In this document: piece by piece, positions 1-64,000 of the stretch
How the letters are laid out: every line of letters begins with the position of its first letter
Numbering within the stretch: the first letter of the stretch is position 1
Source of the DNA: Shewanella violacea DSS12
GTDB lineage: Bacteria > Pseudomonadota > Gammaproteobacteria > Enterobacterales > Shewanellaceae
Length of the DNA stretch: 64,000 nt
Assembly: GCF_000091325.1 (NCBI RefSeq)
Contig: NC_014012.1
Span: 2,958,824-3,022,823 of the forward strand
Reading direction: 5' to 3'
Notes under the pieces: generated by a model
Databases searched by the model: none
What the model saw: the letters and a program-made list of their open reading frames with translations, nothing else
Told to the model about the DNA's origin: nothing
Made by a program: the position numbers and the translations under genes

Positions 1-83
1 AACAAGATCCCGCAGATGCAGAGTTTCACCTTTTACACTGAAGTATTGAAAACTGCTACAAGGTGACGATTGAGTCATAAAAG

Positions 84-105
84 TGCCGCTTACATCTAAG
101 CGGCC
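84..105 (-). terminator. Hairpin downstream of the 5'-nucleotidase gene
   Basis: GCCGCTT and AAGCGGC form a 7-bp stem around a 6-base loop, 20 bases past the stop codon of the minus-strand nucleotidase gene. On the minus strand the stem is followed by ACTTTTATG, a weak U tract, so this is a plausible rather than certain intrinsic terminator. Confidence 0.5.
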
Positions 106-125
106 CCCAGAATAAAGCTGTCTAT

Positions 126-2123
126 CTAGTCTTTATAGATCACAGTGGTTGACTCAAATGTAAGTGCTTCGAGAACCACTCTTGATGTCGCATAATCAAT
201 AAACGATTGAGCATCGGTATTACAGATATCAGCATCATCACCGCAACTTGGTGATGTATCCTCATAGATAACCTCATAGGTTTCCCCATCAAACGTTAAG
301 TGAGAAACAGGGTAGGCTTTGTACTTGTCCTTGTTCATGACAATATCAATACGATCAGTTGACACTAACTGTGCATCACCAAGAGCGTTCCAGCCATCAT
401 TACCACTCGCATTATAGTTATTTACGGCAAGAGTATATTCTGACGTATCAGTTATCTTCTCCCACACAGGAGAAGATTCTGTCCCTGTATTTAATTCTAA
501 CTCACTAATATGACCTGAATTATGCTTAATATCTTCAATAAAGGTATAACGCATGCCGCCAACGTAGGGGAACTTTCCTCCATGAGAACCAACAGGGAGC
601 GTGGCGTTAATCGTCGTCATCAATAGCGTTTTTAACACCTCACCACTCACAGTCAATACTGATAAATAGTTTGAAAAAGGCATCAGTTCAAGTGACACAT
701 GCCCTTCTCTAAAATCACCAGCAGATATATTTTGACGAATTCCCCCTGCACCCACTAATCCAATATCGACTTTTCTACCAATAACTTGCTGTACCGACTC
801 TTGATTTGCCCAATATACAAGCCCTTCAGCAACCAAAGGAGCCACATCAGAACCATGCAGGTCTGTTCCACCATCACCAGGACGACGCTCATGATTAATC
901 TCAGTTGGTACTAAGGTGATAACGTCTCCATAAGCCTTATCTAGCGCTGGCTTATACATTGTGTCAATACGATCTCTCAGAGCCAGATTTTCAATGACAT
1001 GATCAATTTTTTCTACAGAGTCGACAAAGTTCATCACCTCTTCATGCTGGTTACCAATGATAAGCTGATCTGCTTGTCGCATCGAATTGGTATAAAACTC
1101 GCTATTCGTCAGTAATGTATTCGTCCCAATACATGAAGTCAGCTCACCGTCTTGATCGAAAGAAATAGTCACATTACCTATGGCTTGTGCATACTCTCCC
1201 GCTTGAACAACACAGGTTACTCCAGTGTCATCTTTTTGAGTGACAAGTTGTGCATATTCACCATTATTACCATGACCTAAATCAGTAAAATCACCGAGTA
1301 AAGTATGTGAATGCCCACCAACAATAATGTCGATTCCCCTAGTGCCTGCTGCAAGCGCCACATCTCGCGCATTGCCAATATGAGACAAGACAACAATCTT
1401 ATTCACTCCCATGTCTTTCAACATGTCTATTGTGGCTTGGGTTGATTCAATTTCACTTGAAAATATAGCATCGCCAGTTCCTGTTGCTATTGTTTTCATG
1501 TCTTCTAATACCACACCAATCACAGCAACGAGCTGTTCATTACTTTTTGATTCTGACGGGGATGCTATTTTTCGCTTTTCATCGCCATTGAAAGCAAAAA
1601 TCTGGTAAGGGATAAGGTTTTTAGCGGCATTTAAAGATGCGTCTTCTTTAGTATTAATATTGTTTGCCAATACCGGAAAGTTCACGCCATTAATAAAACC
1701 AGCCAACTGAGCCGTATCTAAGTCGAATTCATGGTTACCAAGCACCATGGCGTCTAGACCCATTTGAGAAAGAAGATCCGCATTTGCCATCCCATCATTA
1801 AGCTTAAAATAAGCAGTACCTTGCCAAGCATCGCCACCATGGAGGAAGAGCAGTGGTTGCTTATCTAATCCAGCTTGAGATTTTACTAGGTTAGCCGCTT
1901 CCAATAACCTTGGATATCCACCAAATTCATTGAAAATAGTGCTTCCATCTGCACCTATTTTAAAGCTTGATTTTACAGGGTCAAAATTTGAATGTGTGTC
2001 ATTAATATGTGCGATGGTTAAGTCAAAAGGTTTGGTGGGTATAGGCTCATCATTGGAGTTACAGCCTGCTAAAGCAGCTAGAACAGCTGTTGCGACTAGG
2101 CCTTTTATCAGTTTATTTGTCAT
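126..2123 (-). CDS. 5'-nucleotidase / UshA-like metallophosphoesterase lipoprotein
   Basis: 665 residues. Expected to hydrolyse nucleotides to nucleosides and phosphate at the cell envelope. The N-terminus is a lipoprotein signal with lipobox LAGC (Cys about 21). The metallophosphoesterase half shows the metal-binding motifs HINDTHSN, GNHEFD, LSHIGN and GGHSHT. The C-terminal half has the 5'-nucleotidase substrate-domain signature VGAGGIRQNISAG and an NNYNASGNDG segment. The ATG at 2123 is preceded by AGGGG. Length and domain order fit the UshA/NutA family. It stands alone between two hairpins. A related CpdB-like enzyme lies at 23.8 kb and an extracellular nuclease at 47-50 kb, suggesting a role in nucleic acid scavenging. 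The exact substrate (5'-nucleotides, UDP-sugars, cyclic nucleotides) is not resolved. Confidence 0.9.
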   Translation of the reverse strand: MTNKLIKGLVATAVLAALAGCNSNDEPIPTKPFDLTIAHINDTHSNFDPVKSSFKIGADGSTIFNEFGGYPRLLEAANLVKSQAGLDKQPLLFLHGGDAWQGTAYFKLNDGMANADLLSQMGLDAMVLGNHEFDLDTAQLAGFINGVNFPVLANNINTKEDASLNAAKNLIPYQIFAFNGDEKRKIASPSESKSNEQLVAVIGVVLEDMKTIATGTGDAIFSSEIESTQATIDMLKDMGVNKIVVLSHIGNARDVALAAGTRGIDIIVGGHSHTLLGDFTDLGHGNNGEYAQLVTQKDDTGVTCVVQAGEYAQAIGNVTISFDQDGELTSCIGTNTLLTNSEFYTNSMRQADQLIIGNQHEEVMNFVDSVEKIDHVIENLALRDRIDTMYKPALDKAYGDVITLVPTEINHERRPGDGGTDLHGSDVAPLVAEGLVYWANQESVQQVIGRKVDIGLVGAGGIRQNISAGDFREGHVSLELMPFSNYLSVLTVSGEVLKTLLMTTINATLPVGSHGGKFPYVGGMRYTFIEDIKHNSGHISELELNTGTESSPVWEKITDTSEYTLAVNNYNASGNDGWNALGDAQLVSTDRIDIVMNKDKYKAYPVSHLTFDGETYEVIYEDTSPSCGDDADICNTDAQSFIDYATSRVVLEALTFESTTVIYKD

Positions 2124-2379
2124 TACATCAACCCCTAGGTTTTAATTATTAAAACTTGGACTCTTTGGTCCAGAGGTGACAATGGTATCAAAATGCACTG
2201 GTTACATGTGTTGCTGGCACGATTAACATGTTGTAAAAAGGTAAGGCGCCACAATGACTTACACTTGATTTTTATTTATAATCAAGAGTATATCAATAGC
2301 TTATGGAGAGGGGGCAAACTAGAATGCCATCAATAGGCTTAGTGAAAGGATTGCTTCAATAGCTTAGGATTAAAAGATA
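2124..2379. other. Intergenic, upstream of the nucleotidase gene
   Basis: No open frame with a ribosome site was seen. It must carry the minus-strand promoter of the nucleotidase gene, but no hexamer pair was clear enough to place. Confidence 0.3.
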
Positions 2380-2417
2380 TAACCTCTGGATTGCTAAGTA
2401 CAAAACACCAGAGGTTA
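2380..2417 (-). terminator. Terminator of the esterase gene
   Basis: TAACCTCTGG and CCAGAGGTTA form a perfect 10-bp stem with an 18-base loop, 40 bases past the esterase stop. On the minus strand it is followed by TATCTTTTAATCC; on the plus strand a T run follows about 11 bases later, so it may work in both directions. Confidence 0.65.
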
Positions 2418-2456
2418 CAACTTGTATTTTTAGGCGTTAATTCATCACAAGTTCAT

Positions 2457-3128
2457 CTAGAACAATCTGCTGACTAACCATTTTGCAATATCTTGCAACT
2501 GTTGGGGTAACACACTGTGCCCCATGGCATAAGTTTTCCACTCGGTTGGATAACCCGCTTGATTCAACAGATCATTAGCCATCTTGCCAGTGAATAGTGG
2601 CACCACATCGTCTTGCTCACCATGATGCTGAAGTATGCTGGTTAGCGTGTTTGCTTCGCTCAGTTGGCTGGGTAATTTATCGGCCGTAGGTAAGTAACAA
2701 GACAGCGCCATTATGCCGGCTAACGTTTGTGGATACCTTAATCCGGTAAACAGGCTCATCACGCCACCTTGACTAAAACCTGCTAGGACTATTTTATCTG
2801 CGGGTATTCCGCAATCAACTTGCTCCTGTATCAGTGCAATAACAGCTTGCTCTGACTCCAGCACTCCTGGCATATCGGCACGATTATGCAGATCCATGCT
2901 CTTAATGTCGTACCAGGCTCGCATGACATAACCTTGATTGATTGTCACCGCCTGCTCGGGGGCATGGGGAAAGATAAAGCGAATACTGTGATCGTCTGGC
3001 AGACCGAGTTCAGGTACTACAGGTGCAAAACCGGCTCCGGAATCACCTAAGCCGTGTAACCAGATCACACATGCTGTTGCACTGGTATTTGGCTCTATGG
3101 TTATCCGCTCTAATGCTGCTACTGACAT
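2457..3128 (-). CDS. Carboxylesterase / acyl-protein thioesterase-like alpha/beta hydrolase
   Basis: 223 residues, the usual length of the cytoplasmic phospholipase/carboxylesterase family (PF02230; E. coli YpfH and Pseudomonas EstB type). The nucleophile elbow is GFSQGG (Ser about 119). The catalytic Asp lies in HHGEQDDVVP and the His in MGHSVLPQQ near the C-terminus. The early WLHGLGDSG loop forms the oxyanion region. There is no signal peptide. ATG at 3128 follows AAAGGGAAA. Substrate unknown; short-chain esters or acyl thioesters are typical of the family. Monocistronic, with a strong hairpin downstream. Confidence 0.9.
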   Translation of the reverse strand: MSVAALERITIEPNTSATACVIWLHGLGDSGAGFAPVVPELGLPDDHSIRFIFPHAPEQAVTINQGYVMRAWYDIKSMDLHNRADMPGVLESEQAVIALIQEQVDCGIPADKIVLAGFSQGGVMSLFTGLRYPQTLAGIMALSCYLPTADKLPSQLSEANTLTSILQHHGEQDDVVPLFTGKMANDLLNQAGYPTEWKTYAMGHSVLPQQLQDIAKWLVSRLF

Positions 3129-3344
3129 CTATTTCCCTTTATTTTTAATGAAATTTTATCGCCGACATCATATCAGGATCACCACAACCTAAGCTAGCAA
3201 GCAGATAAACGAGCTGAGCATTCGATAAAATTGGACGTTAACCGTCAAATTATGGCCTTTTAATCCCTTTAAATCGGCGCTAAATTGAAACAAAGACATT
3301 TACAGTGCTGACGATACAGTACAGACACAGTACAGAGGAAGAGT

Positions 3345-4355
3345 ATGGGCTTACTTCAAGATGGGAAATGGACTGACCTATGGTATCCGACCAAAGAGAA
3401 TGGCGGAAAATTTGTACGTGAGGACGCACGTTTCAGGAATTGGATCACCGCCCATGGGCAACCTCAGCCAGATAAGCCAGCAACACTGGGATTCAAGGCT
3501 GAAGCGAACAGGTATCATCTATACGTTTCCCTTGCCTGCCCTTGGGCACACAGGACACTAATTTTTCGTGAGCTTAAGTCACTGCAAAGTATTATCGATG
3601 TCACCGTCGTCGAGCCTCACATGTTGCACCAGGGCTGGGAGTTTGCAGGACCAGGCCAAAGTAAAGATGCCGTCCATATAACCGGGGCCGATGAAGACAC
3701 ACTCAATAATAAGGCATTCCTGTATCAGATATACCAGCTGGCAGCGCCCGACTACAGCGGACGCGTCACAGTACCTGTGCTATGGGATAAGCAAACTCAA
3801 ACCATAGTCAGTAATGAATCAGCTGAGATCATTCGTATGTTTAACTCGGCCTTCGATCACCTCACCCATAATCGAGTGGATTTTTATCCTCAAGCCTTAC
3901 GTGAAGAAATTGATAGCCTCAATAAATATATCTACTCAAACATAAATAATGGTGTTTATCGTGCAGGGTTCGCAACTTCCCAAGCTGCCTACAATGAAGC
4001 GTTTAATGAAATTTTTACGGCATTAGATAGGCTGGAGTCGATACTCAGCAAGAAGCGATATCTCACGGGAAGCAAGATAACAGAAGCCGATTGGAGACTG
4101 TTCACCAGCTTAATTCGTTTCGACGGCGTCTATGTCGGCCACTTCAAGACCAATAAGCGACGTATCCAAGACTATAAGGCAATATCAGGCTATCTAAGAG
4201 ACCTTTATCAGGTAGAAGGTATTGCTGCCACGGTGAATTTTGAACACATTAAGCAGCACTATTACTTTAGTCATGCCAATATCAACCCAAGTAGAATCGT
4301 GCCCCATGGCCCAGAGCTGAACTACTTAACACCCCATAACAGAGAAGCGTTATAA
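3345..4355 (+). CDS. yqjG: Glutathionyl-hydroquinone reductase (YqjG/ECM4-type GST)
   Basis: 336 residues, the length typical of the Xi-class glutathione transferase family. These enzymes reduce glutathionyl-hydroquinones, releasing hydroquinone and oxidised glutathione. The thioredoxin-fold N-terminal half has the conserved CPWAH motif (Cys about 64), the catalytic cysteine of the family, and the NESAEIIRMFN segment that binds glutathione. The C-terminal helical domain is complete and ends with the family-like YYFSHANINPSRIVPHGP. ATG is preceded by AGAGGAAG. Cytoplasmic; no obvious operon partner. Confidence 0.92.
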   Translation: MGLLQDGKWTDLWYPTKENGGKFVREDARFRNWITAHGQPQPDKPATLGFKAEANRYHLYVSLACPWAHRTLIFRELKSLQSIIDVTVVEPHMLHQGWEFAGPGQSKDAVHITGADEDTLNNKAFLYQIYQLAAPDYSGRVTVPVLWDKQTQTIVSNESAEIIRMFNSAFDHLTHNRVDFYPQALREEIDSLNKYIYSNINNGVYRAGFATSQAAYNEAFNEIFTALDRLESILSKKRYLTGSKITEADWRLFTSLIRFDGVYVGHFKTNKRRIQDYKAISGYLRDLYQVEGIAATVNFEHIKQHYYFSHANINPSRIVPHGPELNYLTPHNREAL

Positions 4356-4382
4356 TACTAATCGGTATAATACACAGTCACC

Positions 4383-4405
4383 TTAGGCGTTTTCTAGACG
4401 CCTAA
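4383..4405 (-). terminator. Hairpin overlapping the end of the DUF3389-like gene
   Basis: TTAGGCGT and ACGCCTAA form an 8-bp stem with a 7-base loop between the ends of the convergent yqjG and DUF3389-like genes. The stem includes the minus-strand stop codon at 4394. No strong U tract on either side. Confidence 0.4.
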
Positions 4406-4624
4406 CTCTTCTCTAATCAGCGCCAATTGTTCAGGTGTATCTAATTTTAGACTCCACCTTACCGCTCCAGCATCGGCGTGCATGATAAGTGCATCATCGA
4501 TGAACTTAATATCTTCAACCATGGCGTACATGGTAATACCAGACGTATTGAATCGTACTTGAGCCTCAAACGGAGACAAGATCACCTTTCCCTGAGAAAA
4601 ATCAATAATCATATAATTTCTCAC
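4394..4624 (-). CDS. Small protein, DUF3389-like
   Basis: 76 residues from a GTG at 4624, or 72 from the ATG at 4612. AAGGA lies very close to the GTG, so the start is unsettled. The sequence opens MIIDFSQGKVI and ends with WSLKLDTPEQL, which I recall as the pattern of DUF3389, a short uncharacterised family of Shewanella and Vibrio. No signal peptide or membrane helix. It follows slyD on the same strand but is separated from it by a strong terminator, so it is probably transcribed alone. Confidence 0.65.
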   Translation of the reverse strand: MRNYMIIDFSQGKVILSPFEAQVRFNTSGITMYAMVEDIKFIDDALIMHADAGAVRWSLKLDTPEQLALIREELGV

Positions 4625-4670
4625 TATTCCTTAATACCAATTCAATTAAATTTGGCGAGAGTCAAAATGA

Positions 4671-4698
4671 AAAAAACCAGCAAGAATGCTGGTTTTTT
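4671..4698 (-). terminator. Strong bidirectional terminator after slyD
   Basis: CCAGCA and TGCTGG form a stem with a 4-base loop, flanked by A6 on the left and T6 on the right, so it reads as an intrinsic terminator on both strands. It lies 29 bases past the slyD stop codon. Confidence 0.85.
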
Positions 4699-4726
4699 AT
4701 GCCTATAACTAATCGCTAAATAGCGA

Positions 4727-5209
4727 TTAGTGGTGATGACCACCTTTACCATGGGCATGTCCGTGGGCAACTTCTTCATCGGTCGCATCACGTGCTTCGA
4801 CTATCTCGATATCGAATGTGAGCTCACGACCAGCCAAAGGATGATTAACATCAACCGTTGCCATAAACTTACCCATCTTGACGATAGTCACCTGACGTTT
4901 TCCTTGATCTGTATCAAGCAATGCGCGCATGCCAGCTTTCCATTTTTTAGCACCTTGAAGGTGCTTAACAGAGACGCGTTGAATCGCATCTTCATTTCTA
5001 ACGCCGTAGGTAGTTTCCGGCGCTAGAGTGACAGAAAAGCTTTCGCCAACTTCTTTACCTTCAATTGAATCTTCAACACCAGGCATCATGTTGCTATGGC
5101 CGTGCAGATACGCGATAGGCTCCAGATCGTTATTCGACTCTAAAACTTCACCCTTTTCATCGCGCAGTGTGTATTTAAACTGCACAACCATATCATTTTT
5201 AATGCTCAT
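4727..5209 (-). CDS. slyD: FKBP-type peptidyl-prolyl cis-trans isomerase SlyD
   Basis: 160 residues. A cytoplasmic prolyl isomerase and chaperone that also binds nickel. The FKBP fold begins VQFKYTLRDEKGEVLESN and is interrupted after about residue 65 by the insert-in-flap chaperone domain (ETTYGVRNEDAIQRV to VDVNHPLAGRELTF). The C-terminus is a short histidine-rich tail (HGHAHGKGGHHH), the metal-binding region of SlyD, shorter than in E. coli. The true start is the ATG at 5209, seven bases after AAGGA; the longer frame begins with a TTG directly in front of it. Single gene with its own terminator. Confidence 0.93.
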   Translation of the reverse strand: MSIKNDMVVQFKYTLRDEKGEVLESNNDLEPIAYLHGHSNMMPGVEDSIEGKEVGESFSVTLAPETTYGVRNEDAIQRVSVKHLQGAKKWKAGMRALLDTDQGKRQVTIVKMGKFMATVDVNHPLAGRELTFDIEIVEARDATDEEVAHGHAHGKGGHHH

Positions 5210-5371
5210 CAAATGTCCTTAACTCTATACCTGACTCTATTTTGGTGACGAAGCTTAACAAAAGTCGTTTACGCACTCTAGCTTTATCTGGCTAATGACT
5301 TAATCAGGCTGGGTCTGGCGACGAACACCAGCTACAGCCTAGTACTAAGAAAAACTGCAGAATCAGCCCGG

Positions 5372-6553
5372 TTAGTTGACCCCGATAGCGTTAAATGTCG
5401 CTTCATCTGGGAAGCCATCGGCAACGATGCCGACACTCTTCTGATAGGCACGCAGGCCTGTCTTAGAATTTCTTCCCATCACGCCATCGGGTTTACCCAC
5501 ATCGAAGCCTTTGGAATTTAACTTAGCCTGCAACTGCTTTACCTTAGCTCGACTCAAGTTATCTTGCTTAGGAGGCGCCGCCACCAAACTCACACCACCA
5601 TTGATCCTATCGGCAAGATGCCCCACAGTGATGGCATAAAACTCGGAACGGTTCCAGCGCATGATCACATTGAAGTTCTTATAACCCAAAAATGCGGGAC
5701 CAGTATGACCGGCAGGCAGATACAAGGTTGCGCTCATATCTGCAATAGACAAGGCCTGTCCATTGCTTTGTAACACACCTAGACCAGCCCAGTCAGTTAA
5801 CGCTTGTTTCTTACCTAGATACTCATAACTGAAAGTTTGCGGTAGTTTAACTTCTCTTCCCCAACGCTCATCACGCTGCCAACCAAGCTTATTTAAAAAA
5901 TTAGCCGCTGAGCTTAGTGCATCAGTAGTGCTATTCCAAAGGTCGGCTTTGCCATCGCCGTCTCCATCCACGGCATAATGCGTATAAGCACTGGGCATAA
6001 ACTGGGTATGACCCATGGCGCCAGCCCAAGATCCGACCATCATAGAGGCATCAAAATTATATTTTTCTTTGAGCTTCAATGCTTTCATTAATTCGCCAGT
6101 AAAATACTTACTGCGGCGGGGATCGCAAGCCAAGGTTGCCAAGGAGTCCAATACAGGCATCTTGCCCTTGTAAGAACCAAAGTTGGTTTCCAAGCCCCAA
6201 AATGCCATCAAGTATTGAGGCGGCACGCCATACTTATCCTGCAACTTGGTAAGTAAGGTCTTATTCTCTTTCAGTAGTCGTCTACCTTCCTGGATACGCC
6301 AAGCTGTGACACGCTTACTGAAATAGTTATCAAATGTTTGGCTAAACTCAGGCTGTTTATTATCCAGTTCTATGACTCTGGCGACATATTTTACCTTAGC
6401 CAAGGTATTATCTATGGTGTCTTGTGACAAACCTTCATGTTGAGCGGTTTGCTTTAAATTAACCACACAAGATGCAAAATCATCGGCGACAGCGGGAAGC
6501 GTCCACAGAGAGGATGCTAAAATTACGGATGCTAATGGGACATTTTTAATCAA
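5372..6553 (-). CDS. Lytic murein transglycosylase, MltB-type with peptidoglycan-binding domain
   Basis: 393 residues. Cleaves the MurNAc-GlcNAc bond in peptidoglycan with formation of 1,6-anhydroMurNAc. A Sec signal peptide (cleavage after PAVA, about residue 23) is followed by the SLT_2/MltB catalytic domain. The catalytic Glu sits in FWGLETNFGSYKG (about residue 121), and GAMGHTQFMPSAY is the family signature. Residues about 335-390 form a PG_binding_1 domain (LNSKGFDVGKPDGVMG). No lipobox, so this is a soluble periplasmic form. The start is a TTG at 6553; there is no ATG in frame before an upstream stop, and GGAG lies ten bases upstream. Confidence 0.9.
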   Translation of the reverse strand: MIKNVPLASVILASSLWTLPAVADDFASCVVNLKQTAQHEGLSQDTIDNTLAKVKYVARVIELDNKQPEFSQTFDNYFSKRVTAWRIQEGRRLLKENKTLLTKLQDKYGVPPQYLMAFWGLETNFGSYKGKMPVLDSLATLACDPRRSKYFTGELMKALKLKEKYNFDASMMVGSWAGAMGHTQFMPSAYTHYAVDGDGDGKADLWNSTTDALSSAANFLNKLGWQRDERWGREVKLPQTFSYEYLGKKQALTDWAGLGVLQSNGQALSIADMSATLYLPAGHTGPAFLGYKNFNVIMRWNRSEFYAITVGHLADRINGGVSLVAAPPKQDNLSRAKVKQLQAKLNSKGFDVGKPDGVMGRNSKTGLRAYQKSVGIVADGFPDEATFNAIGVN

Positions 6554-6817
6554 AACGACTACTCCAGAAATGCATTATAAAAATTTTGATCATAATGAAT
6601 AAAGAAAAAACACAGTGCCGCATTACGACATTAATCTCAGCCATAATAACTATACCAAGGAGATAATTTAAGTATTAATCCTAGTTTTTAGGGGATAAGT
6701 AGTAAATTTTACTTAATGATCGATTTTAGGAGCCTATTATCGAAGAATTTCTTTGGGGATTATCTAGCTTGCCGTATAATGGTCGCGGTAAAAACCACCT
6801 AATTTAAGAGACTTATC

Positions 6818-7174
6818 ATGACAGAGATTGCCCCTGAACTAGCCAGCTTTATCGAAAATGTAAAACAACATCAGCTCGTCTGGGGATTACAGGATGAAAC
6901 CGGTGAAGGTTGGGTCGTCTGTGACTCTTCTGAGTATGAACACACGGATGTCATGCCACTTTGGTCTTCAGAAGAAAATGCAAAAATTCATTGCAGTGAT
7001 GAGTGGGCCGACTATAAAGCTGTATCTATCACTTTAACCGAATTTCTGGAATTCTGGGTATCCGATCTCAATGACGACGGTGTACTAATAGGTATCGACT
7101 GGTTAGCCGATCAAGAATGCTTAGAGATAGATCCCATTGAACTGGCAAAATCTCTGGTAAACATCGAAGAATAG
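6818..7174 (+). CDS. DUF2750 domain protein
   Basis: 118 residues, acidic, no signal peptide or membrane segment. The layout fits the DUF2750 family: VWGLQDETGEGWVVCDS, then PLWSSEENAKIHCSDEWADYKAVSITLTEFLEFW, then GVLIGIDW. Members are small soluble proteins of unknown function. ATG at 6818 is preceded by a weak AAGAG. It stands alone, with about 260 bases upstream and no clear operon partner. Confidence 0.8.
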   Translation: MTEIAPELASFIENVKQHQLVWGLQDETGEGWVVCDSSEYEHTDVMPLWSSEENAKIHCSDEWADYKAVSITLTEFLEFWVSDLNDDGVLIGIDWLADQECLEIDPIELAKSLVNIEE

Positions 7175-7270
7175 TAAATTCGACGATTTATTTTAGCCAG
7201 TATGTAAGTGAACAAGTAACTTCTTGAGTCACCGGCAGCAAGTTTGCGTCAGTCCGCCCAGAGAATCCTT

Positions 7271-7939
7271 ATGACGCAATCACCTCCCCTTATCGATGTA
7301 CCTTTCGCGCTTCGCCATACCTGTTGGTTCTGCGCCGAGCCTTCCAACTGCGTGTTCGAATATCATGCCAGCGTACACACCCCTCATTCGAGCCTGGGCG
7401 TTCCTGCTTGTAAGGAATGCCTCAAGCTGGCTAAAAAAAGCCCGCTAACGTCTATCTGGGATTGTCAGATGGCGGTCAAGGACGAACTGATGAGGATTTA
7501 CGCTAAGCATCTAGCCATTGGCATCAACTGGACCGAACAGGAACTCATCGACTCTGAATTTTCCTGTCGGGTGTTCGAAGGCTTTAAAAAGAGTGCCTGG
7601 ATGATGTACTTGATAGCCAGAGATAGAGTCAATGCAAACGGTTGGCCCTTAAGCTTAGATGGAGTGGACCTAGATAATAGTGATTTTGTTGTGGGCTTTG
7701 AATTTGATGGGGTGAAATACGCCTCACTTTCTAAGGCCGTTAACCACTATAGTCAAATATTAGGCTTGGATAAACATTTTTTCGAAGCCGTGCTATCCCA
7801 GGTGGGTCGTAGCCGTTTCGGTTATGCTGTGCGTATCAGTCGAATCAACATCGTCTCAACTAAGCGGGTAAAACAGGAGGTGGTCAAAGACATAGCCATA
7901 GAACAAGGCACGCCTTTAACCGATAACACTTGGTTCTAA
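7271..7939 (+). CDS. Conserved hypothetical protein with N-terminal Cys pairs
   Basis: 222 residues from the ATG at 7271. A longer frame starts with TTG at 7244 but has no better ribosome site. An N-terminal CWFC...CKEC arrangement (about residues 19-22 and 51-54) looks like a zinc ribbon or HNH-associated metal site. The remainder is mixed alpha/beta without a recognised motif. I do not recognise the family and assign no function. Its stop codon directly abuts the stop codon of the convergent cheV gene, with no bases between them. Confidence 0.75.
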   Translation: MTQSPPLIDVPFALRHTCWFCAEPSNCVFEYHASVHTPHSSLGVPACKECLKLAKKSPLTSIWDCQMAVKDELMRIYAKHLAIGINWTEQELIDSEFSCRVFEGFKKSAWMMYLIARDRVNANGWPLSLDGVDLDNSDFVVGFEFDGVKYASLSKAVNHYSQILGLDKHFFEAVLSQVGRSRFGYAVRISRINIVSTKRVKQEVVKDIAIEQGTPLTDNTWF

Positions 7940-8881
7940 TTATCTAACTAGCTCTCTTAGCCTCTGTTGCACCACTTCGACTAAAAGATCGGGTTGGAAC
8001 TTAGAGATGAAACGATCACAGCCAACTTTATCCACCATGGCCTTATTGAAGCTACCACTTAATGAGGTGTTCAATGTGATAAAGAGATCTCTCATGCGCT
8101 TATCGTTGCGGATCTCATGGGTTAACTTGTAACCATCCATCTCAGGCATTTCCGCATCTGTGATCAGCATTAACAGTTCATCCTGTACCGATTTCCCCTC
8201 ATCACACCAGCCCTGTAGCGTCCGCAATGCCTGTAAACCGTCTGAAACCTCTAAGATCTCTATGCCCAATGGCTCGAGTGTCTCCTTTATCTGTCTCCGC
8301 GCCGTCGAAGAGTCATCGGCGATTAAAATCTTACGACCCTGCATCTCATTAACCAAGTCGTGGTCGAGTACCCCTTCGGACAAGGTGACGTCGTAATGGA
8401 TGATCTCGGCTAACACCTTTTCCACATCGATTATAGAGACGATTTGGCTAACACCGTCGATTTCAATGCGAGTGATCGCCGTTAAATAATTATGTCTGCC
8501 AGCCGTTTTTGGCGGAGGTAAGATATCACCCCAAGTCATATTAACGATATGCTCGACTTTACCCACCTTAAAGCCCTGAACACTGCGATTATACTCAGTG
8601 ATGATCATATTCGCTCCATGATCGCCCTTGATAGGCTTATAACCTATGGCACTACGAAGATCGATAACCGGGATGGAAGTCCCACGAATATTAGCCACGC
8701 CGCAGATATGAGAATGGCTACCGGGAACGGCACTCAATTGAGGTAACTTAACCACTTCTTTTACTTTAAAGACATTTATCGCAAAAAGTTGAGTGGCATT
8801 GATTCGAAAAAGTAATAGTTCAAGGCGATTTTCTCCTACAAGCTGGGTGCGTTGGTCAACCGAGTCGAGTACTTTTGCCAT
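7940..8881 (-). CDS. cheV: Chemotaxis coupling/receiver protein CheV
   Basis: 313 residues, typical CheV length. Residues about 15-170 are a CheW domain that couples chemoreceptors to CheA (FAINVFKVKEVVKLP, GVANIRGTSIPVIDL). Residues about 188-310 are a receiver domain: acidic DD in ILIADDSSTAR, phospho-acceptor Asp in LITDAEMPEMDG, Thr in TLNTSLSG, Lys in FISKFQP. All phosphorylation residues are present, so it should accept phosphate from CheA and tune receptor adaptation. ATG start is unambiguous. It lies alone, away from a flagellar cluster. Confidence 0.95.
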   Translation of the reverse strand: MAKVLDSVDQRTQLVGENRLELLLFRINATQLFAINVFKVKEVVKLPQLSAVPGSHSHICGVANIRGTSIPVIDLRSAIGYKPIKGDHGANMIITEYNRSVQGFKVGKVEHIVNMTWGDILPPPKTAGRHNYLTAITRIEIDGVSQIVSIIDVEKVLAEIIHYDVTLSEGVLDHDLVNEMQGRKILIADDSSTARRQIKETLEPLGIEILEVSDGLQALRTLQGWCDEGKSVQDELLMLITDAEMPEMDGYKLTHEIRNDKRMRDLFITLNTSLSGSFNKAMVDKVGCDRFISKFQPDLLVEVVQQRLRELVR

Positions 8882-9236
8882 TATGCTGCTCTCAAAATAA
8901 AAGGGATTAAATAAAGGGTGCCTCGATAATAATCTTCATAATAATAACAATCAATAACAATCAATTAGAATTACAGAAGCTGAGGTTTTTGCCGCTATGA
9001 GTGCCATAGGCTTGCTAGCTGTACTAGGAGCAATTACCTGGTAGAAAATAACCATTCGAGACTCATTTAGCGCCTACAGGAACACTCTGACCATACTCAG
9101 ACTGCTTACTGTATAGGCATTCGAAGGGGAAACACCATGAAGACACAAAAAAGGGCCAGCCGTTATTATCGCCATCACACAGGTTAACAAATCTCTATAT
9201 TGTCAAAAATAACTACATATTAATGTTGCAAGAGTA
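8882..9236. other. Intergenic, no supported gene
   Basis: AT-rich spacer upstream of cheV. It holds only very short frames: 15 codons from 8997 and 16 codons from 9137, the latter preceded by GGGGA. Neither has further support. Confidence 0.3.
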
Positions 9237-9264
9237 TTGACAAGGCCAATTCCGTAGATATAAT
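9237..9264 (+). promoter_or_regulatory. Consensus sigma-70 promoter
   Basis: TTGACA (9237-9242), 16 bases, TATAAT (9259-9264): both hexamers match consensus exactly. Transcription should begin near 9271 and reach the small gene at 9607, leaving a leader of roughly 335 bases. Confidence 0.7.
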
Positions 9265-9606
9265 AGCCGACAGATTTGAGACACCATATTTAATTTTCTT
9301 TGTAAGTCCGACTCCATATCGTCACTGCCTCGCAAAAATATTATTACGCCGGTTCAACTACTCAATTTTAGTCATCAAGCTGTCATAACTCTGTGTTTAA
9401 CTGTGTCCCAATCGGTTCACTGATTATCTCTCAGGTTACAAATATTAACAAATATTGATAAGCAGTTACTTGATTAAACCGTTGAAGGTGAGTAGTCTCA
9501 AACGAAATTAATTCTCATCTTTTGCAAATTGCTAAGGATTTTATTATTAAATACTAACTACTACTACTAAATAGTACTAGTTATAAAACATAAAGGAGTA
9601 TGACCT

Positions 9607-9780
9607 ATGTCGTACAATGTAAACGGTCAGTTGATCACAGTTAATTTCCCAGTAGCTTCTATTTCTGTCAATAAGTCTTCTATCGCTTTCACCGATAGCC
9701 AAGGCAAAAACAGACAGACTTTTTCGAAGCGAACCGAAGCACTAAAATTTATGAACTGGCTATTATCAGGCAGTAAATAA
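9607..9780 (+). CDS. 57-residue small protein
   Basis: A short gene with complete expression signals. AAGGAG lies eight bases before the ATG, the frame is open for 57 codons and ends in TAA, a consensus promoter lies upstream, and a hairpin follows the stop. The peptide starts MSYNVNGQLITVNFPVAS and ends FMNWLLSGSK. It is basic overall, has alternating hydrophobic stretches and a probable C-terminal helix, and lacks a signal peptide or clear membrane segment. I do not recognise a family. The long leader suggests post-transcriptional control (see findings). Confidence 0.7.
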   Translation: MSYNVNGQLITVNFPVASISVNKSSIAFTDSQGKNRQTFSKRTEALKFMNWLLSGSK

Positions 9781-9803
9781 ATTTAAATTAGTTCTCGTTC
9801 GAC

Positions 9804-9827
9804 CTCTCACTAGGCTGCTAGTCAGAG
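9804..9827 (+). terminator. Hairpin after the 57-aa gene
   Basis: CTCTCACTAG and CTAGTCAGAG form a 10-bp stem with one mismatch and a GCTG loop, 23 bases past the stop. It lacks a U run, so it may stabilise the 3' end rather than terminate. Confidence 0.4.
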
Positions 9828-10120
9828 ATAGTTAAACTGATAAACTTATGCTAATCGATACACTCCTCTCACTGGTATCGAATGTTTCCTTGCTGATAAA
9901 TGGAAACAGATAGGATCGACATCATAAGTCGGCTATTAAGCAATCAAGCAACTCCTACCTTTGGTTCAGGCCGTATCAATTTCACAGATACTTAGCCTGG
10001 CCAAACGGTAAATACTCCCCATAATGCATCCCATAAATCTCACTTCAAAACCTAAATCTCACATTGAAATCTAAATATCACATCGAATTCGAATAAAGAA
10101 TACCTAGGGTTATCACACTA
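9828..10120. other. Intergenic, no supported gene
   Basis: Contains an inverted pair TGTTTCC...GGAAACA and loosely repeated AAATCTCAC/AAATATCAC words near 10040-10085. No gene seen. Confidence 0.3.
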
Positions 10121-11041
10121 TTAAGCCCCATATTTCCGTATATATCTGGGCAGCATGGTTTCATTACCCAGTAAGCCACCTTGATGAAGATACAAGATAG
10201 GCACATCTCCCTGACTTAAGCTTAAATGGTGTTCCAGCGTCATCCAACCTAAGGGATCATAAAGTAACTCGAAAGCGATACCAGTCAGTGAAATTGTTTT
10301 CCACATCTCATAAAACTCAGGATACAATTTTCCGAAATGATACTTTTTGGGTAAAGCCACAATCTCAGGATGATACAAAGGATTATCTGCTAGCTGGGTG
10401 AATTGCTGGATTAAATAGCTGCTCCCTCCCACCGCGGCGCAGGTAAGCACCTGAATATTTATCTCTTGTTCAACATAATACTTATTAAGATACAGTGCAG
10501 TTGTGCCGGTACCGGAAGGCAAGAAGACGACTAGATGCTCTAATCCACTGTCTTTTGCCCACTGGGCAATCTCTTCAGCCAGTTTAGACACGCCGAACTC
10601 GGCATACTCACAGCGACCCCCTTCAGGAACAAAAATGGCGTGAGTTTCATTAGGTAGCACCACTTCTTGTATATAGGTGTGGGTATCCCGGTCTCCTCTA
10701 TCATCTAAACTATCCAGTGATATGATATTGGCACCATTGGCTAATGCGGCACCATAGTTACCACTTGGCTTGAGCTTGATGTGAGAGGCAATATGATCCA
10801 CATAGAAATCTAAACTCCAGCCCTTAAGTTTAGCTAATGCAGACATGGAATAAAGAGAGTTTGCCTGAGGTGAGCCATAGCCGATGAGCTTAGTCACTCC
10901 CGGAAATTCATGCTCGAGGAAATAGGCAAATTTTCGCGCCTTATTACCTGAAAATTCAGGATGGAGCAAATCATCTCTCTTAACAAAAATATGTCTGTTG
11001 AACATTACTATGGTATCGACTGGGGTATGGCTTAACTTCAT
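10121..11041 (-). CDS. PLP-dependent ACC deaminase / D-cysteine desulfhydrase family protein
   Basis: 306 residues, fold type II PLP enzyme. The PLP lysine lies in FSGNKARKF (Lys about 34), after the KRDDLLHPE signature of the ACC deaminase/D-cysteine desulfhydrase family. LPSGTGTTALY is the phosphate-binding loop. ATG at 11041 has no clear Shine-Dalgarno. Substrate cannot be told apart by eye: D-cysteine desulfhydrases and ACC deaminases differ at few residues, and the enzyme is slightly short. Cytoplasmic, single gene. Confidence 0.8.
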   Translation of the reverse strand: MKLSHTPVDTIVMFNRHIFVKRDDLLHPEFSGNKARKFAYFLEHEFPGVTKLIGYGSPQANSLYSMSALAKLKGWSLDFYVDHIASHIKLKPSGNYGAALANGANIISLDSLDDRGDRDTHTYIQEVVLPNETHAIFVPEGGRCEYAEFGVSKLAEEIAQWAKDSGLEHLVVFLPSGTGTTALYLNKYYVEQEINIQVLTCAAVGGSSYLIQQFTQLADNPLYHPEIVALPKKYHFGKLYPEFYEMWKTISLTGIAFELLYDPLGWMTLEHHLSLSQGDVPILYLHQGGLLGNETMLPRYIRKYGA

Positions 11042-11251
11042 ATCAAGGAACTAGCACTAGAATAATCAGGCAATGATTTTACCATTGGCTACCCATCACA
11101 ATCGACTAAAAGTACTAAAAGCTGATAAATCTCACTAACAGCCTACCTATAATAAGCAGTAAGAACCTGAAATTAAAGGGCTTACACAGTTGGCGCGATA
11201 TTTGCTTATTAAGAGAAAAGGATGAGAAACCCTATTTCATTGGAGGCCTAG

Positions 11252-11656
11252 ATGCCTGTATTACGATTAATTTTTAACATTGCTTGGTTTGTGCTTGGCG
11301 GCTTTATCATGGGATTAGGATGGTGGCTAGCTGGTTTACTGTGTTTTATCAGCATAATAGGGATCCCATTCGGACGCGCCTGTTTTGTCATTGGTGAAAT
11401 GACTTTTTGGCCCTTCGGTCAGGAACAGATAAATCGAAAACACCTCACGGGACAAGAAGATATGGGGACTGGTGCATTTGGCACATTGGGGAATATTATC
11501 TGGTTCCTGCTATTTGGGATCTGGCTCGCTATCGGACATATCACCTATGCCTTAGCCTGTTTTGTCACGATTATTGGTATCCCTTTTGGAATTCAACATC
11601 TCAAACTGGCCATGTTGAGCCTAACACCAATCGGCCAAACTGTTGTGGCTAAATAA
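11252..11656 (+). CDS. yccF: YccF-family inner membrane protein
   Basis: 134 residues with two copies of the YccF domain: NIAWFVLGGFIMGLGWWLAG followed by IIGIPFGRACF, and NIIWFLLFGIWLAIGHITYA followed by IIGIPFGIQHL. The repeat gives about four membrane segments. GGAGG lies eight bases before the ATG. Function unknown in the family. Single gene. Confidence 0.88.
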   Translation: MPVLRLIFNIAWFVLGGFIMGLGWWLAGLLCFISIIGIPFGRACFVIGEMTFWPFGQEQINRKHLTGQEDMGTGAFGTLGNIIWFLLFGIWLAIGHITYALACFVTIIGIPFGIQHLKLAMLSLTPIGQTVVAK

Positions 11657-11716
11657 TTCATCAATAACTGTGATTAGGTGGCTTAGTCGAGCCTGTGAGC
11701 CACTTTTAGCAGTTGT

Positions 11717-12499
11717 CTAATTATTATCGGTCGTGGTCACAGAGATCATATATTGATCCAAAATAGATTTAGCATCTATTTTAGTTAAACCAGTATTCAC
11801 AATATTCCGCCACTTGTGGCCATCTTGACTGTTTTTGAAGGCAATATATAACTTTTTTTCTTCTAACAGCTTTTGGTTTATCTGTAACTTAGCAGCAAGA
11901 GGCTTGAAGTCATCCCGCGCTAATATATACCTGAGTACATGCACATCGATCACGGCGCCATCCACGCGCCCAGTCGCTACCTTCTTGACATTATGTGCAT
12001 CAGAACTAACAACTTCGACGGGCTGAACCCCCTGTTTGATCATGATATCGAGAGCGACGGTATTCACATAACCTCTGACGACACCTAAGGTATATTGATT
12101 AAGATCAGCAAATTTCGGCCAACGGATAGGATGAGTTTGTCTCTCTAGCAGTCCCAAGGGGCTTACACCGAGTGATTCAGAAAAAATGAAAGCGGGTGTT
12201 GGATAGGAGTATTCCGGTAGATATCCAAGATACATAGAATCATCCCGGCTAGCCAACCTCACCGCCCGGCTCCAGGGATAAAAATCAACTGATAGTTCAT
12301 GGCCCATAACGTTTAGTGCAGCGCGGGTGATTGCAATAACAGCCCCTTGATCCACCAGCTGTTTTCCTGAGTAAGGTGGCCAATATAAAGACGTTAACTT
12401 GAGAGTGTCGGCCTTAACAGGCAAACCTAGCATTAAGGCTAAGAGTAACATAAGCCTGAGTCCACACTTCCATGATGAATAGCTGAAACAGCTAAACAC
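11717..12499 (-). CDS. Periplasmic substrate-binding domain protein (amino-acid PBP type)
   Basis: About 260 residues from a GTG at 12499; no good Shine-Dalgarno was found and the start is uncertain. A hydrophobic signal (LMLLLALMLGLPVKA) precedes a type-II periplasmic binding fold beginning LKLTSLYWPPYSGK, with a central hinge stretch LGVVRGYVNTVALDIMIKQG and GRVDGAVIDVHVLRYIL. This resembles the transporter-substrate-binding proteins common in Shewanella that lack an adjacent permease. No ABC genes are nearby, so it may serve sensing or an unlinked transporter. Confidence 0.75.
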   Translation of the reverse strand: MFSCFSYSSWKCGLRLMLLLALMLGLPVKADTLKLTSLYWPPYSGKQLVDQGAVIAITRAALNVMGHELSVDFYPWSRAVRLASRDDSMYLGYLPEYSYPTPAFIFSESLGVSPLGLLERQTHPIRWPKFADLNQYTLGVVRGYVNTVALDIMIKQGVQPVEVVSSDAHNVKKVATGRVDGAVIDVHVLRYILARDDFKPLAAKLQINQKLLEEKKLYIAFKNSQDGHKWRNIVNTGLTKIDAKSILDQYMISVTTTDNN

Positions 12500-12680
12500 A
12501 TATTTAATGCTTATTCGCTTAATAGAGGTATCCTGCCTTGAATAGATTTTACATAAGTATAGACAGTTTATACTTACTCGTTATCCGTTTAGTCGTTAGC
12601 CCAGGTGTCAATTTTCGACTGGCATTCATGCCCTCAATGATGAAACATTGGCTGATACATCATGATTAAGGAACAATAAT

Positions 12681-12911
12681 ATGATCCGTAAACTGCTTAT
12701 CTCCATTGTCGGTGGAATACTGACAATCGCAGGCATACTTCTCTTGGCTCTGCCTGGACCGGCTTGGCTACTACTGCCCATAGGACTTGCCATCTTGAGT
12801 CTGGAATACCCTTGGGCAAAAGTCTGGCTGCGTAAGAGTCAGCGACAGTTTTATGCTTCTGCCGCTTGGCTGGATAGAAAAATCCTATTATGGAAGATGA
12901 AACGTTCATAA
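12681..12911 (+). CDS. PGPGW-type small membrane protein
   Basis: 76 residues. Two close membrane helices surround the motif LPGPAWLLLPIGLAIL, the signature of the PGPGW transmembrane family. The C-terminal half is basic and amphipathic. AAGGA precedes the ATG by about ten bases. Function unknown. Confidence 0.8.
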   Translation: MIRKLLISIVGGILTIAGILLLALPGPAWLLLPIGLAILSLEYPWAKVWLRKSQRQFYASAAWLDRKILLWKMKRS

Positions 12912-13051
12912 GCAGCTAGTTCAGAAATACAAAATATAAACCGCTGATGCTTTACACTCCTCTACCAAGCTAAGCGCTAGAGACAATTTTATGCTTCTTA
13001 TACTTAGCTGAAGTAAAATACACGACTTAACTCTTGTAACCTTCAAGCCTG

Positions 13052-13408
13052 TCAGCAAGCAAGCTGCATTGAAAAATTATTATAGCGCTCAAGGATAGCA
13101 ATCAAGACACCTTGGCGTCGCATGTTATCCATCACCCCTGGGCTAAAGCGTTCCAGACGCGTCATGGCGGTAAGCAATAATTGACACTCATGCAGGCTGG
13201 CGTCGGCAATATATTCTGGCCTGTCAACTAAATGGCTATTTAGGTACCAATCATCCCAATTAAAATCCTGCAACAACAACTGGCTCTTGGCCAAGTCATC
13301 GGTAAACTCATGAAGTTTACCGACCGAGATGGGCTTGTCTCCACACGCTAATACATTCACATACTTAGCATAAAGATCCGATGTATGATTCGATACTGAG
13401 AGTTTCAT
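13052..13408 (-). CDS. DUF6508-like small protein
   Basis: 118 residues, no signal peptide. The C-terminal half (LLTAMTRLERFSPGVMDNMRRQGVLIAILERYN) resembles the DUF6508 core pattern of an arginine-rich helix, RF.PG and a final helix. GGAGG stands seven bases before the ATG at 13408, so the start is secure. Function unknown. Confidence 0.7.
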   Translation of the reverse strand: MKLSVSNHTSDLYAKYVNVLACGDKPISVGKLHEFTDDLAKSQLLLQDFNWDDWYLNSHLVDRPEYIADASLHECQLLLTAMTRLERFSPGVMDNMRRQGVLIAILERYNNFSMQLAC

Positions 13409-13830
13409 CTGATACCTCCTATCAACGAGAATGGGCCTGTATCAATAGGTAATACACATGCTCGTTGCACACTTATATACAACTTTCACTAACTAACCTT
13501 CTAGCATTAAGAATGCTGCATATGCCGTACCACTGACCCTAGATCGCCAATATAGAAGATGAGAACTGAACCTAAGCTTAACAGTACGACATATTATAAA
13601 TATCGGCTGTTGCTGGCATTTGCTTTAATCATTCAGGTCTTAAACTAACGACTCAAGCCTAGTGACTGCTCTCGATGAAAAACTGTAAATGAAGCACTGT
13701 AGATGAAGCACTATAGATGAAAGCTCAGCTAAAAATTACTGAGCCAATAATAGCCATGCTTAACGCCATGACTCGATATGCTATACCTAAGTACAAATCT
13801 CAATTGAGCTAAAACAGATAGGAGCAATAT
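13409..13830. other. Intergenic with a short direct repeat
   Basis: The only structure seen is a 14-bp unit (ATGAAGCACTGTAG, then ATGAAGCACTATAG) repeated at 13689-13716, with a third partial copy. No supported gene. Confidence 0.35.
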
Positions 13831-14187
13831 ATGAACAAGCTTTTATATCTCACATTTATCTTGGTGTTAACCTGTGGTTTATCTCTGTTCACACCAGAGG
13901 TTAACGCTAAAAATGACAAGAGCGAAAAGCATCTGAAACACAATAAGCAGGGGAAACCTTCATCTCTACCTTACGGATTACAGAAGAAAGTCTTAAGGGG
14001 CGAGCCATTACCCCCTGGATGGCAAAAGAAGCTGCACAAAGGAGATATTTTGAGTAATGACCTCTTCTCCCGAGGAAAGGTGCATTTCCCCATAGATAAA
14101 CAGGGTAACATCACCTTAGATATAGATGGTTCATTGATAAAACTGAATGATAAGACGCGGAAAATACTCGATATCTTCGTAGACTAA
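13831..14187 (+). CDS. Small secreted basic protein
   Basis: 118 residues with a Sec signal peptide (cleavage near VNA, about residue 26). The mature part is lysine-rich and has LPYGLQKKVLRGEPLPPGWQ, a motif seen in small periplasmic proteins of the RcnB-like type, followed by a beta-rich tail (GNITLDIDGSLIKLND). AGGAG precedes the ATG. No function can be assigned; a periplasmic ion- or polymer-binding role would be a guess. Confidence 0.7.
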   Translation: MNKLLYLTFILVLTCGLSLFTPEVNAKNDKSEKHLKHNKQGKPSSLPYGLQKKVLRGEPLPPGWQKKLHKGDILSNDLFSRGKVHFPIDKQGNITLDIDGSLIKLNDKTRKILDIFVD

Positions 14188-14218
14188 TCCAAGAGAGCAG
14201 AGACTCATTCCTGTAATG

Positions 14219-15112
14219 CTAGAGATCCGCGCGATCGAACTCTTCCATAATGAGCTCAGTAAACAGGCGCCCAGCCTTACCCAATGGACGCTCCATGGTC
14301 GACACTAGCTTAGGCGTGAAGCTATGGCGACTGCCACCACTAAAATTTACCTCAACCAGCTCCCCACACTTAAGTTCATCACGAATAAGGAAATCTGGCA
14401 TCCAGCCAAAACCCAGTCCCATCTCTAAGGCATTCTTCTTCATGATGAAGCCAGACAGATAAAATACCTTATCGCCACCAAATTGGAGTTCATCTTGAGA
14501 GTTTATCTCGGGAGAGGAATCTTCGATGGTGAGTTCAACATGTCTTTGCAGCTCAAATAACGAGATATTTTTTTCCGCTGCCAAGGGGTGACTTGCTGCC
14601 ACGACCAATATACTAGTGATATCCGGTAACGACTGAGGTCGATAATTTGGACCCGTACGATAGTCTTTTACTAACATAAGATCGGCATTATCACGTTCAA
14701 ATCTGGCTTGTACTCCCCCTAAGAATTCCATATTTAACTGTATTTTTGTCGGGATCTGATGGGCCGCCATACGCTTCAATGCCTTCATGATCGGCTCCAT
14801 CGGTAAGGCACCATCGATCACTAGCTCTAATTTTGGCTCCCAGCCCTCACTGAATCTGCTCGCTAAATGTTCTATGTTTGCCAGGTACTGCAGCAGTCTC
14901 TGGCCTTCGGCGAGGATAACTTTGCCTTCCGGCGTTAATTCGGCTCGGTACTGATCTCGACAAAAAAGATTTACACCTAAGTGTTGCTCTAACTTCTTGA
15001 TCTGATAACTAACGGCAGACTGAGCCTTATGCAAACGCTCTGCAGCCTTAGCAAAGCTGCCCTCTTCGACCAAAACCTCAAGTACTTTAAATGCATCAAC
15101 ATCTATGCGCAT
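14219..15112 (-). CDS. LysR-family transcriptional regulator divergent from hpd
   Basis: 297 residues from the ATG at 15112, which has GAGG upstream; the longer frame starts with TTG and adds eleven non-conserved residues. The winged helix-turn-helix is GSFAKAAERLHKAQSAVSYQIKKLEQHLGV (about residues 18-47), followed by a LysR substrate-binding domain. Divergent from hpd with about 217 bases between starts, the usual arrangement for a LysR regulator and its target, so control of tyrosine catabolism or pyomelanin formation is a reasonable inference. The effector is unknown. Confidence 0.9.
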   Translation of the reverse strand: MRIDVDAFKVLEVLVEEGSFAKAAERLHKAQSAVSYQIKKLEQHLGVNLFCRDQYRAELTPEGKVILAEGQRLLQYLANIEHLASRFSEGWEPKLELVIDGALPMEPIMKALKRMAAHQIPTKIQLNMEFLGGVQARFERDNADLMLVKDYRTGPNYRPQSLPDITSILVVAASHPLAAEKNISLFELQRHVELTIEDSSPEINSQDELQFGGDKVFYLSGFIMKKNALEMGLGFGWMPDFLIRDELKCGELVEVNFSGGSRHSFTPKLVSTMERPLGKAGRLFTELIMEEFDRADL

Positions 15113-15329
15113 ACACGCCTCATTAGTGTAAACCTGAACATACAATCTAGTTTATTGATTAACTCACGCCAATTATTATTCTTTTTTTTGTTCATGTTAG
15201 CAACTAAATTGATATTAAGATCACAATTTAGGTGGGAATGGTGTCTGGTTCAAATAGAAAGACATCACATCGCCAAACATAAAAAAAGCACATATCAAGG
15301 TGCATGATAAATTGAACGAGGATAGAACC

Positions 15330-16370
15330 ATGGCAAGCGAAAAAAACCCACTGGGCTTATTGGGCATAGAATTCACTGAATTTTCCACCCCAGATCTTGA
15401 ATTCATGCATAAGGTATTTATCGATTTCGGTTTCTCTAAACTGAAAAAGAGCAAAAACAAAGATATCAGTTACTACAAGCAAAATGATATCCACTTTCTG
15501 CTGAACAACGAGCGAAGCGGTTTCTCAGCAGAGTTTGCTAAGAGCCACGGTCCAGCGATCTGTTCTATGGGTTGGCGGGTAGAAGATGCTAAGTTTGCCT
15601 TCGAAGGTGCGGTAGCCCGTGGTGCTAAGCCTGCCGATGATGCTAATAAGGATCATCCCTATCCGGCTATTTATGGCATAGGTGACAGCTTAATTTACTT
15701 TATCGACATCTTTGGCGACGAGAAAAATATCTACCAAGATGATTTCGTCGATCTCAAAGAGCAAGTCATCACTCAGGAAAAAGGCTTTATCGAAGTCGAT
15801 CATCTCACCAACAATGTCTACCAAGGCACCATGGAGTTCTGGTCTAACTTCTATAAAGATATCTTCGGTTTCACCGAAGTGCGCTATTTCGATATTAAAG
15901 GGGCCAAAACTGCCTTGATCTCTTACGCCCTACGCTCACCGGATGGCAGCTTCTGTATTCCCATCAACGAAGGTAAAGGCAGCGAGAAGAATCAGATCGA
16001 TGAATATCTGAAAGAGTATGATGGACCGGGCGTACAACATCTGGCATTCAGAAGCCGTGATATCGTCGCCTCACTCGATGCGATGGAAGGCTCATCAATT
16101 CAAACCTTAGATATTATCCCTGAATATTACGAAACCATCTTCGATAAGCTGCCTCAGGTCACCGAAGACAGGGAGCGCATCAAGCATCACCAGATATTGA
16201 TCGACGGCGATGAAGATGGCTATCTGTTACAGATTTTCACCAAGAATCTATTCGGCCCTATCTTCATCGAAATCATTCAGCGTAAGAACAACCAGGGCTT
16301 CGGCGAAGGTAACTTTACCGCCCTATTTGAGTCCATCGAACGTGATCAGCAACGTCGTGGTGTACTCTAA
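15330..16370 (+). CDS. hpd: 4-hydroxyphenylpyruvate dioxygenase
   Basis: 346 residues from the ATG at 15330, preceded by CGAGGA; an upstream in-frame GTG at 15300 is unlikely. Converts 4-hydroxyphenylpyruvate to homogentisate in tyrosine degradation. Two vicinal-oxygen-chelate domains are present. The iron ligands are His in EVDHLTNN (about 157), His in GVQHLAF (about 236) and Glu in FIEIIQR (about 314). The C-terminal IIQRKNNQGFGEGNFTALFE helix closes the active site. Homogentisate 1,2-dioxygenase, often next to hpd in Shewanella, is absent here. A strong terminator follows. Confidence 0.97.
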   Translation: MASEKNPLGLLGIEFTEFSTPDLEFMHKVFIDFGFSKLKKSKNKDISYYKQNDIHFLLNNERSGFSAEFAKSHGPAICSMGWRVEDAKFAFEGAVARGAKPADDANKDHPYPAIYGIGDSLIYFIDIFGDEKNIYQDDFVDLKEQVITQEKGFIEVDHLTNNVYQGTMEFWSNFYKDIFGFTEVRYFDIKGAKTALISYALRSPDGSFCIPINEGKGSEKNQIDEYLKEYDGPGVQHLAFRSRDIVASLDAMEGSSIQTLDIIPEYYETIFDKLPQVTEDRERIKHHQILIDGDEDGYLLQIFTKNLFGPIFIEIIQRKNNQGFGEGNFTALFESIERDQQRRGVL

Positions 16371-16430
16371 ATAGGCCTCAAACCCGTCTATTCGTTACAC
16401 TTAGCGCTAATTTAGGTTAGCCGAATGTAA

Positions 16431-16455
16431 AACCAGCCTTAATGGCTGGTTTTTT
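16431..16455 (+). terminator. Terminator of hpd
   Basis: AACCAGCC and GGCTGGTT form an 8-bp stem with a 5-base loop, followed by T6, 60 bases past the hpd stop. Confidence 0.88.
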
Positions 16456-16523
16456 GTTTTCAGTAAGCAAAATATTCTCTAGACTGAGTTTTCTTATAAC
16501 TATAACTAAGAAGCTAATTACAG

Positions 16524-17141
16524 ATGCCAGATATCGCCCTACTCGCTGTTTTTTTACCTACTTTCTTCTTTGTCGCAATCACACCCGGCATGTGCATGAC
16601 GCTCGCCATGACCTTAGGCATGAGTATCGGTGTGCGTCGAACCTTATGGATGATGGCGGGTGAATTGATTGGTGTAGCTATCGTCGCCATCGCCGCTGTC
16701 ATGGGCGTTGCAAGTATCATGCTTAACTACCCTCAAGCCTTCTCTATCATCAAGTATGCCGGCGGCGCTTACCTTATTTATATAGGTATCCAGATGTGGT
16801 TGTCTAAAGGCAAGATGACCATAACCAACGAGGCACAGACCGAAGTAAGTCGCACGACACTGCTCAATCAGGGGCTGATGACGGCTCTTTCTAATCCCAA
16901 AGGTTGGGCGTTTATGGTGTCCCTGCTACCGCCATTCATCAGTGCAGATAAGGCTGTGGCTCCTCAGCTGTTCTGGCTTTTATCTATCATATTGGCCTCT
17001 GAAGCCATTGCCATGCTTGCCTACGCATCCGGCGGCAAGAGTTTAAGAGTATTTTTGTCTAAGGGTGACAACATTAAGCTGATGAACCGCATCGCGGGTT
17101 CATTGATGATAGGTGTCGGCTTCTGGTTGGCATTAGGCTAA
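16524..17141 (+). CDS. LysE/RhtB-family amino acid exporter
   Basis: 205 residues with about six membrane helices. The family signature is TPGMCMTLAMTLGMSIGVRRTLWMMAGE near residue 18, with a central LSNPKGWAFMVSLLPPF. Exports an amino acid or related small molecule; the substrate cannot be read from sequence. ATG at 16524 has only a weak purine stretch. The hpd terminator separates it from the upstream gene. Part of its 3' end was copied to about 17510-17580 in a local duplication. Confidence 0.9.
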   Translation: MPDIALLAVFLPTFFFVAITPGMCMTLAMTLGMSIGVRRTLWMMAGELIGVAIVAIAAVMGVASIMLNYPQAFSIIKYAGGAYLIYIGIQMWLSKGKMTITNEAQTEVSRTTLLNQGLMTALSNPKGWAFMVSLLPPFISADKAVAPQLFWLLSIILASEAIAMLAYASGGKSLRVFLSKGDNIKLMNRIAGSLMIGVGFWLALG

Positions 17142-17185
17142 CGCCAACCAGAACAGGCTCTAGAACTTAGGTCCTAGAGCCTCAT

Positions 17186-17500
17186 TTATTCCTTATTCTT
17201 GAACGGCAGTGACTTAGCAGCCTCTATCATATAAAGCCGATTTTGTTCCGCTTCTTGCAGAGTGAAATTCTCGATGGCGTCTCTGAAACCTGGGTGGGCA
17301 ATCTCATGGTTTGAAAAGGTTTCCACCGGTTCAAACCCACGAGGGATCTTATGCTCTCCCTGAGCACCCGCATCGAAGTTCTGCAACCCATGCTTGATAC
17401 AGTATTCGATACCTTGGTAATAACACGCCTCGAAATGTAAAGCATCACCCTCTTCCAAACAGCCCCAATACCGGCCATAAAGATGAGTCTCGCTATTAAA
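17186..17500 (-). pseudogene. Duplicated 3' end of the FemAB-like acetyltransferase gene
   Basis: About 315 bases nearly identical to the last ~105 codons of the intact gene at 17596-19008, with the same stop codon and only scattered substitutions by eye. Homology ends at the codons after ETHLYGRYWG, near 17500. No start signal. It is the product of a partial tandem duplication, not a working gene. Confidence 0.85.
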
Positions 17501-17504
17501 ACAA

Positions 17505-17580
17505 ATAAGGCCGCAGCTCCATTTTTGACTATCATATTGGCCTCTGAAGCCATTGCCATACTTTCCTACACATTCGGCTG
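17505..17580 (+). pseudogene. Fragment of the LysE-family gene
   Basis: Bases about 17528-17575 match the LysE gene near 16984-17035 (CTATCATATTGGCCTCTGAA and onward), and a weaker match extends left (AATAAGGC...). It sits between the two acetyltransferase copies, as expected if a block running from the lysE 3' end into the acetyltransferase 3' end was duplicated and then trimmed. Confidence 0.75.
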
Positions 17581-17595
17581 AGCCAAGGAGCGCAT

Positions 17596-19008
17596 TTATT
17601 CCTTATTCTTGAACGGCAGTGACTTAGCAGCCTCTATCATATAAAGCCGATTTTGTTCCGCTTCTTGCAGAGTAAAATTCTCGATGGCGTCTCTGAAACC
17701 TGGGTGGGCTATCTCATGGTTTGAAAAGGTTTCCACCGGCTCAAACCCACGAGGGATCTTATGCTCTCCCTGAGCACCCGCATCGAAGGTCTGCAAACCA
17801 TGCTTGATACAGTATTCGATACCTTGGTAATAACACGCCTCGAAATGTAAGGCATCACCCTCTTCCAAACAGCCCCAATACCGACCATAAAGATGAGTCT
17901 CGCTATTAAAGTAGAGGGCCGCTGCGACGATTCGGCTATCGCCAAGCTCCTGTTCTGAATCTATATGGTCAGCTGAGCTCTCTGAATTATCTGAATTATC
18001 TGAATTATCTGAATTATCTAATTGTGATAATGGCTTCTCGACAACAAGCAATTGCACTTGCTCCGGCATCGTTTTTCCAATGAGTTTAAAAAAGTCTAGA
18101 TTAAGGTAGCCGTAGTGGCCAGAGCGTTTCGCATAGGTTACCTGGTAACAGTAATAGAAGGATTGCCACTGAGCTTCTGTCACCTCAAAACCGGGAACAA
18201 ACCTGAAGGTATAACCTTGTCCTTGGGCCTTATTTCTCTCTTTGATGATGTTTTTTCTTTTGCGTGAACTCATGGCACACAAGAAATCATCAAATACCTG
18301 ATAATCTTGGTTACGCCAATGAAACTGAGTGCCTGTACGCTTAAGGGGCTTTAAAGGTGAAGGTGAAGCAGAAGCAAGCTCTAACGCTAAATGGGATTGA
18401 TATTGTGGTTGTAATTGGGACTGGGACAGGGAGATGAGTCTATGTTGCGCCTCAGGCATAAATAGGCAATGCCAGCTAGAATAACTGCCGCGCCTCATCT
18501 CATGGGTTAATGTTTGAATCATCAAGGAGACGACGGACTGAGACTCTTGCTCACTTAATCGTTTATCTATACCTAACCTATTACCTGCTACTGGCGTAAA
18601 AGGCACGGCGCTCAAGATCTTAGGATAATACTCGATATGATTCCTTTCATAGGCCTCGGCCCATGCCCAATCAAACACGTATTCTCCATAAGAATGACTC
18701 TTACTGTATAGAGGCATCACAGCAATCCGCTGACCTTGGCTCAACACCGACATATGCATAGGAGTCCAGCCAGATTTAGCACACACACAGCCACTTTGCT
18801 CTAACGCCAATAGATATTCATGGCGAGTAAAGGGATTACCTCCCTTGCCACTCTCCTTAACATGATACTGCATCAAGGCATTCCATTCATCGGCAGGTAT
18901 CGCTGAAATTGATGGTGAAAACTCAAACTTTATCTCTATACCGAACAAGTACTTCTCCCATTTTTTGTCTTGCAATTTCGTATAATTAACGTCACATTGC
19001 TGAATCAT
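17596..19008 (-). CDS. FemAB-like GNAT acyltransferase (COG3146/DUF482)
   Basis: About 470 residues from ATG at 19008; a GTG at 19026 is an alternative. The family hallmarks are FTRHEYLLALEQSGC, VMPLYSKSHSYGEYVFDWAWAEAYERN and VPFTPVAGNRL in the first half, and HWRNQDYQVFDDFL, MSSRKRKNIIKER and FDAGAQGEHKIPRGFEPV in the second. These place it in the peptidoglycan biosynthesis/recognition-type acyltransferases of unknown substrate. A low-complexity insert of four Asp-Asn-Ser units (near 17987-18022, 9-bp repeats) interrupts a loop. Divergent from ggt with under 40 bases between the starts, so promoters must overlap coding DNA. Confidence 0.85.
   Translation of the reverse strand: MIQQCDVNYTKLQDKKWEKYLFGIEIKFEFSPSISAIPADEWNALMQYHVKESGKGGNPFTRHEYLLALEQSGCVCAKSGWTPMHMSVLSQGQRIAVMPLYSKSHSYGEYVFDWAWAEAYERNHIEYYPKILSAVPFTPVAGNRLGIDKRLSEQESQSVVSLMIQTLTHEMRRGSYSSWHCLFMPEAQHRLISLSQSQLQPQYQSHLALELASASPSPLKPLKRTGTQFHWRNQDYQVFDDFLCAMSSRKRKNIIKERNKAQGQGYTFRFVPGFEVTEAQWQSFYYCYQVTYAKRSGHYGYLNLDFFKLIGKTMPEQVQLLVVEKPLSQLDNSDNSDNSDNSESSADHIDSEQELGDSRIVAAALYFNSETHLYGRYWGCLEEGDALHFEACYYQGIEYCIKHGLQTFDAGAQGEHKIPRGFEPVETFSNHEIAHPGFRDAIENFTLQEAEQNRLYMIEAAKSLPFKNKE
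17986..18022. repeat. 9-bp tandem repeat inside the acetyltransferase gene
   Basis: The unit TCTGAATTA occurs about four times and encodes consecutive Asp-Asn-Ser triplets. The length is a multiple of three, so copy changes keep the frame. Confidence 0.8.
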
Positions 19009-19045
19009 AATTATAACTTTTCTCACATAAGAAAAGGGGATCTCA

Positions 19046-20794
19046 ATGCACTCGCTAAAACGCTTATTCGTCGCTATGTCAGTAGCCGTACCTTTACTCG
19101 GCTTATCCTCGGCATTTCATGTCGCTCCCGTACACGCCGCCGAGTCTTCAATATACAGCTACATGGCAACCGCGCAACCCGTTTGGGCTAAACATGGCAT
19201 GGTGTCGAGTCAAGAAGCATTGGCAACTCGAGCAGGCGTAGAGATTTTAAAACTAGGCGGTAACGCTGTCGATGCCGCCGTGGCTGTGGGCTTTGCATTG
19301 GCTGTTACCTTACCGCGTGCAGGTAACATAGGTGGCGGTGGCTTCATGCTGGTTCATCTCGCCGAGCCCAACAAGACTATTGCCATAGATTATCGTGAAA
19401 TGGCGCCATCGAAAGCCCATAGAGACCTCTTTATCAATGAGCATGGCGACGCTGTTGCTAAGTTGAGCCGCGAGCACGGCCTGGCTGTCGGCGTACCGGG
19501 TACTGTGATGGGCATGGAACTCGCCCTTAAAAAATACGGCACCATGACCCTAAAGCAAGTGATGGCGGCAGCCATAAAGATGGCGGATGAAGGCATCACA
19601 GTCACACAAGATCTGTCAACCTCTCTCATCGGAGTAAAAAGACGAATCACTCAATGGCCAAGCTCTGCCGAGATATTTTATAAGACAGACGGCAGCAATT
19701 ATCAGGTAGGTGAAAACTTCAAACAAACTGAGCTTGCCCACTCCTTATCTTTAATTGCCAAGCTAGGCAGTAAAGGCTTCTATCAAGGAGAAACGGCCCA
19801 AAAGCTAGTTAAAGCCGTTCAAGGTGCTGGCGGGATCATGACATTGGAAGATCTAAAAAAGTATAACGTTGTCGAACGTAAGCCAGTAACCGGAGATTAT
19901 CGGGGCTATAAAATCGTGTCTATGCCACCACCATCATCTGGCGGCGTCCATATCATAGAGATGCTCAACATTTTAGAGACCTTTCCTATCGACAAGCTGG
20001 GTCACAATACCGCAGCGACTCTGCACCTGATGGCAGAATCCATGAGACGCGCCTATGCCGACCGTAGTGAATACCTTGGCGATCCTGATTTCTATAAGGT
20101 CCCCGTACAGGCTTTAACCAGTAAAGACTATGCCAGTAAGTTAGCCGGTCAGATTAAAATTAATAAGGCCACTCCGAGCAGTGAAATTAAACCCGGTAAA
20201 CTGGCACCCTATGAAAGTAACCAAACCACCCACTACTCTGTTGTCGACAAATGGGGCAATGCGGTATCCAATACCTATACCCTCAACTTCAGTTATGGCT
20301 CTGGGTTAGTGGCGAAAGGCACTGGTATCTTACTTAATAATGAGATGGATGATTTCTCGGCAAAGCCCGGCACACCAAACGGTTATGGCTTAGTTGGCGG
20401 TGAAGCAAACTCAGTCGAAGGCAACAAACGCCCACTGAGTTCCATGAGCCCAACCATAGTGATGAAAGATGGAAAACCCTTTATCATCACCGGCAGCCCA
20501 GGTGGTTCACGCATCATCACCACCACAATGCAGATCATCATGAATGTCATCGACCATGATCTTAACATCGCCGAAGCGACTACTGCGCCTCGCATGCATC
20601 ATCAGTGGTTACCCGATGTGCTACGTGTCGAACAGAGTCTTAATCGTGACACCATAGATCTACTCGAAGCTAAAGGCCATAAAGTCAACGTTAGTAGAGC
20701 AATGGGATCGACTCAATCGATTATGGTCACAGATCAAGGCGTGTTTGGTTCATCGGATCCGCGCCGCACCGGAGCACTGACCTTAGGCTACTGA
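19046..20794 (+). CDS. ggt: Gamma-glutamyltransferase, periplasmic
   Basis: 582 residues, the usual length. Hydrolyses glutathione and transfers gamma-glutamyl groups in the periplasm. The signal peptide ends near VHAAE (about residue 32). The large subunit shows GGNAVDAAVAVGFALAVTLP and GNIGGGGFML. The autocatalytic processing site and nucleophile is Thr in QTTHYSVVD (about 394), starting the small subunit. PLSSMSPTIV and TGSPGGSRI form the oxyanion region. AAGGGGA lies before the ATG. A weak hairpin follows. Confidence 0.95.
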   Translation: MHSLKRLFVAMSVAVPLLGLSSAFHVAPVHAAESSIYSYMATAQPVWAKHGMVSSQEALATRAGVEILKLGGNAVDAAVAVGFALAVTLPRAGNIGGGGFMLVHLAEPNKTIAIDYREMAPSKAHRDLFINEHGDAVAKLSREHGLAVGVPGTVMGMELALKKYGTMTLKQVMAAAIKMADEGITVTQDLSTSLIGVKRRITQWPSSAEIFYKTDGSNYQVGENFKQTELAHSLSLIAKLGSKGFYQGETAQKLVKAVQGAGGIMTLEDLKKYNVVERKPVTGDYRGYKIVSMPPPSSGGVHIIEMLNILETFPIDKLGHNTAATLHLMAESMRRAYADRSEYLGDPDFYKVPVQALTSKDYASKLAGQIKINKATPSSEIKPGKLAPYESNQTTHYSVVDKWGNAVSNTYTLNFSYGSGLVAKGTGILLNNEMDDFSAKPGTPNGYGLVGGEANSVEGNKRPLSSMSPTIVMKDGKPFIITGSPGGSRIITTTMQIIMNVIDHDLNIAEATTAPRMHHQWLPDVLRVEQSLNRDTIDLLEAKGHKVNVSRAMGSTQSIMVTDQGVFGSSDPRRTGALTLGY

Positions 20795-20828
20795 CCCCAG
20801 CACAATCTAGCTTGCTAGATTATTAATC

Positions 20829-20850
20829 AAGGGAAGCGCTGGCTTCCCTT
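20829..20850 (+). terminator. Hairpin after ggt
   Basis: AAGGGAAGC and GCTTCCCTT form a 9-bp stem with a 4-base loop, 35 bases past the ggt stop; the following TTAGTTAAT is only partly U-rich. Confidence 0.65.
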
Positions 20851-21255
20851 AGTTAATATCCTTAAAGCCGAACCAGGCGATGATTCCAGCTATAACCAGG
20901 CCCAATCACGGTTTATTTAACAAGCTAAACTCCCTAATACCCATCAATATAAGCCCCTTCCGACCTATATCGGCACTCAGATATTATCAAGCTTGTGGTT
21001 AGTCATTTATCTAAAAATGCCAAAGAATGTATAAAAATAAGGCGCTATCAATATTCGTTACAAACAAAACATTATTTTAATAGCATTAACACCTTCAACC
21101 ATGATACTTAAGATCTCTTAACGTCGGCTTAAGGTATTTGATGTATAAATTATCATAATAACTTTTCGTCTAGCTTAAGCTGCACGTTTTCGCCCATCAT
21201 GGGTTTGGCAACAATATGTCAACATAAGCAAATTGAAAAAATCGGGGATATAAAT
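20851..21255. other. Intergenic, upstream of the M3 peptidase
   Basis: AT-rich spacer with no supported gene. It includes an upstream in-frame ATG at 21199, rejected as the start of the peptidase because the lipoprotein signal begins at 21256. Confidence 0.35.
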
Positions 21256-23433
21256 ATGAAGGGATTAACCCTCAAACCACTAGTAACCGCTATGGCACTC
21301 ACCTTTGCATTAGGTGCTTGTAGCTCATCAACCACAAGCAGCGACACAAACATGGCACCTAACGTCATAGCGCAAAAAATAATCGAAAACAATGCGGGTA
21401 ACCCTTTCTTTAAGCCTTACGATACTTACCTTGGCATTCCAGATTTCGATAAGATCAAACCTGAACATTACCTTCCGGCATTTAAAGCGGGTATTGCTCA
21501 ACATAAAGCCGAAATTCAAGCAATTATCGATAACCCCCAAGCACCAAATTTCATCAATACTATCGAAGCGATGGAATTTTCAGGTGAGCTCACCTCAAAA
21601 GTTGTCAGCGTGTTCTACAACCTAACGGGTGCCGACACCAACGATGCGCTACAGAAGATCTCAAAAGAGGTCTCTCCTATGCTGTCGTCGGCCAGCGATG
21701 ATGTACTACTAAACAGCCAACTGTTCCAAAAGGTTAAAGCGGTTTATGACTCACGTGATAGCCTGAATCTGAATACGGCTCAAGCTAAGCTACTCGATGA
21801 TACCTATAAATCTTTCACTCGAGGCGGCGCGAATCTAAACGAAGCAGACAAGACTAAGCTTCGTGGTCTCAATGATCAGATTGGTAAACTTGGCCTAGAG
21901 TTTGGCGACAACCTATTAGCCGAAACTAACGCATTTGAACTTGTTATCGATAACAAGGCCGACCTTTCAGGTCTACCACAAGATGTGATCAACACAGCTG
22001 CCGAAACCGCTACAAAGCGTGGTCATGAAGGCAAGTGGGTGTTCACCACTTCTCGCCCCTCTATCACACCATTTTTGACCTATGCTGACAGTCGCACACT
22101 TCGCGAAAAGATCTACAACGGCTATATCATGCGTGGTAATAACGACAATGCTAATGATAATAAGAAAATCTTAGCTAAGACGGCTGCACTACGTGCAGAA
22201 CGCGCGCAGTTGATGGGTTACAAGACTCATGCTCATTTCGTACTGGAAGAACGTACCGCTAAGACACCTGAAAATGTCTATGAGTTACTCAACAAGGTTT
22301 GGCCCGCAGCACTTGCCCAGGCAGAAGCTGAAGTTGATGTGATGCAAGAGCTTATCGACTCTGAAGGCGGCGATTTCAAACTAGCAGGTTGGGATTGGTG
22401 GTACTACTCAGACAAGATCCGTGTGGCTAAGTACAGCTTCAACGAGCAGCAAACCCGCCCATACTTCTCCCTAGAAAATACCCTTAAAGGTGTGTTCTAC
22501 ACGGCTAACCGTTTATTTGGCATCACAGTCAAGGAACGTACCGATCTGCCTAAATACCATGATGAAGTGCGTACTTGGGAAGTCTATGACAAAGACGGAA
22601 CTCTGATGGCCATCTTCATGGGCGACTACTACGTACGCGACAGCAAGCGTGGTGGTGCATGGATGAACTCTTACCGTCAGCAGTACAATATGAATGGCGT
22701 CGATTCTAAGCCTATCATAGTCAACGTACTTAACTACCCTCGCCCAGCGGGTGATGAGCCAGCCTTACTCACATTCGATGAAGCCAGCACCCTGTTCCAT
22801 GAGTTTGGTCACGCCCTTCATGGCATGTTGTCAGATGTTCAGTATCGCTCTCAAGCTGGAACTTCAGTTCCTCGTGATTACGTCGAGTTTCCATCTCAAG
22901 TGATGGAAAATTGGATGACTCAACCTGAAGTATTGGCTCAGTTCGCTAAGCATTATAAGACGGGTGAAGTGATCCCTCAGGAATTAGTACAGAAAATTCA
23001 GGCTGCGAGCAAGTTCAACCAAGGTTTCGCTACCGTTGAATATATGGCCGCGACTAAGCTGGATCTAGATTGGCACACAGTGACCGATTTCACCCCAAAA
23101 GATGCGGCGAAATTTGAAGCCGAGTCACTCAACAAGATGGGTCTTATCAATGAGATAGCACCTAGATACCGCAGTACTTACTTCTCGCACATCTTCTCTG
23201 GTGGATACTCAGCCGGTTACTACAGCTACCTCTGGTCTGATATCTTAGGTGCCGATGCATTCGAAGCCTTTAAAGAGAACGGTATCTTCGACCAAACAAC
23301 AGCTGAAGCCTTCAGAAACAACATCTTGTCTCAAGGTGGCAGTGAAGATCCTATGTTACTTTACAAGCAGTTCCGCGGCAAAGAAGCGGGCATCGACCCA
23401 CTACTTCGCAGCCGTGGTCTGCTGACTAAATAA
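21256..23433 (+). CDS. M3-family peptidyl-dipeptidase (Dcp-like) lipoprotein
   Basis: 725 residues from ATG at 21256, with GGGGA upstream. A zinc metallopeptidase that removes C-terminal dipeptides. The lipobox is LGAC (Cys about 22), so it is a membrane-anchored envelope enzyme rather than the cytoplasmic Dcp. The zinc site is HEFGHALHG (about 514-518) with the downstream Glu in the family segment YVEFPSQVMENWM. The C-terminal SGGYSAGYYSYLWSDILGADAFEAF contains the substrate-binding tyrosines. A strong terminator follows. Likely role: digestion of oligopeptides at the envelope. Confidence 0.94.
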   Translation: MKGLTLKPLVTAMALTFALGACSSSTTSSDTNMAPNVIAQKIIENNAGNPFFKPYDTYLGIPDFDKIKPEHYLPAFKAGIAQHKAEIQAIIDNPQAPNFINTIEAMEFSGELTSKVVSVFYNLTGADTNDALQKISKEVSPMLSSASDDVLLNSQLFQKVKAVYDSRDSLNLNTAQAKLLDDTYKSFTRGGANLNEADKTKLRGLNDQIGKLGLEFGDNLLAETNAFELVIDNKADLSGLPQDVINTAAETATKRGHEGKWVFTTSRPSITPFLTYADSRTLREKIYNGYIMRGNNDNANDNKKILAKTAALRAERAQLMGYKTHAHFVLEERTAKTPENVYELLNKVWPAALAQAEAEVDVMQELIDSEGGDFKLAGWDWWYYSDKIRVAKYSFNEQQTRPYFSLENTLKGVFYTANRLFGITVKERTDLPKYHDEVRTWEVYDKDGTLMAIFMGDYYVRDSKRGGAWMNSYRQQYNMNGVDSKPIIVNVLNYPRPAGDEPALLTFDEASTLFHEFGHALHGMLSDVQYRSQAGTSVPRDYVEFPSQVMENWMTQPEVLAQFAKHYKTGEVIPQELVQKIQAASKFNQGFATVEYMAATKLDLDWHTVTDFTPKDAAKFEAESLNKMGLINEIAPRYRSTYFSHIFSGGYSAGYYSYLWSDILGADAFEAFKENGIFDQTTAEAFRNNILSQGGSEDPMLLYKQFRGKEAGIDPLLRSRGLLTK

Positions 23434-23477
23434 GCCAAGAGCACAAATATGACGTCTGTCATTGCTTAGATTTAAAT

Positions 23478-23506
23478 AAGAGCCCTTTTTAGGGCTCTTT
23501 TATTTT
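23478..23506 (+). terminator. Terminator of the M3 peptidase gene
   Basis: AAGAGCCC and GGGCTCTT form an 8-bp stem with a 6-base loop followed by TTTATTTT, 45 bases past the stop. Confidence 0.88.
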
Positions 23507-23778
23507 CTGGCTCCACACGCCAATATTTTAAACATACCAAAAACCTAAATAACAGCGGCGCAATATACGAATCAAAGCAGTGATACACCTCTGGTTAAAT
23601 TTAAGCCAAACGATACCTAGATCTCACGCAAAGCATCAACCCCTTGTCCTACATCACATTACTGAAACTTTCTCAGCATATAATTACCAAACACCTTCAG
23701 TGACATCACAAGAAATATCACGCTGGTTACATGGGCTGCGACTTAATAACAAGAGTCGTGCCTCGGGGTCTTAAATAA
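23507..23778. other. Intergenic between the M3 peptidase and cpdB-like genes
   Basis: Holds a 64-codon GTG frame at 23580-23774 with no ribosome site, judged spurious. No promoter could be placed with confidence. Confidence 0.3.
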
Positions 23779-25848
23779 ATGAGAATGATGGATATGTTTA
23801 ATAAAAAACTTTTAGCAGTAGTTATCGCTTCAACACTTGGCCTTGTGGCTTGTGGTTCTGATGATAATGACGTCCCAGCAATTCAAGTGGATCTTCGTAT
23901 TCTTGAAACCAGTGATCTTCATGCCAACATCATGGATTATGATTATTACAAAACTAAGTATGACCCAAGCATAGGTCTTGCTCGAACGGCCACCCTGATT
24001 AAACAGCACGGTGCTGAAGCTAGCAACTTCGTGTTAGTCGACAATGGTGACTTATTACAAGGCAGCCCTATGGGCGACTTCATTGCAGCTAACTTTAAAC
24101 GTGATAACACCCTAGGTGACACTCACCCAGCGTATAAAGCCATGAACACTCTCGGCTACTCAGTAGGAAATATAGGTAACCATGAGTTCAACTATGGCCT
24201 GGATTTCTTGAGCCAAGCCATAAATGGCGCTGACTTCCCTTACATAAACGCTAACGTCTTATGTGAAGCCGATTGCTGGGAAGGCAAAGAAAAAGGCGAT
24301 AACTTATTCACCCCTTACATCATCGAAGAAAAATCGGTTATCGACAGCAATGGCAATCAGCAAACGATTAAAATTGGCTATATCGGCTTCGTGCCACCTC
24401 AAATATTACTCTGGGATAAACAAAACCTCTCGGGTAAAGTTTCTGTGATGGGGATTATTGAAGCCGCTGAAAAGTTCATTCCACAGATGAAAGCTGAGGG
24501 CGCAGATGTTATCGTCGCGATTCCACATTCTGGCGTGGGCACACCTTCAAACCCGGTCGATGTCAACGATGAAAACGCCACCTATGCACTGTCTCTGGTT
24601 GATGACATAGATGTAATAACCTTTGGTCACAGCCACTCAGTATTTCCATCGGCAACATTTGAAGGCCTTGAAAATGCCGATCTAGACAAAGGGACTATCA
24701 ATGGCGTGGCAGCCGTCATGCCTGGTCGTTGGGGGGATAACTTAGGTATTGTCGATCTAAAACTTGAGATGCAAGACGGTGCCTGGCTGATTATCGACCG
24801 CACTGCTAAAGCCGCGCCTATCTATGACAAAAATGCTGATGAACCTGAATTAGTCAGTGCCGATAATGGTATTCGAGACGCCGTTGCAATCGAACACCAA
24901 GGTACGCTTAACTATGTCAACCAGCCCATAGGTAAAGCGTCTGCCGACATGTATAGCTTCCTCACTTTGGTGCAAGATGATCCCTCGGTGCAGATTGTCT
25001 CCGATGCCCAGATAGCCAAAGTAAAGGCGAACCTCACTCCCGCGTTAAAAGATATTCCGGTTTTATCTGCCGCCGCACCTTTTAAAGCTGGTGGACGTCA
25101 CAGCACTACTGCAGATGCAGACTCCTATGTGCAAGTTCCAGCTGGCGATTTGACCTACAAAAATGCAGCAGATCTTTATCTATATCCAAATACCATGGTT
25201 GTAGTAAAAGTCACAGGTGCCGAAGTTAAAGATTGGCTAGAGTGCAGTGCAAACCAATTTAATCAAATATCAGCAAGCTCTACAGAGCCGCAGTATTTAA
25301 TCAATTGGGACACACACAGAAGCTACAACTTCGATGTGATCGATGGCGTCACCTACAAGATTGATGTGACTCAACCGACTAAGTTTGATGGTGATTGCGC
25401 ACTCCTTGACGCCAGTGCCAACCGTATCGTCGATCTCGCTTATATCCAGGACGGAATATCAATCACAGGCGCTGAATTTGCTAACAAAGAGTTCATAATA
25501 GCGACAAACAACTACCGTGCATTCGGTGGTAAATTTGCAGGTACAGGTTCAGATCACGTCATAATGGAGCTACCGGATAGCAACCGTGAAGCTCTGGCTC
25601 AGTACATCACAGATGAAACTGCAGAACATGGTCAAGTCGATCCAACAGCGGACAACAACTGGGACTTCGTTACGATCAACACCAGCACTAAGTTAGATAT
25701 TCGTTTCGAAACCCAAGACAGTGCTCTCGCAGACAAGTTTATTATAGATAACCAGTCACGCCATTTAACTAAACGTGCTGATTTAACTGATGAGTTTGGT
25801 TTCGCCATCTACAATATAGACTTAACAAGCCAAGCTATCACTAAGTAA
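23779..25848 (+). CDS. cpdB: 2',3'-cyclic-nucleotide 2'-phosphodiesterase/3'-nucleotidase (CpdB-like) lipoprotein
   Basis: About 689 residues. Expected to open 2',3'-cyclic nucleotides and remove the 3'-phosphate in the envelope during RNA salvage. The lipobox is LVAC (Cys about 25). The metallophosphoesterase half begins ETSDLHANIMDYDYY, a CpdB rather than UshA signature, followed by DNGDLLQGSPMGD, GNHEFNYG, IPHSGVG and GHSHSVFP. The C-terminal half has AAPFKAGGR and NNYRAFGGKF for base stacking. The start may be the ATG at 23779 or that at 23794; ribosome sites are poor for both. A terminator follows. Confidence 0.92.
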   Translation: MRMMDMFNKKLLAVVIASTLGLVACGSDDNDVPAIQVDLRILETSDLHANIMDYDYYKTKYDPSIGLARTATLIKQHGAEASNFVLVDNGDLLQGSPMGDFIAANFKRDNTLGDTHPAYKAMNTLGYSVGNIGNHEFNYGLDFLSQAINGADFPYINANVLCEADCWEGKEKGDNLFTPYIIEEKSVIDSNGNQQTIKIGYIGFVPPQILLWDKQNLSGKVSVMGIIEAAEKFIPQMKAEGADVIVAIPHSGVGTPSNPVDVNDENATYALSLVDDIDVITFGHSHSVFPSATFEGLENADLDKGTINGVAAVMPGRWGDNLGIVDLKLEMQDGAWLIIDRTAKAAPIYDKNADEPELVSADNGIRDAVAIEHQGTLNYVNQPIGKASADMYSFLTLVQDDPSVQIVSDAQIAKVKANLTPALKDIPVLSAAAPFKAGGRHSTTADADSYVQVPAGDLTYKNAADLYLYPNTMVVVKVTGAEVKDWLECSANQFNQISASSTEPQYLINWDTHRSYNFDVIDGVTYKIDVTQPTKFDGDCALLDASANRIVDLAYIQDGISITGAEFANKEFIIATNNYRAFGGKFAGTGSDHVIMELPDSNREALAQYITDETAEHGQVDPTADNNWDFVTINTSTKLDIRFETQDSALADKFIIDNQSRHLTKRADLTDEFGFAIYNIDLTSQAITK

Positions 25849-25874
25849 GACTTAAACCCTGCTTAACTAAATTT

Positions 25875-25897
25875 AAGGCTCCCAAGGGAGCCTTTTT
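25875..25897 (+). terminator. Terminator of the cpdB-like gene
   Basis: AAGGCTC and GAGCCTT with GC-rich closure form a compact hairpin followed by TTTTTAAT, 27 bases past the stop. Confidence 0.85.
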
Positions 25898-25926
25898 AAT
25901 ATCACTTAATGGCCAGCCTAATTTTA

Positions 25927-26775
25927 TCAGACTCTTATCTCATTTTTCCGCCAGATTTCAGTGACCTTAGGGTCCAGATAATTGGTGCACAATTTCGGCA
26001 TTACCAAGAATAAGGTGAGTAAGCCGACAAAATAACGAATAACAATAATATCAATAGCCATTGCTAATAAGGCAAGGCCTATAAACACCGCAAGAAAGGG
26101 AAGTGCAGCTTTGAATCTGGTCCGTTCATTCCTATGATATTCCAACTCTTCTGGCAATAAGAGTTGCACCAACTCCAAGGCATGAGCTTTAACCGCCTGA
26201 TTAAGGAAAACCAGCCTATGTCGTTTATCTTTATGCTTTACATAGAAAATATCAGAATTGTGGTCACTCACCAATTCAGATATTTCATCGAAGGGAATTC
26301 GCCGCACAGTTTTGGGATCGGCCAATGCAATGAGGTCATCAACTGACGCATCATGCTGATATTTGATTTGTAGCCGTTTAGCCATTCTACGTTCGAACTC
26401 GAAAAAAACCAGCTCGTCTGCTTGGATTAGCACTAAATATTTATTTTCGATATCTAACCAGGAGCTTTGGGTGTAAAACCCCTCGGGTAAACTCCCTTGC
26501 GAGACTCTAACACTCAGATATTTTAGTAAAATATAAGCTATAACACTCACAAATGCGCTGAATAATACCGCATTCAATAAATGGTCTACCACACCTTCTG
26601 CAGTCGAATAAGTATCTACAAATGTGGCTTGTTCTAACTGTTGCCACAAATAGGAGTCAGGGTCAAAATATTCAACAATCAATACCGACCAAAAAGTAGT
26701 AAAAATGAAAATCGTGAAGGAGAGTGCCCAAATAACATGATGGATTTGCTGGCTTGGAACTCGATATTTAATCAT
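25927..26775 (-). CDS. Multi-pass membrane protein of unknown function
   Basis: 282 residues. Two hydrophobic helices near the N-terminus (about 13-33 and 67-87) and two near the C-terminus (about 225-262) flank a soluble central region of about 130 residues containing LVLIQADELVFFEFERRMAKRL and DIFYVKHKDKRHRLVFLN, which could be a PH-like or YcxB-like beta domain. No family was recognised with confidence. AGGGAA stands six bases before the ATG. Convergent with the cpdB-like gene. Confidence 0.7.
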   Translation of the reverse strand: MIKYRVPSQQIHHVIWALSFTIFIFTTFWSVLIVEYFDPDSYLWQQLEQATFVDTYSTAEGVVDHLLNAVLFSAFVSVIAYILLKYLSVRVSQGSLPEGFYTQSSWLDIENKYLVLIQADELVFFEFERRMAKRLQIKYQHDASVDDLIALADPKTVRRIPFDEISELVSDHNSDIFYVKHKDKRHRLVFLNQAVKAHALELVQLLLPEELEYHRNERTRFKAALPFLAVFIGLALLAMAIDIIVIRYFVGLLTLFLVMPKLCTNYLDPKVTEIWRKNEIRV

Positions 26776-27125
26776 GCTACTTCCCTGTATTTTACTGTAT
26801 GAGCTTTACGTCTACCTAAGTTAGCTCATGAGATATTGCAATTAACAGTCCCTTCCTAGAACGTAAACTCACAATATTTAATTTACCTATCACTCAAAAT
26901 ATAGCAGTAAAAACCAATTTAGCACCCTAGGTTGAAGTTTTTCACTCATAAATTCTAAGGGGTACGGCACTTAAACTATTTTCTTTTTTGCCTCTTTGAG
27001 CCATGCTTCATCTCCCTGCACCACAGGGCTATCCGGATAAGTTTACTCAACAGCAGTGTATATTTTCCGGCTTTGCGCAATAAACTCATCTCTTTTAACA
27101 GCAGTCACTTTCATACCCTTCTACA
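26776..27125. other. Intergenic, nothing supported
   Basis: AT-rich spacer; no frame with a ribosome site and no clear hairpin was seen. Confidence 0.3.
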
Positions 27126-27533
27126 TCACTTACGATTAGGTTCGAAACCATCATATCTAGGTAACTCAGCGTCTAGCTGTTCCCAGCTCGCTTTCGATGA
27201 CACAAAGTTATGGGAAATGGGCCTTTCAACAATATCTGAATCTAATATCCCCAGGCGCAACCGAATGCGGCTGACATCATCGCTGTTTGAACTAAATACA
27301 GGAGAGCCACAAAGCTGACAAAAATAACGCCTACGACCGGGTTTAACACTAAACTGGCTCAATTTATCTTGGCCTTTAGTCACACTAAAATCGGCACTAT
27401 TGACGAAACCATTAGTGGCATACGCCGTGCAGCTGTTCTTGCGGCACAAGGAACAATGACAATGTATGATGTCAGAGATCTCACCTTCAATTGTCACTTC
27501 AACTTCACCGCAGAGGCATTTTCCCAGGTACAT
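27126..27533 (-). CDS. GFA-family (CENP-V/GFA) zinc protein
   Basis: 135 residues from the ATG at 27533, preceded by AGAAGGAG; the longer frame adds 18 unlikely residues. The glutathione-dependent formaldehyde-activating fold is marked by CLCGEV, CHCSLCRKN and CQLCGSPVF, the two zinc sites of the family. Actual substrates of GFA proteins are mostly unknown. It is the last gene of a minus-strand run after phzF-like, 66 bases apart, so co-transcription is possible. A second GFA gene is in the integron at 54.3 kb. Confidence 0.88.
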   Translation of the reverse strand: MYLGKCLCGEVEVTIEGEISDIIHCHCSLCRKNSCTAYATNGFVNSADFSVTKGQDKLSQFSVKPGRRRYFCQLCGSPVFSSNSDDVSRIRLRLGILDSDIVERPISHNFVSSKASWEQLDAELPRYDGFEPNRK

Positions 27534-27599
27534 TTTATCTCCTTCTCTTTTCCTTCCACGACAGAACTTATATTTAAAGTTAATCAAAGATTATTAATG

Positions 27600-28529
27600 T
27601 CAGTCCAGATATAGCTCACCTTTACTCACCAGCACACTGTTACCGCCAATCCAGGTATCGATAACTTGGCCAGCTTGTTTAAGCGCTCTAGCCTTAAGCA
27701 CGCTGGGACGGCCCATCTCGACGCCTTGGGCTATGGTCCAATGCAACATGCCCTCTTGCAAACTTGAATAATGCGCTAGTAATCCAGCTAATGCACAGTT
27801 GGCACTGCCGGTAGCCGGATCTTCCGGCACACCATCGAATGGGGCAAACATGCGAGCCTGGATATCAAACTGCAGCTCTGCTTTTGACGCTTCATCTCGT
27901 TTTACATAGAGATGAATATCCGGGGTTACGCCTATGGCTTGTATCTTCTCGAACGCGTCCAACTTAGCTCTCGCTCTTGCTAATGCATCTAAACTCATAA
28001 GCTCAACAATGAGGAATGGCAAACCAACCGAGGCAACGATAGGTTGATGGGTGCTAAGCTGGATATCATCAAGATTTAGCGACAGCGCCTCGGCAACGAG
28101 AGACGCATCGATATTTTGTCCTAAGGAGACAGCCTCTGGCGCATTGAGTTCACAGAAAATAGCGCCATCAGCTTGCTGCGCTATGGAGATGGGTACCAGA
28201 CCAGCCTTCTCCTCGAAGGTAATTGTTTGCAGTAGCTGTTTTTTATCTTGCGTATCAAGCTGACCCGTCTTAGCCAATAAGAAGGCGGTGCCAACATTGG
28301 GATGTCCAGCAAAGGGCACCTCGGTAGATGGGGTGAAAATTCGTACCTTTCTCGTGTTACCCAGCTCGGCTGGAAACACGAAGGTGCTCTCAGGAAAGTT
28401 AAACTCACGGGCTATCTGCTGCATCTGCTCAGAAGTTAATCCTTGTGCATCCGGCAATACGGCTAATTGATTACCACCAAAACGTTTATCGGTAAAGACA
28501 TCACAAATATAATAGAGGTAAGACTTCAT
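27600..28529 (-). CDS. PhzF-family isomerase
   Basis: 309 residues with the diaminopimelate-epimerase-like fold of Phz[17 protein letters not shown], the catalytic Glu in [10 protein letters not shown] (about 47), [11 protein letters not shown] and [11 protein letters not shown] are all conserved. Members are isomerases of small carboxylates; no phenazine genes are nearby, so a phenazine role is not implied. AAGGA lies ten bases before the ATG. Confidence 0.9.
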
Positions 28530-28647
28530 CTAACACTTTTCCTTGGTTATTCTTTGAGTTAACAAAGGCCAGCAATAAGCCGCCATGACTCTTCTCGTTA
28601 TTGAGAATTCACCATATCTAACGCTTGCTAGCGCCTCTCATGGCTGC

Positions 28648-29118
28648 TTATGTAAGCACTATTTCAGTGATCACTTCAGTCTTAACCGAGTTAGCGATAA
28701 AACACTGCTCATGGGATTGATGGTGCATCTTCTCTAGCTGCTGCAGACTAGGCTGTTTATCCCCTGAAAATTGCACTTTAGGTCTCAAGATAACCTTGGT
28801 CATGGCCATTTTCCCTTGAGCATTTTTGCTCATCACCCCAAGGGCATTGTCGGTGTAATTATCGATGACAAATTTACGCTTGGCGGCAATAGAGAGAAAA
28901 AACAGCATATGACAGCTAGACAGTGAAGCCACAAAGGCTTCTTCGGGATCGACATTGGTTTCAATAGAGAAAGGCTGAGGCACAATATGAATAGAAGATG
29001 AGGCGGGTACTATTACCCCGCCCTCGAACTGCCACTCATGCCCACGGCTATATTGGTTATCGACAAAGTTTTCAGACTCTTGCCTGCTCCAGATCACTCT
29101 TGCACAGTATTCAGACAT
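28648..29118 (-). CDS. OsmC/Ohr-family peroxiredoxin-like protein
   Basis: 156 residues. Two cysteines in the expected places, one in LSSCHMLFFLSIA and one in HEQCFIANSV, match the thiol pair of OsmC proteins that reduce organic hydroperoxides. AAGGAATAAG precedes the ATG. The GNAT gene lies 41 bases upstream on the same strand, so the two probably share a transcript. Confidence 0.88.
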   Translation of the reverse strand: MSEYCARVIWSRQESENFVDNQYSRGHEWQFEGGVIVPASSSIHIVPQPFSIETNVDPEEAFVASLSSCHMLFFLSIAAKRKFVIDNYTDNALGVMSKNAQGKMAMTKVILRPKVQFSGDKQPSLQQLEKMHHQSHEQCFIANSVKTEVITEIVLT

Positions 29119-29159
29119 CTTATTCCTTTTTATTTAGCGACTATTTATTTCACGATTAT

Positions 29160-29657
29160 CTATTTCACCAGATAGAGACAAGCTTCCAGCCCGATAGGCT
29201 CTGGGTATTGAGTTTCTTCAAAACCTAGGCTCAGATAAAGATTCAACGCGGGTAAGTTATGGCGTAAGACAAACAAGGATAGGTTGCCAGGCTTAGGCGC
29301 TATCTCTAAATGCTGACAAGCAAACTCACTCAAGAGCGCTATCAGGATATGGCTAATTTTTTGATGTTCAAACCTGCCCGATAAACATCTTTTACCGCGA
29401 AAGGCCGGCGCTATGACCAAACGACTAAGATGACACCTATCATTGCGTCGATAAAACTGGCCAAACCCGGCTAACTCTCCATCACAGCTGATGAGGGAAA
29501 ATGAGATGAAATCGTCTAGCTTAAGATCTTCGATAAAACTGGTATCGGTGAAAGGATAGCGAAAACCAGGTCCAGCCCAATTGCGCAGAGAGGCCTCATC
29601 GGTAAACCAAGTCATCATCTGCTGTACATGATATCTATCTACATTGAAGAGCTTCAT
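29160..29657 (-). CDS. GNAT-family acetyltransferase
   Basis: 165 residues. The fold is recognisable (FGQFYRRNDRCHLSRLVIAPAFRGK, then NLSLFVLRHNLPALNLYLSLGFEET), and the second half matches the acetyl-CoA acceptor helix motif. The pyrophosphate-binding loop after FRGK reads RCLSGRFEHQK instead of the usual G-rich Q/RxxGxG/A, so the acetyl-CoA site is atypical or altered. AAAGGA precedes the ATG. Upstream partner of the OsmC gene. Confidence 0.78.
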   Translation of the reverse strand: MKLFNVDRYHVQQMMTWFTDEASLRNWAGPGFRYPFTDTSFIEDLKLDDFISFSLISCDGELAGFGQFYRRNDRCHLSRLVIAPAFRGKRCLSGRFEHQKISHILIALLSEFACQHLEIAPKPGNLSLFVLRHNLPALNLYLSLGFEETQYPEPIGLEACLYLVK

Positions 29658-29846
29658 CTTTAATCCTTTTACCCCCTTTGCTCATTTAAAATATAAAACA
29701 TCAAGCTGAACAATGTCTACTTAGAGGTTTGCTAAATTCCAGTTCCAAGATACAGTATCCTTAAGTAATGTATTCGTCTGTTTATATTCCATTTATTTAC
29801 AAAGTTAGTTGTAACTAAGTAAGCTATCCCATTAAGGTTTCTATTT

Positions 29847-30479
29847 ATGTCAGCAGTGCCCTTTTCTCAAGCATGTGAAAACAACAAGGCCCCAATACTC
29901 GAAGTCATTAGCCAGGTCTTTTCATCATCGAAGCTTGTATTAGAAATAGGTACAGGAACGGCTCAGCACGCCGTGTATTTCGCTCAAGCACTGCCACATC
30001 TGACTTGGCAAACCAGCGATCAAGCATGCTATCACGTCGGCATTAAGGCGCAGCTCGAGCAAGCACGTTCCCAAGGCATTGCCAACACAGATCCCATCGC
30101 CAATATCCAAGGCCCATTAATACTGGACGTAACTCAACCTTGGCCGCTCATCAGTGGGCAAGAGGAACTTGATGGTATTTTTACCGCTAACACCTTGCAT
30201 ATCATGGCTAAGGAGATGGTCGAAGCCTTCTTTATTGGCATAGGGGAACGTCTACGTGCCCAAGGAAACCTATGTATTTATGGCCCGTTCAATTACGACG
30301 CTAGCTATACTAGCGAAAGTAATGCCAGGTTCGATATCTGGCTCGCGCAGCAGGACCCGAGAAGCGCCATACGTGACATTGAATGGATAATTGAGCTCGC
30401 TGAGACACAAGGACTGAGATTAGTAGGCGATCATTCCATGCCTGCAAACAATCGTTTACTGCATTTTGTAAAGTCATAA
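29847..30479 (+). CDS. DUF938 class I SAM-dependent methyltransferase
   Basis: 210 residues. The SAM site is LVLEIGTGTAQHAVYFAQ (about 31-48), with DIW/WQTSD as the acidic strand and GIFTANTLHIM as motif IV. The family-specific stretch YGPFNYDASYTSESNARFD is present. Substrate unknown. AAGG lies nine bases before the ATG. Confidence 0.9.
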   Translation: MSAVPFSQACENNKAPILEVISQVFSSSKLVLEIGTGTAQHAVYFAQALPHLTWQTSDQACYHVGIKAQLEQARSQGIANTDPIANIQGPLILDVTQPWPLISGQEELDGIFTANTLHIMAKEMVEAFFIGIGERLRAQGNLCIYGPFNYDASYTSESNARFDIWLAQQDPRSAIRDIEWIIELAETQGLRLVGDHSMPANNRLLHFVKS

Positions 30480-30496
30480 CCCGACCTTTTATCTCA

Positions 30497-30523
30497 CTTT
30501 TAAAACCCCCTGGATTTTAAAAG
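30497..30523. terminator. AT-rich hairpin between convergent genes
   Basis: CTTTTAAAA and TTTTAAAAG form a 9-bp stem with a 9-base loop between the methyltransferase and the convergent LysR gene. Low GC makes it a weak candidate. Confidence 0.35.
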
Positions 30524-30579
30524 CATAAAAATCCGATCACTAGCATGGCTAAATCCAGATCCAGACACAGAGCCATGCT

Positions 30580-31500
30580 CTATCTAATATGCTTATCGGT
30601 AATATTATTGGTCTGTAACACCTGATCTTTCTCTATGTAATCCAGCATAAAATCCCGTAAACACTTGGCTTTGGCACTCAAGAGCCTGCCACTGGGCCAG
30701 ACGGCATATAGCTCTCTTCTGGGACCTGACCAATCTGTGAGTAGCTGTACTAGATTACCATCATGTAAATCTTGGTACACTTCGCTAATAGGCAACAAAG
30801 CAATACCGATCCCATCACAGGCCCACTGACTGGCCACCTTAATATCATTGACAAAAGTATTGATACTAGGCGTGAGCTCCACCAGATGTCCGCTGACTCT
30901 ATGAGTCAGCGTCCATATTGGAATACTATTGACCCCGATAATTCTATGGTCAGAAAGTTCGTCCAATTGCTCAGGCGCCCCATGATTGTTGAGATAGTCT
31001 GTCGAAGCAACCAAGACTGTAGGAATGAAACCCAGTCCCTTCTGATATAGCTGAGAATCTTTTTGCGGCCCGATTCTTAGGGCAATATCGGCCTGAGCAG
31101 CCAATATATCTTGATTGGCGTTATTCAAACTGAGATCCAGCTGAATATCGGGATAAGACTTGATAAATGATGACCACATGGGCTGCAGTAGTCCGGTGGA
31201 TATATTGGTCGGTGCCAGCACCTTTAGCTTGCCACTGAGCAAATGTAACTCAGCACTCAGGCTACGTTGTGTGGCTTCAAACGTCTGTACCAACTCATAA
31301 AATGCCTGGTAATACACCTCTCCCTCCGCCGTCACAGCAAACTGACGGGCGGATCTATATATCAACTTACAACCGATAGAAGCTTCAAGTTTTTGCAGGC
31401 GACGGGTCACCGTCGCGGCGGGCAAACCTAACCGCTTCGCCGCGCTAGCGAGTCCTCGTGACTGAACGATATGAATATAGAGCGCTATGTCATCTAACAT
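30580..31500 (-). CDS. LysR-family transcriptional regulator
   Basis: 306 residues from the ATG at 31500 (MLDDIALYIHIVQSRG); the longer frame adds a non-conserved 36 residues. The helix-turn-helix is GLASAAKRLGLPAATVTRRLQKLEASIG. The effector domain follows the CrgA-like subfamily pattern. It is divergent from a monooxygenase-DUF2798-RidA operon, with 125 bases between starts, and is therefore its likely regulator. Confidence 0.9.
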   Translation of the reverse strand: MLDDIALYIHIVQSRGLASAAKRLGLPAATVTRRLQKLEASIGCKLIYRSARQFAVTAEGEVYYQAFYELVQTFEATQRSLSAELHLLSGKLKVLAPTNISTGLLQPMWSSFIKSYPDIQLDLSLNNANQDILAAQADIALRIGPQKDSQLYQKGLGFIPTVLVASTDYLNNHGAPEQLDELSDHRIIGVNSIPIWTLTHRVSGHLVELTPSINTFVNDIKVASQWACDGIGIALLPISEVYQDLHDGNLVQLLTDWSGPRRELYAVWPSGRLLSAKAKCLRDFMLDYIEKDQVLQTNNITDKHIR

Positions 31501-31625
31501 GATTTCATAAATGGAATTTATAATTGGGTTAATACGTATATTGATAATAAACGAAACCATATAAGCTCGTCTAACTTTCTTAATAAACATCGATGCACTA
31601 AATAACAAATCAATCTGGAGGCAAT

Positions 31626-31925
31626 ATGGGTCAATTATGGATAAATGCGGGCTTGGTCAGTGAAGTAAACCAAGATACAGACGAAGTCAGGCAGGCACTG
31701 CACGCATTGGCAGCATCAACGGTAGAGGAAGCTGGCTGTATAAAGTTCGAAGTGCTGCAGCATCAAGACAATCCGTCTCGCTTTACCTTATGGGAGCACT
31801 GGGTAAATAGTGATGCCCTAAGCGCACACTTTAACACCGTGCATACCTTGGCTTATCTTGATCGTAATTTGACTAAGGTGACCTATATCGAAAAATTAAC
31901 CTGTGTTACTTACAAGGAGGAATGA
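31626..31925 (+). CDS. ABM-domain putative quinol monooxygenase
   Basis: 99 residues, the length of YgiN-like dimeric antibiotic biosynthesis monooxygenases. The alpha/beta ferredoxin-like fold shows VEEAGCIKFEVLQHQDNPSRFTLWEHWVNSDALSAHF, the conserved core. CTGGAGG precedes the ATG by seven bases. Its stop overlaps the start of the next gene (ATGA), so the two are translationally coupled. Likely acts on a quinol or aromatic. Confidence 0.88.
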   Translation: MGQLWINAGLVSEVNQDTDEVRQALHALAASTVEEAGCIKFEVLQHQDNPSRFTLWEHWVNSDALSAHFNTVHTLAYLDRNLTKVTYIEKLTCVTYKEE

Positions 31926-32155
31926 TGAAACAACGCATTGTATTTTCGCTATTAATGTCATTTGTTCTCTCCTCACTGATGACCCTTTGGATAACCTGGA
32001 TTAACTTAGGGCTACAGCCAAACTTTATCTGGTTATGGGCAAAAGCCTTCATACTGGCATGGCCCGCAGCTGCAAGCATCTCCTTCATTTTTGCCCCTAA
32101 GGTGCATAAGTTAACTGAAAAAATAGTCTGTACATGGCTGGATAAAAGCCTGTAA
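31922..32155 (+). CDS. DUF2798 small membrane protein
   Basis: 77 residues with two membrane helices, MTLWITWINLG and FILAWPAAASISFIFAP being typical of DUF2798. AAGGAGG precedes the start, and the first ATG overlaps the stop of the monooxygenase gene. Function unknown; it is the middle gene of a three-gene operon. Confidence 0.82.
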   Translation: MMKQRIVFSLLMSFVLSSLMTLWITWINLGLQPNFIWLWAKAFILAWPAAASISFIFAPKVHKLTEKIVCTWLDKSL

Positions 32156-32201
32156 ACACAGAATCGAGTATCTTAATATCCCTGTACGAAAAGGAATTAA
32201 T

Positions 32202-32567
32202 ATGAATGTTCAACACATCAATTATGCCAAGTTAGGTGAAATTGCCGGGCCTTACGTTCACGCCAGTATTCACAAGCATACTCTGTACACTTCTGGCCTT
32301 ACCGCGTTTGGTACTCAGGCTCAAACGGGTAATATCTGTGAACAGGCCAGAGCCATATTCATGCAGCTGAGCCTGATAGCGAATCAACATGACGCCTCAT
32401 TGATCAAAGTAACCCTGTTTGTAACCGACTTGAGCGATATTAACCCATTACGAAAAACTCTCTTCGATATCTATGGAGATGACTTACCCGCAAGTTGCTT
32501 AATCAAGGTCGCTGGCCTCTTCTGTGACGATTTAAAAATAGAGGTTGAAGCTATACTGGGACTCTAA
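32202..32567 (+). CDS. RidA-family protein
   Basis: 121 residues. RidA proteins hydrolyse reactive enamines/imines. The C-terminal LPASCLIKVAGL and KIEVEAIL strands match the family. The key Arg in the usual PxR motif is not visible (SCLIK instead), so it may belong to a non-deaminase subgroup. AAAAGGAA precedes the ATG; 46 bases after the DUF2798 gene. Confidence 0.82.
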   Translation: MNVQHINYAKLGEIAGPYVHASIHKHTLYTSGLTAFGTQAQTGNICEQARAIFMQLSLIANQHDASLIKVTLFVTDLSDINPLRKTLFDIYGDDLPASCLIKVAGLFCDDLKIEVEAILGL

Positions 32568-32758
32568 TGCCGTTTTTCAGCTTTAAAACCAAACTCAATC
32601 GCAATCAAGTCTAGCCTGACGGCCTAGCTTGTATTGCGGACTCGCAGGCCAGATATAAGCGAACACTTGGTACTAAATACATAACTAGTTACATGTATTG
32701 AACATTAAAACCCATAATTGTATACTTTATTTACAAATGGACTTGATTCGGTAAAGGC

Positions 32759-34699
32759 ATGAAAAAAATAAAGTATCTACTCATCACTCTAGTGTGCGCG
32801 CTAAATCTCAATACGATTGCAATAGCCGCCTCTATTCCGCTAGAGTCATTTAGCACCCTTCCCTTGCTAGAATCACCTCAGATCTCCCCAGATGGTAAAT
32901 CCATAGTGTCAATATACAACACGGCTAATGGCCCTATGGTGGTGCTATCTCAGTTCCCAAGCAATAAGGTCACCGCGCTAGCACAGCTGAAGAAAGCAAG
33001 AGATAGAGTCGACTTTGTACGTTGGTCCGGTAATCAACATGTCATTATTGGCACCAGTTATCCTGATCATTATAACGGTAGCTATAGCAGGGTCTCGAGG
33101 ATCTATTCAATAGATACTAAAACCAAGAAAGCCAAGGAATTAACCCACAGACGATTCAGGAGAGACTCTTGGCATAAGCTGCAATCATACTCTTTAGTCT
33201 CGACCTTAAAAAATGATCATGAGCATGTTCTTGTCAGCACATACGATTCCAGAGACAAGGGATATAGCCTCTTTAAGGTCGATCTTACCGATGGTAGTTT
33301 CGACAAGTATCAAGCAAATACCTACGAGATTAATTCCTGGTTTGCGGATCATGATGGCACTGTTCGCTTAGGTATCGGCATAAAAAAACAAGAAGGCCTC
33401 TTTGCCGACAAGGGTCACTTTATCACCATCTGGTATCGAAAGAATGCCGATGATAAGTTTAAAAAATTACATCAAAAACAGATGGGTAAAGGCGATACAT
33501 TCACAGTACTGGGACTCACTGAAGATGCTACTAAAGCTTACGTACTCAGTGACCGAGAAACCCGACGTCAAAGCCTCTGGCTATTTGATATAGCATCGGG
33601 AAAATTTGAAAAGAAAATATTTGGTCATGAGAAATACGATTTAGACGGTGGGATCAATGACTCAGATGGTGAACTTATCGGCGTCACTTGGTCAGATGAC
33701 TTTGAGCAACGCTACTACTTCAAAGATACAGATAGGCAAGTGTTAGACACGGTAAAGGCATCACTGGAAGATTATCAGGTGTTTATCGCCAGTAAGAGCC
33801 GTAACAATACTAAGGTGTTAGCCTATGCCATCAAAGATAACTCACCCGGTAAATATTTCTGGTTCGATCTCAGTGCGAATCAGGGCGGCATCTGGTTCTC
33901 ACAATACCCTAAATTGGAAAATCAGCAGCTCGCCTCAGTTAAGGCCATAGAGTTTTCTGCATCCGATGGAAAAACAATCCCTGGCTATCTGACCATGCCG
34001 GTAAACTTGCAACCCGATAGTAAGCCTGCATTGGTCGTATTACCCCATGGTGGTCCTCATAGTCGAGACTACCGATATTTCAACCCTCTGGTACAACTTA
34101 TAGCCAATGAAGGTTATGCAGTACTGCAGATCAATTTTCGAGGCTCTAGCGGTTTCGGAACAGATTTTGAAACCTCTGGTTATTATCAATGGGGTGGACG
34201 CATGCAGCAAGATGTTATGGATGGCGTACGCTGGCTTAACCAGCAAAACCTGGTTAATGGCGATGCCTGTATTGTCGGTGGTAGTTACGGTGGTTATGTC
34301 GCCCTCACCGCTGCATTTCAAGACAATCAAGCCTTTAAGTGCTTCGTCAGCATAGCCGGGATCAGTGACCTTGAAGAGATGGTCGATGATGAAGAAAGAG
34401 CTGACTCTTATATCGCCAATATTGTCGACCCAGCAGACAGAGATGCTAAGAAATCCCTCGCAGATGTTTCCGCCATCAAGCATCTAGATAAGATAAAAGC
34501 CCCTATTTTACTTATCCATGGTACCAAGGACACACGAGTCAACTTTCGACAATCCAGTGATTTTTACAGTAAGGCAAAGGGAAAAGGACTTAATGTTCGA
34601 TATATTGAGTTAAAAGACGGTACTCATTTTCTGGACAACCCGGATAACAGAAAAGTCGCCTACGGTGAAATCAGTGCATTTTTGAATAAGTATCTGTGA
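32759..34699 (+). CDS. S9-family prolyl oligopeptidase, exported
   Basis: 646 residues with a signal peptide (cleavage near AIAA, about residue 22). A beta-propeller N-terminal half is followed by an alpha/beta hydrolase domain from about residue 400. The catalytic triad is Ser in GGSYGGY (about 509), Asp in HGTKDTRVN and His in DGTHFLD. VLPHGGPHSRD is the oxyanion segment. Likely a periplasmic acylaminoacyl- or dipeptidyl-peptidase. AAAGG lies before the ATG. No operon partner. Confidence 0.92.
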   Translation: MKKIKYLLITLVCALNLNTIAIAASIPLESFSTLPLLESPQISPDGKSIVSIYNTANGPMVVLSQFPSNKVTALAQLKKARDRVDFVRWSGNQHVIIGTSYPDHYNGSYSRVSRIYSIDTKTKKAKELTHRRFRRDSWHKLQSYSLVSTLKNDHEHVLVSTYDSRDKGYSLFKVDLTDGSFDKYQANTYEINSWFADHDGTVRLGIGIKKQEGLFADKGHFITIWYRKNADDKFKKLHQKQMGKGDTFTVLGLTEDATKAYVLSDRETRRQSLWLFDIASGKFEKKIFGHEKYDLDGGINDSDGELIGVTWSDDFEQRYYFKDTDRQVLDTVKASLEDYQVFIASKSRNNTKVLAYAIKDNSPGKYFWFDLSANQGGIWFSQYPKLENQQLASVKAIEFSASDGKTIPGYLTMPVNLQPDSKPALVVLPHGGPHSRDYRYFNPLVQLIANEGYAVLQINFRGSSGFGTDFETSGYYQWGGRMQQDVMDGVRWLNQQNLVNGDACIVGGSYGGYVALTAAFQDNQAFKCFVSIAGISDLEEMVDDEERADSYIANIVDPADRDAKKSLADVSAIKHLDKIKAPILLIHGTKDTRVNFRQSSDFYSKAKGKGLNVRYIELKDGTHFLDNPDNRKVAYGEISAFLNKYL

Positions 34700-34777
34700 C
34701 TTTAGCATCGCCAAAAAACTTGCTAACAGTATCTTTTTCAGAGTAACCCGCTAAGAGCAAGAGTATTATACAGTCTG

Positions 34778-34808
34778 CTTGATGGCTCTATTTTCTAGAG
34801 TCATCAAG
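34778..34808 (+). terminator. Long hairpin after the S9 peptidase
   Basis: CTTGATGGCTCTA and TAGAGTCATCAAG form a 13-bp stem with one G-U pair and a 5-base loop, 78 bases past the stop. A short U-rich stretch follows after several bases. Confidence 0.6.
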
Positions 34809-35212
34809 CCCTGTTATTTCCCCTATGAGATGACGAGCGGTCTCATAAATAGCGTTAACTGAGAACGGTACCTTCCAGCACCTATATTCACGTTAAGATC
34901 TTGCCCTTGATCTGCGATGTTATCAATATCAGCGCAAGAGATTCATTCCTTGTTAGAATCGACGCCAGCGGCTCAACGCGAGTTAGTTTTGTGATAACAG
35001 ACGCACTACAGAGACATAGATATCAGCCTAATGGGACACTTATTCAAGACTTTCGACTAAGTTCGTTAATTAGTTAATTAGTTAGTTAGTAAGTTAGTCC
35101 ATTCACTTGTCCACGACCTCAGGCTCTAAGATCACTAAGCTTGTCATCCACACTTACCAGCTGCAGCACACATGCCAAAAGAAACTGTACAGACATAAAG
35201 AAGCAACAGCAG
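34809..35212. other. Intergenic with TTAG repeats
   Basis: Contains a simple repeat of TTAGTTAA/TTAGTTAG words at about 35065-35097 and otherwise nothing supported. Confidence 0.35.
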
Positions 35213-36082
35213 CTAGCGCCTGACTGTCTTCATATAGCGTTTGGGGGTAACACCAAATTGTTTGCGAAAGCGTTGGGAAAAACGAGACTCCGACTGATAA
35301 CCACAGAGCAAGGCTAAGTCGACCTGTCGGTAAGTTTGCTGCTGCATCAAACTCAAGCCGTGTAGCATACGCACTTCACCCAGTACCTGCCTGAACGAAG
35401 TGCCCTCCAGTGCCAGATGACGTGTCAGTGTCGACTTGCTCATGAAGAAATGCCGACAGACTCGCTCTATATGATGATCATGCCCTGGGCTTTGTGCCAA
35501 ATATCGGCTGAGTCTCTCCCGCAAAAATGGCGAATCACGGGGGAAAAGTTGCTCTAATGCACCCGCTTCCAATAGTTGCCGATAAAATCCATTCAGATAG
35601 TAACTCTGCACTTGAGTACTTAAATCCTCCGCCTCCATGGCAAGCAGCTGCTCAAAGGCAAAGGTCAGCTTACTATTCACGCTTAACTTAGGCGATTGAT
35701 CCTGATGAAATCTATGATATGTCGATGGCTGAGCCACTCCAGCCTTACCTGCTTCCTTGTTTGCTTTATGCTTGGTTTCTTTTCCCTTTTCTTTGTTATA
35801 ACCAAGTTCAAACTCATCCATCAAGTCTTGGCTAGGTGGCTGCAAAAATGATATCTGCACCGAGCTAAACTGCTGATGGTGTGGCTCATTGATAAAAGTG
35901 AGCTGACTACCCGCCGATGCGAGCAACCAGTCCCCTCCACCAATATGAAGTGACTCTTCATGCCAGTTCATAAGTTTACGGCCTTGCTTAATCGCAAAAA
36001 CACTTGGGCTATGTACAGGCACATTACGCAGTGCTTGCGGTGCTATGCCCTGATAATGACTCACCATGATCACTTTTTTCAT
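35213..36082 (-). CDS. AraC-family transcriptional regulator
   Basis: 289 residues from the ATG at 36082, which follows GAGGA; the longer frame starts with TTG. The C-terminal double helix-turn-helix is clear: HFFMSKSTLTRHLALEGTSFRQVLGEVR and DLALLCGYQSESRFSQRFRKQFGVTPKRYM. The N-terminal half carries a lysine/glutamate-rich loop (about residues 130-150). It lies 49 bases after the YbhB-like gene on the same strand and may be co-transcribed with it. Confidence 0.9.
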   Translation of the reverse strand: MKKVIMVSHYQGIAPQALRNVPVHSPSVFAIKQGRKLMNWHEESLHIGGGDWLLASAGSQLTFINEPHHQQFSSVQISFLQPPSQDLMDEFELGYNKEKGKETKHKANKEAGKAGVAQPSTYHRFHQDQSPKLSVNSKLTFAFEQLLAMEAEDLSTQVQSYYLNGFYRQLLEAGALEQLFPRDSPFLRERLSRYLAQSPGHDHHIERVCRHFFMSKSTLTRHLALEGTSFRQVLGEVRMLHGLSLMQQQTYRQVDLALLCGYQSESRFSQRFRKQFGVTPKRYMKTVRR

Positions 36083-36131
36083 CACATCAGTCCTCGAGTA
36101 TAAATACAAGCGTTAACAACAAATGCGTTCA

Positions 36132-36662
36132 TTAGCGCACATAAGTGGCCGTCAACACCGCTTTCTCAATCACCATACTATTAAGTGTGTACCCCACGAC
36201 TGCGGGCGAAATGTCAGCAGGTAGATCTATCTTAGCTTGCGGCAATGCCCACACAGTGAACTGATATCTGTGCATGCCATCGCCCTTGGGCGGACATGCC
36301 CCGCCAAAGCCGGGCTTACCAAAATCTGTGCGAGTCTCTAATCCCACAGATACCTTACCCGATGCGCCCTGTGGCAAGCTGAGTGTTGATACGGGAATAT
36401 TTAATACTGTCCAATGCCACCAGCCACTTTCTGTTGGTGCATCAGGATCATAAGCTGTGATAGCGAAGCTCTTAGTACCAGGCGGCACCTTAGTCCAGGA
36501 AAGCTGGGGAGAAAGATTACCGCCTTTGCAGCCCATACCTGAGAATTCAAATCTCTTGCCCATAAGCTGGCCTTCTTGGATATCTTGACTCGATATCTCC
36601 ATTGCCGAGGCAGATATGCCGATAAACGCGACCATGATAGGTAATAGATTGATGACTTTCAT
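36132..36662 (-). CDS. YbhB/YbcL-family (Raf kinase inhibitor-like) protein, exported
   Basis: 176 residues with a Sec signal (cleavage near SASA, about residue 20). The PEBP fold signature is LSWTKVPPGTKSFAITAYDPDAP followed by WWHWTVLNIP and GDGMHRYQFTVWALP. AAGGAG lies seven bases before the ATG. Periplasmic; ligand unknown. First gene of a probable pair with the AraC regulator. Confidence 0.9.
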   Translation of the reverse strand: MKVINLLPIMVAFIGISASAMEISSQDIQEGQLMGKRFEFSGMGCKGGNLSPQLSWTKVPPGTKSFAITAYDPDAPTESGWWHWTVLNIPVSTLSLPQGASGKVSVGLETRTDFGKPGFGGACPPKGDGMHRYQFTVWALPQAKIDLPADISPAVVGYTLNSMVIEKAVLTATYVR

Positions 36663-36899
36663 AACTTTCTCCTTAAGTAAGTAGAAGGTATAGAATAGCC
36701 ATTACTCAGGAAAATACTTGACCATAAAGTTCATTATTAACTGTAACTACCGACAATCTGACACTTTAGGTAATAAATGAACAGGGTGTGAATTTTAACC
36801 CATAAAAAAGCATCAACGATTTATCATTATGCTTATGTTTATACCATCTAGGTCTCAAGTGCTCAAACTCTAGGCTCGAGCCTCATGGTCAAAACTGGT

Positions 36900-37265
36900 T
36901 AGTCTGATAGGTTAAAGATCAAAATTCACCTCTTAAACTTGAGTCAGAAGCTCACTACAGGACTCAAGCTGTTTGCACAGATCACGGGGCTTTACCGTCC
37001 AATGACTCATACAAAACATGAGCAGTTTTAAACTTTCCCCTATAGAAAGCCCAAGCTTCAATGCCTGACTCTAAGGCGGCGAACGCCGACACGGCGTTGG
37101 AATCCACATCCTGGCCAATACAGCTATCCCGAGATCCTGCATATATGCCATAGAACATGGGCCAAAAACATCTGGATGATTAGGAACAATGATGGCCAAA
37201 AAATGTTTCGCATTCTTAACATCCCCCCAAGCATCTATTAGCCCAGGACGTGATGCCCAAGATAA
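36900..37265 (-). pseudogene. Decayed duplicate of the acyl-CoA dehydrogenase 3' end
   Basis: Aligned by eye with the last ~115 codons of the intact gene at 39219-41015. LIDAWGDVKNAKHFLAI corresponds to LMDASGDLEKATQFMAV, and CSMAYMQDLGIAVLARMW to GSMPYMQILGITVVAWMW. A single-base frameshift follows MW, after which NAVSAFAALESG and AFYRGKFKTA continue in another frame. No start. Same orientation as the intact copy, about 2 kb away. Confidence 0.85.
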
Positions 37266-37473
37266 AATAGATACGGTTTTCACTGACAACATATAATGGC
37301 AAAGAAAATGGCCGAATCCATCTCCAAACGAGATGGTAAACACTTACCGTGCCAAATAAACTAGGTGTCTAGTGGGCGTTAAAATTATCTAGTGGGTACA
37401 CTGGAGGGAGTAAATGACAGGTTTGACATCTTGCTGGACCATCAAGACTCCCGAAGTGCTATGGGGAATGGCG

Positions 37474-37553
37474 ACTGACATACTGACATACTGACATAGT
37501 GACATAGTGGAATAGTGGAATAGTGGAATAGTGGAATAGTGGAATAGTGGAAT
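37474..37553. repeat. 8-bp tandem repeat, ten copies
   Basis: Three copies of ACTGACAT, one of AGTGACAT and six of AGTGGAAT run without gaps, so the array changes sequence along its length in a stepwise way. Non-coding and not CRISPR (no spacers). Confidence 0.92.
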
Positions 37554-37857
37554 TCTCAAGGAGTGACATTACACATGCCGAAAAAATGATTACTGTATTT
37601 TATATTAAATTGTCTTACTCAGTTTGAAACTGACCGACATAGGGTAATAATATACGGTATAGGTAAACGTTCTACGCTGTAAAAAAAATGTGTCATTAAT
37701 ATGATTGTAAATAACAATGCAATATTCACGACAGATAACGTATAAAATAAAATCACGAAGAATATTAAAACAATGAATTAACTTGATACATGTGTAATAA
37801 GCGGCAATTTTACGTTGCCGCCTATTACACTAAAGTTACCAAGGAATACTGTTATAA
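37554..37857. other. Intergenic, AT-rich
   Basis: Very AT-rich DNA between the minisatellite and the secreted-protein gene. No gene or clear hairpin seen. Confidence 0.3.
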
Positions 37858-38649
37858 CTATTTAACCATATATCCTAAAGTAATATCTTCTGAACTAGCA
37901 GTTGTCAAAGTTATAACCTTTAATGTTGCTTTATGGTTACCTAGGATACTTGTATCAATCTCACCCAAGAAAATGAAATCTTCATTAGTGTTAACTATTG
38001 TGCCACTATTTGCCACCAAGTCTTCAGCATCAACAGACTGATTTAGTGAATATACGGGCATATTAGTTCCCGGAGTAACAATCAGATTGCTTCCCACTTG
38101 AAGGTTATACTGAACATCAGCAACATGTTCGCCATCAACATTTAAATCTAGAGATGTCACTCCGAAACTAGTATTACTTCCAGTAGGAATAAGTGAACTC
38201 AAGCTCTTTCCTTCTAATGTCACAGTGCTAGGTGAATATATATGTATTCCAGCTTGTTCCAAGAAGTCAGTTCCGGTAATTTTAGAGTTTATTACATATT
38301 CAGGAGTGGTATTTTGCTCATAATCATTTGCAACAACAGTGTATTTGATCGTCTTATGCTGCTGCACTCCACTTGTCATACCTACAACAGTCACTTCCTG
38401 ACTATTAGCACCAGACTGTGAAACTGAAGGATGTTCCGTCTCAATAATGTAGGTATTTTCATCGGCATCTATGGTCGCTAAGCTGTCTTTCAAAAGCTGT
38501 GCATTAGTCATGCTATTATTTAAAAAGTATGAAGGTGTTACTTGCTGATCATTAATAACAACTTCGGCATTAACACTGCTTGCGAAAGATAACACTGCCA
38601 GCGATAACAATAAATGATTACGAGTTTTCTTTTTAAATGTATTTTGCAT
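37858..38649 (-). CDS. Secreted protein with three tandem domains
   Basis: 263 residues. The signal peptide ends near VNA (about residue 28). The mature protein is three diverged repeats of about 75 residues. Each opens with a TPSYFLNNSMTN / TPEYVINSKITG / MPVYSLNQSVDA stretch, then a leucine or acidic 'LL/FL/LV' turn, then beta strands ending KYTVV / YNLQV / LGYMV. The pattern resembles Ig-like surface repeats of adhesins, but no family was recognised. AT-rich for the window and set between two copies of the acyl-CoA dehydrogenase 3' end, so it may have been acquired. ATG follows GAGGCTAGGA. Confidence 0.75.
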   Translation of the reverse strand: MQNTFKKKTRNHLLLSLAVLSFASSVNAEVVINDQQVTPSYFLNNSMTNAQLLKDSLATIDADENTYIIETEHPSVSQSGANSQEVTVVGMTSGVQQHKTIKYTVVANDYEQNTTPEYVINSKITGTDFLEQAGIHIYSPSTVTLEGKSLSSLIPTGSNTSFGVTSLDLNVDGEHVADVQYNLQVGSNLIVTPGTNMPVYSLNQSVDAEDLVANSGTIVNTNEDFIFLGEIDTSILGNHKATLKVITLTTASSEDITLGYMVK

Positions 38650-39115
38650 TTTCCTAGCCTCTTTAAATTATTTAATCAATATAAACTTGAGCGAGCAATG
38701 TATTACAAATGAAATACGAGTTCAATTACAAGCTAATAAAAACATGCCAAAAAGCCATCATTTATCATTTAAATAAACCTTTAGATCAAAGAATCATATA
38801 AATATTAAGAAAGTTATCACCAATAGTTACCATTGAAATACTTCTATTTACACTTATATCTAGCCTAGTATAAACACACATTAAAAACTCACGCATCCAA
38901 TTTAAAGGAGCAAATAAAATACAGCTATGACTAAACTAATCAAACGATTTCATTAACCAATATTAATTAACACAAACCGATTAATAACAAGGAAACACCG
39001 ATTAAGTATTCTCTGGAGAAAACAATGCATTCATCCTTTCAGTATATTAAAAATATAATATAGAAAGTAGTGCCATATACTCAACACCATGCTGAATAGT
39101 TCTTGCTGCATAAAT
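38650..39115. other. Intergenic, AT-rich
   Basis: Long AT-rich stretch upstream of the secreted protein. No supported gene; it presumably holds the promoter for 38649 leftward. Confidence 0.3.
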
Positions 39116-39150
39116 AAAAAAGCATAAGCGCCTGAGCATTTATGCTTTTT
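39116..39150. terminator. Bidirectional terminator
   Basis: AAAAAGCATAA and TTATGCTTTTT form an 11-bp stem with a loop of about 13 bases; A and T runs make it active on both strands. It lies 69 bases beyond the acyl-CoA dehydrogenase stop. Confidence 0.8.
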
Positions 39151-39218
39151 ATTGGTATTATCGGTGGCTAAGGGTCGAGCTTCCTACTCAAATTCAAACT
39201 TAGCCTTAGCCTGGCAGG

Positions 39219-41015
39219 CTAAAGATCAAAATCGGTCTCTTCAAGTTGAGTCAGAAGTTCACTGCTGCATTCAATTTGCTTACGCAGGCTACGAGTCTGT
39301 ACCGTCCAATAACTCATATAAAATTGAGCCGTTTTAAGCTTGCGCTCATAGAAAGCCTTATCTTGCGTGCCTGACTCTAGGGCAGCGAGGGCTGTCACTG
39401 CGCTGCGCGTCCACATCCAAGCCACTACAGTGATCCCCAGGATCTGCATATATGGCATAGAGCCGGCGCCCAAGATATCCGGATTCTTAGCAGCATTGAC
39501 GGCCATAAACTGGGTCGCCTTCTCAAGATCCCCCGATGCATCCATCAGCCCGGCGAGATAAGGTTTCATGGCATCCTTACCCATGTTTTCACCGATAAGG
39601 GTTTTAACCATCTCAGACCAAACCATTAAGGTCGCGCCCTTGTCACCCATCACCTTACGACCAACGAGATCTAATGCCTGCACCCCATTGGTCCCTTCAT
39701 ATAACATAGCAATACGAATGTCGCGTACGTACTGCTCCATGCCCCATTCGTGAATATAACCATGGCCACCGAAAACCTGCTGAGCATCGACACAGGCATT
39801 AAAACCTCTGTCTGTAATGAAACCTTTTACTATAGGGGTAAATAACGCCGCGAGCTTATTAGCCGCTTTTGCCTTATCGGCATCGGGATGACGCTCGGCT
39901 TCATCGAGCCACAAGGCTTGCTGACCTATTAAGGCTCTAGCTCCCTCGTTAAAGGATTTTTGTGCCATCAGCATACGTCTAACATCGCCGTGGACTAAAA
40001 TAGGATCGGCAGCTTGTGACGCATCCTTTACACCACTTAAGCCTCGGCCCTGAATTCTGTCCTTGGCATAAGCCAATGCATTTTGGTAGGCAATTTCTGA
40101 TACCCCTAAGCCCTGAACGCCCACACCTAGTCTGGCTTGGTTCATCATGGTAAACATGGCTCTTAGGCCTTGGTGCGGCTCACCAATAAGCTCACCTATG
40201 GCAGCATCGAAGTTCATCACACAGGTTGAGTTACCGTGAATGCCCATCTTATGCTCGAGGGCCGCAGCACATAAGCTGTTAGCTTCGCCTAAGCTGCCAT
40301 CAGCATTGACCATTATCTTAGGCACAGCAAACAGTGATATCCCCTTCACCCCCTCCGGTGCATTGGGTAATCTGGCCAAGACGAGGTGGATGATATTTTC
40401 CGCCAAGTCATGATCTCCCGACGAGATAAATATCTTCTCACCCGAGATAGCAAACAGTCCTTCACCCGCCTCTACGGCTTTAGTTCTCAATAAAGCCAGA
40501 TCTGTCCCCGCATGGGACTCGGTCAGGTTCATGGTGCCGGTCCATTCCCCGGAAACCAATTTCTCTAAATATTTCTGTTTCAGTGCATCGCTGCCATGGG
40601 CATGAATAGCCGCATAAGCACCATGTGTGAGACCCGGATACATAGCAAATGCCATATTAGTCGCCGTTTTCATCTCGGTAGCAAACACACCAATAGATTC
40701 AGGCAGCCCCTGACCACCGTACTGCGGATCGCAGGTCAGTGTCGCCCAACCATTGTCTACATACTGTTGATACGCATCGGCAAAGCCTTTAGGGGCAATG
40801 ACCTTACCATCAACCAACTTACAACCTTCTACATCACCACTGCCATTCAGCGGCAACATAACCTCAGTGGTAAAATCCGCCACCCCTTGCAAAATTGCGT
40901 CACCTAAATCGGCGTCGATTTCATCGAAGCCTTTAAGTTCAGTGCGTTGATATATATTAAGGAGTTCATTGAGTACGAATTGATAGTCACGAAGTGGTGC
41001 TTGATATATTGGCAT
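39219..41015 (-). CDS. Acyl-CoA dehydrogenase, long (~600 aa) type
   Basis: 598 residues from the ATG at 41015, with AGGGAACAGG upstream; the longer frame adds eight residues. FAD-dependent oxidation of an acyl-CoA to the enoyl-CoA. It has the extra N-terminal segment MPIYQAPLRDYQFVLNELL, the core with MNLTESHAGTDLALLRTKA, KIFISSGDHDL and the flavin/adenine motif QQVFGGHGYIHEWGMEQYVRDIRIAMLYEGTNGVQALDL, and a long C-terminal helical domain. This architecture covers fatty acyl-CoA dehydrogenases and DmdC-type methylmercaptopropionyl-CoA dehydrogenases; the substrate is open. No beta-oxidation neighbours. Confidence 0.93.
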   Translation of the reverse strand: MPIYQAPLRDYQFVLNELLNIYQRTELKGFDEIDADLGDAILQGVADFTTEVMLPLNGSGDVEGCKLVDGKVIAPKGFADAYQQYVDNGWATLTCDPQYGGQGLPESIGVFATEMKTATNMAFAMYPGLTHGAYAAIHAHGSDALKQKYLEKLVSGEWTGTMNLTESHAGTDLALLRTKAVEAGEGLFAISGEKIFISSGDHDLAENIIHLVLARLPNAPEGVKGISLFAVPKIMVNADGSLGEANSLCAAALEHKMGIHGNSTCVMNFDAAIGELIGEPHQGLRAMFTMMNQARLGVGVQGLGVSEIAYQNALAYAKDRIQGRGLSGVKDASQAADPILVHGDVRRMLMAQKSFNEGARALIGQQALWLDEAERHPDADKAKAANKLAALFTPIVKGFITDRGFNACVDAQQVFGGHGYIHEWGMEQYVRDIRIAMLYEGTNGVQALDLVGRKVMGDKGATLMVWSEMVKTLIGENMGKDAMKPYLAGLMDASGDLEKATQFMAVNAAKNPDILGAGSMPYMQILGITVVAWMWTRSAVTALAALESGTQDKAFYERKLKTAQFYMSYWTVQTRSLRKQIECSSELLTQLEETDFDL

Positions 41016-41405
41016 TCCTGTTCCCTTTATTTTATGCAAAATGGTAAAGCTCAGGTGTTATTTATCAGGTCTTCTTTGTTAGATATCTCGTCAGTTTATA
41101 CCTAGATTTATATCTATTAACTTTTAATACGCAAGTTTCAATCATGCGTTTAACTTAATCATTTTACAAGAGAAGAACTCCGACCACTTTACTTAATTTG
41201 GTTTAAAAAACAGCATTAGTCAAAGTTTGTCCCACAGCTAGAACAGCGTTACCCTAAATTCAGCATAACGAACCCTTATGAAGGGCGAGGAAACAAGGTA
41301 AGCTAATCGTCAGTTTTTGAAATAAGTTGCGCTGCTTGAACATAAAAAAGACAAATATAGTTTCTTGAATGTACGGCGCGAATTGATGAAATGAGGAAGC
41401 AGTAA
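41016..41405. other. Divergent intergenic region
   Basis: Lies between the divergent dehydrogenase and mutarotase genes and must hold both promoters. No hexamer pair or operator was clear. Confidence 0.3.
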
Positions 41406-42254
41406 ATGGGCTCAGTTACCACAAAAAAACACAGCAATGGCTTAGAATATGTCGATGTAAATACGCCATTATGTAAGGCGAGAATTTTCTTACAGGGTGC
41501 ACAGATAGATCTATTTCAGCCTGTTGGTAAAGCACCGCTACTTTGGGTCTCATCCGCCGATGATTACCAGCCAGGTACCGGTATCCGAGGCGGTATTCCT
41601 GTGTGTTGGCCCTGGTTTGGCATGAGTGATAACCCAGACTGGCCACAACATGGCTTCGCCCGCACCCGTCTCTGGGCACTTGAATCTGTGCAGATGAAAA
41701 ATCAGGCCGTCGAACTTAAGCTAACCCTTAAGATAAGTGAAGCAGACAAGCTCTACTGGCCCCATGATACTCGCGTCGAAATGCTATTCACCTTAACGGA
41801 CACCCTAACAGTGTCATTAAAGAACACTAACTTGGCCAGCTACCCCGTGAGTCTAACTCAAGCCCTGCATACCTATTTCCCGATTACAGATATTCATCAG
41901 CTTAAAGCCACCGGGTTTAAAGGTTCAAAATACATAGAATTTGGTGAAGGCCCATTTAAGCAAAATGATGATGAAGTGCTATTCGACAAAGAAACCGATC
42001 GGGTATATACCCAGTTGGCAGACGTCCAAGAGCTGCATACCCCGGATGGCATCATTGAAGTGAGCCGTGAAAACAGCCACTCAGCAGTACTGTGGAATCC
42101 TTGGATTGATAAGTCTCAACGCTTGTCTCGTTTCAACAGCGATGACTACCAGACTATGGTCTGTCTCGAGGCCGCTAATGTGCAGGAAGATAAGCTCACA
42201 CTTGCACCCGATGAGACCCATGTGTTGACCACTAAGATTAGTTGGAAAAATTAA
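41406..42254 (+). CDS. yeaD: D-hexose-6-phosphate mutarotase (YeaD-like)
   Basis: 282 residues of the aldose-1-epimerase fold. Interconverts anomers of glucose-6-phosphate. RGGIPVCWPWFG and QHGFARTRLW (catalytic His) are the family signatures; HTYFPITDI carries the second His, and MVCLEAANV the catalytic Glu near the C-terminus. GAGGAAG precedes the ATG. A terminator follows. Confidence 0.92.
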   Translation: MGSVTTKKHSNGLEYVDVNTPLCKARIFLQGAQIDLFQPVGKAPLLWVSSADDYQPGTGIRGGIPVCWPWFGMSDNPDWPQHGFARTRLWALESVQMKNQAVELKLTLKISEADKLYWPHDTRVEMLFTLTDTLTVSLKNTNLASYPVSLTQALHTYFPITDIHQLKATGFKGSKYIEFGEGPFKQNDDEVLFDKETDRVYTQLADVQELHTPDGIIEVSRENSHSAVLWNPWIDKSQRLSRFNSDDYQTMVCLEAANVQEDKLTLAPDETHVLTTKISWKN

Positions 42255-42310
42255 GCTGTATTTAGCTATAAATGGCTAAGTAATCAGTTTGTAATTACCA
42301 GCATCTCAAT

Positions 42311-42344
42311 AAAAGGGCATATTATTCATTAATAGGCCCTTTTT
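42311..42344 (+). terminator. Terminator of the mutarotase gene
   Basis: AAAAGGGC and GCCCTTTT arms surround an AT-rich loop of about 17 bases; a T run follows. 57 bases past the stop. Confidence 0.75.
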
Positions 42345-42603
42345 TATTATCTTATGGTCATGGTGCTGATTAATACAGGAAAACATAAACGTAAGTTAGC
42401 TTTATAAGGACTATTTTTACTTCGGCCTTCTTGTGGGAGCAATCTGTGTTTGTCTGACATAAAACAGAATTCCATCAGTCAGTTGCACTTACCCCACGAC
42501 GCCATTTATGACTCTATCTAAGGGCTAATGATATTGTTACGATTGGCTATCACTCCATGCTAAACTCACACAATATATCTCCACTCTATACCGATAATCT
42601 TAA
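42345..42603. other. Intergenic upstream of ydbH
   Basis: No supported gene; expected to hold the promoter of the ydbH-ynbE-ydbL operon. Confidence 0.3.
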
Positions 42604-45600
42604 ATGTTAAGTCGTCTCTCACGTGCAAAGCGGCTCATGCTAGCTTTTACGTTCAGTCTATTCGCGCTCGTAGCCATTCTTATGACAAGCTACGAGAAAT
42701 TATTGCTGAGCGCTGCCAATCATTATCTTGTCGAATATAACACTCAAATCAATGAGCTGAGCATCAGGCCCACCTCCTTACACCATTGGCAGCTCCCGAC
42801 TCTCAAGTTAACTGTTCATGACAGTGAAATAAGCATCACAGACCTAGATGTGATTTTAGATAGAAATATGAGCCTTTTCAGCCTCTATTCTCAGCTAGCA
42901 TCTAGCAGCGGAGTCATGAGTTTAATAGAGAAAATTTCTATCAAAGATATCCACGGCAAACTCAGCCAAGATATATTAACCAATGAGGGCAAGCATGTTG
43001 ACGAGCAAGTTCCGACCCTGGCACTTGATCTCAATAAACTTCCTCAGATAGATATAGGTACTACCTCACTGAGCCTAGCGGGGATATCTGCTTCAGTCTT
43101 AAGCCTGACCATAGATCATTTAACCTTAGATGAAGATGGCAAGCTAAGTACGGCCATCAGTCGAAACGGCCATGCCATTTTCCAGTTAGACGCCCAATTA
43201 ATGGAGCAAGAATGGCAAGTATCGAGCCGGCTAGTCTTCGATGAATTAGACAAACTCCTCACCGATATTACTGCACGAGATATAGATACCAGTGCCCTCG
43301 CGCCCCTGCTCGCCTTGAAACAAGCGAGTGAACGACTTGGCTTGGTATTAAGTGGCAGCCTTGAGTCCCACGCCACCCTAGATCTTAAATCGGCGGATCT
43401 TAAATCGGCGCAACTTACGTCGTCCCATGTTTTAAAGCAATCAAGCCTGACACTGATGCATTTTGATGAGCTCACCTTGGCGCCTCATTCACTCAGCTCC
43501 TCAGCTACAGCAGCTTCGCCCCAAGACAGGATTAAATTTGAAATCGCCGGCCAGCTTACGGATCTAACCCTCACATTACAGCCTTTCATCCTAGAGGTTA
43601 GCCCGAGTCGCCAGCAGGTAAGCAGCCTGTTAGCCCTTATCCATAATAAAAAGATCATCCCCCTCGTGGCGACGATACTCGAATCCAGAACGAGTGTTCC
43701 ACAGGCCAGCGAAAAGAAACTCGGCCCAGAAGATGAAAAGCAAGCCATAAAGGTGTCATTCACCCTTTCTAAGCCTTTAGCATATTCCTTTGCCTCACAA
43801 AAGGTTCATCTAAGCCATGCACAACTGATGATCCGTGATGCCATGGTAGATGCATCACTTTCTGCAACTAAGCTATCACTGCAAATACCCACACAGAGTC
43901 AGGCATTCGAGCTCGAAACCGATTGGCAGTTTGCAGCGTCCCGTGAACAAGCATTGCTACTTAGCTCTCTGGTGCCTAACGAGCTAAGCTCTTTGCCTAA
44001 CAGCAAGACCATAAGCGACATCAAACTCGGTGCCTCATCTATCTCCTTGGCGGGTGATATCAAGATTCAAACACCGACAGCGAGTGATTCGCAGCAACTT
44101 AGACTCAGTATAAAGCCGAAGCTGCAGGCACAAGTAGACAGTGTGAAGCTAATTCCAGCTGCTGTTATACAAAAATCAGCGACAAATTTTGCAGCTAGCC
44201 CCCCCTTGCAATTGGAGCTTAACGATCTCAAGCTAGTGAGCCATGATGAACTGGTGATGACCTCGAGTGAGATCAATCCGGTAAGCCTAGACATTCCCAG
44301 ACTGACATTTTCTATCGGTCCAACGCGCTACAGGCAAGGCATACAGACAAATTTAGCCTCTGCCAGTAAAGAGATAGGCTTAGATGCTAACAGCCTCAAG
44401 TTTACAACTTCGGCAATGAGCCACTTGTTAGTCAACCAACAGCAAGTGATTGAGGGTCTAACCAGTAATCACCCCGACTCTAGAGTCGATAGCACATTGG
44501 CTTTATCGGCTTTCACTCTCGAGTCCGCCGATGTTGAATTTATTCAGTCCACAAATTCAACGACGAGTCTCTTGGTATCTACGGCAATGACGCGCCTAAC
44601 CAGCCAAGGTCAATTTGTGCTGCAGCGAATGGCCCATTCAGCAGCTAAAGATGAACAAGCAATACAAATAAATGTCCCCTCATTGCACTTAGCTCAGCTA
44701 GACAATGAGCTTATGTACAAACCTGTGCTATCGGCAGATCAAAGCGAATACCTAGGCACGCTATCTGGCCTAGATATCTCTTTAGAAAAGCCCAGTTCAT
44801 TGATGATATCTGACTTGTCTTCAACAGCTTTAAGTCAGATGTTATCCGCCAGGCTTTGGCACAATGTCGCTCGCTATGAGCTAAATGACGCCGAACTGAC
44901 CCATCACTATATTAAAAACAAAAGAAAACGTACCGAGAAAATGTCAGGTCTCTACACGGCGAGTCTGTCTCAAGTATTAGACTGGAATGGGGTTAAATTA
45001 GATACCCATGAAAACTGGCAATTTGATGATCTGGAATTTGTGAGTCAACATAGATTAAAGCCAAAAGTTGGCACTAAGACTCGTGCTTCACAGCTGAAAC
45101 TAACAGGGAAGTTGAATTTAGACAGTGATATCAGCAATATCCTAGCCCTTGTGAACAAGAATTATGCCCTGCCAAACTCCCTGTCAATTACGGGTGATGC
45201 CAGGCTTCGGGCTGAATATGAGCTCAATAAAGATGATGATTCGACTCAGATAAGTATCGATTTCACACCTGAACTCACCTCCCTCAGTGGCAGTATTAAC
45301 AATCTCCCCTTCGAGCAAGCCGATATTCAGGCCAGTTGTCACTATCAAATGGAGCAGCTAAATCAGTCCGCAACTCGTGAGCCTGGAGGGGAAAATATCA
45401 ACACCTTAGCCTGCCCGGATATCCAGTTTTCTGCCGCTGCGTTCAATCCAGGTGTACTGATCACAGATATCAAGGCCCAGGCAGACTTTAGCATCTCCCA
45501 TGACGATAAGATCAGCATTTCAACAGGTAAAGAGCAAGACGATGAAGCTGAAACGCGAATACTAGATACTCCAGATGCAGACAAGAAACCTATAACCACA

Positions 45601-46161
45601 AACACCTTAAGTGCAGCCAATATTCAGATGCAGGCCAGTGGCAATCTCCTCGGCGGACGCTTGCTGTTACCCGAGTTTAACTTGAGATTACACGACAAGT
45701 CTCATGGATATCTGGTGCTTCAAGGGCTGGAGGTTGAGCAACTTCTGGCAATCCAGCCTCAAGTAGGCCTCTATGCCGACGGGATCTTCGATGGCGTACT
45801 GCCAGTCGATCTAATCAAAGGAAAGATATCCATAAACGGCGGCCGGCTAACGTCGAGAGCCCCCGGCGGGCTCATCTCTGTCAGTGGCAACCCAGCGGTT
45901 GAGCAGATGCGTCAGTCCCAACCCTATTTAGATTTCGCCTTCTCCACCATGGAGCATCTCGAATATTCTGAACTCTCCAGTACCTTAGATATGGCCCCAA
46001 ATGGGGATGCTGAATTGAAAGTGAATGTGAAAGGCAAAGCGAAAGGAATTGAACGCCCTATTCACTTGAACTACTCTCAAGAAGAAAACATGCTGCAGCT
46101 GTTAAAGAGCCTACAGATCGGAGATAAGCTACAGACTCAAATAGAACAGTCGATGAACTAA
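42604..46161 (+). CDS. ydbH: YdbH-family AsmA-like intermembrane transport protein
   Basis: 1185 residues. An N-terminal membrane anchor (LMLAFTFSLFALVAILMTSY, about 11-30) is followed by a very long beta-rich periplasmic region ending in the YdbH domain (LLGGRLLLPEFNLR, LQGLEVEQLLAIQPQ, GIFDGVLPVDLIKGKISINGGRLTSRAPGG). In E. coli YdbH is one of three AsmA-like proteins that carry phospholipids between membranes, with YnbE as outer-membrane partner. Gene order with ynbE and ydbL supports that role here. No ribosome site is obvious before the ATG. Its last codons are duplicated just downstream. Confidence 0.9.
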   Translation: MLSRLSRAKRLMLAFTFSLFALVAILMTSYEKLLLSAANHYLVEYNTQINELSIRPTSLHHWQLPTLKLTVHDSEISITDLDVILDRNMSLFSLYSQLASSSGVMSLIEKISIKDIHGKLSQDILTNEGKHVDEQVPTLALDLNKLPQIDIGTTSLSLAGISASVLSLTIDHLTLDEDGKLSTAISRNGHAIFQLDAQLMEQEWQVSSRLVFDELDKLLTDITARDIDTSALAPLLALKQASERLGLVLSGSLESHATLDLKSADLKSAQLTSSHVLKQSSLTLMHFDELTLAPHSLSSSATAASPQDRIKFEIAGQLTDLTLTLQPFILEVSPSRQQVSSLLALIHNKKIIPLVATILESRTSVPQASEKKLGPEDEKQAIKVSFTLSKPLAYSFASQKVHLSHAQLMIRDAMVDASLSATKLSLQIPTQSQAFELETDWQFAASREQALLLSSLVPNELSSLPNSKTISDIKLGASSISLAGDIKIQTPTASDSQQLRLSIKPKLQAQVDSVKLIPAAVIQKSATNFAASPPLQLELNDLKLVSHDELVMTSSEINPVSLDIPRLTFSIGPTRYRQGIQTNLASASKEIGLDANSLKFTTSAMSHLLVNQQQVIEGLTSNHPDSRVDSTLALSAFTLESADVEFIQSTNSTTSLLVSTAMTRLTSQGQFVLQRMAHSAAKDEQAIQINVPSLHLAQLDNELMYKPVLSADQSEYLGTLSGLDISLEKPSSLMISDLSSTALSQMLSARLWHNVARYELNDAELTHHYIKNKRKRTEKMSGLYTASLSQVLDWNGVKLDTHENWQFDDLEFVSQHRLKPKVGTKTRASQLKLTGKLNLDSDISNILALVNKNYALPNSLSITGDARLRAEYELNKDDDSTQISIDFTPELTSLSGSINNLPFEQADIQASCHYQMEQLNQSATREPGGENINTLACPDIQFSAAAFNPGVLITDIKAQADFSISHDDKISISTGKEQDDEAETRILDTPDADKKPITTNTLSAANIQMQASGNLLGGRLLLPEFNLRLHDKSHGYLVLQGLEVEQLLAIQPQVGLYADGIFDGVLPVDLIKGKISINGGRLTSRAPGGLISVSGNPAVEQMRQSQPYLDFAFSTMEHLEYSELSSTLDMAPNGDAELKVNVKGKAKGIERPIHLNYSQEENMLQLLKSLQIGDKLQTQIEQSMN

Positions 46162-46197
46162 CTTCTTGAAGATGATTTGAGGATGTAAATACAAAAG

Positions 46198-46275
46198 GAA
46201 ACCTGCTGTAAGCATTAAAGAGCTTTCAGATAGGCGATAAGCTACAGACTCAAATAGAACTGTCGATGAACTAAG
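46198..46275 (+). pseudogene. Tandem copy of the ydbH 3' end
   Basis: 78 bases closely matching 46084-46161, including the same final codons and TAA (AGACTCAAATAGAAC is identical in both). The offset is 114 bases, a multiple of three. A remnant that lies between ydbH and ynbE. Confidence 0.88.
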
Positions 46276-46416
46276 CCTGTTCAGATCACAAAAAGTGTTC
46301 AGCTTACGGTCATCTTGACTAGCCTATAGTGATAACCAGTATCAAAAAAAATTAATTGCTTTAAGATTATTGTTCGGTACCAACGATCGGTATACCGACA
46401 TGAAAAGGAACTCCCA

Positions 46417-46617
46417 GTGAAAAGACTGCCTATATTGCCCACGACCATTAGCGCGATGATCGCATTAATGGCGCTCACAGGCTGTACGCCCACAATCAAG
46501 ATTGAGCCACCGGATAAGCCGATTGTGATCAATCTGAATGTTAAGATTGAGCATGAGATCATCATTAAGATCGATAAAGAGCTCGATGAGCTGCTCACCA
46601 ACGATGAACTGTTTTAA
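46417..46617 (+). CDS. ynbE: YnbE-family outer membrane lipoprotein
   Basis: 66 residues from a GTG start with AAAAGGAA upstream. The lipobox is LTGC (Cys about 23), followed by TPTIKIEPPDKPIVINLNVKIEHEI, the conserved beta stretch of YnbE. In E. coli YnbE multimers are thought to bridge YdbH to the outer membrane. Second gene of the ydbH operon. Confidence 0.92.
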   Translation: MKRLPILPTTISAMIALMALTGCTPTIKIEPPDKPIVINLNVKIEHEIIIKIDKELDELLTNDELF

Positions 46618-46646
46618 AGCAGGCTCAAGAATTTAAGGAGTACGGA

Positions 46647-46967
46647 ATGAAAACCAAATTATTGGTGCTCGCAGCAGGACTATTGCTGAGCCTGAATGCA
46701 TTTGCCATATCGCTACATGACGCTAAGTCTCAAGGCCTGGTGGGAGAGCAGACAAATGGTTACTTAGGCATAGTAAAAAGCAGCCAAGATGCCAACAGCT
46801 TAGCCAAGCTGGTCAATGCTAAGCGTAAGGTCCATTATGAAAAAATTGCCAAGAAGAATGGCATATCGGTCAATGAAGTTGCTAAACGCGCTGCCGAAAA
46901 AGCGATGAATGCCACCAAAAAAGGCCGATACATTCAAACTAAGAGTGGAAAATGGATTAAGAAATAG
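46647..46967 (+). CDS. ydbL: YdbL-family periplasmic protein (DUF1318)
   Basis: 106 residues with a signal peptide (cleavage after NAFA, about residue 20). The mature domain starts ISLHDAKSQGLVGEQTNGYLG, the DUF1318 signature, and ends with GRYIQTKSGKWIKK. In E. coli YdbL modulates YnbE assembly. AAGGAG stands before the ATG; 29 bases after ynbE. Confidence 0.93.
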   Translation: MKTKLLVLAAGLLLSLNAFAISLHDAKSQGLVGEQTNGYLGIVKSSQDANSLAKLVNAKRKVHYEKIAKKNGISVNEVAKRAAEKAMNATKKGRYIQTKSGKWIKK

Positions 46968-47010
46968 TGCTTTGAAAACAGCCATTTCTTGTATCGATTG
47001 AACACCATAA

Positions 47011-47040
47011 GAAAGCCCGCAAACGCGGGCTTTCTGTTAT
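47011..47040. terminator. Terminator between ydbL and the nuclease gene
   Basis: GAAAGCCCGC and GCGGGCTTTC form a perfect 10-bp stem with an AAAC loop between convergent genes. It lies 43 bases past ydbL and 84 bases past the nuclease stop. Confidence 0.85.
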
Positions 47041-47123
47041 TTAGCTTTGAGTGAGTGAATACCAATGGCTATAACTCAATCCAGCGGCTCTATCTAGCAG
47101 TATTAAAGCGTGAAGAGTAAGCA

Positions 47124-49955
47124 TCAAAATTTGAGGCTTGTTTTCCCCTTGAGGCCATCGTTGTCTTTAACCACTAACTTCACTTTACTAGCACGACTGG
47201 CAAACTTGATAGCCAATGGACCCGATGCACGACTACCATCGTTAAACTTCCACGTATGTTTAGTGATATAGCCATCTTCATCGAAGCTCATAGACACAAA
47301 TAGGTCGATAAACCAGAGGTCAATATGCTGTATCACAGCAACAGGCTTAACCTTGTCAGCCTGGGTATTTATGGTGACGGTTTGCGAGACGTTATGGGTT
47401 AAGCCATCATTATCGGTAACGGTTAATGTCACTCGGTAATCGCCATCTTGTGCATATTCATGGCTGACCCTAGCAGACTCAGCGACAGCGCCGTCACCTA
47501 ACTCCCATGAGTAACTCACAATCTCACCATCTTCATCTGTGGAATTATCATTTAACGTCACCACTGCACCATCAATAGACACGGTAAAACTGGCAACCGG
47601 CGCAATATTATTTGCACCAAGTAACACAGAGATAATCACAGGGTCGTGATCCGATGAGCGATATGCATCGGCGTTGTACAAGTCAATAAGCTGGGCGTCT
47701 GACTTAAACTCTTGGTTATAATCGAGCAATCTTGGCTCATCGGTATTAATATGCCACTCGGTCACATCGATGATTTTATCCAACAGGCTAACATTAGCTA
47801 GGGCATGATCCAGCTGACCCGACTCTCCCGAATAGACATAAGAGTATGCATTGTCTTTATCGAGATGGTCGAACAACTCGGTAAACCCTGCATTTTTAAG
47901 TGCCGTTAATGGATTTTCCTGCCCATAGGCATTGAGATCCCCCATCACTAACACATCGGCCTCACCGTACTCTGCTTCTAACCACAAACCTACCGCCTCG
48001 GCGGCGCGAGTGCGGGTCAAGTTACAGTTACCTTGGCCATCATTCATATCGGGATCGCCTAAGCTGTCACAATCACTGCCCTTAGATTTAAAATGATTAA
48101 CCGCAACCACAATGACCTCATCACTGTCTAAGTGTCTAAAGCCTTGAGTCAGCATGGGACGATTCTTACCGTCGTTAAACAGTGGGTTATTATTTGCATC
48201 CAATGGTGAGTTGGCGCTTGAAAGCACCTTAGCCACGCCATCCAGGCTCACCTTGTCTAAGCGATAGATCATGCCAACAGTGATAGCATCAGTCCCTATG
48301 CCAGCGGCTGTTGCTGCGCTGACATAAGCGTAGCGTGTCTCACCTATTGCCAGGTTAAGGCCAGAAACCAGATCGGCTATAGCTGACTCACTGCCAAAGC
48401 CATCATTTTCTATCTCCATCAAGCCCAATACATCGGCATTAATGGCAACCATAGCAGCAATTATCTTGTCTCTTTGACGGGTAAACTCAGCAGCTGTGTC
48501 CGCGCCACGTGGCGTCGGAAAACCAGCTCCCGCGCCATCACCATTGAAATAGTTAAGCACATTGAAGCTAGCTAGGGTGAAGTTACCGCCTGCGGCGAGC
48601 ATTGGCGCCGAAGTTCTGGCATTCTCGGCGACGAAATTAACCGTATCCATAGGCATCAAGCGATACTTGCCAAACCCGTAGTGCATTACTGCATCGAGTC
48701 CTGTGATGGTGTCACCGACACGCACAGTATTTGATGCACTTAGTCCAGGAGCTGGATAACGCACAGGATCTGGATTTTGCGATGTCAGTCCATCGTCTAA
48801 CACTATGGCATCTTTGGCATTCGCAGCAGTTACCGCCAGTGCCTCGCTGCCAGGGGCGGCAACTTGAGTTCCTATGTAATGACGTTGGCTGCCTAACAGT
48901 AACTCACCATAACGGCCTAAGTTATAGACTTCGTTCACTGTTAAGTTATGGCTGAAACTGACGCGCATCCCTTCGAACGCTTCGAGATCACTGGTTTCAT
49001 CCATAGGCAAGGTCACTATAGCGGCTGTTGGCATAGCCTGAGCCGAATCACAGAGTATATGAGCAGCCACATCGGTCAGCTCAGTCAAGCCATTATATTC
49101 TTTTACCTTAGCCTGAATACGAATACGGTCACCGGCAAGATACCCGGTCGCGCTGCCCGTATAGACAAACACACCTTCAGAGGTCAAGGGATCGCCGTCT
49201 ACTTCATTGTCGGCCATCTGCACAAACAAGCCCTTAAGACCCGCTTCTTGATTACTGGTGACTATGGCTTCGACTTCGACAAGCTGACCATTGAGTGGAC
49301 TGGTATCGGTCAAACCTTGAATGGTATGGATAGCCGTAGAGAGGTCATGACACACAAGTGTCACAGGTTCTGTTGGATCTGTTGGATCTGTTGGATCAGC
49401 ATTAAACTGTCCAAGATCTGAAAAATCATCCTTGGCAAAACCCTGCCAGGTATCTAAGCTCACCTCATCGTCAATAACGCTATCGCCCATAAGCTGAGCC
49501 GGATCCCGGCGAAGCGTGTTGTCCTGAGTCGACAAATCACCGCTGCCCCACTGACTACCCGGATCTACACCAACCTGACCTAGGCTATCGACCACAACAC
49601 CGGATTTTCTGAGAACGATAGCATCATCGCCGTTAAAAAAACTCGAGTTACTCACTTGATTAGCCAGCGCCAAGATTTCGGTATTGGCATCATTATCGGC
49701 TAGAACATAAGTCTGCCCCCCAGCCAAAGTTCCTGTCAGAGCTATAGTCGAACCCACATCAGTTCTGCCGTTAAAATAGTATTCGACTTGGTATTGGCTG
49801 AGATCGATATCAATATTGGTAGGATTGTAGAACTCGATGGCCTTATTGCTACTACTGCCTTCGACATATTCAGAAATGATCAGATGATCGCCTGCCTGAG
49901 CGAACGTGGCAACACCACCTATCGCCAAGGCAAGCAAACTTACTTTGGTAAACAT
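47124..49955 (-). CDS. exeM: ExeM/NucH-type extracellular endonuclease with LTD and PKD domains
   Basis: 943 residues, signal peptide ending QAGD (about residue 22). Residues about 22-130 form a lamin-tail domain (LIISEYVEGSSSNKAIEFYN); a DPTDPTDPTEP linker follows; then an OB-like region; then the nuclease of the endonuclease/exonuclease/phosphatase fold (LASFNVLNYFNG, GLMEIENDG, VNHFKSKGSDCD, VMGDLNAYGQ, SSDHDPVI). One clear PKD domain (about 800-875) and a second, shorter PKD-like segment close the protein. Shewanella ExeM degrades extracellular DNA. No GlyGly-CTERM tail is visible here. ATG follows AAGGGG. Confidence 0.92.
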   Translation of the reverse strand: MFTKVSLLALAIGGVATFAQAGDHLIISEYVEGSSSNKAIEFYNPTNIDIDLSQYQVEYYFNGRTDVGSTIALTGTLAGGQTYVLADNDANTEILALANQVSNSSFFNGDDAIVLRKSGVVVDSLGQVGVDPGSQWGSGDLSTQDNTLRRDPAQLMGDSVIDDEVSLDTWQGFAKDDFSDLGQFNADPTDPTDPTEPVTLVCHDLSTAIHTIQGLTDTSPLNGQLVEVEAIVTSNQEAGLKGLFVQMADNEVDGDPLTSEGVFVYTGSATGYLAGDRIRIQAKVKEYNGLTELTDVAAHILCDSAQAMPTAAIVTLPMDETSDLEAFEGMRVSFSHNLTVNEVYNLGRYGELLLGSQRHYIGTQVAAPGSEALAVTAANAKDAIVLDDGLTSQNPDPVRYPAPGLSASNTVRVGDTITGLDAVMHYGFGKYRLMPMDTVNFVAENARTSAPMLAAGGNFTLASFNVLNYFNGDGAGAGFPTPRGADTAAEFTRQRDKIIAAMVAINADVLGLMEIENDGFGSESAIADLVSGLNLAIGETRYAYVSAATAAGIGTDAITVGMIYRLDKVSLDGVAKVLSSANSPLDANNNPLFNDGKNRPMLTQGFRHLDSDEVIVVAVNHFKSKGSDCDSLGDPDMNDGQGNCNLTRTRAAEAVGLWLEAEYGEADVLVMGDLNAYGQENPLTALKNAGFTELFDHLDKDNAYSYVYSGESGQLDHALANVSLLDKIIDVTEWHINTDEPRLLDYNQEFKSDAQLIDLYNADAYRSSDHDPVIISVLLGANNIAPVASFTVSIDGAVVTLNDNSTDEDGEIVSYSWELGDGAVAESARVSHEYAQDGDYRVTLTVTDNDGLTHNVSQTVTINTQADKVKPVAVIQHIDLWFIDLFVSMSFDEDGYITKHTWKFNDGSRASGPLAIKFASRASKVKLVVKDNDGLKGKTSLKF
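49369..49398. repeat. 9-bp repeat coding the nuclease linker
   Basis: TGTTGGATC is repeated three times and encodes the (Asp-Pro-Thr)n linker between the LTD and OB-like regions. Confidence 0.8.
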
Positions 49956-50336
49956 ATTAACCCCTTAATATTATCCATTTAACCCAGTTTTAATTAGAGC
50001 ATTTGACTATTTCGTTCAAATTACTCAAGTTTTCATCCTAAAAAACTAGTGGATACTATAAAGGAGTTTTATTTCCAAAAGGTTGCGCTTAAGTTGCAAT
50101 AGTTGGAATAGTTGAAATAGTTCGATTTTGTATCATTTAATAAGCTAAGAAGTGTTTAACTATCTTTACAGTGATAGATCAACACTATAGTCATTATGGG
50201 CTATCAGTCTTAACGCTTATTTGTCAGAACAGCATATTTTATTGCCATAACTCCTCATCAGATGATCAAAGCAACAAATATTTATATCCTATGGCCAACT
50301 CACCCGTGCGCTAGATCAGCTTATACAAAATCAGCG
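49956..50336. other. Divergent intergenic region between exeM and dcu
   Basis: Includes a degenerate 9-bp repeat (TTGCAATAG, TTGGAATAG, TTGAAATAG) at about 50094-50120. No gene seen. Confidence 0.35.
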
Positions 50337-50352
50337 CGTGAGCTCCATCACA
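50337..50352 (+). promoter_or_regulatory. Possible CRP site upstream of dcu
   Basis: CGTGA, six bases, TCACA: one mismatch from TGTGA-N6-TCACA, 130 bases before the likely start. CRP is the main anaerobic regulator known in Shewanella oneidensis, which would suit a C4-dicarboxylate carrier. A single match is weak evidence. Confidence 0.35.
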
Positions 50353-50481
50353 CCTTAAAAAAATAGTGATTTTCTCCCATAAACTTAAGGTTTAACAGGA
50401 GTAAAATCTAATTTGTTTCACTTGTCTAACATCTCTTCGACAAACGGCTTTTCGCTAATTGGCTTCAAATTAAGGTTACTT

Positions 50482-51783
50482 ATGATCGCTATAGAATTTT
50501 TTGTTGTGCTTGCTTTTATCTATCTTGGCGCACGAATAGGTGGGATAGGAATAGGACTGGCCGGCGGCGCTGGCGTCTTAGTACTGACCCTGTTTATGGG
50601 GGTCGATACCGGACATATTCCCGTTGATGTTATCTTGATCATCATGTCAGTAATCACGGCGATTGCAGCAATGCAGGTGGCTGGAGGTCTTGATTGGTTG
50701 GTGGATTTATCCGAACGTTTCCTGCGAAAAAACCCCAAACGCATCACCTTCTACGCCCCCATAGTCACGTATTTCATGACCTTGCTTGCAGGCACTGGAC
50801 ATACCGCATTCTCAACACTGCCAGTCATAGCTGAAGTTGCCAAAGAGCAAGGCATACGCCCTTCCCGCCCTTTGAGTATCTCTGTCATTGCCTCACAAAT
50901 TGCCATCACAGCATCACCTATCTCTGCGGCTGTGGTGTTCTTCTCCGGGCTATTGGAGCCCTTAGGTGTGGGTTATTTAACCTTACTAGCCATCTGTATT
51001 CCGACCACATTTACTGCCTGCATGGTAGGTGCATTCGTCGCGAATTTCTTAGGTTGTGAGCTCAAGGATGACAAAATCTATCAGGAGAGACTGGCAAAGG
51101 GCTTGGTAAAACTTAAGGGACACACCCAAAGAGAGATACTGCCTACCGCCAAGTTAGCCACCGGGATATTCGTAACAGCCATTGTTTGTGTGATTATTTA
51201 TGCCACACTGATTTCCGATGCAGTCAATATCATAGAAAACCCAACACTGGGCCGCAACGATGCCATCATGGTATTTATGCTAACAGCTGCCACAGCTATT
51301 GTGACTTTCACAAAAATAGATGCATCAGAAATAGCCAATGCAGCCACTTTCAAGTCAGGCATGAGCGCCTGTATTTGTGTGCTAGGTGTTGCTTGGCTGG
51401 GTGATACATTTGTCTCCGGCCATATCGACGAGATCAAAGCCTTCTCATCAGACATACTCCATCAATATCCCTGGATGTTGGCAGTCACCTTATTCTTCGC
51501 CTCCATGCTGCTCTACTCACAAGGTGCTACCACTACCGCATTAATGCCAGCCGCTCTGGCCATTGGCGTGGCCCCCATTACCGCCATCGCATCATTTTCA
51601 GCGGTTAGTGCCCTGTTCGTGCTACCAACATACCCCACTCTGCTTGCCGCGGTGGAGATGGATGATACCGGCTCAACACGTATCGGTAATCTAGTGTTTA
51701 ACCATCCTTTCTTTATTCCAGGCTTAGTGACAGTCATAACCTCTGTATCCTTAGGCTTCTTGATCGGCGGGCTCGTATTATAA
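50482..51783 (+). CDS. Anaerobic C4-dicarboxylate transporter, DcuA/DcuB family
   Basis: 433 residues from the ATG at 50482, which matches the family start (MIAIEFFVVLAFIYLGARIGGI) and length; TAAGG lies upstream. A longer frame begins with TTG at 50413. About ten to twelve membrane helices. Dcu signatures are present: LLAGTGHTAFSTLPVIAEVAKEQGIRPSRPLS and ASPISAAVVFFSGLL. Exchanges fumarate, aspartate or malate for succinate during anaerobic growth. The last helix (VTVITSVSLGFLIGGLVL) is duplicated four more times directly downstream. Confidence 0.92.
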   Translation: MIAIEFFVVLAFIYLGARIGGIGIGLAGGAGVLVLTLFMGVDTGHIPVDVILIIMSVITAIAAMQVAGGLDWLVDLSERFLRKNPKRITFYAPIVTYFMTLLAGTGHTAFSTLPVIAEVAKEQGIRPSRPLSISVIASQIAITASPISAAVVFFSGLLEPLGVGYLTLLAICIPTTFTACMVGAFVANFLGCELKDDKIYQERLAKGLVKLKGHTQREILPTAKLATGIFVTAIVCVIIYATLISDAVNIIENPTLGRNDAIMVFMLTAATAIVTFTKIDASEIANAATFKSGMSACICVLGVAWLGDTFVSGHIDEIKAFSSDILHQYPWMLAVTLFFASMLLYSQGATTTALMPAALAIGVAPITAIASFSAVSALFVLPTYPTLLAAVEMDDTGSTRIGNLVFNHPFFIPGLVTVITSVSLGFLIGGLVL

Positions 51784-51802
51784 ATCGAGTGTTTGGTGTT
51801 TG

Positions 51803-52204
51803 GTGTTTAACCATGCTTTGTTCTTTATTCCAGGCTTAGTGACAGTCATAACCTCTGTATCCTTGGGCTTCTTGATCGGCGGGCTCGTATTATAAGGTTT
51901 GGTGTTTAACCATGCTTTGTTCTTTATTCCAGGTTTGGTGACAGTCGTAACTTCCGTATCCTTAGGCTTCTTGATCGGCGGGCTCGTATTATAAATCGAG
52001 TGTTTAGTGTTTAACCATGCTTTGTTCTTTATTCCAGGCTTAGTGACAGTCATAACCTCTGTATCCTTGGGCTTCTTGATCGGCGGGCTCGTATTATAAA
52101 TCGAGTGTTTGGTGTTTAACCATGCTTTGTTCTTTATTCCAGGCTTAGTGACAGTCATAACCTCTGTATCCTTAGGCTTCTTGATCGGCGGGCTCGTGCT
52201 GTAA
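51803..52204 (+). repeat. Four tandem copies of the dcu 3' end
   Basis: Copies at 51803-51895, 51902-51994, 52007-52099 and 52112-52204, each about 93 bases, repeat bases 51693-51783 of the gene. Starts are 99 to 105 bases apart (110 from gene to first copy). Each copy is open from GTGTTTAACCAT to its own TAA and encodes nearly the same 30 residues (FIPGLVTVITSVSLGFLIGG). All four share GCTTTGTTC where the gene has CCTTTC. No ribosome sites precede them. Confidence 0.93.
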
Positions 52205-52217
52205 GCAAGACAGGCAT

Positions 52218-52263
52218 CTAACAAGGGGCCATCACTTCATTTGTTGCGGTGAGCCCCTGTTAG
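52218..52263 (+). terminator. Imperfect hairpin after the dcu repeat array
   Basis: CTAACAAGGGGC and GCCCCTGTTAG pair with one bulge around a loop of about 23 bases, directly after the last copy. It was probably the original dcu terminator before the array expanded. Confidence 0.5.
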
Positions 52264-52866
52264 TACTATCTATTTATTCTACTCACCCCATTGATAATGA
52301 AGTGTCTAGCCATCCTGCTAAATTTCAGATTAGTAACCATTAACTAACGACTTAGGTAGCTCAGGGCTTGTTAATAGGTCGAGCCATACTCTGATTCGCT
52401 TTATACCCGAAAATGGATAGCCTTCGAATGAAGGCTAATAACATTTTTACCTTGGTTCATTTTTGTTTTGGTCGTTGCTTTTCGTCATTCCGGCAGATAT
52501 TTTGAGCCGGAATCCAGTGACCTTTGCTGTTGGAATATGTCATTGAAGGTCGCTGCTTCATTGTAACCTACCACCTGCAGCGGGTGCTGTGCATGGATGC
52601 ACTAATGTCGTGAAGGCAGGATGCCTAGGAACGACCTTATGTGCAGATACTTCTGCGAGACGCTGGCACTTGATTTCATAAAGAACACTTCTGACCTCCA
52701 GGGTCTTAAGTGTTCCAGACACTTTTAAGACATTTCCCATATCCTTATGGGTCAGCGGAGGAAATGCCAAATTTTGTATGGAACAAAATTGGCCTTGTGG
52801 GCTCAGCCAAATCTAACAACGTCCATGTTTAACGGCCAGTTCGCATCCAAGCCTCTCGTTCGGAGA
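52264..52866. repeat. Non-coding block with palindromic repeat sequences
   Basis: Holds several hairpins: TAGCCTTC/GAAGGCTA (52418-52437), ATTCCGGC/GCCGGAAT (52487-52513), GTGCATGGATGCAC (52589-52602) and CTTAAGTGT/ACACTTTTAAG (about 52706-52727). The GCCGGAATCCAG word and the following segment look like dispersed repeats common in Shewanella-type genomes, and this DNA replaces the missing 3' half of intI. No protein frame is convincing. Confidence 0.5.
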
Positions 52867-53255
52867 GTATAGGATTTGAATGACGAGTTTAGCTGTGCCG
52901 TGAAGGTGTTCAAGTATAAGACGAACCTCTTTTTTACTAAGCACTGTGGGTAATGTGCGTTGTTTAGTCGCAAGGGTAAATCCCAATTCACCAAGTTCGA
53001 TATGTAAATATTTGTGGTACATAAATACTAAGGCATTTAAGGCCACTTTTTGGGTGTTTACGGCAACATGTCCATGAGTAGTGAGCCAACTGAGAAATAA
53101 TTTAACATCCCCTGAACCAAGCTCTGACGGATGTTTTTTATGATGAAAAGAATGTAACGTTTTATCCAATAAAGATATGATTTCTCAGTCCTGATGCTAT
53201 AGCCACGTAATCGAATGTCTTGTCGAATAGCGTCTAAAAATGGACTCGAGGCCAT
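52867..53255 (-). pseudogene. intI: Integron integrase intI, frameshifted and truncated
   Basis: From the ATG at 53255, with GAGGGAGAAC upstream, the frame reads SPFLDAIRQDIRLRGYSIRT then YLYWIKRYILFI, the N-terminus of IntIA-type integrases. A one-base deletion near 53130 shifts the frame; HHKKHPSELGSGDVKLFLSW to VLSKKEVRLILEHLHGTAKL continues in the next frame. Homology stops after LVIQILY, where GSGLR with the first catalytic Arg should follow. All catalytic residues (R, H, R, Y) are lost, so no active integrase is made. Oriented away from the cassettes, as usual. Confidence 0.88.
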
Positions 53256-53275
53256 AATGTTCTCCCTCAAGGGTT

Positions 53276-53295
53276 AACTGTGTTTATATACAGTA
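53276..53295 (-). promoter_or_regulatory. LexA-like box upstream of intI
   Basis: AACTGTGTTTATATACAGTA contains CTGT-N8-ACAG and matches TACTGTATATATATACAGTA closely. It lies about 20 bases before the intI start. SOS control of integron integrases through such a box is established in Vibrio and class 1 integrons. Confidence 0.7.
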
Positions 53296-53489
53296 TTATT
53301 GATAATCATCAAAGATCAAGTCAAACAAGCTTGTAGATATGCACGCTTTGCTATTGTTAAAAAAATATAAAGCATGTAACTTCAATGGGATAAAGTATTC
53401 ACTTACTTATTTTGCAGGAGATACGAGGCAAGTAAAATGTGCATTCTCGTTTTTGCAGAAGGTGTTTTCGGGTTAATGGCTAAAAGCCA

Positions 53490-53570
53490 TTAATAATTAG
53501 ATGATTAGCGGTGCGCGTGTTCACTGGTCCAACCGGGTAAACGCGCAAGGCGTGTATACAAATGTTAGAG
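53490..53570 (+). other. Candidate attI site
   Basis: The stretch between the intI promoter and the first cassette ends with the core GTTAGAG at 53564-53570, the expected recombination point (G^TTRRRY-like) at the first cassette. The left limit is not defined. Confidence 0.5.
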
Positions 53571-53579
53571 AGCACATCG

Positions 53580-54179
53580 ATGATTGAGCAAGCATTCCAA
53601 GTATTCGGTAAAAATTCTTTTCAGAATGCTATTTTTTATAGTAACCAGCAATGCTTGAGGTTTGAACTTTCAGAAGGGAGTGAGGAAGCGTCTTACGTTA
53701 AGATGTTTACATCTGCACTTAATAAATCAACTCAAATTATTGATACAATATTTGAGAAGTCAGAAAAAATATCTATTTGTTTTGCTTTTCCGGGTGATTC
53801 GTACCTATCTAATTTTAGTGTTTTCAAAGAACTTAAAGAATTACAAATTGATATACCGAAGAATAATTTCAAACTGAGAGAGTGGGTTGAAGATGATGAA
53901 TGGAATAGAAATTATTTATTCTTCAATATCAACAAGTCTGAACTTCATAAAATTATTTTTGGCAAGCTCGGTACCGAGCTAGGAATCAAACCGTCATTTT
54001 GGTTTGATTTATATATTTACGATATCAATTTAGGAGTGCTTGTTCACCCATATGATGATCGCGGGATGGATGTAGTTGGAACCAATAAGTTCATGATTAA
54101 AAGGCTATATAAACAATATCATAGCTCTTTACTAGATTATGATGTAAACGTAATGAGAGAGTGGTTTGGTGCTCTCTAA
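53580..54179 (+). CDS. Cassette 1: DUF3885-like protein
   Basis: 199 residues from ATG at 53580; an ATG at 53562 overlaps the attI core and is less likely. Soluble, aromatic-rich. The C-terminal VHPYDDRGMDVVGTNKFMIKRLYKQYHSSLLDYD matches the DUF3885 pattern, seen in stand-alone bacterial proteins of unknown role. Clearly more AT-rich than the flanking chromosome. The stop codon TAA lies in the left core box of its attC. Confidence 0.82.
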   Translation: MIEQAFQVFGKNSFQNAIFYSNQQCLRFELSEGSEEASYVKMFTSALNKSTQIIDTIFEKSEKISICFAFPGDSYLSNFSVFKELKELQIDIPKNNFKLREWVEDDEWNRNYLFFNINKSELHKIIFGKLGTELGIKPSFWFDLYIYDINLGVLVHPYDDRGMDVVGTNKFMIKRLYKQYHSSLLDYDVNVMREWFGAL

Positions 54180-54271
54180 CAAGCTAATAAATAAGGACAA
54201 AAAACAATTTGCTGTTTTCGTCCCTCAACATTTTAGCAAACAGATTTTTGCCCATTATTAGGGCGTTATGA
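54174..54271 (+). other. attC site 1
   Basis: From CTCTAAC to the core GTTATGA (54265). TAATAAATAAGGACAAAAA and TTTTTGCCCATTATTA are complementary arms around a central stem (TTTGCTG / TAGCAAA), the folded form expected of an attC of about 98 bases. Confidence 0.85.
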
Positions 54272-54289
54272 AGCAAAGGAATCGCATTA

Positions 54290-54694
54290 ATGATCAAGTC
54301 TGTCGGAGATACGCAAATACAAGAAAAGCACTTAGCCTCATGTCATTGTGGTTCAGTTAAATTAGAGTTATCGCTTCCAAATGGTATAGAGAAACCTAGA
54401 CGTTGTGACTGTTCTATTTGCAGACGTAAAGGTGCAATAGTAGCTTCTGTCGCTTTGGATGGTATTCGTATTATTGAAGGAGCTGAGATCTTAAAACTCT
54501 ATCAATTTAACACTAATACAGCGAAGCATTACTTCTGTTCTAATTGTGGCATTTACACTCATCACCAACGACGTTCTAGCCCTAATGAATATGGCTTTAA
54601 TATCGGTTGTCTTGAGGGAGTTAATCCTTTTGAGCTTGGGGATGTAGTTACCAATGATGGGGTAAACCACCCAGCCGATAGGTCTGCTTCATAA
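54290..54694 (+). CDS. Cassette 2: GFA-family zinc protein
   Basis: 134 residues. SCHCGSVKLE, CDCSICRRKG and YFCSNCGIYTHHQRRSSPNE are the zinc sites and signature of the GFA family. Distinct in sequence from the chromosomal GFA protein at 27.1 kb. ATG is 19 bases past the attC core, with no strong Shine-Dalgarno. The stop overlaps the next attC. Confidence 0.88.
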   Translation: MIKSVGDTQIQEKHLASCHCGSVKLELSLPNGIEKPRRCDCSICRRKGAIVASVALDGIRIIEGAEILKLYQFNTNTAKHYFCSNCGIYTHHQRRSSPNEYGFNIGCLEGVNPFELGDVVTNDGVNHPADRSAS

Positions 54695-54788
54695 CAAGGC
54701 ATTTAAACGGAACAAAAACAGTGGGTTACGTTTCGCTTCGCTACACATTTTAACCCACTATTTTTGTCCGCTTAATGCGGCGTTATAA
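54689..54788 (+). other. attC site 2
   Basis: TCATAAC (left) to GTTATAA (54782-54788), 100 bases. ACAAAAACAGTGGGTTA and TAACCCACTATTTTTGT form long complementary arms around a GTTTCGCTTCGCTACACA loop. Confidence 0.88.
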
Positions 54789-54817
54789 CTCTCTCGAATG
54801 TTAAGGTATCTATATCT

Positions 54818-55138
54818 ATGAAGTATCAGTATGTAAAAGGTCGCATTGATGACGCAATAGATGAATTGTGTGTTGGTGCGGGTGATGCAAGAAAGCGATT
54901 GCTTAGCGTAAATGACGTCACATCAAGTTTGTTGGATATTCACTTTCCTGATGAGTTACTTGCAGATTGGCATTCGATTAAAAAGCGTATGACTAAAAGT
55001 GGCCCTAGAACAAATTTTGAAGGGACAATGGTAGAAGGCGCTGTTGCTCATACAATGACTAAAATTCAAAATCGAACTGCAAGTAAAATTGCGGAAGATA
55101 TTCTAAAAATTCATAAAAAATTACAGTCGGAGTACTGA
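54818..55138 (+). CDS. Cassette 3: hypothetical protein
   Basis: 106 residues, alpha-helical and basic at the C-terminus, no signal or membrane segment. GAGDARKRLLSVNDVTSSLLDIHFPDELLADWHSIKKRM suggests a small helical bundle. Family not recognised. Its stop lies just before the next attC, confirming that it is a cassette gene. Confidence 0.72.
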   Translation: MKYQYVKGRIDDAIDELCVGAGDARKRLLSVNDVTSSLLDIHFPDELLADWHSIKKRMTKSGPRTNFEGTMVEGAVAHTMTKIQNRTASKIAEDILKIHKKLQSEY

Positions 55139-55139
55139 G

Positions 55140-55254
55140 TTATAACAAGTTTGTCAACGAGGACAAATTTTAGCTACGCATTTTGTGTTGCCGCTGCGCG
55201 TCAGTATCACACAAACTGCTTCACAAAAATTAGCCTGTTACAAAGGCGTTAGGC
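55140..55254 (+). other. attC site 3
   Basis: TTATAAC to GTTAGGC (55248-55254), 115 bases. GGACAAATTTTAGC/TTAGCCTG and the AAATTTT / AAAAATT arms are complementary; a GTGTTGCCGCTGCGCGTC central loop is characteristic of Shewanella/Vibrio-type sites. Confidence 0.82.
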
Positions 55255-55264
55255 ATTTCTGGAG

Positions 55265-55639
55265 TTGGTCATTAAATTTTTAGTTCAGGCGATCCAAAAT
55301 CAAAGAAACCTCCAACCTAAATATTACAAGATTACATCTTATGTTGGCGCAATTGGTTGTGCTATTGGACTGGCTTTCTTTTCGTGGCAATTTGAAAATT
55401 TGTTCGCTGTACTTAACTTGGATACTAATGTTCCACTCCGTCAAATGACTTCAGGTGTTGTATTTACTGGCTTAGTCGTAATGATCGTAAGTTTCGCTTT
55501 TGCTATCTATTTTGGCGCGGTATTAGTTGCATCAATATTTTCATTTGTTGCGGTGCTTTCAGGTTGGTTTAATGTAAAGCAGGCATTTGATTATGTATTT
55601 CTGTTTAAATACCCAGAGTCGTGGTATAAAAATGCCTAA
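55265..55639 (+). CDS. Cassette 4: small membrane protein
   Basis: About 124 residues with three hydrophobic helices (SYVGAIGCAIGLAFFSW, MTSGVVFTGLVVMIVSFAFAIYFG and VLVASIFSFVAVLSGWF). The only canonical start is TTG at 55265 immediately after GGAG; an ATT at 55271 would be better spaced. No family recognised. The TAA stop is part of the left attC box GCCTAAC. Confidence 0.68.
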   Translation: MVIKFLVQAIQNQRNLQPKYYKITSYVGAIGCAIGLAFFSWQFENLFAVLNLDTNVPLRQMTSGVVFTGLVVMIVSFAFAIYFGAVLVASIFSFVAVLSGWFNVKQAFDYVFLFKYPESWYKNA

Positions 55640-55689
55640 CGTATAAGGATAGGCCGCGCGCAGCCGCGTCCTTATCCCAAGTGTTGAAC
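55634..55689 (+). other. attC site 4 (short type)
   Basis: GCCTAAC (RYYYAAC) to GTTGAAC (GTTRRRY), 56 bases. ATAAGGATAGGCCGCG and CGCGTCCTTAT pair around GCGCAGC. Nearly identical to site 6 at 58333. Confidence 0.75.
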
Positions 55690-55907
55690 AAGCCCCAGCT
55701 TACTAGAAGCGATACCTTTATATAGTAAATAGTGGCGCGAGAGTTCACGCTGGTTTTGGTGGATTATCTTAAGTGACACTTTTAACTAGTCACAGCGATC
55801 CCTTAGCATTGCTAGCTAATTGAATTGCTCAATAATATTAATACCTTAACACCTCCTCATTTGTGACTTGCTCTGTACCTTAAGCCTTAACTTTATCTGC
55901 CTTCTGC

Positions 55908-57020
55908 TTAAACAGTGGCGTTAGGCTCCCTTGTTATCTGCATGATAAAACTTGTCGGTCGTGCATGCTTATTCCCATGAACCCCCATAAATTTCATTGG
56001 CTGTTTGCAGCAGGGGCAAGGTCGTATGGCTTGAGTTTTAGTGCTACTTTCGAGCGGGGCAAATACCACTCCTGCAACTGCCAGCATCAAGCGTATTCGT
56101 TGCCGCAGATTGGCAGCACTCCCTCTTAACAGTCCATAGTCTCTCACTCTCCGTAACCCTTTGGGTAAAACATGCTGAAGCACTAACCATAGAAATTCAG
56201 TTACTGGTAAGGTACGTATTTCAGTTGTTTTGGTTTGGCTATTTTGATACTCGAAGCTGACTTGTTCATTGACGACACTGGTTATGCATTTATCTGGCAA
56301 TACACCGCGATAGAGATATCGGGACAGGTACTTGAGTGCTGGCAAGCCTTTACCAACGTGCTGGCAGTCGACCACCCATTTGTTGGGCAGGTGTTCTGGT
56401 AACTTGATCCCGAGTTTATTTGTCAGTAGCTCTAGCAAACGTGCACGCCATACAGTGGCAAGGTTGAAGGCGTTGAACAGGTACTTGCCTTTGCTCTTGC
56501 GCCACTGTTTTTTGTCTTTGTTAAAGCTGCCTGCAGGGATGATGAAGTGGATGTGGGGATGAAAATCACGCCGCCTGTTATGGGTATGCAATACGCCAGT
56601 AAAGCCAATCTCACCTCCGAGTTGCTTTGAGTTTTTGGCGAACTCCTTTAGCACGCTGGCGGCACCCCAGAACATAGCTTGATACATCGACTCTGGTTGA
56701 TGTTTTGCAATGACTCGAAGCTCAAAAGGCAAAGTAAAAGTGACCATATAGTATTCAACAGGGAGTAGTTTAGCTTGCTGTTTAGCGAGCCAATCTATCG
56801 TAGTGTTGTGCTGGCACTGTGGGCAACTGCGATGGCCGCATGAAAGTGGAAAGTCAGCGATATGAGTGCAACTCTGGCAAGCCCACTGACTCGTTCGCTC
56901 AGTATTGCTGCGGCAACTGAGCATGGCGTGTATCGCTTGTTGCATCGAAGAGGTAATTTGCTGCTCGTAAGCCTGATTAAACGCATCTAGGTGGTCGCGT
57001 AAAATGTCGATGAACGTCAT
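55908..57020 (-). CDS. IS91-family HUH transposase
   Basis: 370 residues from the ATG at 57020. An N-terminal zinc-binding region (CQSCTHIADFPLSCGHRSCPQCQHNT) is followed by the HUH motif HPHIHFIIP and the catalytic tyrosine region KYLSRYLYRG with two Tyr. A C-terminal CPCCKQPM is a second Cys motif. The start overlaps the recombinase stop by four bases (ATGA), so the two are translationally coupled. Appears intact. Confidence 0.93.
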   Translation of the reverse strand: MTFIDILRDHLDAFNQAYEQQITSSMQQAIHAMLSCRSNTERTSQWACQSCTHIADFPLSCGHRSCPQCQHNTTIDWLAKQQAKLLPVEYYMVTFTLPFELRVIAKHQPESMYQAMFWGAASVLKEFAKNSKQLGGEIGFTGVLHTHNRRRDFHPHIHFIIPAGSFNKDKKQWRKSKGKYLFNAFNLATVWRARLLELLTNKLGIKLPEHLPNKWVVDCQHVGKGLPALKYLSRYLYRGVLPDKCITSVVNEQVSFEYQNSQTKTTEIRTLPVTEFLWLVLQHVLPKGLRRVRDYGLLRGSAANLRQRIRLMLAVAGVVFAPLESSTKTQAIRPCPCCKQPMKFMGVHGNKHARPTSFIMQITREPNATV

Positions 57021-57907
57021 GCGCCACACTCCCATGACAGTGCCAAGCCGTCTGCAAGTTGGTTAATCGCTTCAACGGTATTTTTGCGGGTAATTTGGGT
57101 GAGCCGTGTATAGCGTGCAGTGGTGTTAAGGCTGTTATGGCCAAGCAAACTCTGTACCGAACGCAAGTCTAGTCCTTGTTCGAGCAGATGGGTCGCATAG
57201 CTGTGTCGTAAATTATGAGGGCTGATGGATTTATGAATATTGCACTCTCCGATAACCCGCTTTAGCGCTTTCTGAATACCGCCTTTATCTATCAATGAGT
57301 CTGGCTGGCTATCTTTACCAGGAAAGAGATAACGAGGATGGTGATGGGTTTTCCAGTAATAACGTAAAGCCTGCAAGGTACGTTTTGGCAGAGGAACCAA
57401 TCTATCCTTGCCGCCTTTAGCATTACGAATATGCACTTGCATTATTTGTGAATCGATATCGCCAACACGCAATGAAATCGCTTCACCGAGTCGTAATCCC
57501 ATGCTGTACAAGGTCAAAAAGCAGACCTGATATCGCAGTTGTCGAGTCAGGCTAATGACGATGGCAACCTCACAAGGCGTAAGAATATCGGGCAAGCGCT
57601 GCACTTGGGGCGGCTTGACGATGTTGAGCCACTCCCAGCTGTGGTTAAGCACGTAACGATAAAAAAACTGTAAGCCATTACGGTCTAACTTCACGGTGCT
57701 CCAAGAGTGTGAATCGATTAAAGAAGCAAAATAGCGCTTCAAATCATCGGTTGTGAGATTATCGGGACAGCAGTCAAAGAATGCTGCAATGCGCCTTACA
57801 GCACGACTGTATGCGTCGATGGTTGCGGGTCGCTTGCCTTGCAGGGTTAAGTTGGTAAGATGTTGTTCATAAAGAAAATCAAAGCGTTGTTGTTCGGATG
57901 TGTTCAT
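57017..57907 (-). CDS. Tyrosine recombinase of the IS91-like element
   Basis: 296 residues. SAM-like N-terminal DNA-binding domain (FLYEQHLTNLTLQGKRPATIDAYSRAVRR), then a catalytic domain with Arg in YSMGLRLGEAISLR, HNLRHSYATHLLEQG (H-x-x-R), LGHNSLNTTARYTRL (His and the nucleophile Tyr). All catalytic residues are present. It is not the integron integrase: the IntI-specific insert is absent. Similar integrase-plus-IS91 pairs are known in gammaproteobacteria. Confidence 0.92.
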   Translation of the reverse strand: MNTSEQQRFDFLYEQHLTNLTLQGKRPATIDAYSRAVRRIAAFFDCCPDNLTTDDLKRYFASLIDSHSWSTVKLDRNGLQFFYRYVLNHSWEWLNIVKPPQVQRLPDILTPCEVAIVISLTRQLRYQVCFLTLYSMGLRLGEAISLRVGDIDSQIMQVHIRNAKGGKDRLVPLPKRTLQALRYYWKTHHHPRYLFPGKDSQPDSLIDKGGIQKALKRVIGECNIHKSISPHNLRHSYATHLLEQGLDLRSVQSLLGHNSLNTTARYTRLTQITRKNTVEAINQLADGLALSWECGA

Positions 57908-58008
57908 GACAATACTCCTAGTATTAATGGCCTAACAAGGCCTGCACTAGTAAGTATTTAGGATGAGAGGATAGAGATAGTTTTATCTTTCTGCCGCATA
58001 GCGGCTTC

Positions 58009-58109
58009 GTTCAACAAGCCAATTAAGCGGGACTAAAAACAGTTTGCTCGGTTTCGCTTCGCTGCACATTTTAGCAAACAATTTTTAGCCCCTTATTGGG
58101 GCGTTATGT
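58009..58109 (+). other. attC site 5
   Basis: GTTCAAC to GTTATGT (58103-58109), about 101 bases. GGGACTAAAAACAGTTTGCT and TAGCAAACAATTTTTAGCCCC are complementary arms; the loop GTTTCGCTTCGCTGCACA matches site 2. It is the attC of whatever cassette lay to the left before the IS arrived. Confidence 0.85.
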
Positions 58110-58152
58110 GTTTAGGATTATTCACAGTAAATTCAAGGATGAGGAGTCCAAA

Positions 58153-58338
58153 ATGAGATTTAACAATAAACTCAATCGAGCACAACTTGCTGCTTTAACC
58201 TTATGTTTTGGTACTTCACTTGCTATGTCTATTTTCGTTGGGAGTTCATCGCCTTTCATAGGGTTAATGCTTGGTACAATTACCATAGGTGTTTATGTCA
58301 TGATCGTCTCTGGAAAGTGGAGTACAAAAAGTACATAA
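58153..58338 (+). CDS. Cassette 5: 61-residue membrane protein
   Basis: Starts at the ATG at 58153 preceded by GAGGAG; a longer frame from 58096 overlaps attC 5 and is rejected. Two hydrophobic helices (LAALTLCFGTSLAMSIFVG and IGLMLGTITIGVYVMIVSG). No family recognised. The stop TAA falls in the left box of attC 6. Confidence 0.75.
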   Translation: MRFNNKLNRAQLAALTLCFGTSLAMSIFVGSSSPFIGLMLGTITIGVYVMIVSGKWSTKST

Positions 58339-58388
58339 CGAATAAGGATAGGCCGCGCACAGCCGCGTCCTTATCCCAAGTGTTGAAC
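58333..58388 (+). other. attC site 6 (short type)
   Basis: ACATAAC to GTTGAAC, 56 bases, almost identical to site 4 (AATAAGGATAGGCCGCG / CGCGTCCTTATCCC). Also followed by AAGCCC and then by IS91-type 3' sequence. Confidence 0.75.
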
Positions 58389-58730
58389 AAGCCCGAGGTC
58401 GGGGTTTAATCATACTCTTTATTAAGCAAATAGCTGAGTGAGGGTTCGTTATGCTTGAGGCCATAATAGGACGCATATTTTGTTTTAGTCAGCACGCAGC
58501 CTTGATCTAATGACCAATCATTTAACTTCTTTAATATCAGCCTGCTGTGTAAACCCCTCCTCTTTAGTTAATACATTATCCTTATACTTCCAGCTTAAAC
58601 AGTGGCGTTAGGCTGTGATCGTTAAGCTTGTCGGTCGGCTGTTTCCTAAACCATTTTGATGTATCCCCATAAAGCACATCGGCTGATGGCAGCAGGGGCA
58701 AGTTCGTATCGCTACAGCTCGTTTTATCTT
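58389..58730 (-). mobile_element. Relic of a second IS91-like element (3' end)
   Basis: Bases 58592-58725 align with the transposase 3' end of the intact element (GCTTAAACAGTGGCGTTAGGCT is shared), and the upstream 200 bases align weakly with 55690-55907. The coding sequence breaks off at about 58725. Sequence divergence shows it is a related, not identical, element. Confidence 0.7.
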
Positions 58731-58740
58731 TGCTACAAAG

Positions 58741-58813
58741 AATTAACCTAGCCACCCATTCTTAATTATGATTCAAACGAGAACAGAATTAACCTAGCCA
58801 CCCATTCTTAATT
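58741..58813. repeat. Two identical 27-bp REP-like repeats
   Basis: Copies at 58741-58767 and 58787-58813 are identical (core CCTAGCCACCCATTC, ends AATTAA/TTAATT), 46 bases apart. A related inverted copy is at about 60041-60062, on the other side of the RAYT gene. Confidence 0.85.
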
Positions 58814-58953
58814 TATCCAACTCGAAGCTATAAAATTCCAGCCTCACTCTCACTAACTCAACATGATTTACGTCTTAAGTAGCTCCAGCTGAGGTTTATG
58901 GCTCTAGATGCCTCAATATCAGTCCAAAATCCGAGAAACACGCAGCAAGAATG

Positions 58954-58969
58954 CCGAACTTAAGTTCGG
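58954..58969. repeat. Perfect 16-bp palindrome
   Basis: CCGAACTTAAGTTCGG lies 31 bases past the RAYT stop. It could be a terminator stem or part of the element end. Confidence 0.5.
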
Positions 58970-58999
58970 TTTGCCATTTCCATTAAAATAGATGTGTAA

Positions 59000-59980
59000 C
59001 TAGGCGCTATCTAGCCATCGATGACAATTAGCCGCCCCTTGCCGGCGCTTTCTATCTAAGTGTTCGCAGTAGGCATCTAACTCTTGAAGGGTTCCTACTG
59101 GACCTTTAAATAGTCGGCTGAATTCAGTGGTGAGTTTTAGCCAATTCGCTTGAGGAATGTTGAGTCTATCGAGTATCAGTTGTGATGTCTGGCTAATGGC
59201 ACCACGCTTGTCGTCTCTAATAATACGCCCTGTATCATCAACAAGTTGTAAGTAATCTTTAGCACTGAACATCAGTCCTTTTGGCATATCCTTGCGTTCA
59301 TTACCCACAAATGGCAGTAGTGACTTAGGCTGTTCTCCATTACAAACTGCAGTTATACGTCGCTGAATGCTGGTGAAGTCTGAGGTTTCAGGTGTTGCGG
59401 CCATCTTGGCGCGGATTGGATTGAGGTCTACATAAGCCATGCAGGCCAGGACAGCGGCCTCATCCAATAGGGCTTGGGACTTGAACCTCCCCTCCCAAAA
59501 TCTCCCTGTACAGTTATCTTCCTTGTTGGCCTGTCTCGCAATGGGTTCATTGAGGCAGCGCATAAACCAAGAGATATCACTTAATCGACTTCGGTATTGA
59601 GCAATTGAATGCTTTAAGGCTTTAACTTCAAAGCTTTCAACTAACTCCCCCTTAGCAAACTTCTGCGTAACTTCAGTCCCTTTAAACAGCTGATGCCAAT
59701 GCGCTACCACTTCTTTATCTGTCCAGCTATTGGCCTCAAAAATATCGACCCTAAGCACTAAATGCAGGTGGTTAGACATAACAGCATAAGCCGCCACATC
59801 TATAGCAAAAATTTGAGCGAGTTCAAGTATCCTAGACTCAACCCACTCACGCCGATGCTCGTATGACTTACCTGAGTATCTATCGACTCCCGTAAGCCAC
59901 GCCATGCGAATACATCTAGAAATACAGTGGTAGAAAGGCGTATCTTCAATGCTAATCAATGTGCTTCTTGGTCTGGCCAT
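59000..59980 (-). CDS. REP-associated tyrosine transposase (RAYT, Y1/HUH)
   Basis: 326 residues. The N-terminal Y1 transposase domain shows TPFYHCISRCIRMAWLTG, the HUH motif SNHLHLVLR and, after it, RFWEGRFKSQALLDEAAVLACMAYVDLNPIRAKMA, the RAYT signature with its tyrosine. GAGG precedes the ATG by six bases. Flanked by REP-like repeats in opposite orientation, the arrangement expected of the mobile unit. The open frame is intact. Confidence 0.92.
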   Translation of the reverse strand: MARPRSTLISIEDTPFYHCISRCIRMAWLTGVDRYSGKSYEHRREWVESRILELAQIFAIDVAAYAVMSNHLHLVLRVDIFEANSWTDKEVVAHWHQLFKGTEVTQKFAKGELVESFEVKALKHSIAQYRSRLSDISWFMRCLNEPIARQANKEDNCTGRFWEGRFKSQALLDEAAVLACMAYVDLNPIRAKMAATPETSDFTSIQRRITAVCNGEQPKSLLPFVGNERKDMPKGLMFSAKDYLQLVDDTGRIIRDDKRGAISQTSQLILDRLNIPQANWLKLTTEFSRLFKGPVGTLQELDAYCEHLDRKRRQGAANCHRWLDSA

Positions 59981-60040
59981 AGCAACCTCAATCCTACAGA
60001 GAGAACTTAAGCTTAGTCAGAGCTGAATTATCCATCAATA

Positions 60041-60062
60041 ATTATGGGTGGCCATGTTATTT
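60041..60062 (-). repeat. REP-like repeat, inverted relative to the left pair
   Basis: ATTATGGGTGGCCATGTTAT matches the reverse complement of the left repeats in GGGTGGC and the GTTA tail, with several differences. Confidence 0.6.
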
Positions 60063-60074
60063 GTTTAGCCCAGC

Positions 60075-60585
60075 AAGCCAATTAAGTAAGCCAATAATTT
60101 CAGTGTCTTAATCACCTCCTATGTTTCATTTCTAGCGTGCTCAAATATTAAGAATATTGCCGCCAACCGCTTAAACAGTGGCGTTAGGCTGCATTGGGTT
60201 CTGACTAAGAAAACTTGTCGTTCGAGCATGCTTATTCCCATGTACGCCCATAAATTTCATCGGCTGTTTGCAGCAGGGGCATGGTCGTATCGCTTGGGTT
60301 TTAGTGTTGCTTTCGAGCGGGGCAAACACTTCCCCTGCAACCGCCAACATCAAGCGTATGCGTTGCCGCAGCTTGGCAGCACTTCCTCTGAGTAACCCAT
60401 AATCTCTCACTCGCCTTAAACCTTTCGGCAGCACGTGTTGCAGTACCAAGTACAGAAATTTAGCCGCTGGTAAGGTACGTATTTTATTGACCTGAGTTTG
60501 ACAGTCTAGATAGTCGAAGCTGACGTAGCCATCGATGTCGCTGATGATGTTGTTATCGGGAAGAACGCCGCGATAAAGATAACGT
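60075..60585 (-). pseudogene. Relic of a third IS91-like transposase
   Basis: The last ~135 codons of the transposase, from RYLYRGVLPDNN to the stop, are open and in frame, and the 3' flank follows to about 60075. Homology ends at 60584, exactly at GTTATAAC, an attC-type core. The catalytic HUH region is missing. Confidence 0.85.
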
Positions 60586-60936
60586 TATAACTATAACCAA
60601 GACATCCAAGATTATTCTCCGTTAGATAGCCGATAAAAGGGGTCGAAGAGAATTAGAGCCGTGAGCCCCTATTCGAACAAGCTTGATGCGCAAGTACCAA
60701 ACAAACATACATTGGCTATTTTATCTCGCCAAGATTTTTTTAGTTTAAAATTCTTGGTTTAAAGTTCTTGGTTTAAAGTTCTTGGTTTTAAGTAGCGGGC
60801 TTAATCGTAATTAAGCTTTTTAATCTAGAAAACCAGTTATATACAGTGAAATACAAGGCGGAATATTGACAGTGTTTTTGTTTGAAAATTAAGCGTATAT
60901 TGTACGCTAACTTTTACAAACAACGGATGTTTTACC
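60586..60936. other. Right boundary of the island, non-coding
   Basis: Contains a loose hairpin (AGGGGTC / GAGCCCCT near 60637-60670) similar to that after dcu, and three copies of a 14-bp unit. No gene supported. Confidence 0.35.
60747..60788. repeat. 14-bp tandem repeat, three copies
   Basis: AAAGTTCTTGGTTT is repeated at 60747 (one mismatch), 60761 and 60775 without spacing. Confidence 0.9.
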
Positions 60937-61182
60937 ATGTTTCGCTTCACCATTTATAGCATAGTCGCCTACGCTTTCTGGCTCACTTTCAGCGACATGT
61001 CTGGCTACTTTGATCATCACCAATCGAGTGAAAACCACACAGAAACAGTTACCAGCCTAATTGAACATAGCGATACCAAGCTAAATAAACCTTTTACCCA
61101 ACTTGTCGCGACTAACATCAGGGTAACTCAGTGCCAAGAAGGGGCTGATTGCGGCCTAAACCTATTGGTAATTACAGAATAA
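60937..61182 (+). CDS. Small exported or membrane-anchored protein
   Basis: 81 residues. The N-terminal stretch FRFTIYSIVAYAFWLTFS is a single hydrophobic helix that may be a signal anchor. The rest is polar, with a Cys pair (TQCQEGADCG) near the C-terminus that could form a disulfide in the periplasm. No family recognised; ribosome site weak. Confidence 0.6.
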   Translation: MFRFTIYSIVAYAFWLTFSDMSGYFDHHQSSENHTETVTSLIEHSDTKLNKPFTQLVATNIRVTQCQEGADCGLNLLVITE

Positions 61183-61194
61183 CCCTCAATTAGA

Positions 61195-61890
61195 TTATTT
61201 TCTCAGCGAGAATGCCACCGCAGCTTCTGCATGTATTGCCGTCGTATCATACAAGGGAACCTGAGTATCTTGCTGGTTAACTAATAGCGCTATCTCGGTA
61301 CACCCTAAAATCACTGCCTGTGCGCCCTGACGATAGAGATCTTCTATGATGGCCAGATAGGCATCACGAGAGTCAGACTTGATAATGCCAAGACACAACT
61401 CCTCATAGATAACCGAATGAACGACTTCCCTTTGGCGTATATTTGGGGTTAGCACCTCTATGGCAAACTTCTCGGTCAAGCGCCCCTTATAGAAGTCCTG
61501 CTCCATGGTAAATTGTGTGCCCAATAGCCCAACTGTTTTTATGCCATCCCCAATAAGCTTATGGGCTGTGGCATCGGCGATATGCAGTAAGGGAATGCTT
61601 ACCTGCTGCTCCACAAACTCAGCCACTTTATGCATAGTATTGGTACAGATCATGAAGAAATCGGCCCCTGCGGCTTCAACAGAGCGAGCTGCATCGGCTA
61701 ATATATTGGCGGTTTGATCCCATTCACCTAAGTGTTGCAGGCGTTCAATCTCGGCGAAATCGACACTATAGAGGGCGATTTTGGCCGAATGTAATCCACC
61801 GAGTTCACGCTTTATGCCCAGGTTTAATGCCTGATAATAACTGGCCGTAGACTCCCAGCTCATGCCGCCTATCATTCCTATGGTTTTCAT
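61195..61890 (-). CDS. Aspartate/glutamate racemase family protein
   Basis: 231 residues, the length of the aspartate racemase (YgeA-like) group. The two catalytic cysteines are in ICTNTMHKV (about 83) and LGCTEIALLV (about 197). IGMIGGMSWEST at the N-terminus is the family signature. AAGGAG precedes the ATG by four bases. Cytoplasmic; the substrate may be aspartate or another amino acid. Confidence 0.92.
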   Translation of the reverse strand: MKTIGMIGGMSWESTASYYQALNLGIKRELGGLHSAKIALYSVDFAEIERLQHLGEWDQTANILADAARSVEAAGADFFMICTNTMHKVAEFVEQQVSIPLLHIADATAHKLIGDGIKTVGLLGTQFTMEQDFYKGRLTEKFAIEVLTPNIRQREVVHSVIYEELCLGIIKSDSRDAYLAIIEDLYRQGAQAVILGCTEIALLVNQQDTQVPLYDTTAIHAEAAVAFSLRK

Positions 61891-61982
61891 TCTCTCTCCT
61901 TGAATAATCCTTAACCGCTAAACTTGGCTGAATATAAACTCACAAGCTTGAACCCAAGTGTCAGATGTTTAATGGGGTTTAT

Positions 61983-62576
61983 TTACCAAACTTGCACGGC
62001 GATGTGAGCGGCCTGGGTGAGCTCATCCAGTGTTTGACCCGAGCGGGCTAGTACGGCAGAGCCATGAATAAAGGTCATGATGTAATTGACGTTGGCTGCA
62101 ACATCCAAGCTCTGATCCAGATTACCTTGAGCTTTCTCCTTATTGAAAAATTCGGTCAAAAACGCTTGATGAGAGCTTTGGATGGTCAATATGGCATCCA
62201 TGGCACTCTGGGGCATTTCATGACTGGCTGATTCCGCAACGCAAAGAGAAACAAAACAGCCCCTTGGTAGGGATGAGTCACACTGCATCTCTATCACAGA
62301 CAAGAGATAATTCAGCAGACGCTGCTTGGTACTAAACTCTGTATCTTGAAGTTTTTCAATATGGGGACTGGCATACCTAGACAGATAATGCTCTGTGGCA
62401 GTGACAAACAACTGCTCTTTATTTCCGAATGCCGAATACAGGCTTGGCTTGTTGATCCCCATGCTCTGGGTCAAATCTGTCATGGACGTCCCAGCAAAGC
62501 CTTTCTGCCAAAATACTAAGGTCGCCTTTTCCAGGGCGAAATCTATGTCGAAGTTACGTTTTCTACCGGAAGCCAT
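61983..62576 (-). CDS. TetR/AcrR-family regulator
   Basis: 197 residues. The N-terminal helix-turn-helix is ALEKATLVFWQKGFAGTSMTDLTQSMGINKPSLYSAFGNKEQLF; the C-terminal ligand domain fits the TetR_C_16/YsiA-like type. Divergent from an SDR gene, with two palindromic operators between them, so it almost certainly controls that gene and probably itself. ATG at 62576. Confidence 0.93.
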   Translation of the reverse strand: MASGRKRNFDIDFALEKATLVFWQKGFAGTSMTDLTQSMGINKPSLYSAFGNKEQLFVTATEHYLSRYASPHIEKLQDTEFSTKQRLLNYLLSVIEMQCDSSLPRGCFVSLCVAESASHEMPQSAMDAILTIQSSHQAFLTEFFNKEKAQGNLDQSLDVAANVNYIMTFIHGSAVLARSGQTLDELTQAAHIAVQVW

Positions 62577-62619
62577 GTCTGCCTCTGCTCACTTGTATAA
62601 ATAAAAATCATCTTGGTTC

Positions 62620-62648
62620 TTGACAATATTGTACCGATCGGTAAGTAT
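62620..62648 (+). promoter_or_regulatory. Promoter of the SDR gene
   Basis: TTGACA (62620-62625), 17 bases, AAGTAT (62643-62648): a consensus -35 with a weak -10. The first operator lies in the spacer between them. Confidence 0.55.
62632..62643. promoter_or_regulatory. TetR operator 1
   Basis: The perfect palindrome TACCGATCGGTA lies within the SDR promoter, between -35 and -10, so bound repressor would block RNA polymerase. Confidence 0.8.
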
Positions 62649-62659
62649 GAATTCAAGCG

Positions 62660-62671
62660 TACCGATCGGTA
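62660..62671. promoter_or_regulatory. TetR operator 2
   Basis: A second identical TACCGATCGGTA, extended to GTACCGATCGGTAC, lies 28 bases from the first and just past the predicted transcription start. Confidence 0.8.
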
Positions 62672-62716
62672 CAAATAATAAAAACCAATTTAGACACTAT
62701 TAAAAGGAAGATGAAG

Positions 62717-63457
62717 ATGAGTTTTGATATAGCGAATAAAGTGGCACTGGTTACTGGCGCGAATCGTGGTATTGGCAAGTCGATCGTGGAGTCATTTCTG
62801 GCTCACGGCGCGAAGAAAGTCTATCTGGCAGTACGCGATCTCGACTCAACTAAGGAGCTAGTGAAGCAATATGGCCATAAGGTTTCACCTCTGCTGATTG
62901 ATGTGTCTAATGCTCAATCCATTATGGCTGCGGCAAAAATTGCAACCGATGTGCAAGTGGTGGTGAATAACGCTGGCGTGTTGAAAATTGCCGCCCCGCT
63001 GGATGAACATGCAGAAGCCTCATTAACCGAAGAGCTCAACATCAATGCCTTCGGCCTGCTGCGCATGGCTCAGGCATTTACCCCGATACTTGAAAAGAAT
63101 GGTCCAGCCGCCCTGGTTCAACTCAATTCGGTGGCTTCAATTAAAAACTTTGCTGCTCTCACCACCTATTCAGCCTCGAAAGCGGCTGCATATTCGATTA
63201 CCCAAGGTTTGAAAGAGAGTCTAGGGCCGAAGAATATTGCCGTATTGAGTGTCCATCCCGGCCCAATAAATACCGATATGGCGGCTCAAGGTGGCATGAC
63301 AGAAATAGCCGAGCCCACCAGTGTGGTTGCCCAAGGAATAGTGACCTCTCTAAAAGCTGGAGACTTTCATCTCTTCCCTGATGCTATGGCCAGAGACTTT
63401 CAAGGTGCCTACCAAAGCTATGCCGATAACATCATAGAGGCTGATTTATCTGAATAA
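62717..63457 (+). CDS. Short-chain dehydrogenase/reductase
   Basis: 246 residues from the ATG at 62717, nine bases after AAAGGAAG; an ATG at 62711 is too close to that site. NAD(P) loop TGANRGIG, NNAG in VVVNNAGVL, Ser in LNSVASIKN, catalytic YSASK. All residues of an active classical SDR are present. Under TetR control. Substrate unknown; pairs of this kind often handle aldehydes or ketones. Confidence 0.94.
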   Translation: MSFDIANKVALVTGANRGIGKSIVESFLAHGAKKVYLAVRDLDSTKELVKQYGHKVSPLLIDVSNAQSIMAAAKIATDVQVVVNNAGVLKIAAPLDEHAEASLTEELNINAFGLLRMAQAFTPILEKNGPAALVQLNSVASIKNFAALTTYSASKAAAYSITQGLKESLGPKNIAVLSVHPGPINTDMAAQGGMTEIAEPTSVVAQGIVTSLKAGDFHLFPDAMARDFQGAYQSYADNIIEADLSE

Positions 63458-63475
63458 TCATGGATAACAGCAAAT

Positions 63476-63523
63476 AAAAAGGGCTATTGATGAGTCATTA
63501 ACTCAAGAATAGCCCTTTTTTTT
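63476..63523 (+). terminator. Terminator of the SDR gene
   Basis: AAAAAGGGCTATT and AATAGCCCTTTTT pair as a 13-bp stem with a 19-base loop and a T8 run. Confidence 0.88.
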
Positions 63524-63604
63524 AGCTTAGTTTAATTCAGTTAAGCCAAGCCTAGGCTCGGTATGAACCTAAGCCCCTAGCTCATCATGTTCTGCCGCTA
63601 GCAC

Positions 63605-64000
63605 TCATTCAGGATCGGCGACCAGGAGCACACCCCGGGCATAATCCACTACTGAGCCACTCGCCACTATGCCGCCAGCTGTCACATCTAAATTCATGAT
63701 CCCTTCGTCGGCTATAACAGGTGTAGATGACCACAGATATGCATAGCCACCCTCAGCCTGCGCAATGGCATCGATATTCGGGAAGATAACCTTATTCATC
63801 GCAGGATGCACACAGCGCTGCTCGCGGATAGAAACGAGTTCTTTTATGTTAGGCACGCGCCAGTTACCCTTGCCTGCGAAGTGATATAACTTATTTGCCT
63901 CATTCGTTCTGGCGTTGTCGGCCGCTTGCAGCGCGCCTTGCCAGAAGACAGTCACAGGCATGCCATCACAATCCTTAGTCTCATTGTTCCAGCTTTGGCC
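63605..64000 (-). CDS. DUF1566 (Lcl C-terminal) protein, 5' end outside the window
   Basis: The last 131 codons. The frame is open through the window edge, so an internal ATG at 63961 is not the start. Visible: WNNETKDCDGMPVTVFWQGALQAA, WRVPNIKELVSI and YLWSSTP, typical of the DUF1566 domain found in secreted or lipoprotein adhesin-like proteins of Shewanella and Vibrio. The upstream part is missing. Confidence 0.85.
   Translation of the reverse strand, partial: GQSWNNETKDCDGMPVTVFWQGALQAADNARTNEANKLYHFAGKGNWRVPNIKELVSIREQRCVHPAMNKVIFPNIDAIAQAEGGYAYLWSSTPVIADEGIMNLDVTAGGIVASGSVVDYARGVLLVADPE

Follow-up and report, generated by a model that had tools for sequence, protein, structure and literature searches.

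Downstream copies of gene 3' ends in Shewanella violacea DSS12 as the probable outcome of local tandem duplication, selection and exchange with the gene

Why should unrelated genes of one bacterium be followed by copies of their own 3' ends? The question is raised by four loci in a stretch of 64,000 nucleotides of the Shewanella violacea DSS12 genome (contig NC_014012.1, positions 2,958,824 to 3,022,823; hereafter the window), whose features are collected in Table 1. A preliminary description had placed copies of gene ends at all four of them. Direct copies were indeed found at each locus in a self-comparison of the 64 kb by BLAST (E values from 9e-14 to 3e-159, the weakest of which excludes chance), and three of the four were recovered by a repeat search of four sub-regions, the acyl-CoA dehydrogenase-like gene lying outside the sub-region searched. 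That description had to be amended for the lysE piece, which is internal: it ends 108 nt short of the lysE stop and so does not reproduce the end of lysE itself. It is read as the left part of the tandem duplication that also copied the FemAB-like 3' end and spans the convergent pair, the remainder of the second lysE piece having presumably been deleted. The copies are head to tail, adjacent and local at three loci; at the acyl-CoA dehydrogenase locus the copy is no close tandem of the kind seen at the others, since it lies 2.3 kb off, with an open reading frame (37858-38649) between. By inspection, the ydbH copy has an internal stop, and array copies carry indels. No match to Rfam models at the gathering score was found within the window.

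Table 1. Genes and copied gene pieces at the four loci (positions within the window)
Feature	Position	Strand	Remarks
lysE-family gene, intact	16524..17141	+	PF01810; convergent with FemAB-like gene
FemAB-like / GNAT acetyltransferase gene, intact	17596..19026	-	PF04339
FemAB-like 3'-end copy	17183..17500	-	97.8% identical to 17593-17910 (self-BLAST, repeat search)
lysE piece, 56 nt	17523..17578	+	89% identical to lysE 16978-17033
Acyl-CoA dehydrogenase-like gene, intact	39219..41039	-	Matches acyl-CoA dehydrogenase models below equivalog cut-offs
Acyl-CoA dehydrogenase 3'-end copy, decayed	36899..37244	-	74.6% identical to 39206-39551
ydbH, intact	42604..46161	+	PF11739
ydbH 3'-end copy, decayed	46195..46274	+	85% identical to 46082-46161; finishes exactly at stop
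dcu-type C4-dicarboxylate transporter gene, intact	50413..51783	+	PF03605, NF006927/TIGR00770 above cut-off
dcu array, five 3'-end units of about 100 nt each	51684..52204	+	Self-BLAST, repeat search; the end of the gene itself forms the first unit (51684-51783), then copies at 51796-51895, 51895-51994, 52000-52099 and 52105-52204, stop codon in each

In this genome (4,962,103 bp; G000 in the comparisons below) the four loci are nothing unusual. In 60 stretches outside the window (1.2 Mb), 67 local tandem arrays were detected, 25 of which cross the 3' end of a gene and three a 5' end (binomial p = 3e-5), while 19 are intergenic, 19 lie within genes and one contains a gene. A scan of gene ends in 646 genes rendered 19 with a copy of the 3' end at most 1 kb downstream, the stop being included in 18, but only two with an upstream copy of the 5' end (19 versus 2, p = 2e-4; a single 559-nt duplication of neighbouring gene pieces contributes one case to each count) and four with a copy of the gene middle. 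Inverted copies were absent from these 646 genes, and the same scan in other genera found a downstream 3' copy in none of 759 genes. The sample thus bears out what had been suspected from the window, both a recurrent process and a surplus of 3'-end copies relative to 5'-end and internal ones. A few percent of ordinary genes in this Shewanella are trailed by one to about nine copies of their own end. Those carrying arrays are mostly recognisable cell genes, such as gltA, hemF, tamB, ndpA and those encoding a cation ATPase and a cyclophilin, with a Pfam match for 18 of the 20 scanned and no evident shared function.

Of 51 arrays, 38 have no sequence in common with other places in a 1.264-Mb sample and 13 overlap dispersed repeats; because of those 38, a common mobile element or dispersed REP or MITE repeats were rejected as the source of the arrays. 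Another conceivable origin is the integration of mobile elements at gene 3' ends, with the displaced ends left behind. Integration of this kind does duplicate 3' ends, a gene end with its stop then being present twice as it is here, and the distant acyl-CoA dehydrogenase copy, with an open reading frame in between, would agree with it. At all 31 gene ends examined, however, the start of the nearest copy is only 3-262 nt downstream of the stop, which leaves no room for an integrative element, and arrays reach about ten units and are mostly unique in the sample. The idea is already contradicted for the tandem cases and we regard it as highly improbable in general. Tandem repeats are also hard to assemble, so that an artefact of assembly might be feared; this is extremely improbable, as arrays occur at the same genes in separate assemblies of related species, with the same marks at dcu and gltA.

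Two readings of the bias towards 3' ends had been proposed beforehand, namely that 3' copies are simply tolerated, or that slippage or template switching takes place near stalled or terminating transcription complexes. Most of the bias fits tolerance. Arrays are depleted at 5' ends and in divergent gaps (18 in 131 convergent, 2 in 133 divergent and 25 in 492 co-directional gaps, three arrays at stretch ends being unplaced; convergent versus divergent, p = 1e-4), and the period is divisible by three in 18 of 19 in-gene arrays versus 12 of 48 outside genes. The stop codon has no preferred place within the unit (27 gene ends, KS p = 0.18), and, when geometry was evaluated against the neighbouring non-coding DNA, 25 of 40 arrays crossed a 3' end where 20.2 are expected (P = 0.09). 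Short repeats, taken as a yardstick of tolerance, speak less uniformly for it: they are more frequent in convergent than in divergent gaps in G000 and in the related genome G010, but this preference is absent in G003 and, for the class of 1-12 nt, in G011.

It can also be the case that transcription termination, through stalled polymerase, R-loops or hairpins, directs duplication to 3' ends, tolerance merely adding to the effect. The excess of 3' over 5' ends and the richness of convergent gaps would agree with this, as would the locus-specific arrays, which go beyond geometry: once those overlapping dispersed repeats are set aside, 23 of 30 cross a 3' end rather than being wholly intergenic, where 15.1 are expected (P = 0.003). 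There may be a modest genuine 3' preference beyond tolerance, and the longer detectability of constrained gene-end copies may account for the same excess. Against a role of termination stand the fit of all arrays to geometry, the nearly random place of the stop within units and the lack of a leading/lagging bias (15:10 for arrays versus 487:285 for all genes of at least 150 aa). Inspection showed terminator-like hairpins within the unit in some arrays and solely after the final copy in other arrays; several sit between the stop and the terminator, which is then outside the unit, and intergenic and in-gene arrays also occur. We therefore consider direction by termination unlikely.

The varying decay of the copies had been taken to mean different ages, a view that fails at dcu, where the duplication is shared among species and yet three of the five genomes have copies that match their own gene. 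Arrays related to that of dcu are also found in G003, S. benthica DSM 8812, KT99 and DT_112, and in these four as well as in G000 the copies carry the mark CATGCTTTGTTC where the gene has CATCCTTTC (in KT99, as seen in the first copy), which shows common ancestry. In the 62 nt behind the mark, copy and own gene are 92-98% identical in G000 (four copies) and 100% in G003 (three copies; a fourth, decayed copy missed by the pattern is outside this figure) and DT_112 (one copy), whereas the genes of different species are 79-90% identical to each other. This is the pattern of concerted evolution in those three genomes, and it is lacking in S. benthica DSM 8812, with a copy 75% like its own gene, and in KT99, with copies 79-84% like theirs. 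At gltA, where the duplication is likewise of shared ancestry, the copies of G000 and G003 both carry the mark CACCCTGTTATGG and, near the stop, the variant of their own gene in each. Homogenisation is further supported by the cation ATPase gene in G000, where identity of the copies is 93-96% to their own gene and 77-85% to the other genes of the clade, and partly in G010 (first copy, 92% like its own gene), but not in G058 (copies 83 and 81% like their own gene, the G003 gene being matched at 89% by one of the two). Support is weak at gltA, where the G003 copy is 94% like both its own gene and that of G058, and at hemF in G000 homogenisation is unseen, the copies being 93% like both their own gene and the G058 gene. 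Since copies can be homogenised with their gene, identity does not give age. Identity rising towards the stop was considered as a proof of unequal crossing-over; with the stop as the anchor of the alignments it was present (23 up, 5 down, 3 ties), but it vanished when neither end was fixed (20 up, 13 down, 3 ties, p = 0.28), so that unequal crossing-over is not claimed on these grounds.

Although easy loss is to be expected of tandem repeats, the dcu and gltA arrays have lasted through a divergence of 0.40-0.48 at four-fold sites of dcu between G000 and G003, DSM 8812, KT99 and DT_112, and of 0.15 at those of gltA between G000 and G003. Together with the copy-only marks conserved in five genomes, this would suit arrays that are kept by selection, the extra 3' ends acting in the 3' UTR of the mRNA or forming a reserve with which the gene end can recombine. 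Their presence among five genomes of the clade is nevertheless patchy (gltA only in G000 and G003, tamB only in G000, cation ATPase absent in G003), and indels in copies, the interrupted ydbH copy and the lack of an evident common function make such a selection very unlikely.

The explanation that we favour, and consider probable, is that of local tandem duplications at random positions, filtered by selection and followed by exchange with the gene. Locus-specific duplications of about 60-300 bp would arise, at a raised rate in this lineage, by replication template switching or slipped misalignment, with unequal exchange once two copies exist. Selection would remove those that are out of frame within genes and those over starts or promoters, and would thereby cause the depletions described above. 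A duplication starting in a gene and finishing just behind it would leave the gene whole, and its copy, doing little harm, would persist; one over a convergent pair, such as lysE/FemAB, would leave both genes whole. The gene end would then exchange with its copies by unequal crossing-over or gene conversion, which would shift copy number and could keep the copies gene-like, so that arrays can be old yet nearly identical.

Tandem duplication with unequal exchange, the process proposed here, would be about seven-fold commoner in G000 than in the three relatives sampled. Arrays whose units measure 61-500 nt amount to 30 per Mb in G000, compared with 12.5 in G003 and 2.5 in both G010 and G011, and repeats with units of 31-60 nt to 10.8, 2.5, 0 and 0, respectively. 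A general slippage or mismatch-repair defect was discarded, as short units are little or not raised over G011 (1-12 nt: G000 42.5, G011 32.5, G003 17.5 and G010 20.0 per Mb; 13-30 nt: 45.0 in both G000 and G011) and only the classes above 30 nt stand out. So was a loss of SbcC, ExoI or RecJ, all of which are matched with open frames in G000, ExoI and RecJ above the family cut-off and the SbcC-like match below it, as in most genomes searched. The frame of xseA, for the large subunit of exonuclease VII, is broken in G000 into two overlapping ORFs of 319 and 178 aa and whole in the seven relatives searched. Its loss may have raised the duplication rate in this species; this is taken as a lead only, since a sequencing error is possible and some arrays are present even in relatives whose xseA is intact. 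A more far-reaching proposal would be that of an active process in deep-sea Shewanella with a preference for copying gene 3' ends and ongoing exchange between copies and gene, by which perhaps a hundred genes (an extrapolation from 25 arrays in 1.2 Mb) would evolve their C-terminal codons and stops via a local reserve of downstream copies, at a rate that broken exonuclease VII may have raised in the window's species; we hold this to be unlikely.

The arrays resemble minisatellite-like tandem duplication by slipped misalignment or template switching in their direct, head-to-tail, mostly locus-specific copies of about 60-300 bp and in the different copy numbers of relatives, but differ from it in concentrating on gene 3' ends, stop included, and in the rise of 61-500 nt units with short repeats little or not affected. 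With the concerted evolution of repeated genes they share, at dcu in three of five genomes, copies that are closer to the gene of their own species than to those of other species although the duplication is shared, the partners here being an intact gene end and truncated downstream copies. This one bacterial genome provides long-unit tandem duplications in sufficient number for study, to which 5' ends, divergent gaps, in-gene arrays and sister species add built-in controls. A further lesson is that the resemblance of a gene to a downstream fragment does not date the duplication. Two questions become testable: in what way functional genes have their ends shaped by exchange with non-coding copies, and whether, in nature, such rearrangements become more frequent when a single-strand exonuclease is lost. 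At dcu, the single locus where a breakpoint was examined by eye, a TAA is common to the stop and to the start of the copied stretch.

A symmetric scan of gene ends confirmed the proposal of the preliminary description that partial duplications are biased towards gene 3' ends, with 3'-end copies in excess of 5'-end and internal copies (19, 2 and 4, respectively, among 646 genes in a sample of 24% of the genome). The genome of S. violacea DSS12 is a single contig of 4,962,103 bp, and the sample consisted of 60 stretches of 20 kb (1.2 Mb) taken chromosome-wide and apart from the window, in which ORFs of at least 100 aa were called by a simple script, these being our own calls rather than curated annotation. 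The 646 genes are those, out of 775 of at least 150 aa, that were flanked by 1 kb on either side. The 19 copies are direct and downstream, and 18 of them reach the stop; the 5'-end copies lie upstream, and those of gene middles lie downstream in three genes and upstream in one. A 5'-end copy was also found downstream of two genes and a 3'-end copy upstream of one, because of neighbouring paralogous or duplicated genes (stretches L148 and L075), and no inverted copies were found in the 1-kb flanks. One duplication, at L075, supplies one of the 19 3'-end and one of the two 5'-end copies, the remainder being 18 versus 1.

Tandem-like arrays (direct, gap of at most 150 nt, length of at least 40 nt, E≤1e-6) numbered 67 in the same 1.2 Mb, of which 25 cross a gene 3' end, 19 are wholly intergenic (two large ones appear in the table), 19 lie within genes, three cross a 5' end and one contains a gene. 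Reading of the 3'-crossing arrays, and of L127, which was tallied as in-gene owing to an overlapping ORF (up to 900 letters each), rendered 2 to about 10 units of ca. 60-300 nt that begin in the gene and pass its stop and a short stretch beyond. A Pfam match was obtained for 18 of 20 array genes scanned, including citrate synthase, coproporphyrinogen oxidase, TamB, a cation ATPase, NdpA, cyclophilin, transporters and LysR regulators.

We conclude that most of the 3' bias is explained by tolerance together with geometry, that is, the placement expected from gap and unit lengths alone. A frame filter is visible on in-gene arrays, whose period is divisible by three in 18 of 19 cases, a count to which old protein repeats may add, versus 12 of 48 outside genes. 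Divergent gaps, which should contain two promoters, hold 2 arrays in 133, versus 18 in 131 convergent gaps (p = 1e-4), both kinds being nearly equal in number and length. Short repeats in this genome also favour convergent over divergent gaps (ca. 3:1 per kb), and long arrays show no significant extra bias over them (p = 0.20). As a yardstick in the relatives, short repeats are mixed: they concur in G010 and do not in G003, while G011 is split, its 1-12 nt class being opposite and its 13-24 nt class concordant. There may also be a genuine preference for 3' ends, at most about two- to three-fold. Crossing of a 3' end versus wholly intergenic placement was found for 25 of 40 arrays, with 20.2 expected from gap and unit lengths (P = 0.09); removal of arrays overlapping dispersed repeats left 23 of 30, against an expectation of 15.1 (P = 0.003). 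A simpler whole-sample placement rendered a 3'-to-intergenic ratio 1.6-2.1 times that expected and a 5' ratio of 0.17-0.35, both varying with the ORF cut-off, and arrays of at least 93% identity are 3'-crossing rather than wholly intergenic by 9 to 4 (locus-specific) or 11 to 4 (all). The stop has no fixed place in the unit: on average 0.64 of a unit lies in the gene, against an expected 0.59 (p = 0.18). Of the array genes, 15 are on the leading and 10 on the lagging strand; among all genes of at least 150 aa the numbers are 487 and 285.

In the window, self-comparison found all four loci that had been described as carrying duplicated gene 3' ends, but the lysE piece at one of them is internal and not a gene end. 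Three of the four (lysE/FemAB, ydbH and dcu) are local according to self-comparison and repeat search. The lysE/FemAB locus reads whole lysE, FemAB end, lysE piece and whole FemAB, as expected of a single tandem duplication that spanned both convergent gene ends; the second lysE piece would later have lost a part.

Duplications and other features of the window and of stretches outside it (L067, L139, L299)
Feature	Position	Description	Source
FemAB-like gene end and lysE piece		between convergent pair lysE/FemAB	self-comparison
ydbH		single decayed copy behind gene	self-comparison
dcu-type transporter		four copies behind gene	self-comparison
Acyl-CoA dehydrogenase end		copy 75% identical, 2.3 kb away	self-comparison
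8-nt tandem repeats ACTGACAT, ATAGTGGA	window 37472-37553	near acyl-CoA dehydrogenase copy	
~95-nt stretch	window 54178-54270	one of three similar, within 53562-58110	self-comparison
~95-nt stretch	window 54693-54786	as above	self-comparison
~95-nt stretch	window 58013-58108	as above	self-comparison
IS91-family transposase	window 55908-57907	span includes adjoining tyrosine recombinase	NF033538, above cut-off
IS91-family transposase end	window 60169-60584	second, partial match	self-comparison
Intergenic array	L067:16089-17850	large, ~six 291-nt units at 97%	
Intergenic array	L139:3326-4343	large, ~twelve 87-nt units	
xseA	G000:C1:1581259-1582555 (L299)	two overlapping ORFs, 319 and 178 aa	

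Orthologues of seven genes (dcu, cation ATPase, hemF, gltA, ydbH, tamB and femAB) were compared in four close relatives (G003; G058, S. benthica DSM 8812; G027, MAG DT_112; G010) and several more distant ones. By BLAST, 3'-end copies of dcu are present in G003, DSM 8812 and DT_112 and not in G010, those of the cation ATPase in DSM 8812, DT_112 and G010 and not in G003, that of hemF only in DSM 8812 and that of gltA only in G003, while ydbH, tamB and femAB have copies in none of the four. Decayed remnants under the BLAST threshold were seen by eye for dcu in G010 and for ydbH in DSM 8812, DT_112 and G010. The more distant G011, G014, G009, G047 and G004 had copies in none of the 23 gene-genome pairs tested; a dcu copy was also found in a contig named MAG-BB-1 and in strain UCD-KL12.

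The dcu copies of five genomes have in common a mark, a short variant absent from the gene, so that the duplication is shared. Over the 62 nt behind it, copies are 92-98% identical to their own gene in the window's genome, 100% in G003 (its last copy left out of this count) and 100% in DT_112, versus 79-90% between genes of different species, with DSM 8812 (75%) and KT99 (79-84%) as exceptions; the last copies of G003, DSM 8812 and KT99 have a common old, unhomogenised sequence. Differences at four-fold sites of dcu amount to 0.40-0.48 between the window's genome and G003, DSM 8812, KT99 and DT_112. Given the shared duplication and the likeness of copies to their own gene, the dcu gene, at least, kept exchanging sequence with its copies once the species had separated. 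Decay is thus no guide to age, and the idea that levels of decay reflect different ages was not borne out. Copies of the cation ATPase are 93-96% like their own gene and 77-85% like other genes of the clade in the window's genome, and the first G010 copy is 92% like its own gene; those of DSM 8812 (83 and 81%) are contrary to this pattern. At gltA a mark is common to the copies of the window's genome and G003, with own-gene variants near the stop, and the G003 copy, taken in full, is 94% identical to the DSM 8812 gene, as near as to its own. The hemF copies show no such pattern of greater likeness to their own gene. The best-supported account is tandem duplication with a selection filter and unequal exchange or conversion: duplications of ca. 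60-300 bp, indifferent to gene ends, would then be filtered by selection, unequal exchange or conversion taking place afterwards.

Among named relatives, the closest that were found are a MAG and strains of S. benthica. Against the few comparison genomes, downstream 3'-end copies were frequent in the window's genome: 19 of 646 genes, versus 3 of 698 (p = 3e-4) in G003 (1/217), G010 (1/247) and G011 (1/234) by the same scan. Contigs centred on dcu, and hence a non-random sample, had such copies in 1 of 112 genes in other Shewanella and in none of 759 in other genera. Arrays outside genes numbered 48 in 1.2 Mb, versus 9 (G003), 7 (G010) and 4 (G011) in 0.4 Mb each, a difference that is not significant for G003 (p = 0.13), borderline for G010 (p = 0.04) and clear for G011 (p = 0.002). 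Of the dcu-centred contigs, the five from close relatives (90 kb) had five such arrays together (the one labelled Moritella having none), 12 from other Shewanella (208 kb) had one and 63 from other genera (1,264 kb) had two. The contig labelled Moritella sp. JT01 (L222) encodes a dcu protein 92% identical to that of the window, without 3' copies. Tandem Repeats Finder detected 30 repeats per Mb with units of 61-500 nt, versus 12.5, 2.5 and 2.5 in G003, G010 and G011, the difference being smaller for short repeats.

Matches with open frames to SbcC, ExoI and RecJ are present in the window's genome. The frame of xseA, encoding the exonuclease VII large subunit, is broken solely in this genome among the eight searched, all 7 relatives searched having it whole (451 aa). 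Single-strand exonucleases, exonuclease VII among them, have been reported to keep RecA-independent recombination between short repeats in check; loss of xseA could therefore have raised the duplication rate in this genome, one genome being no proof, and it is also possible that the broken frame is a sequencing error.

The three ~95-nt stretches of the window start near TAACAAG and finish near GCGTTAT, and two of them are directly behind small ORFs; we take them to be candidate integron attC sites with gene cassettes, which they resemble. Between them sits the pair formed by the IS91-family transposase and the tyrosine recombinase, the latter scoring under the integron-integrase and Xer cut-offs.
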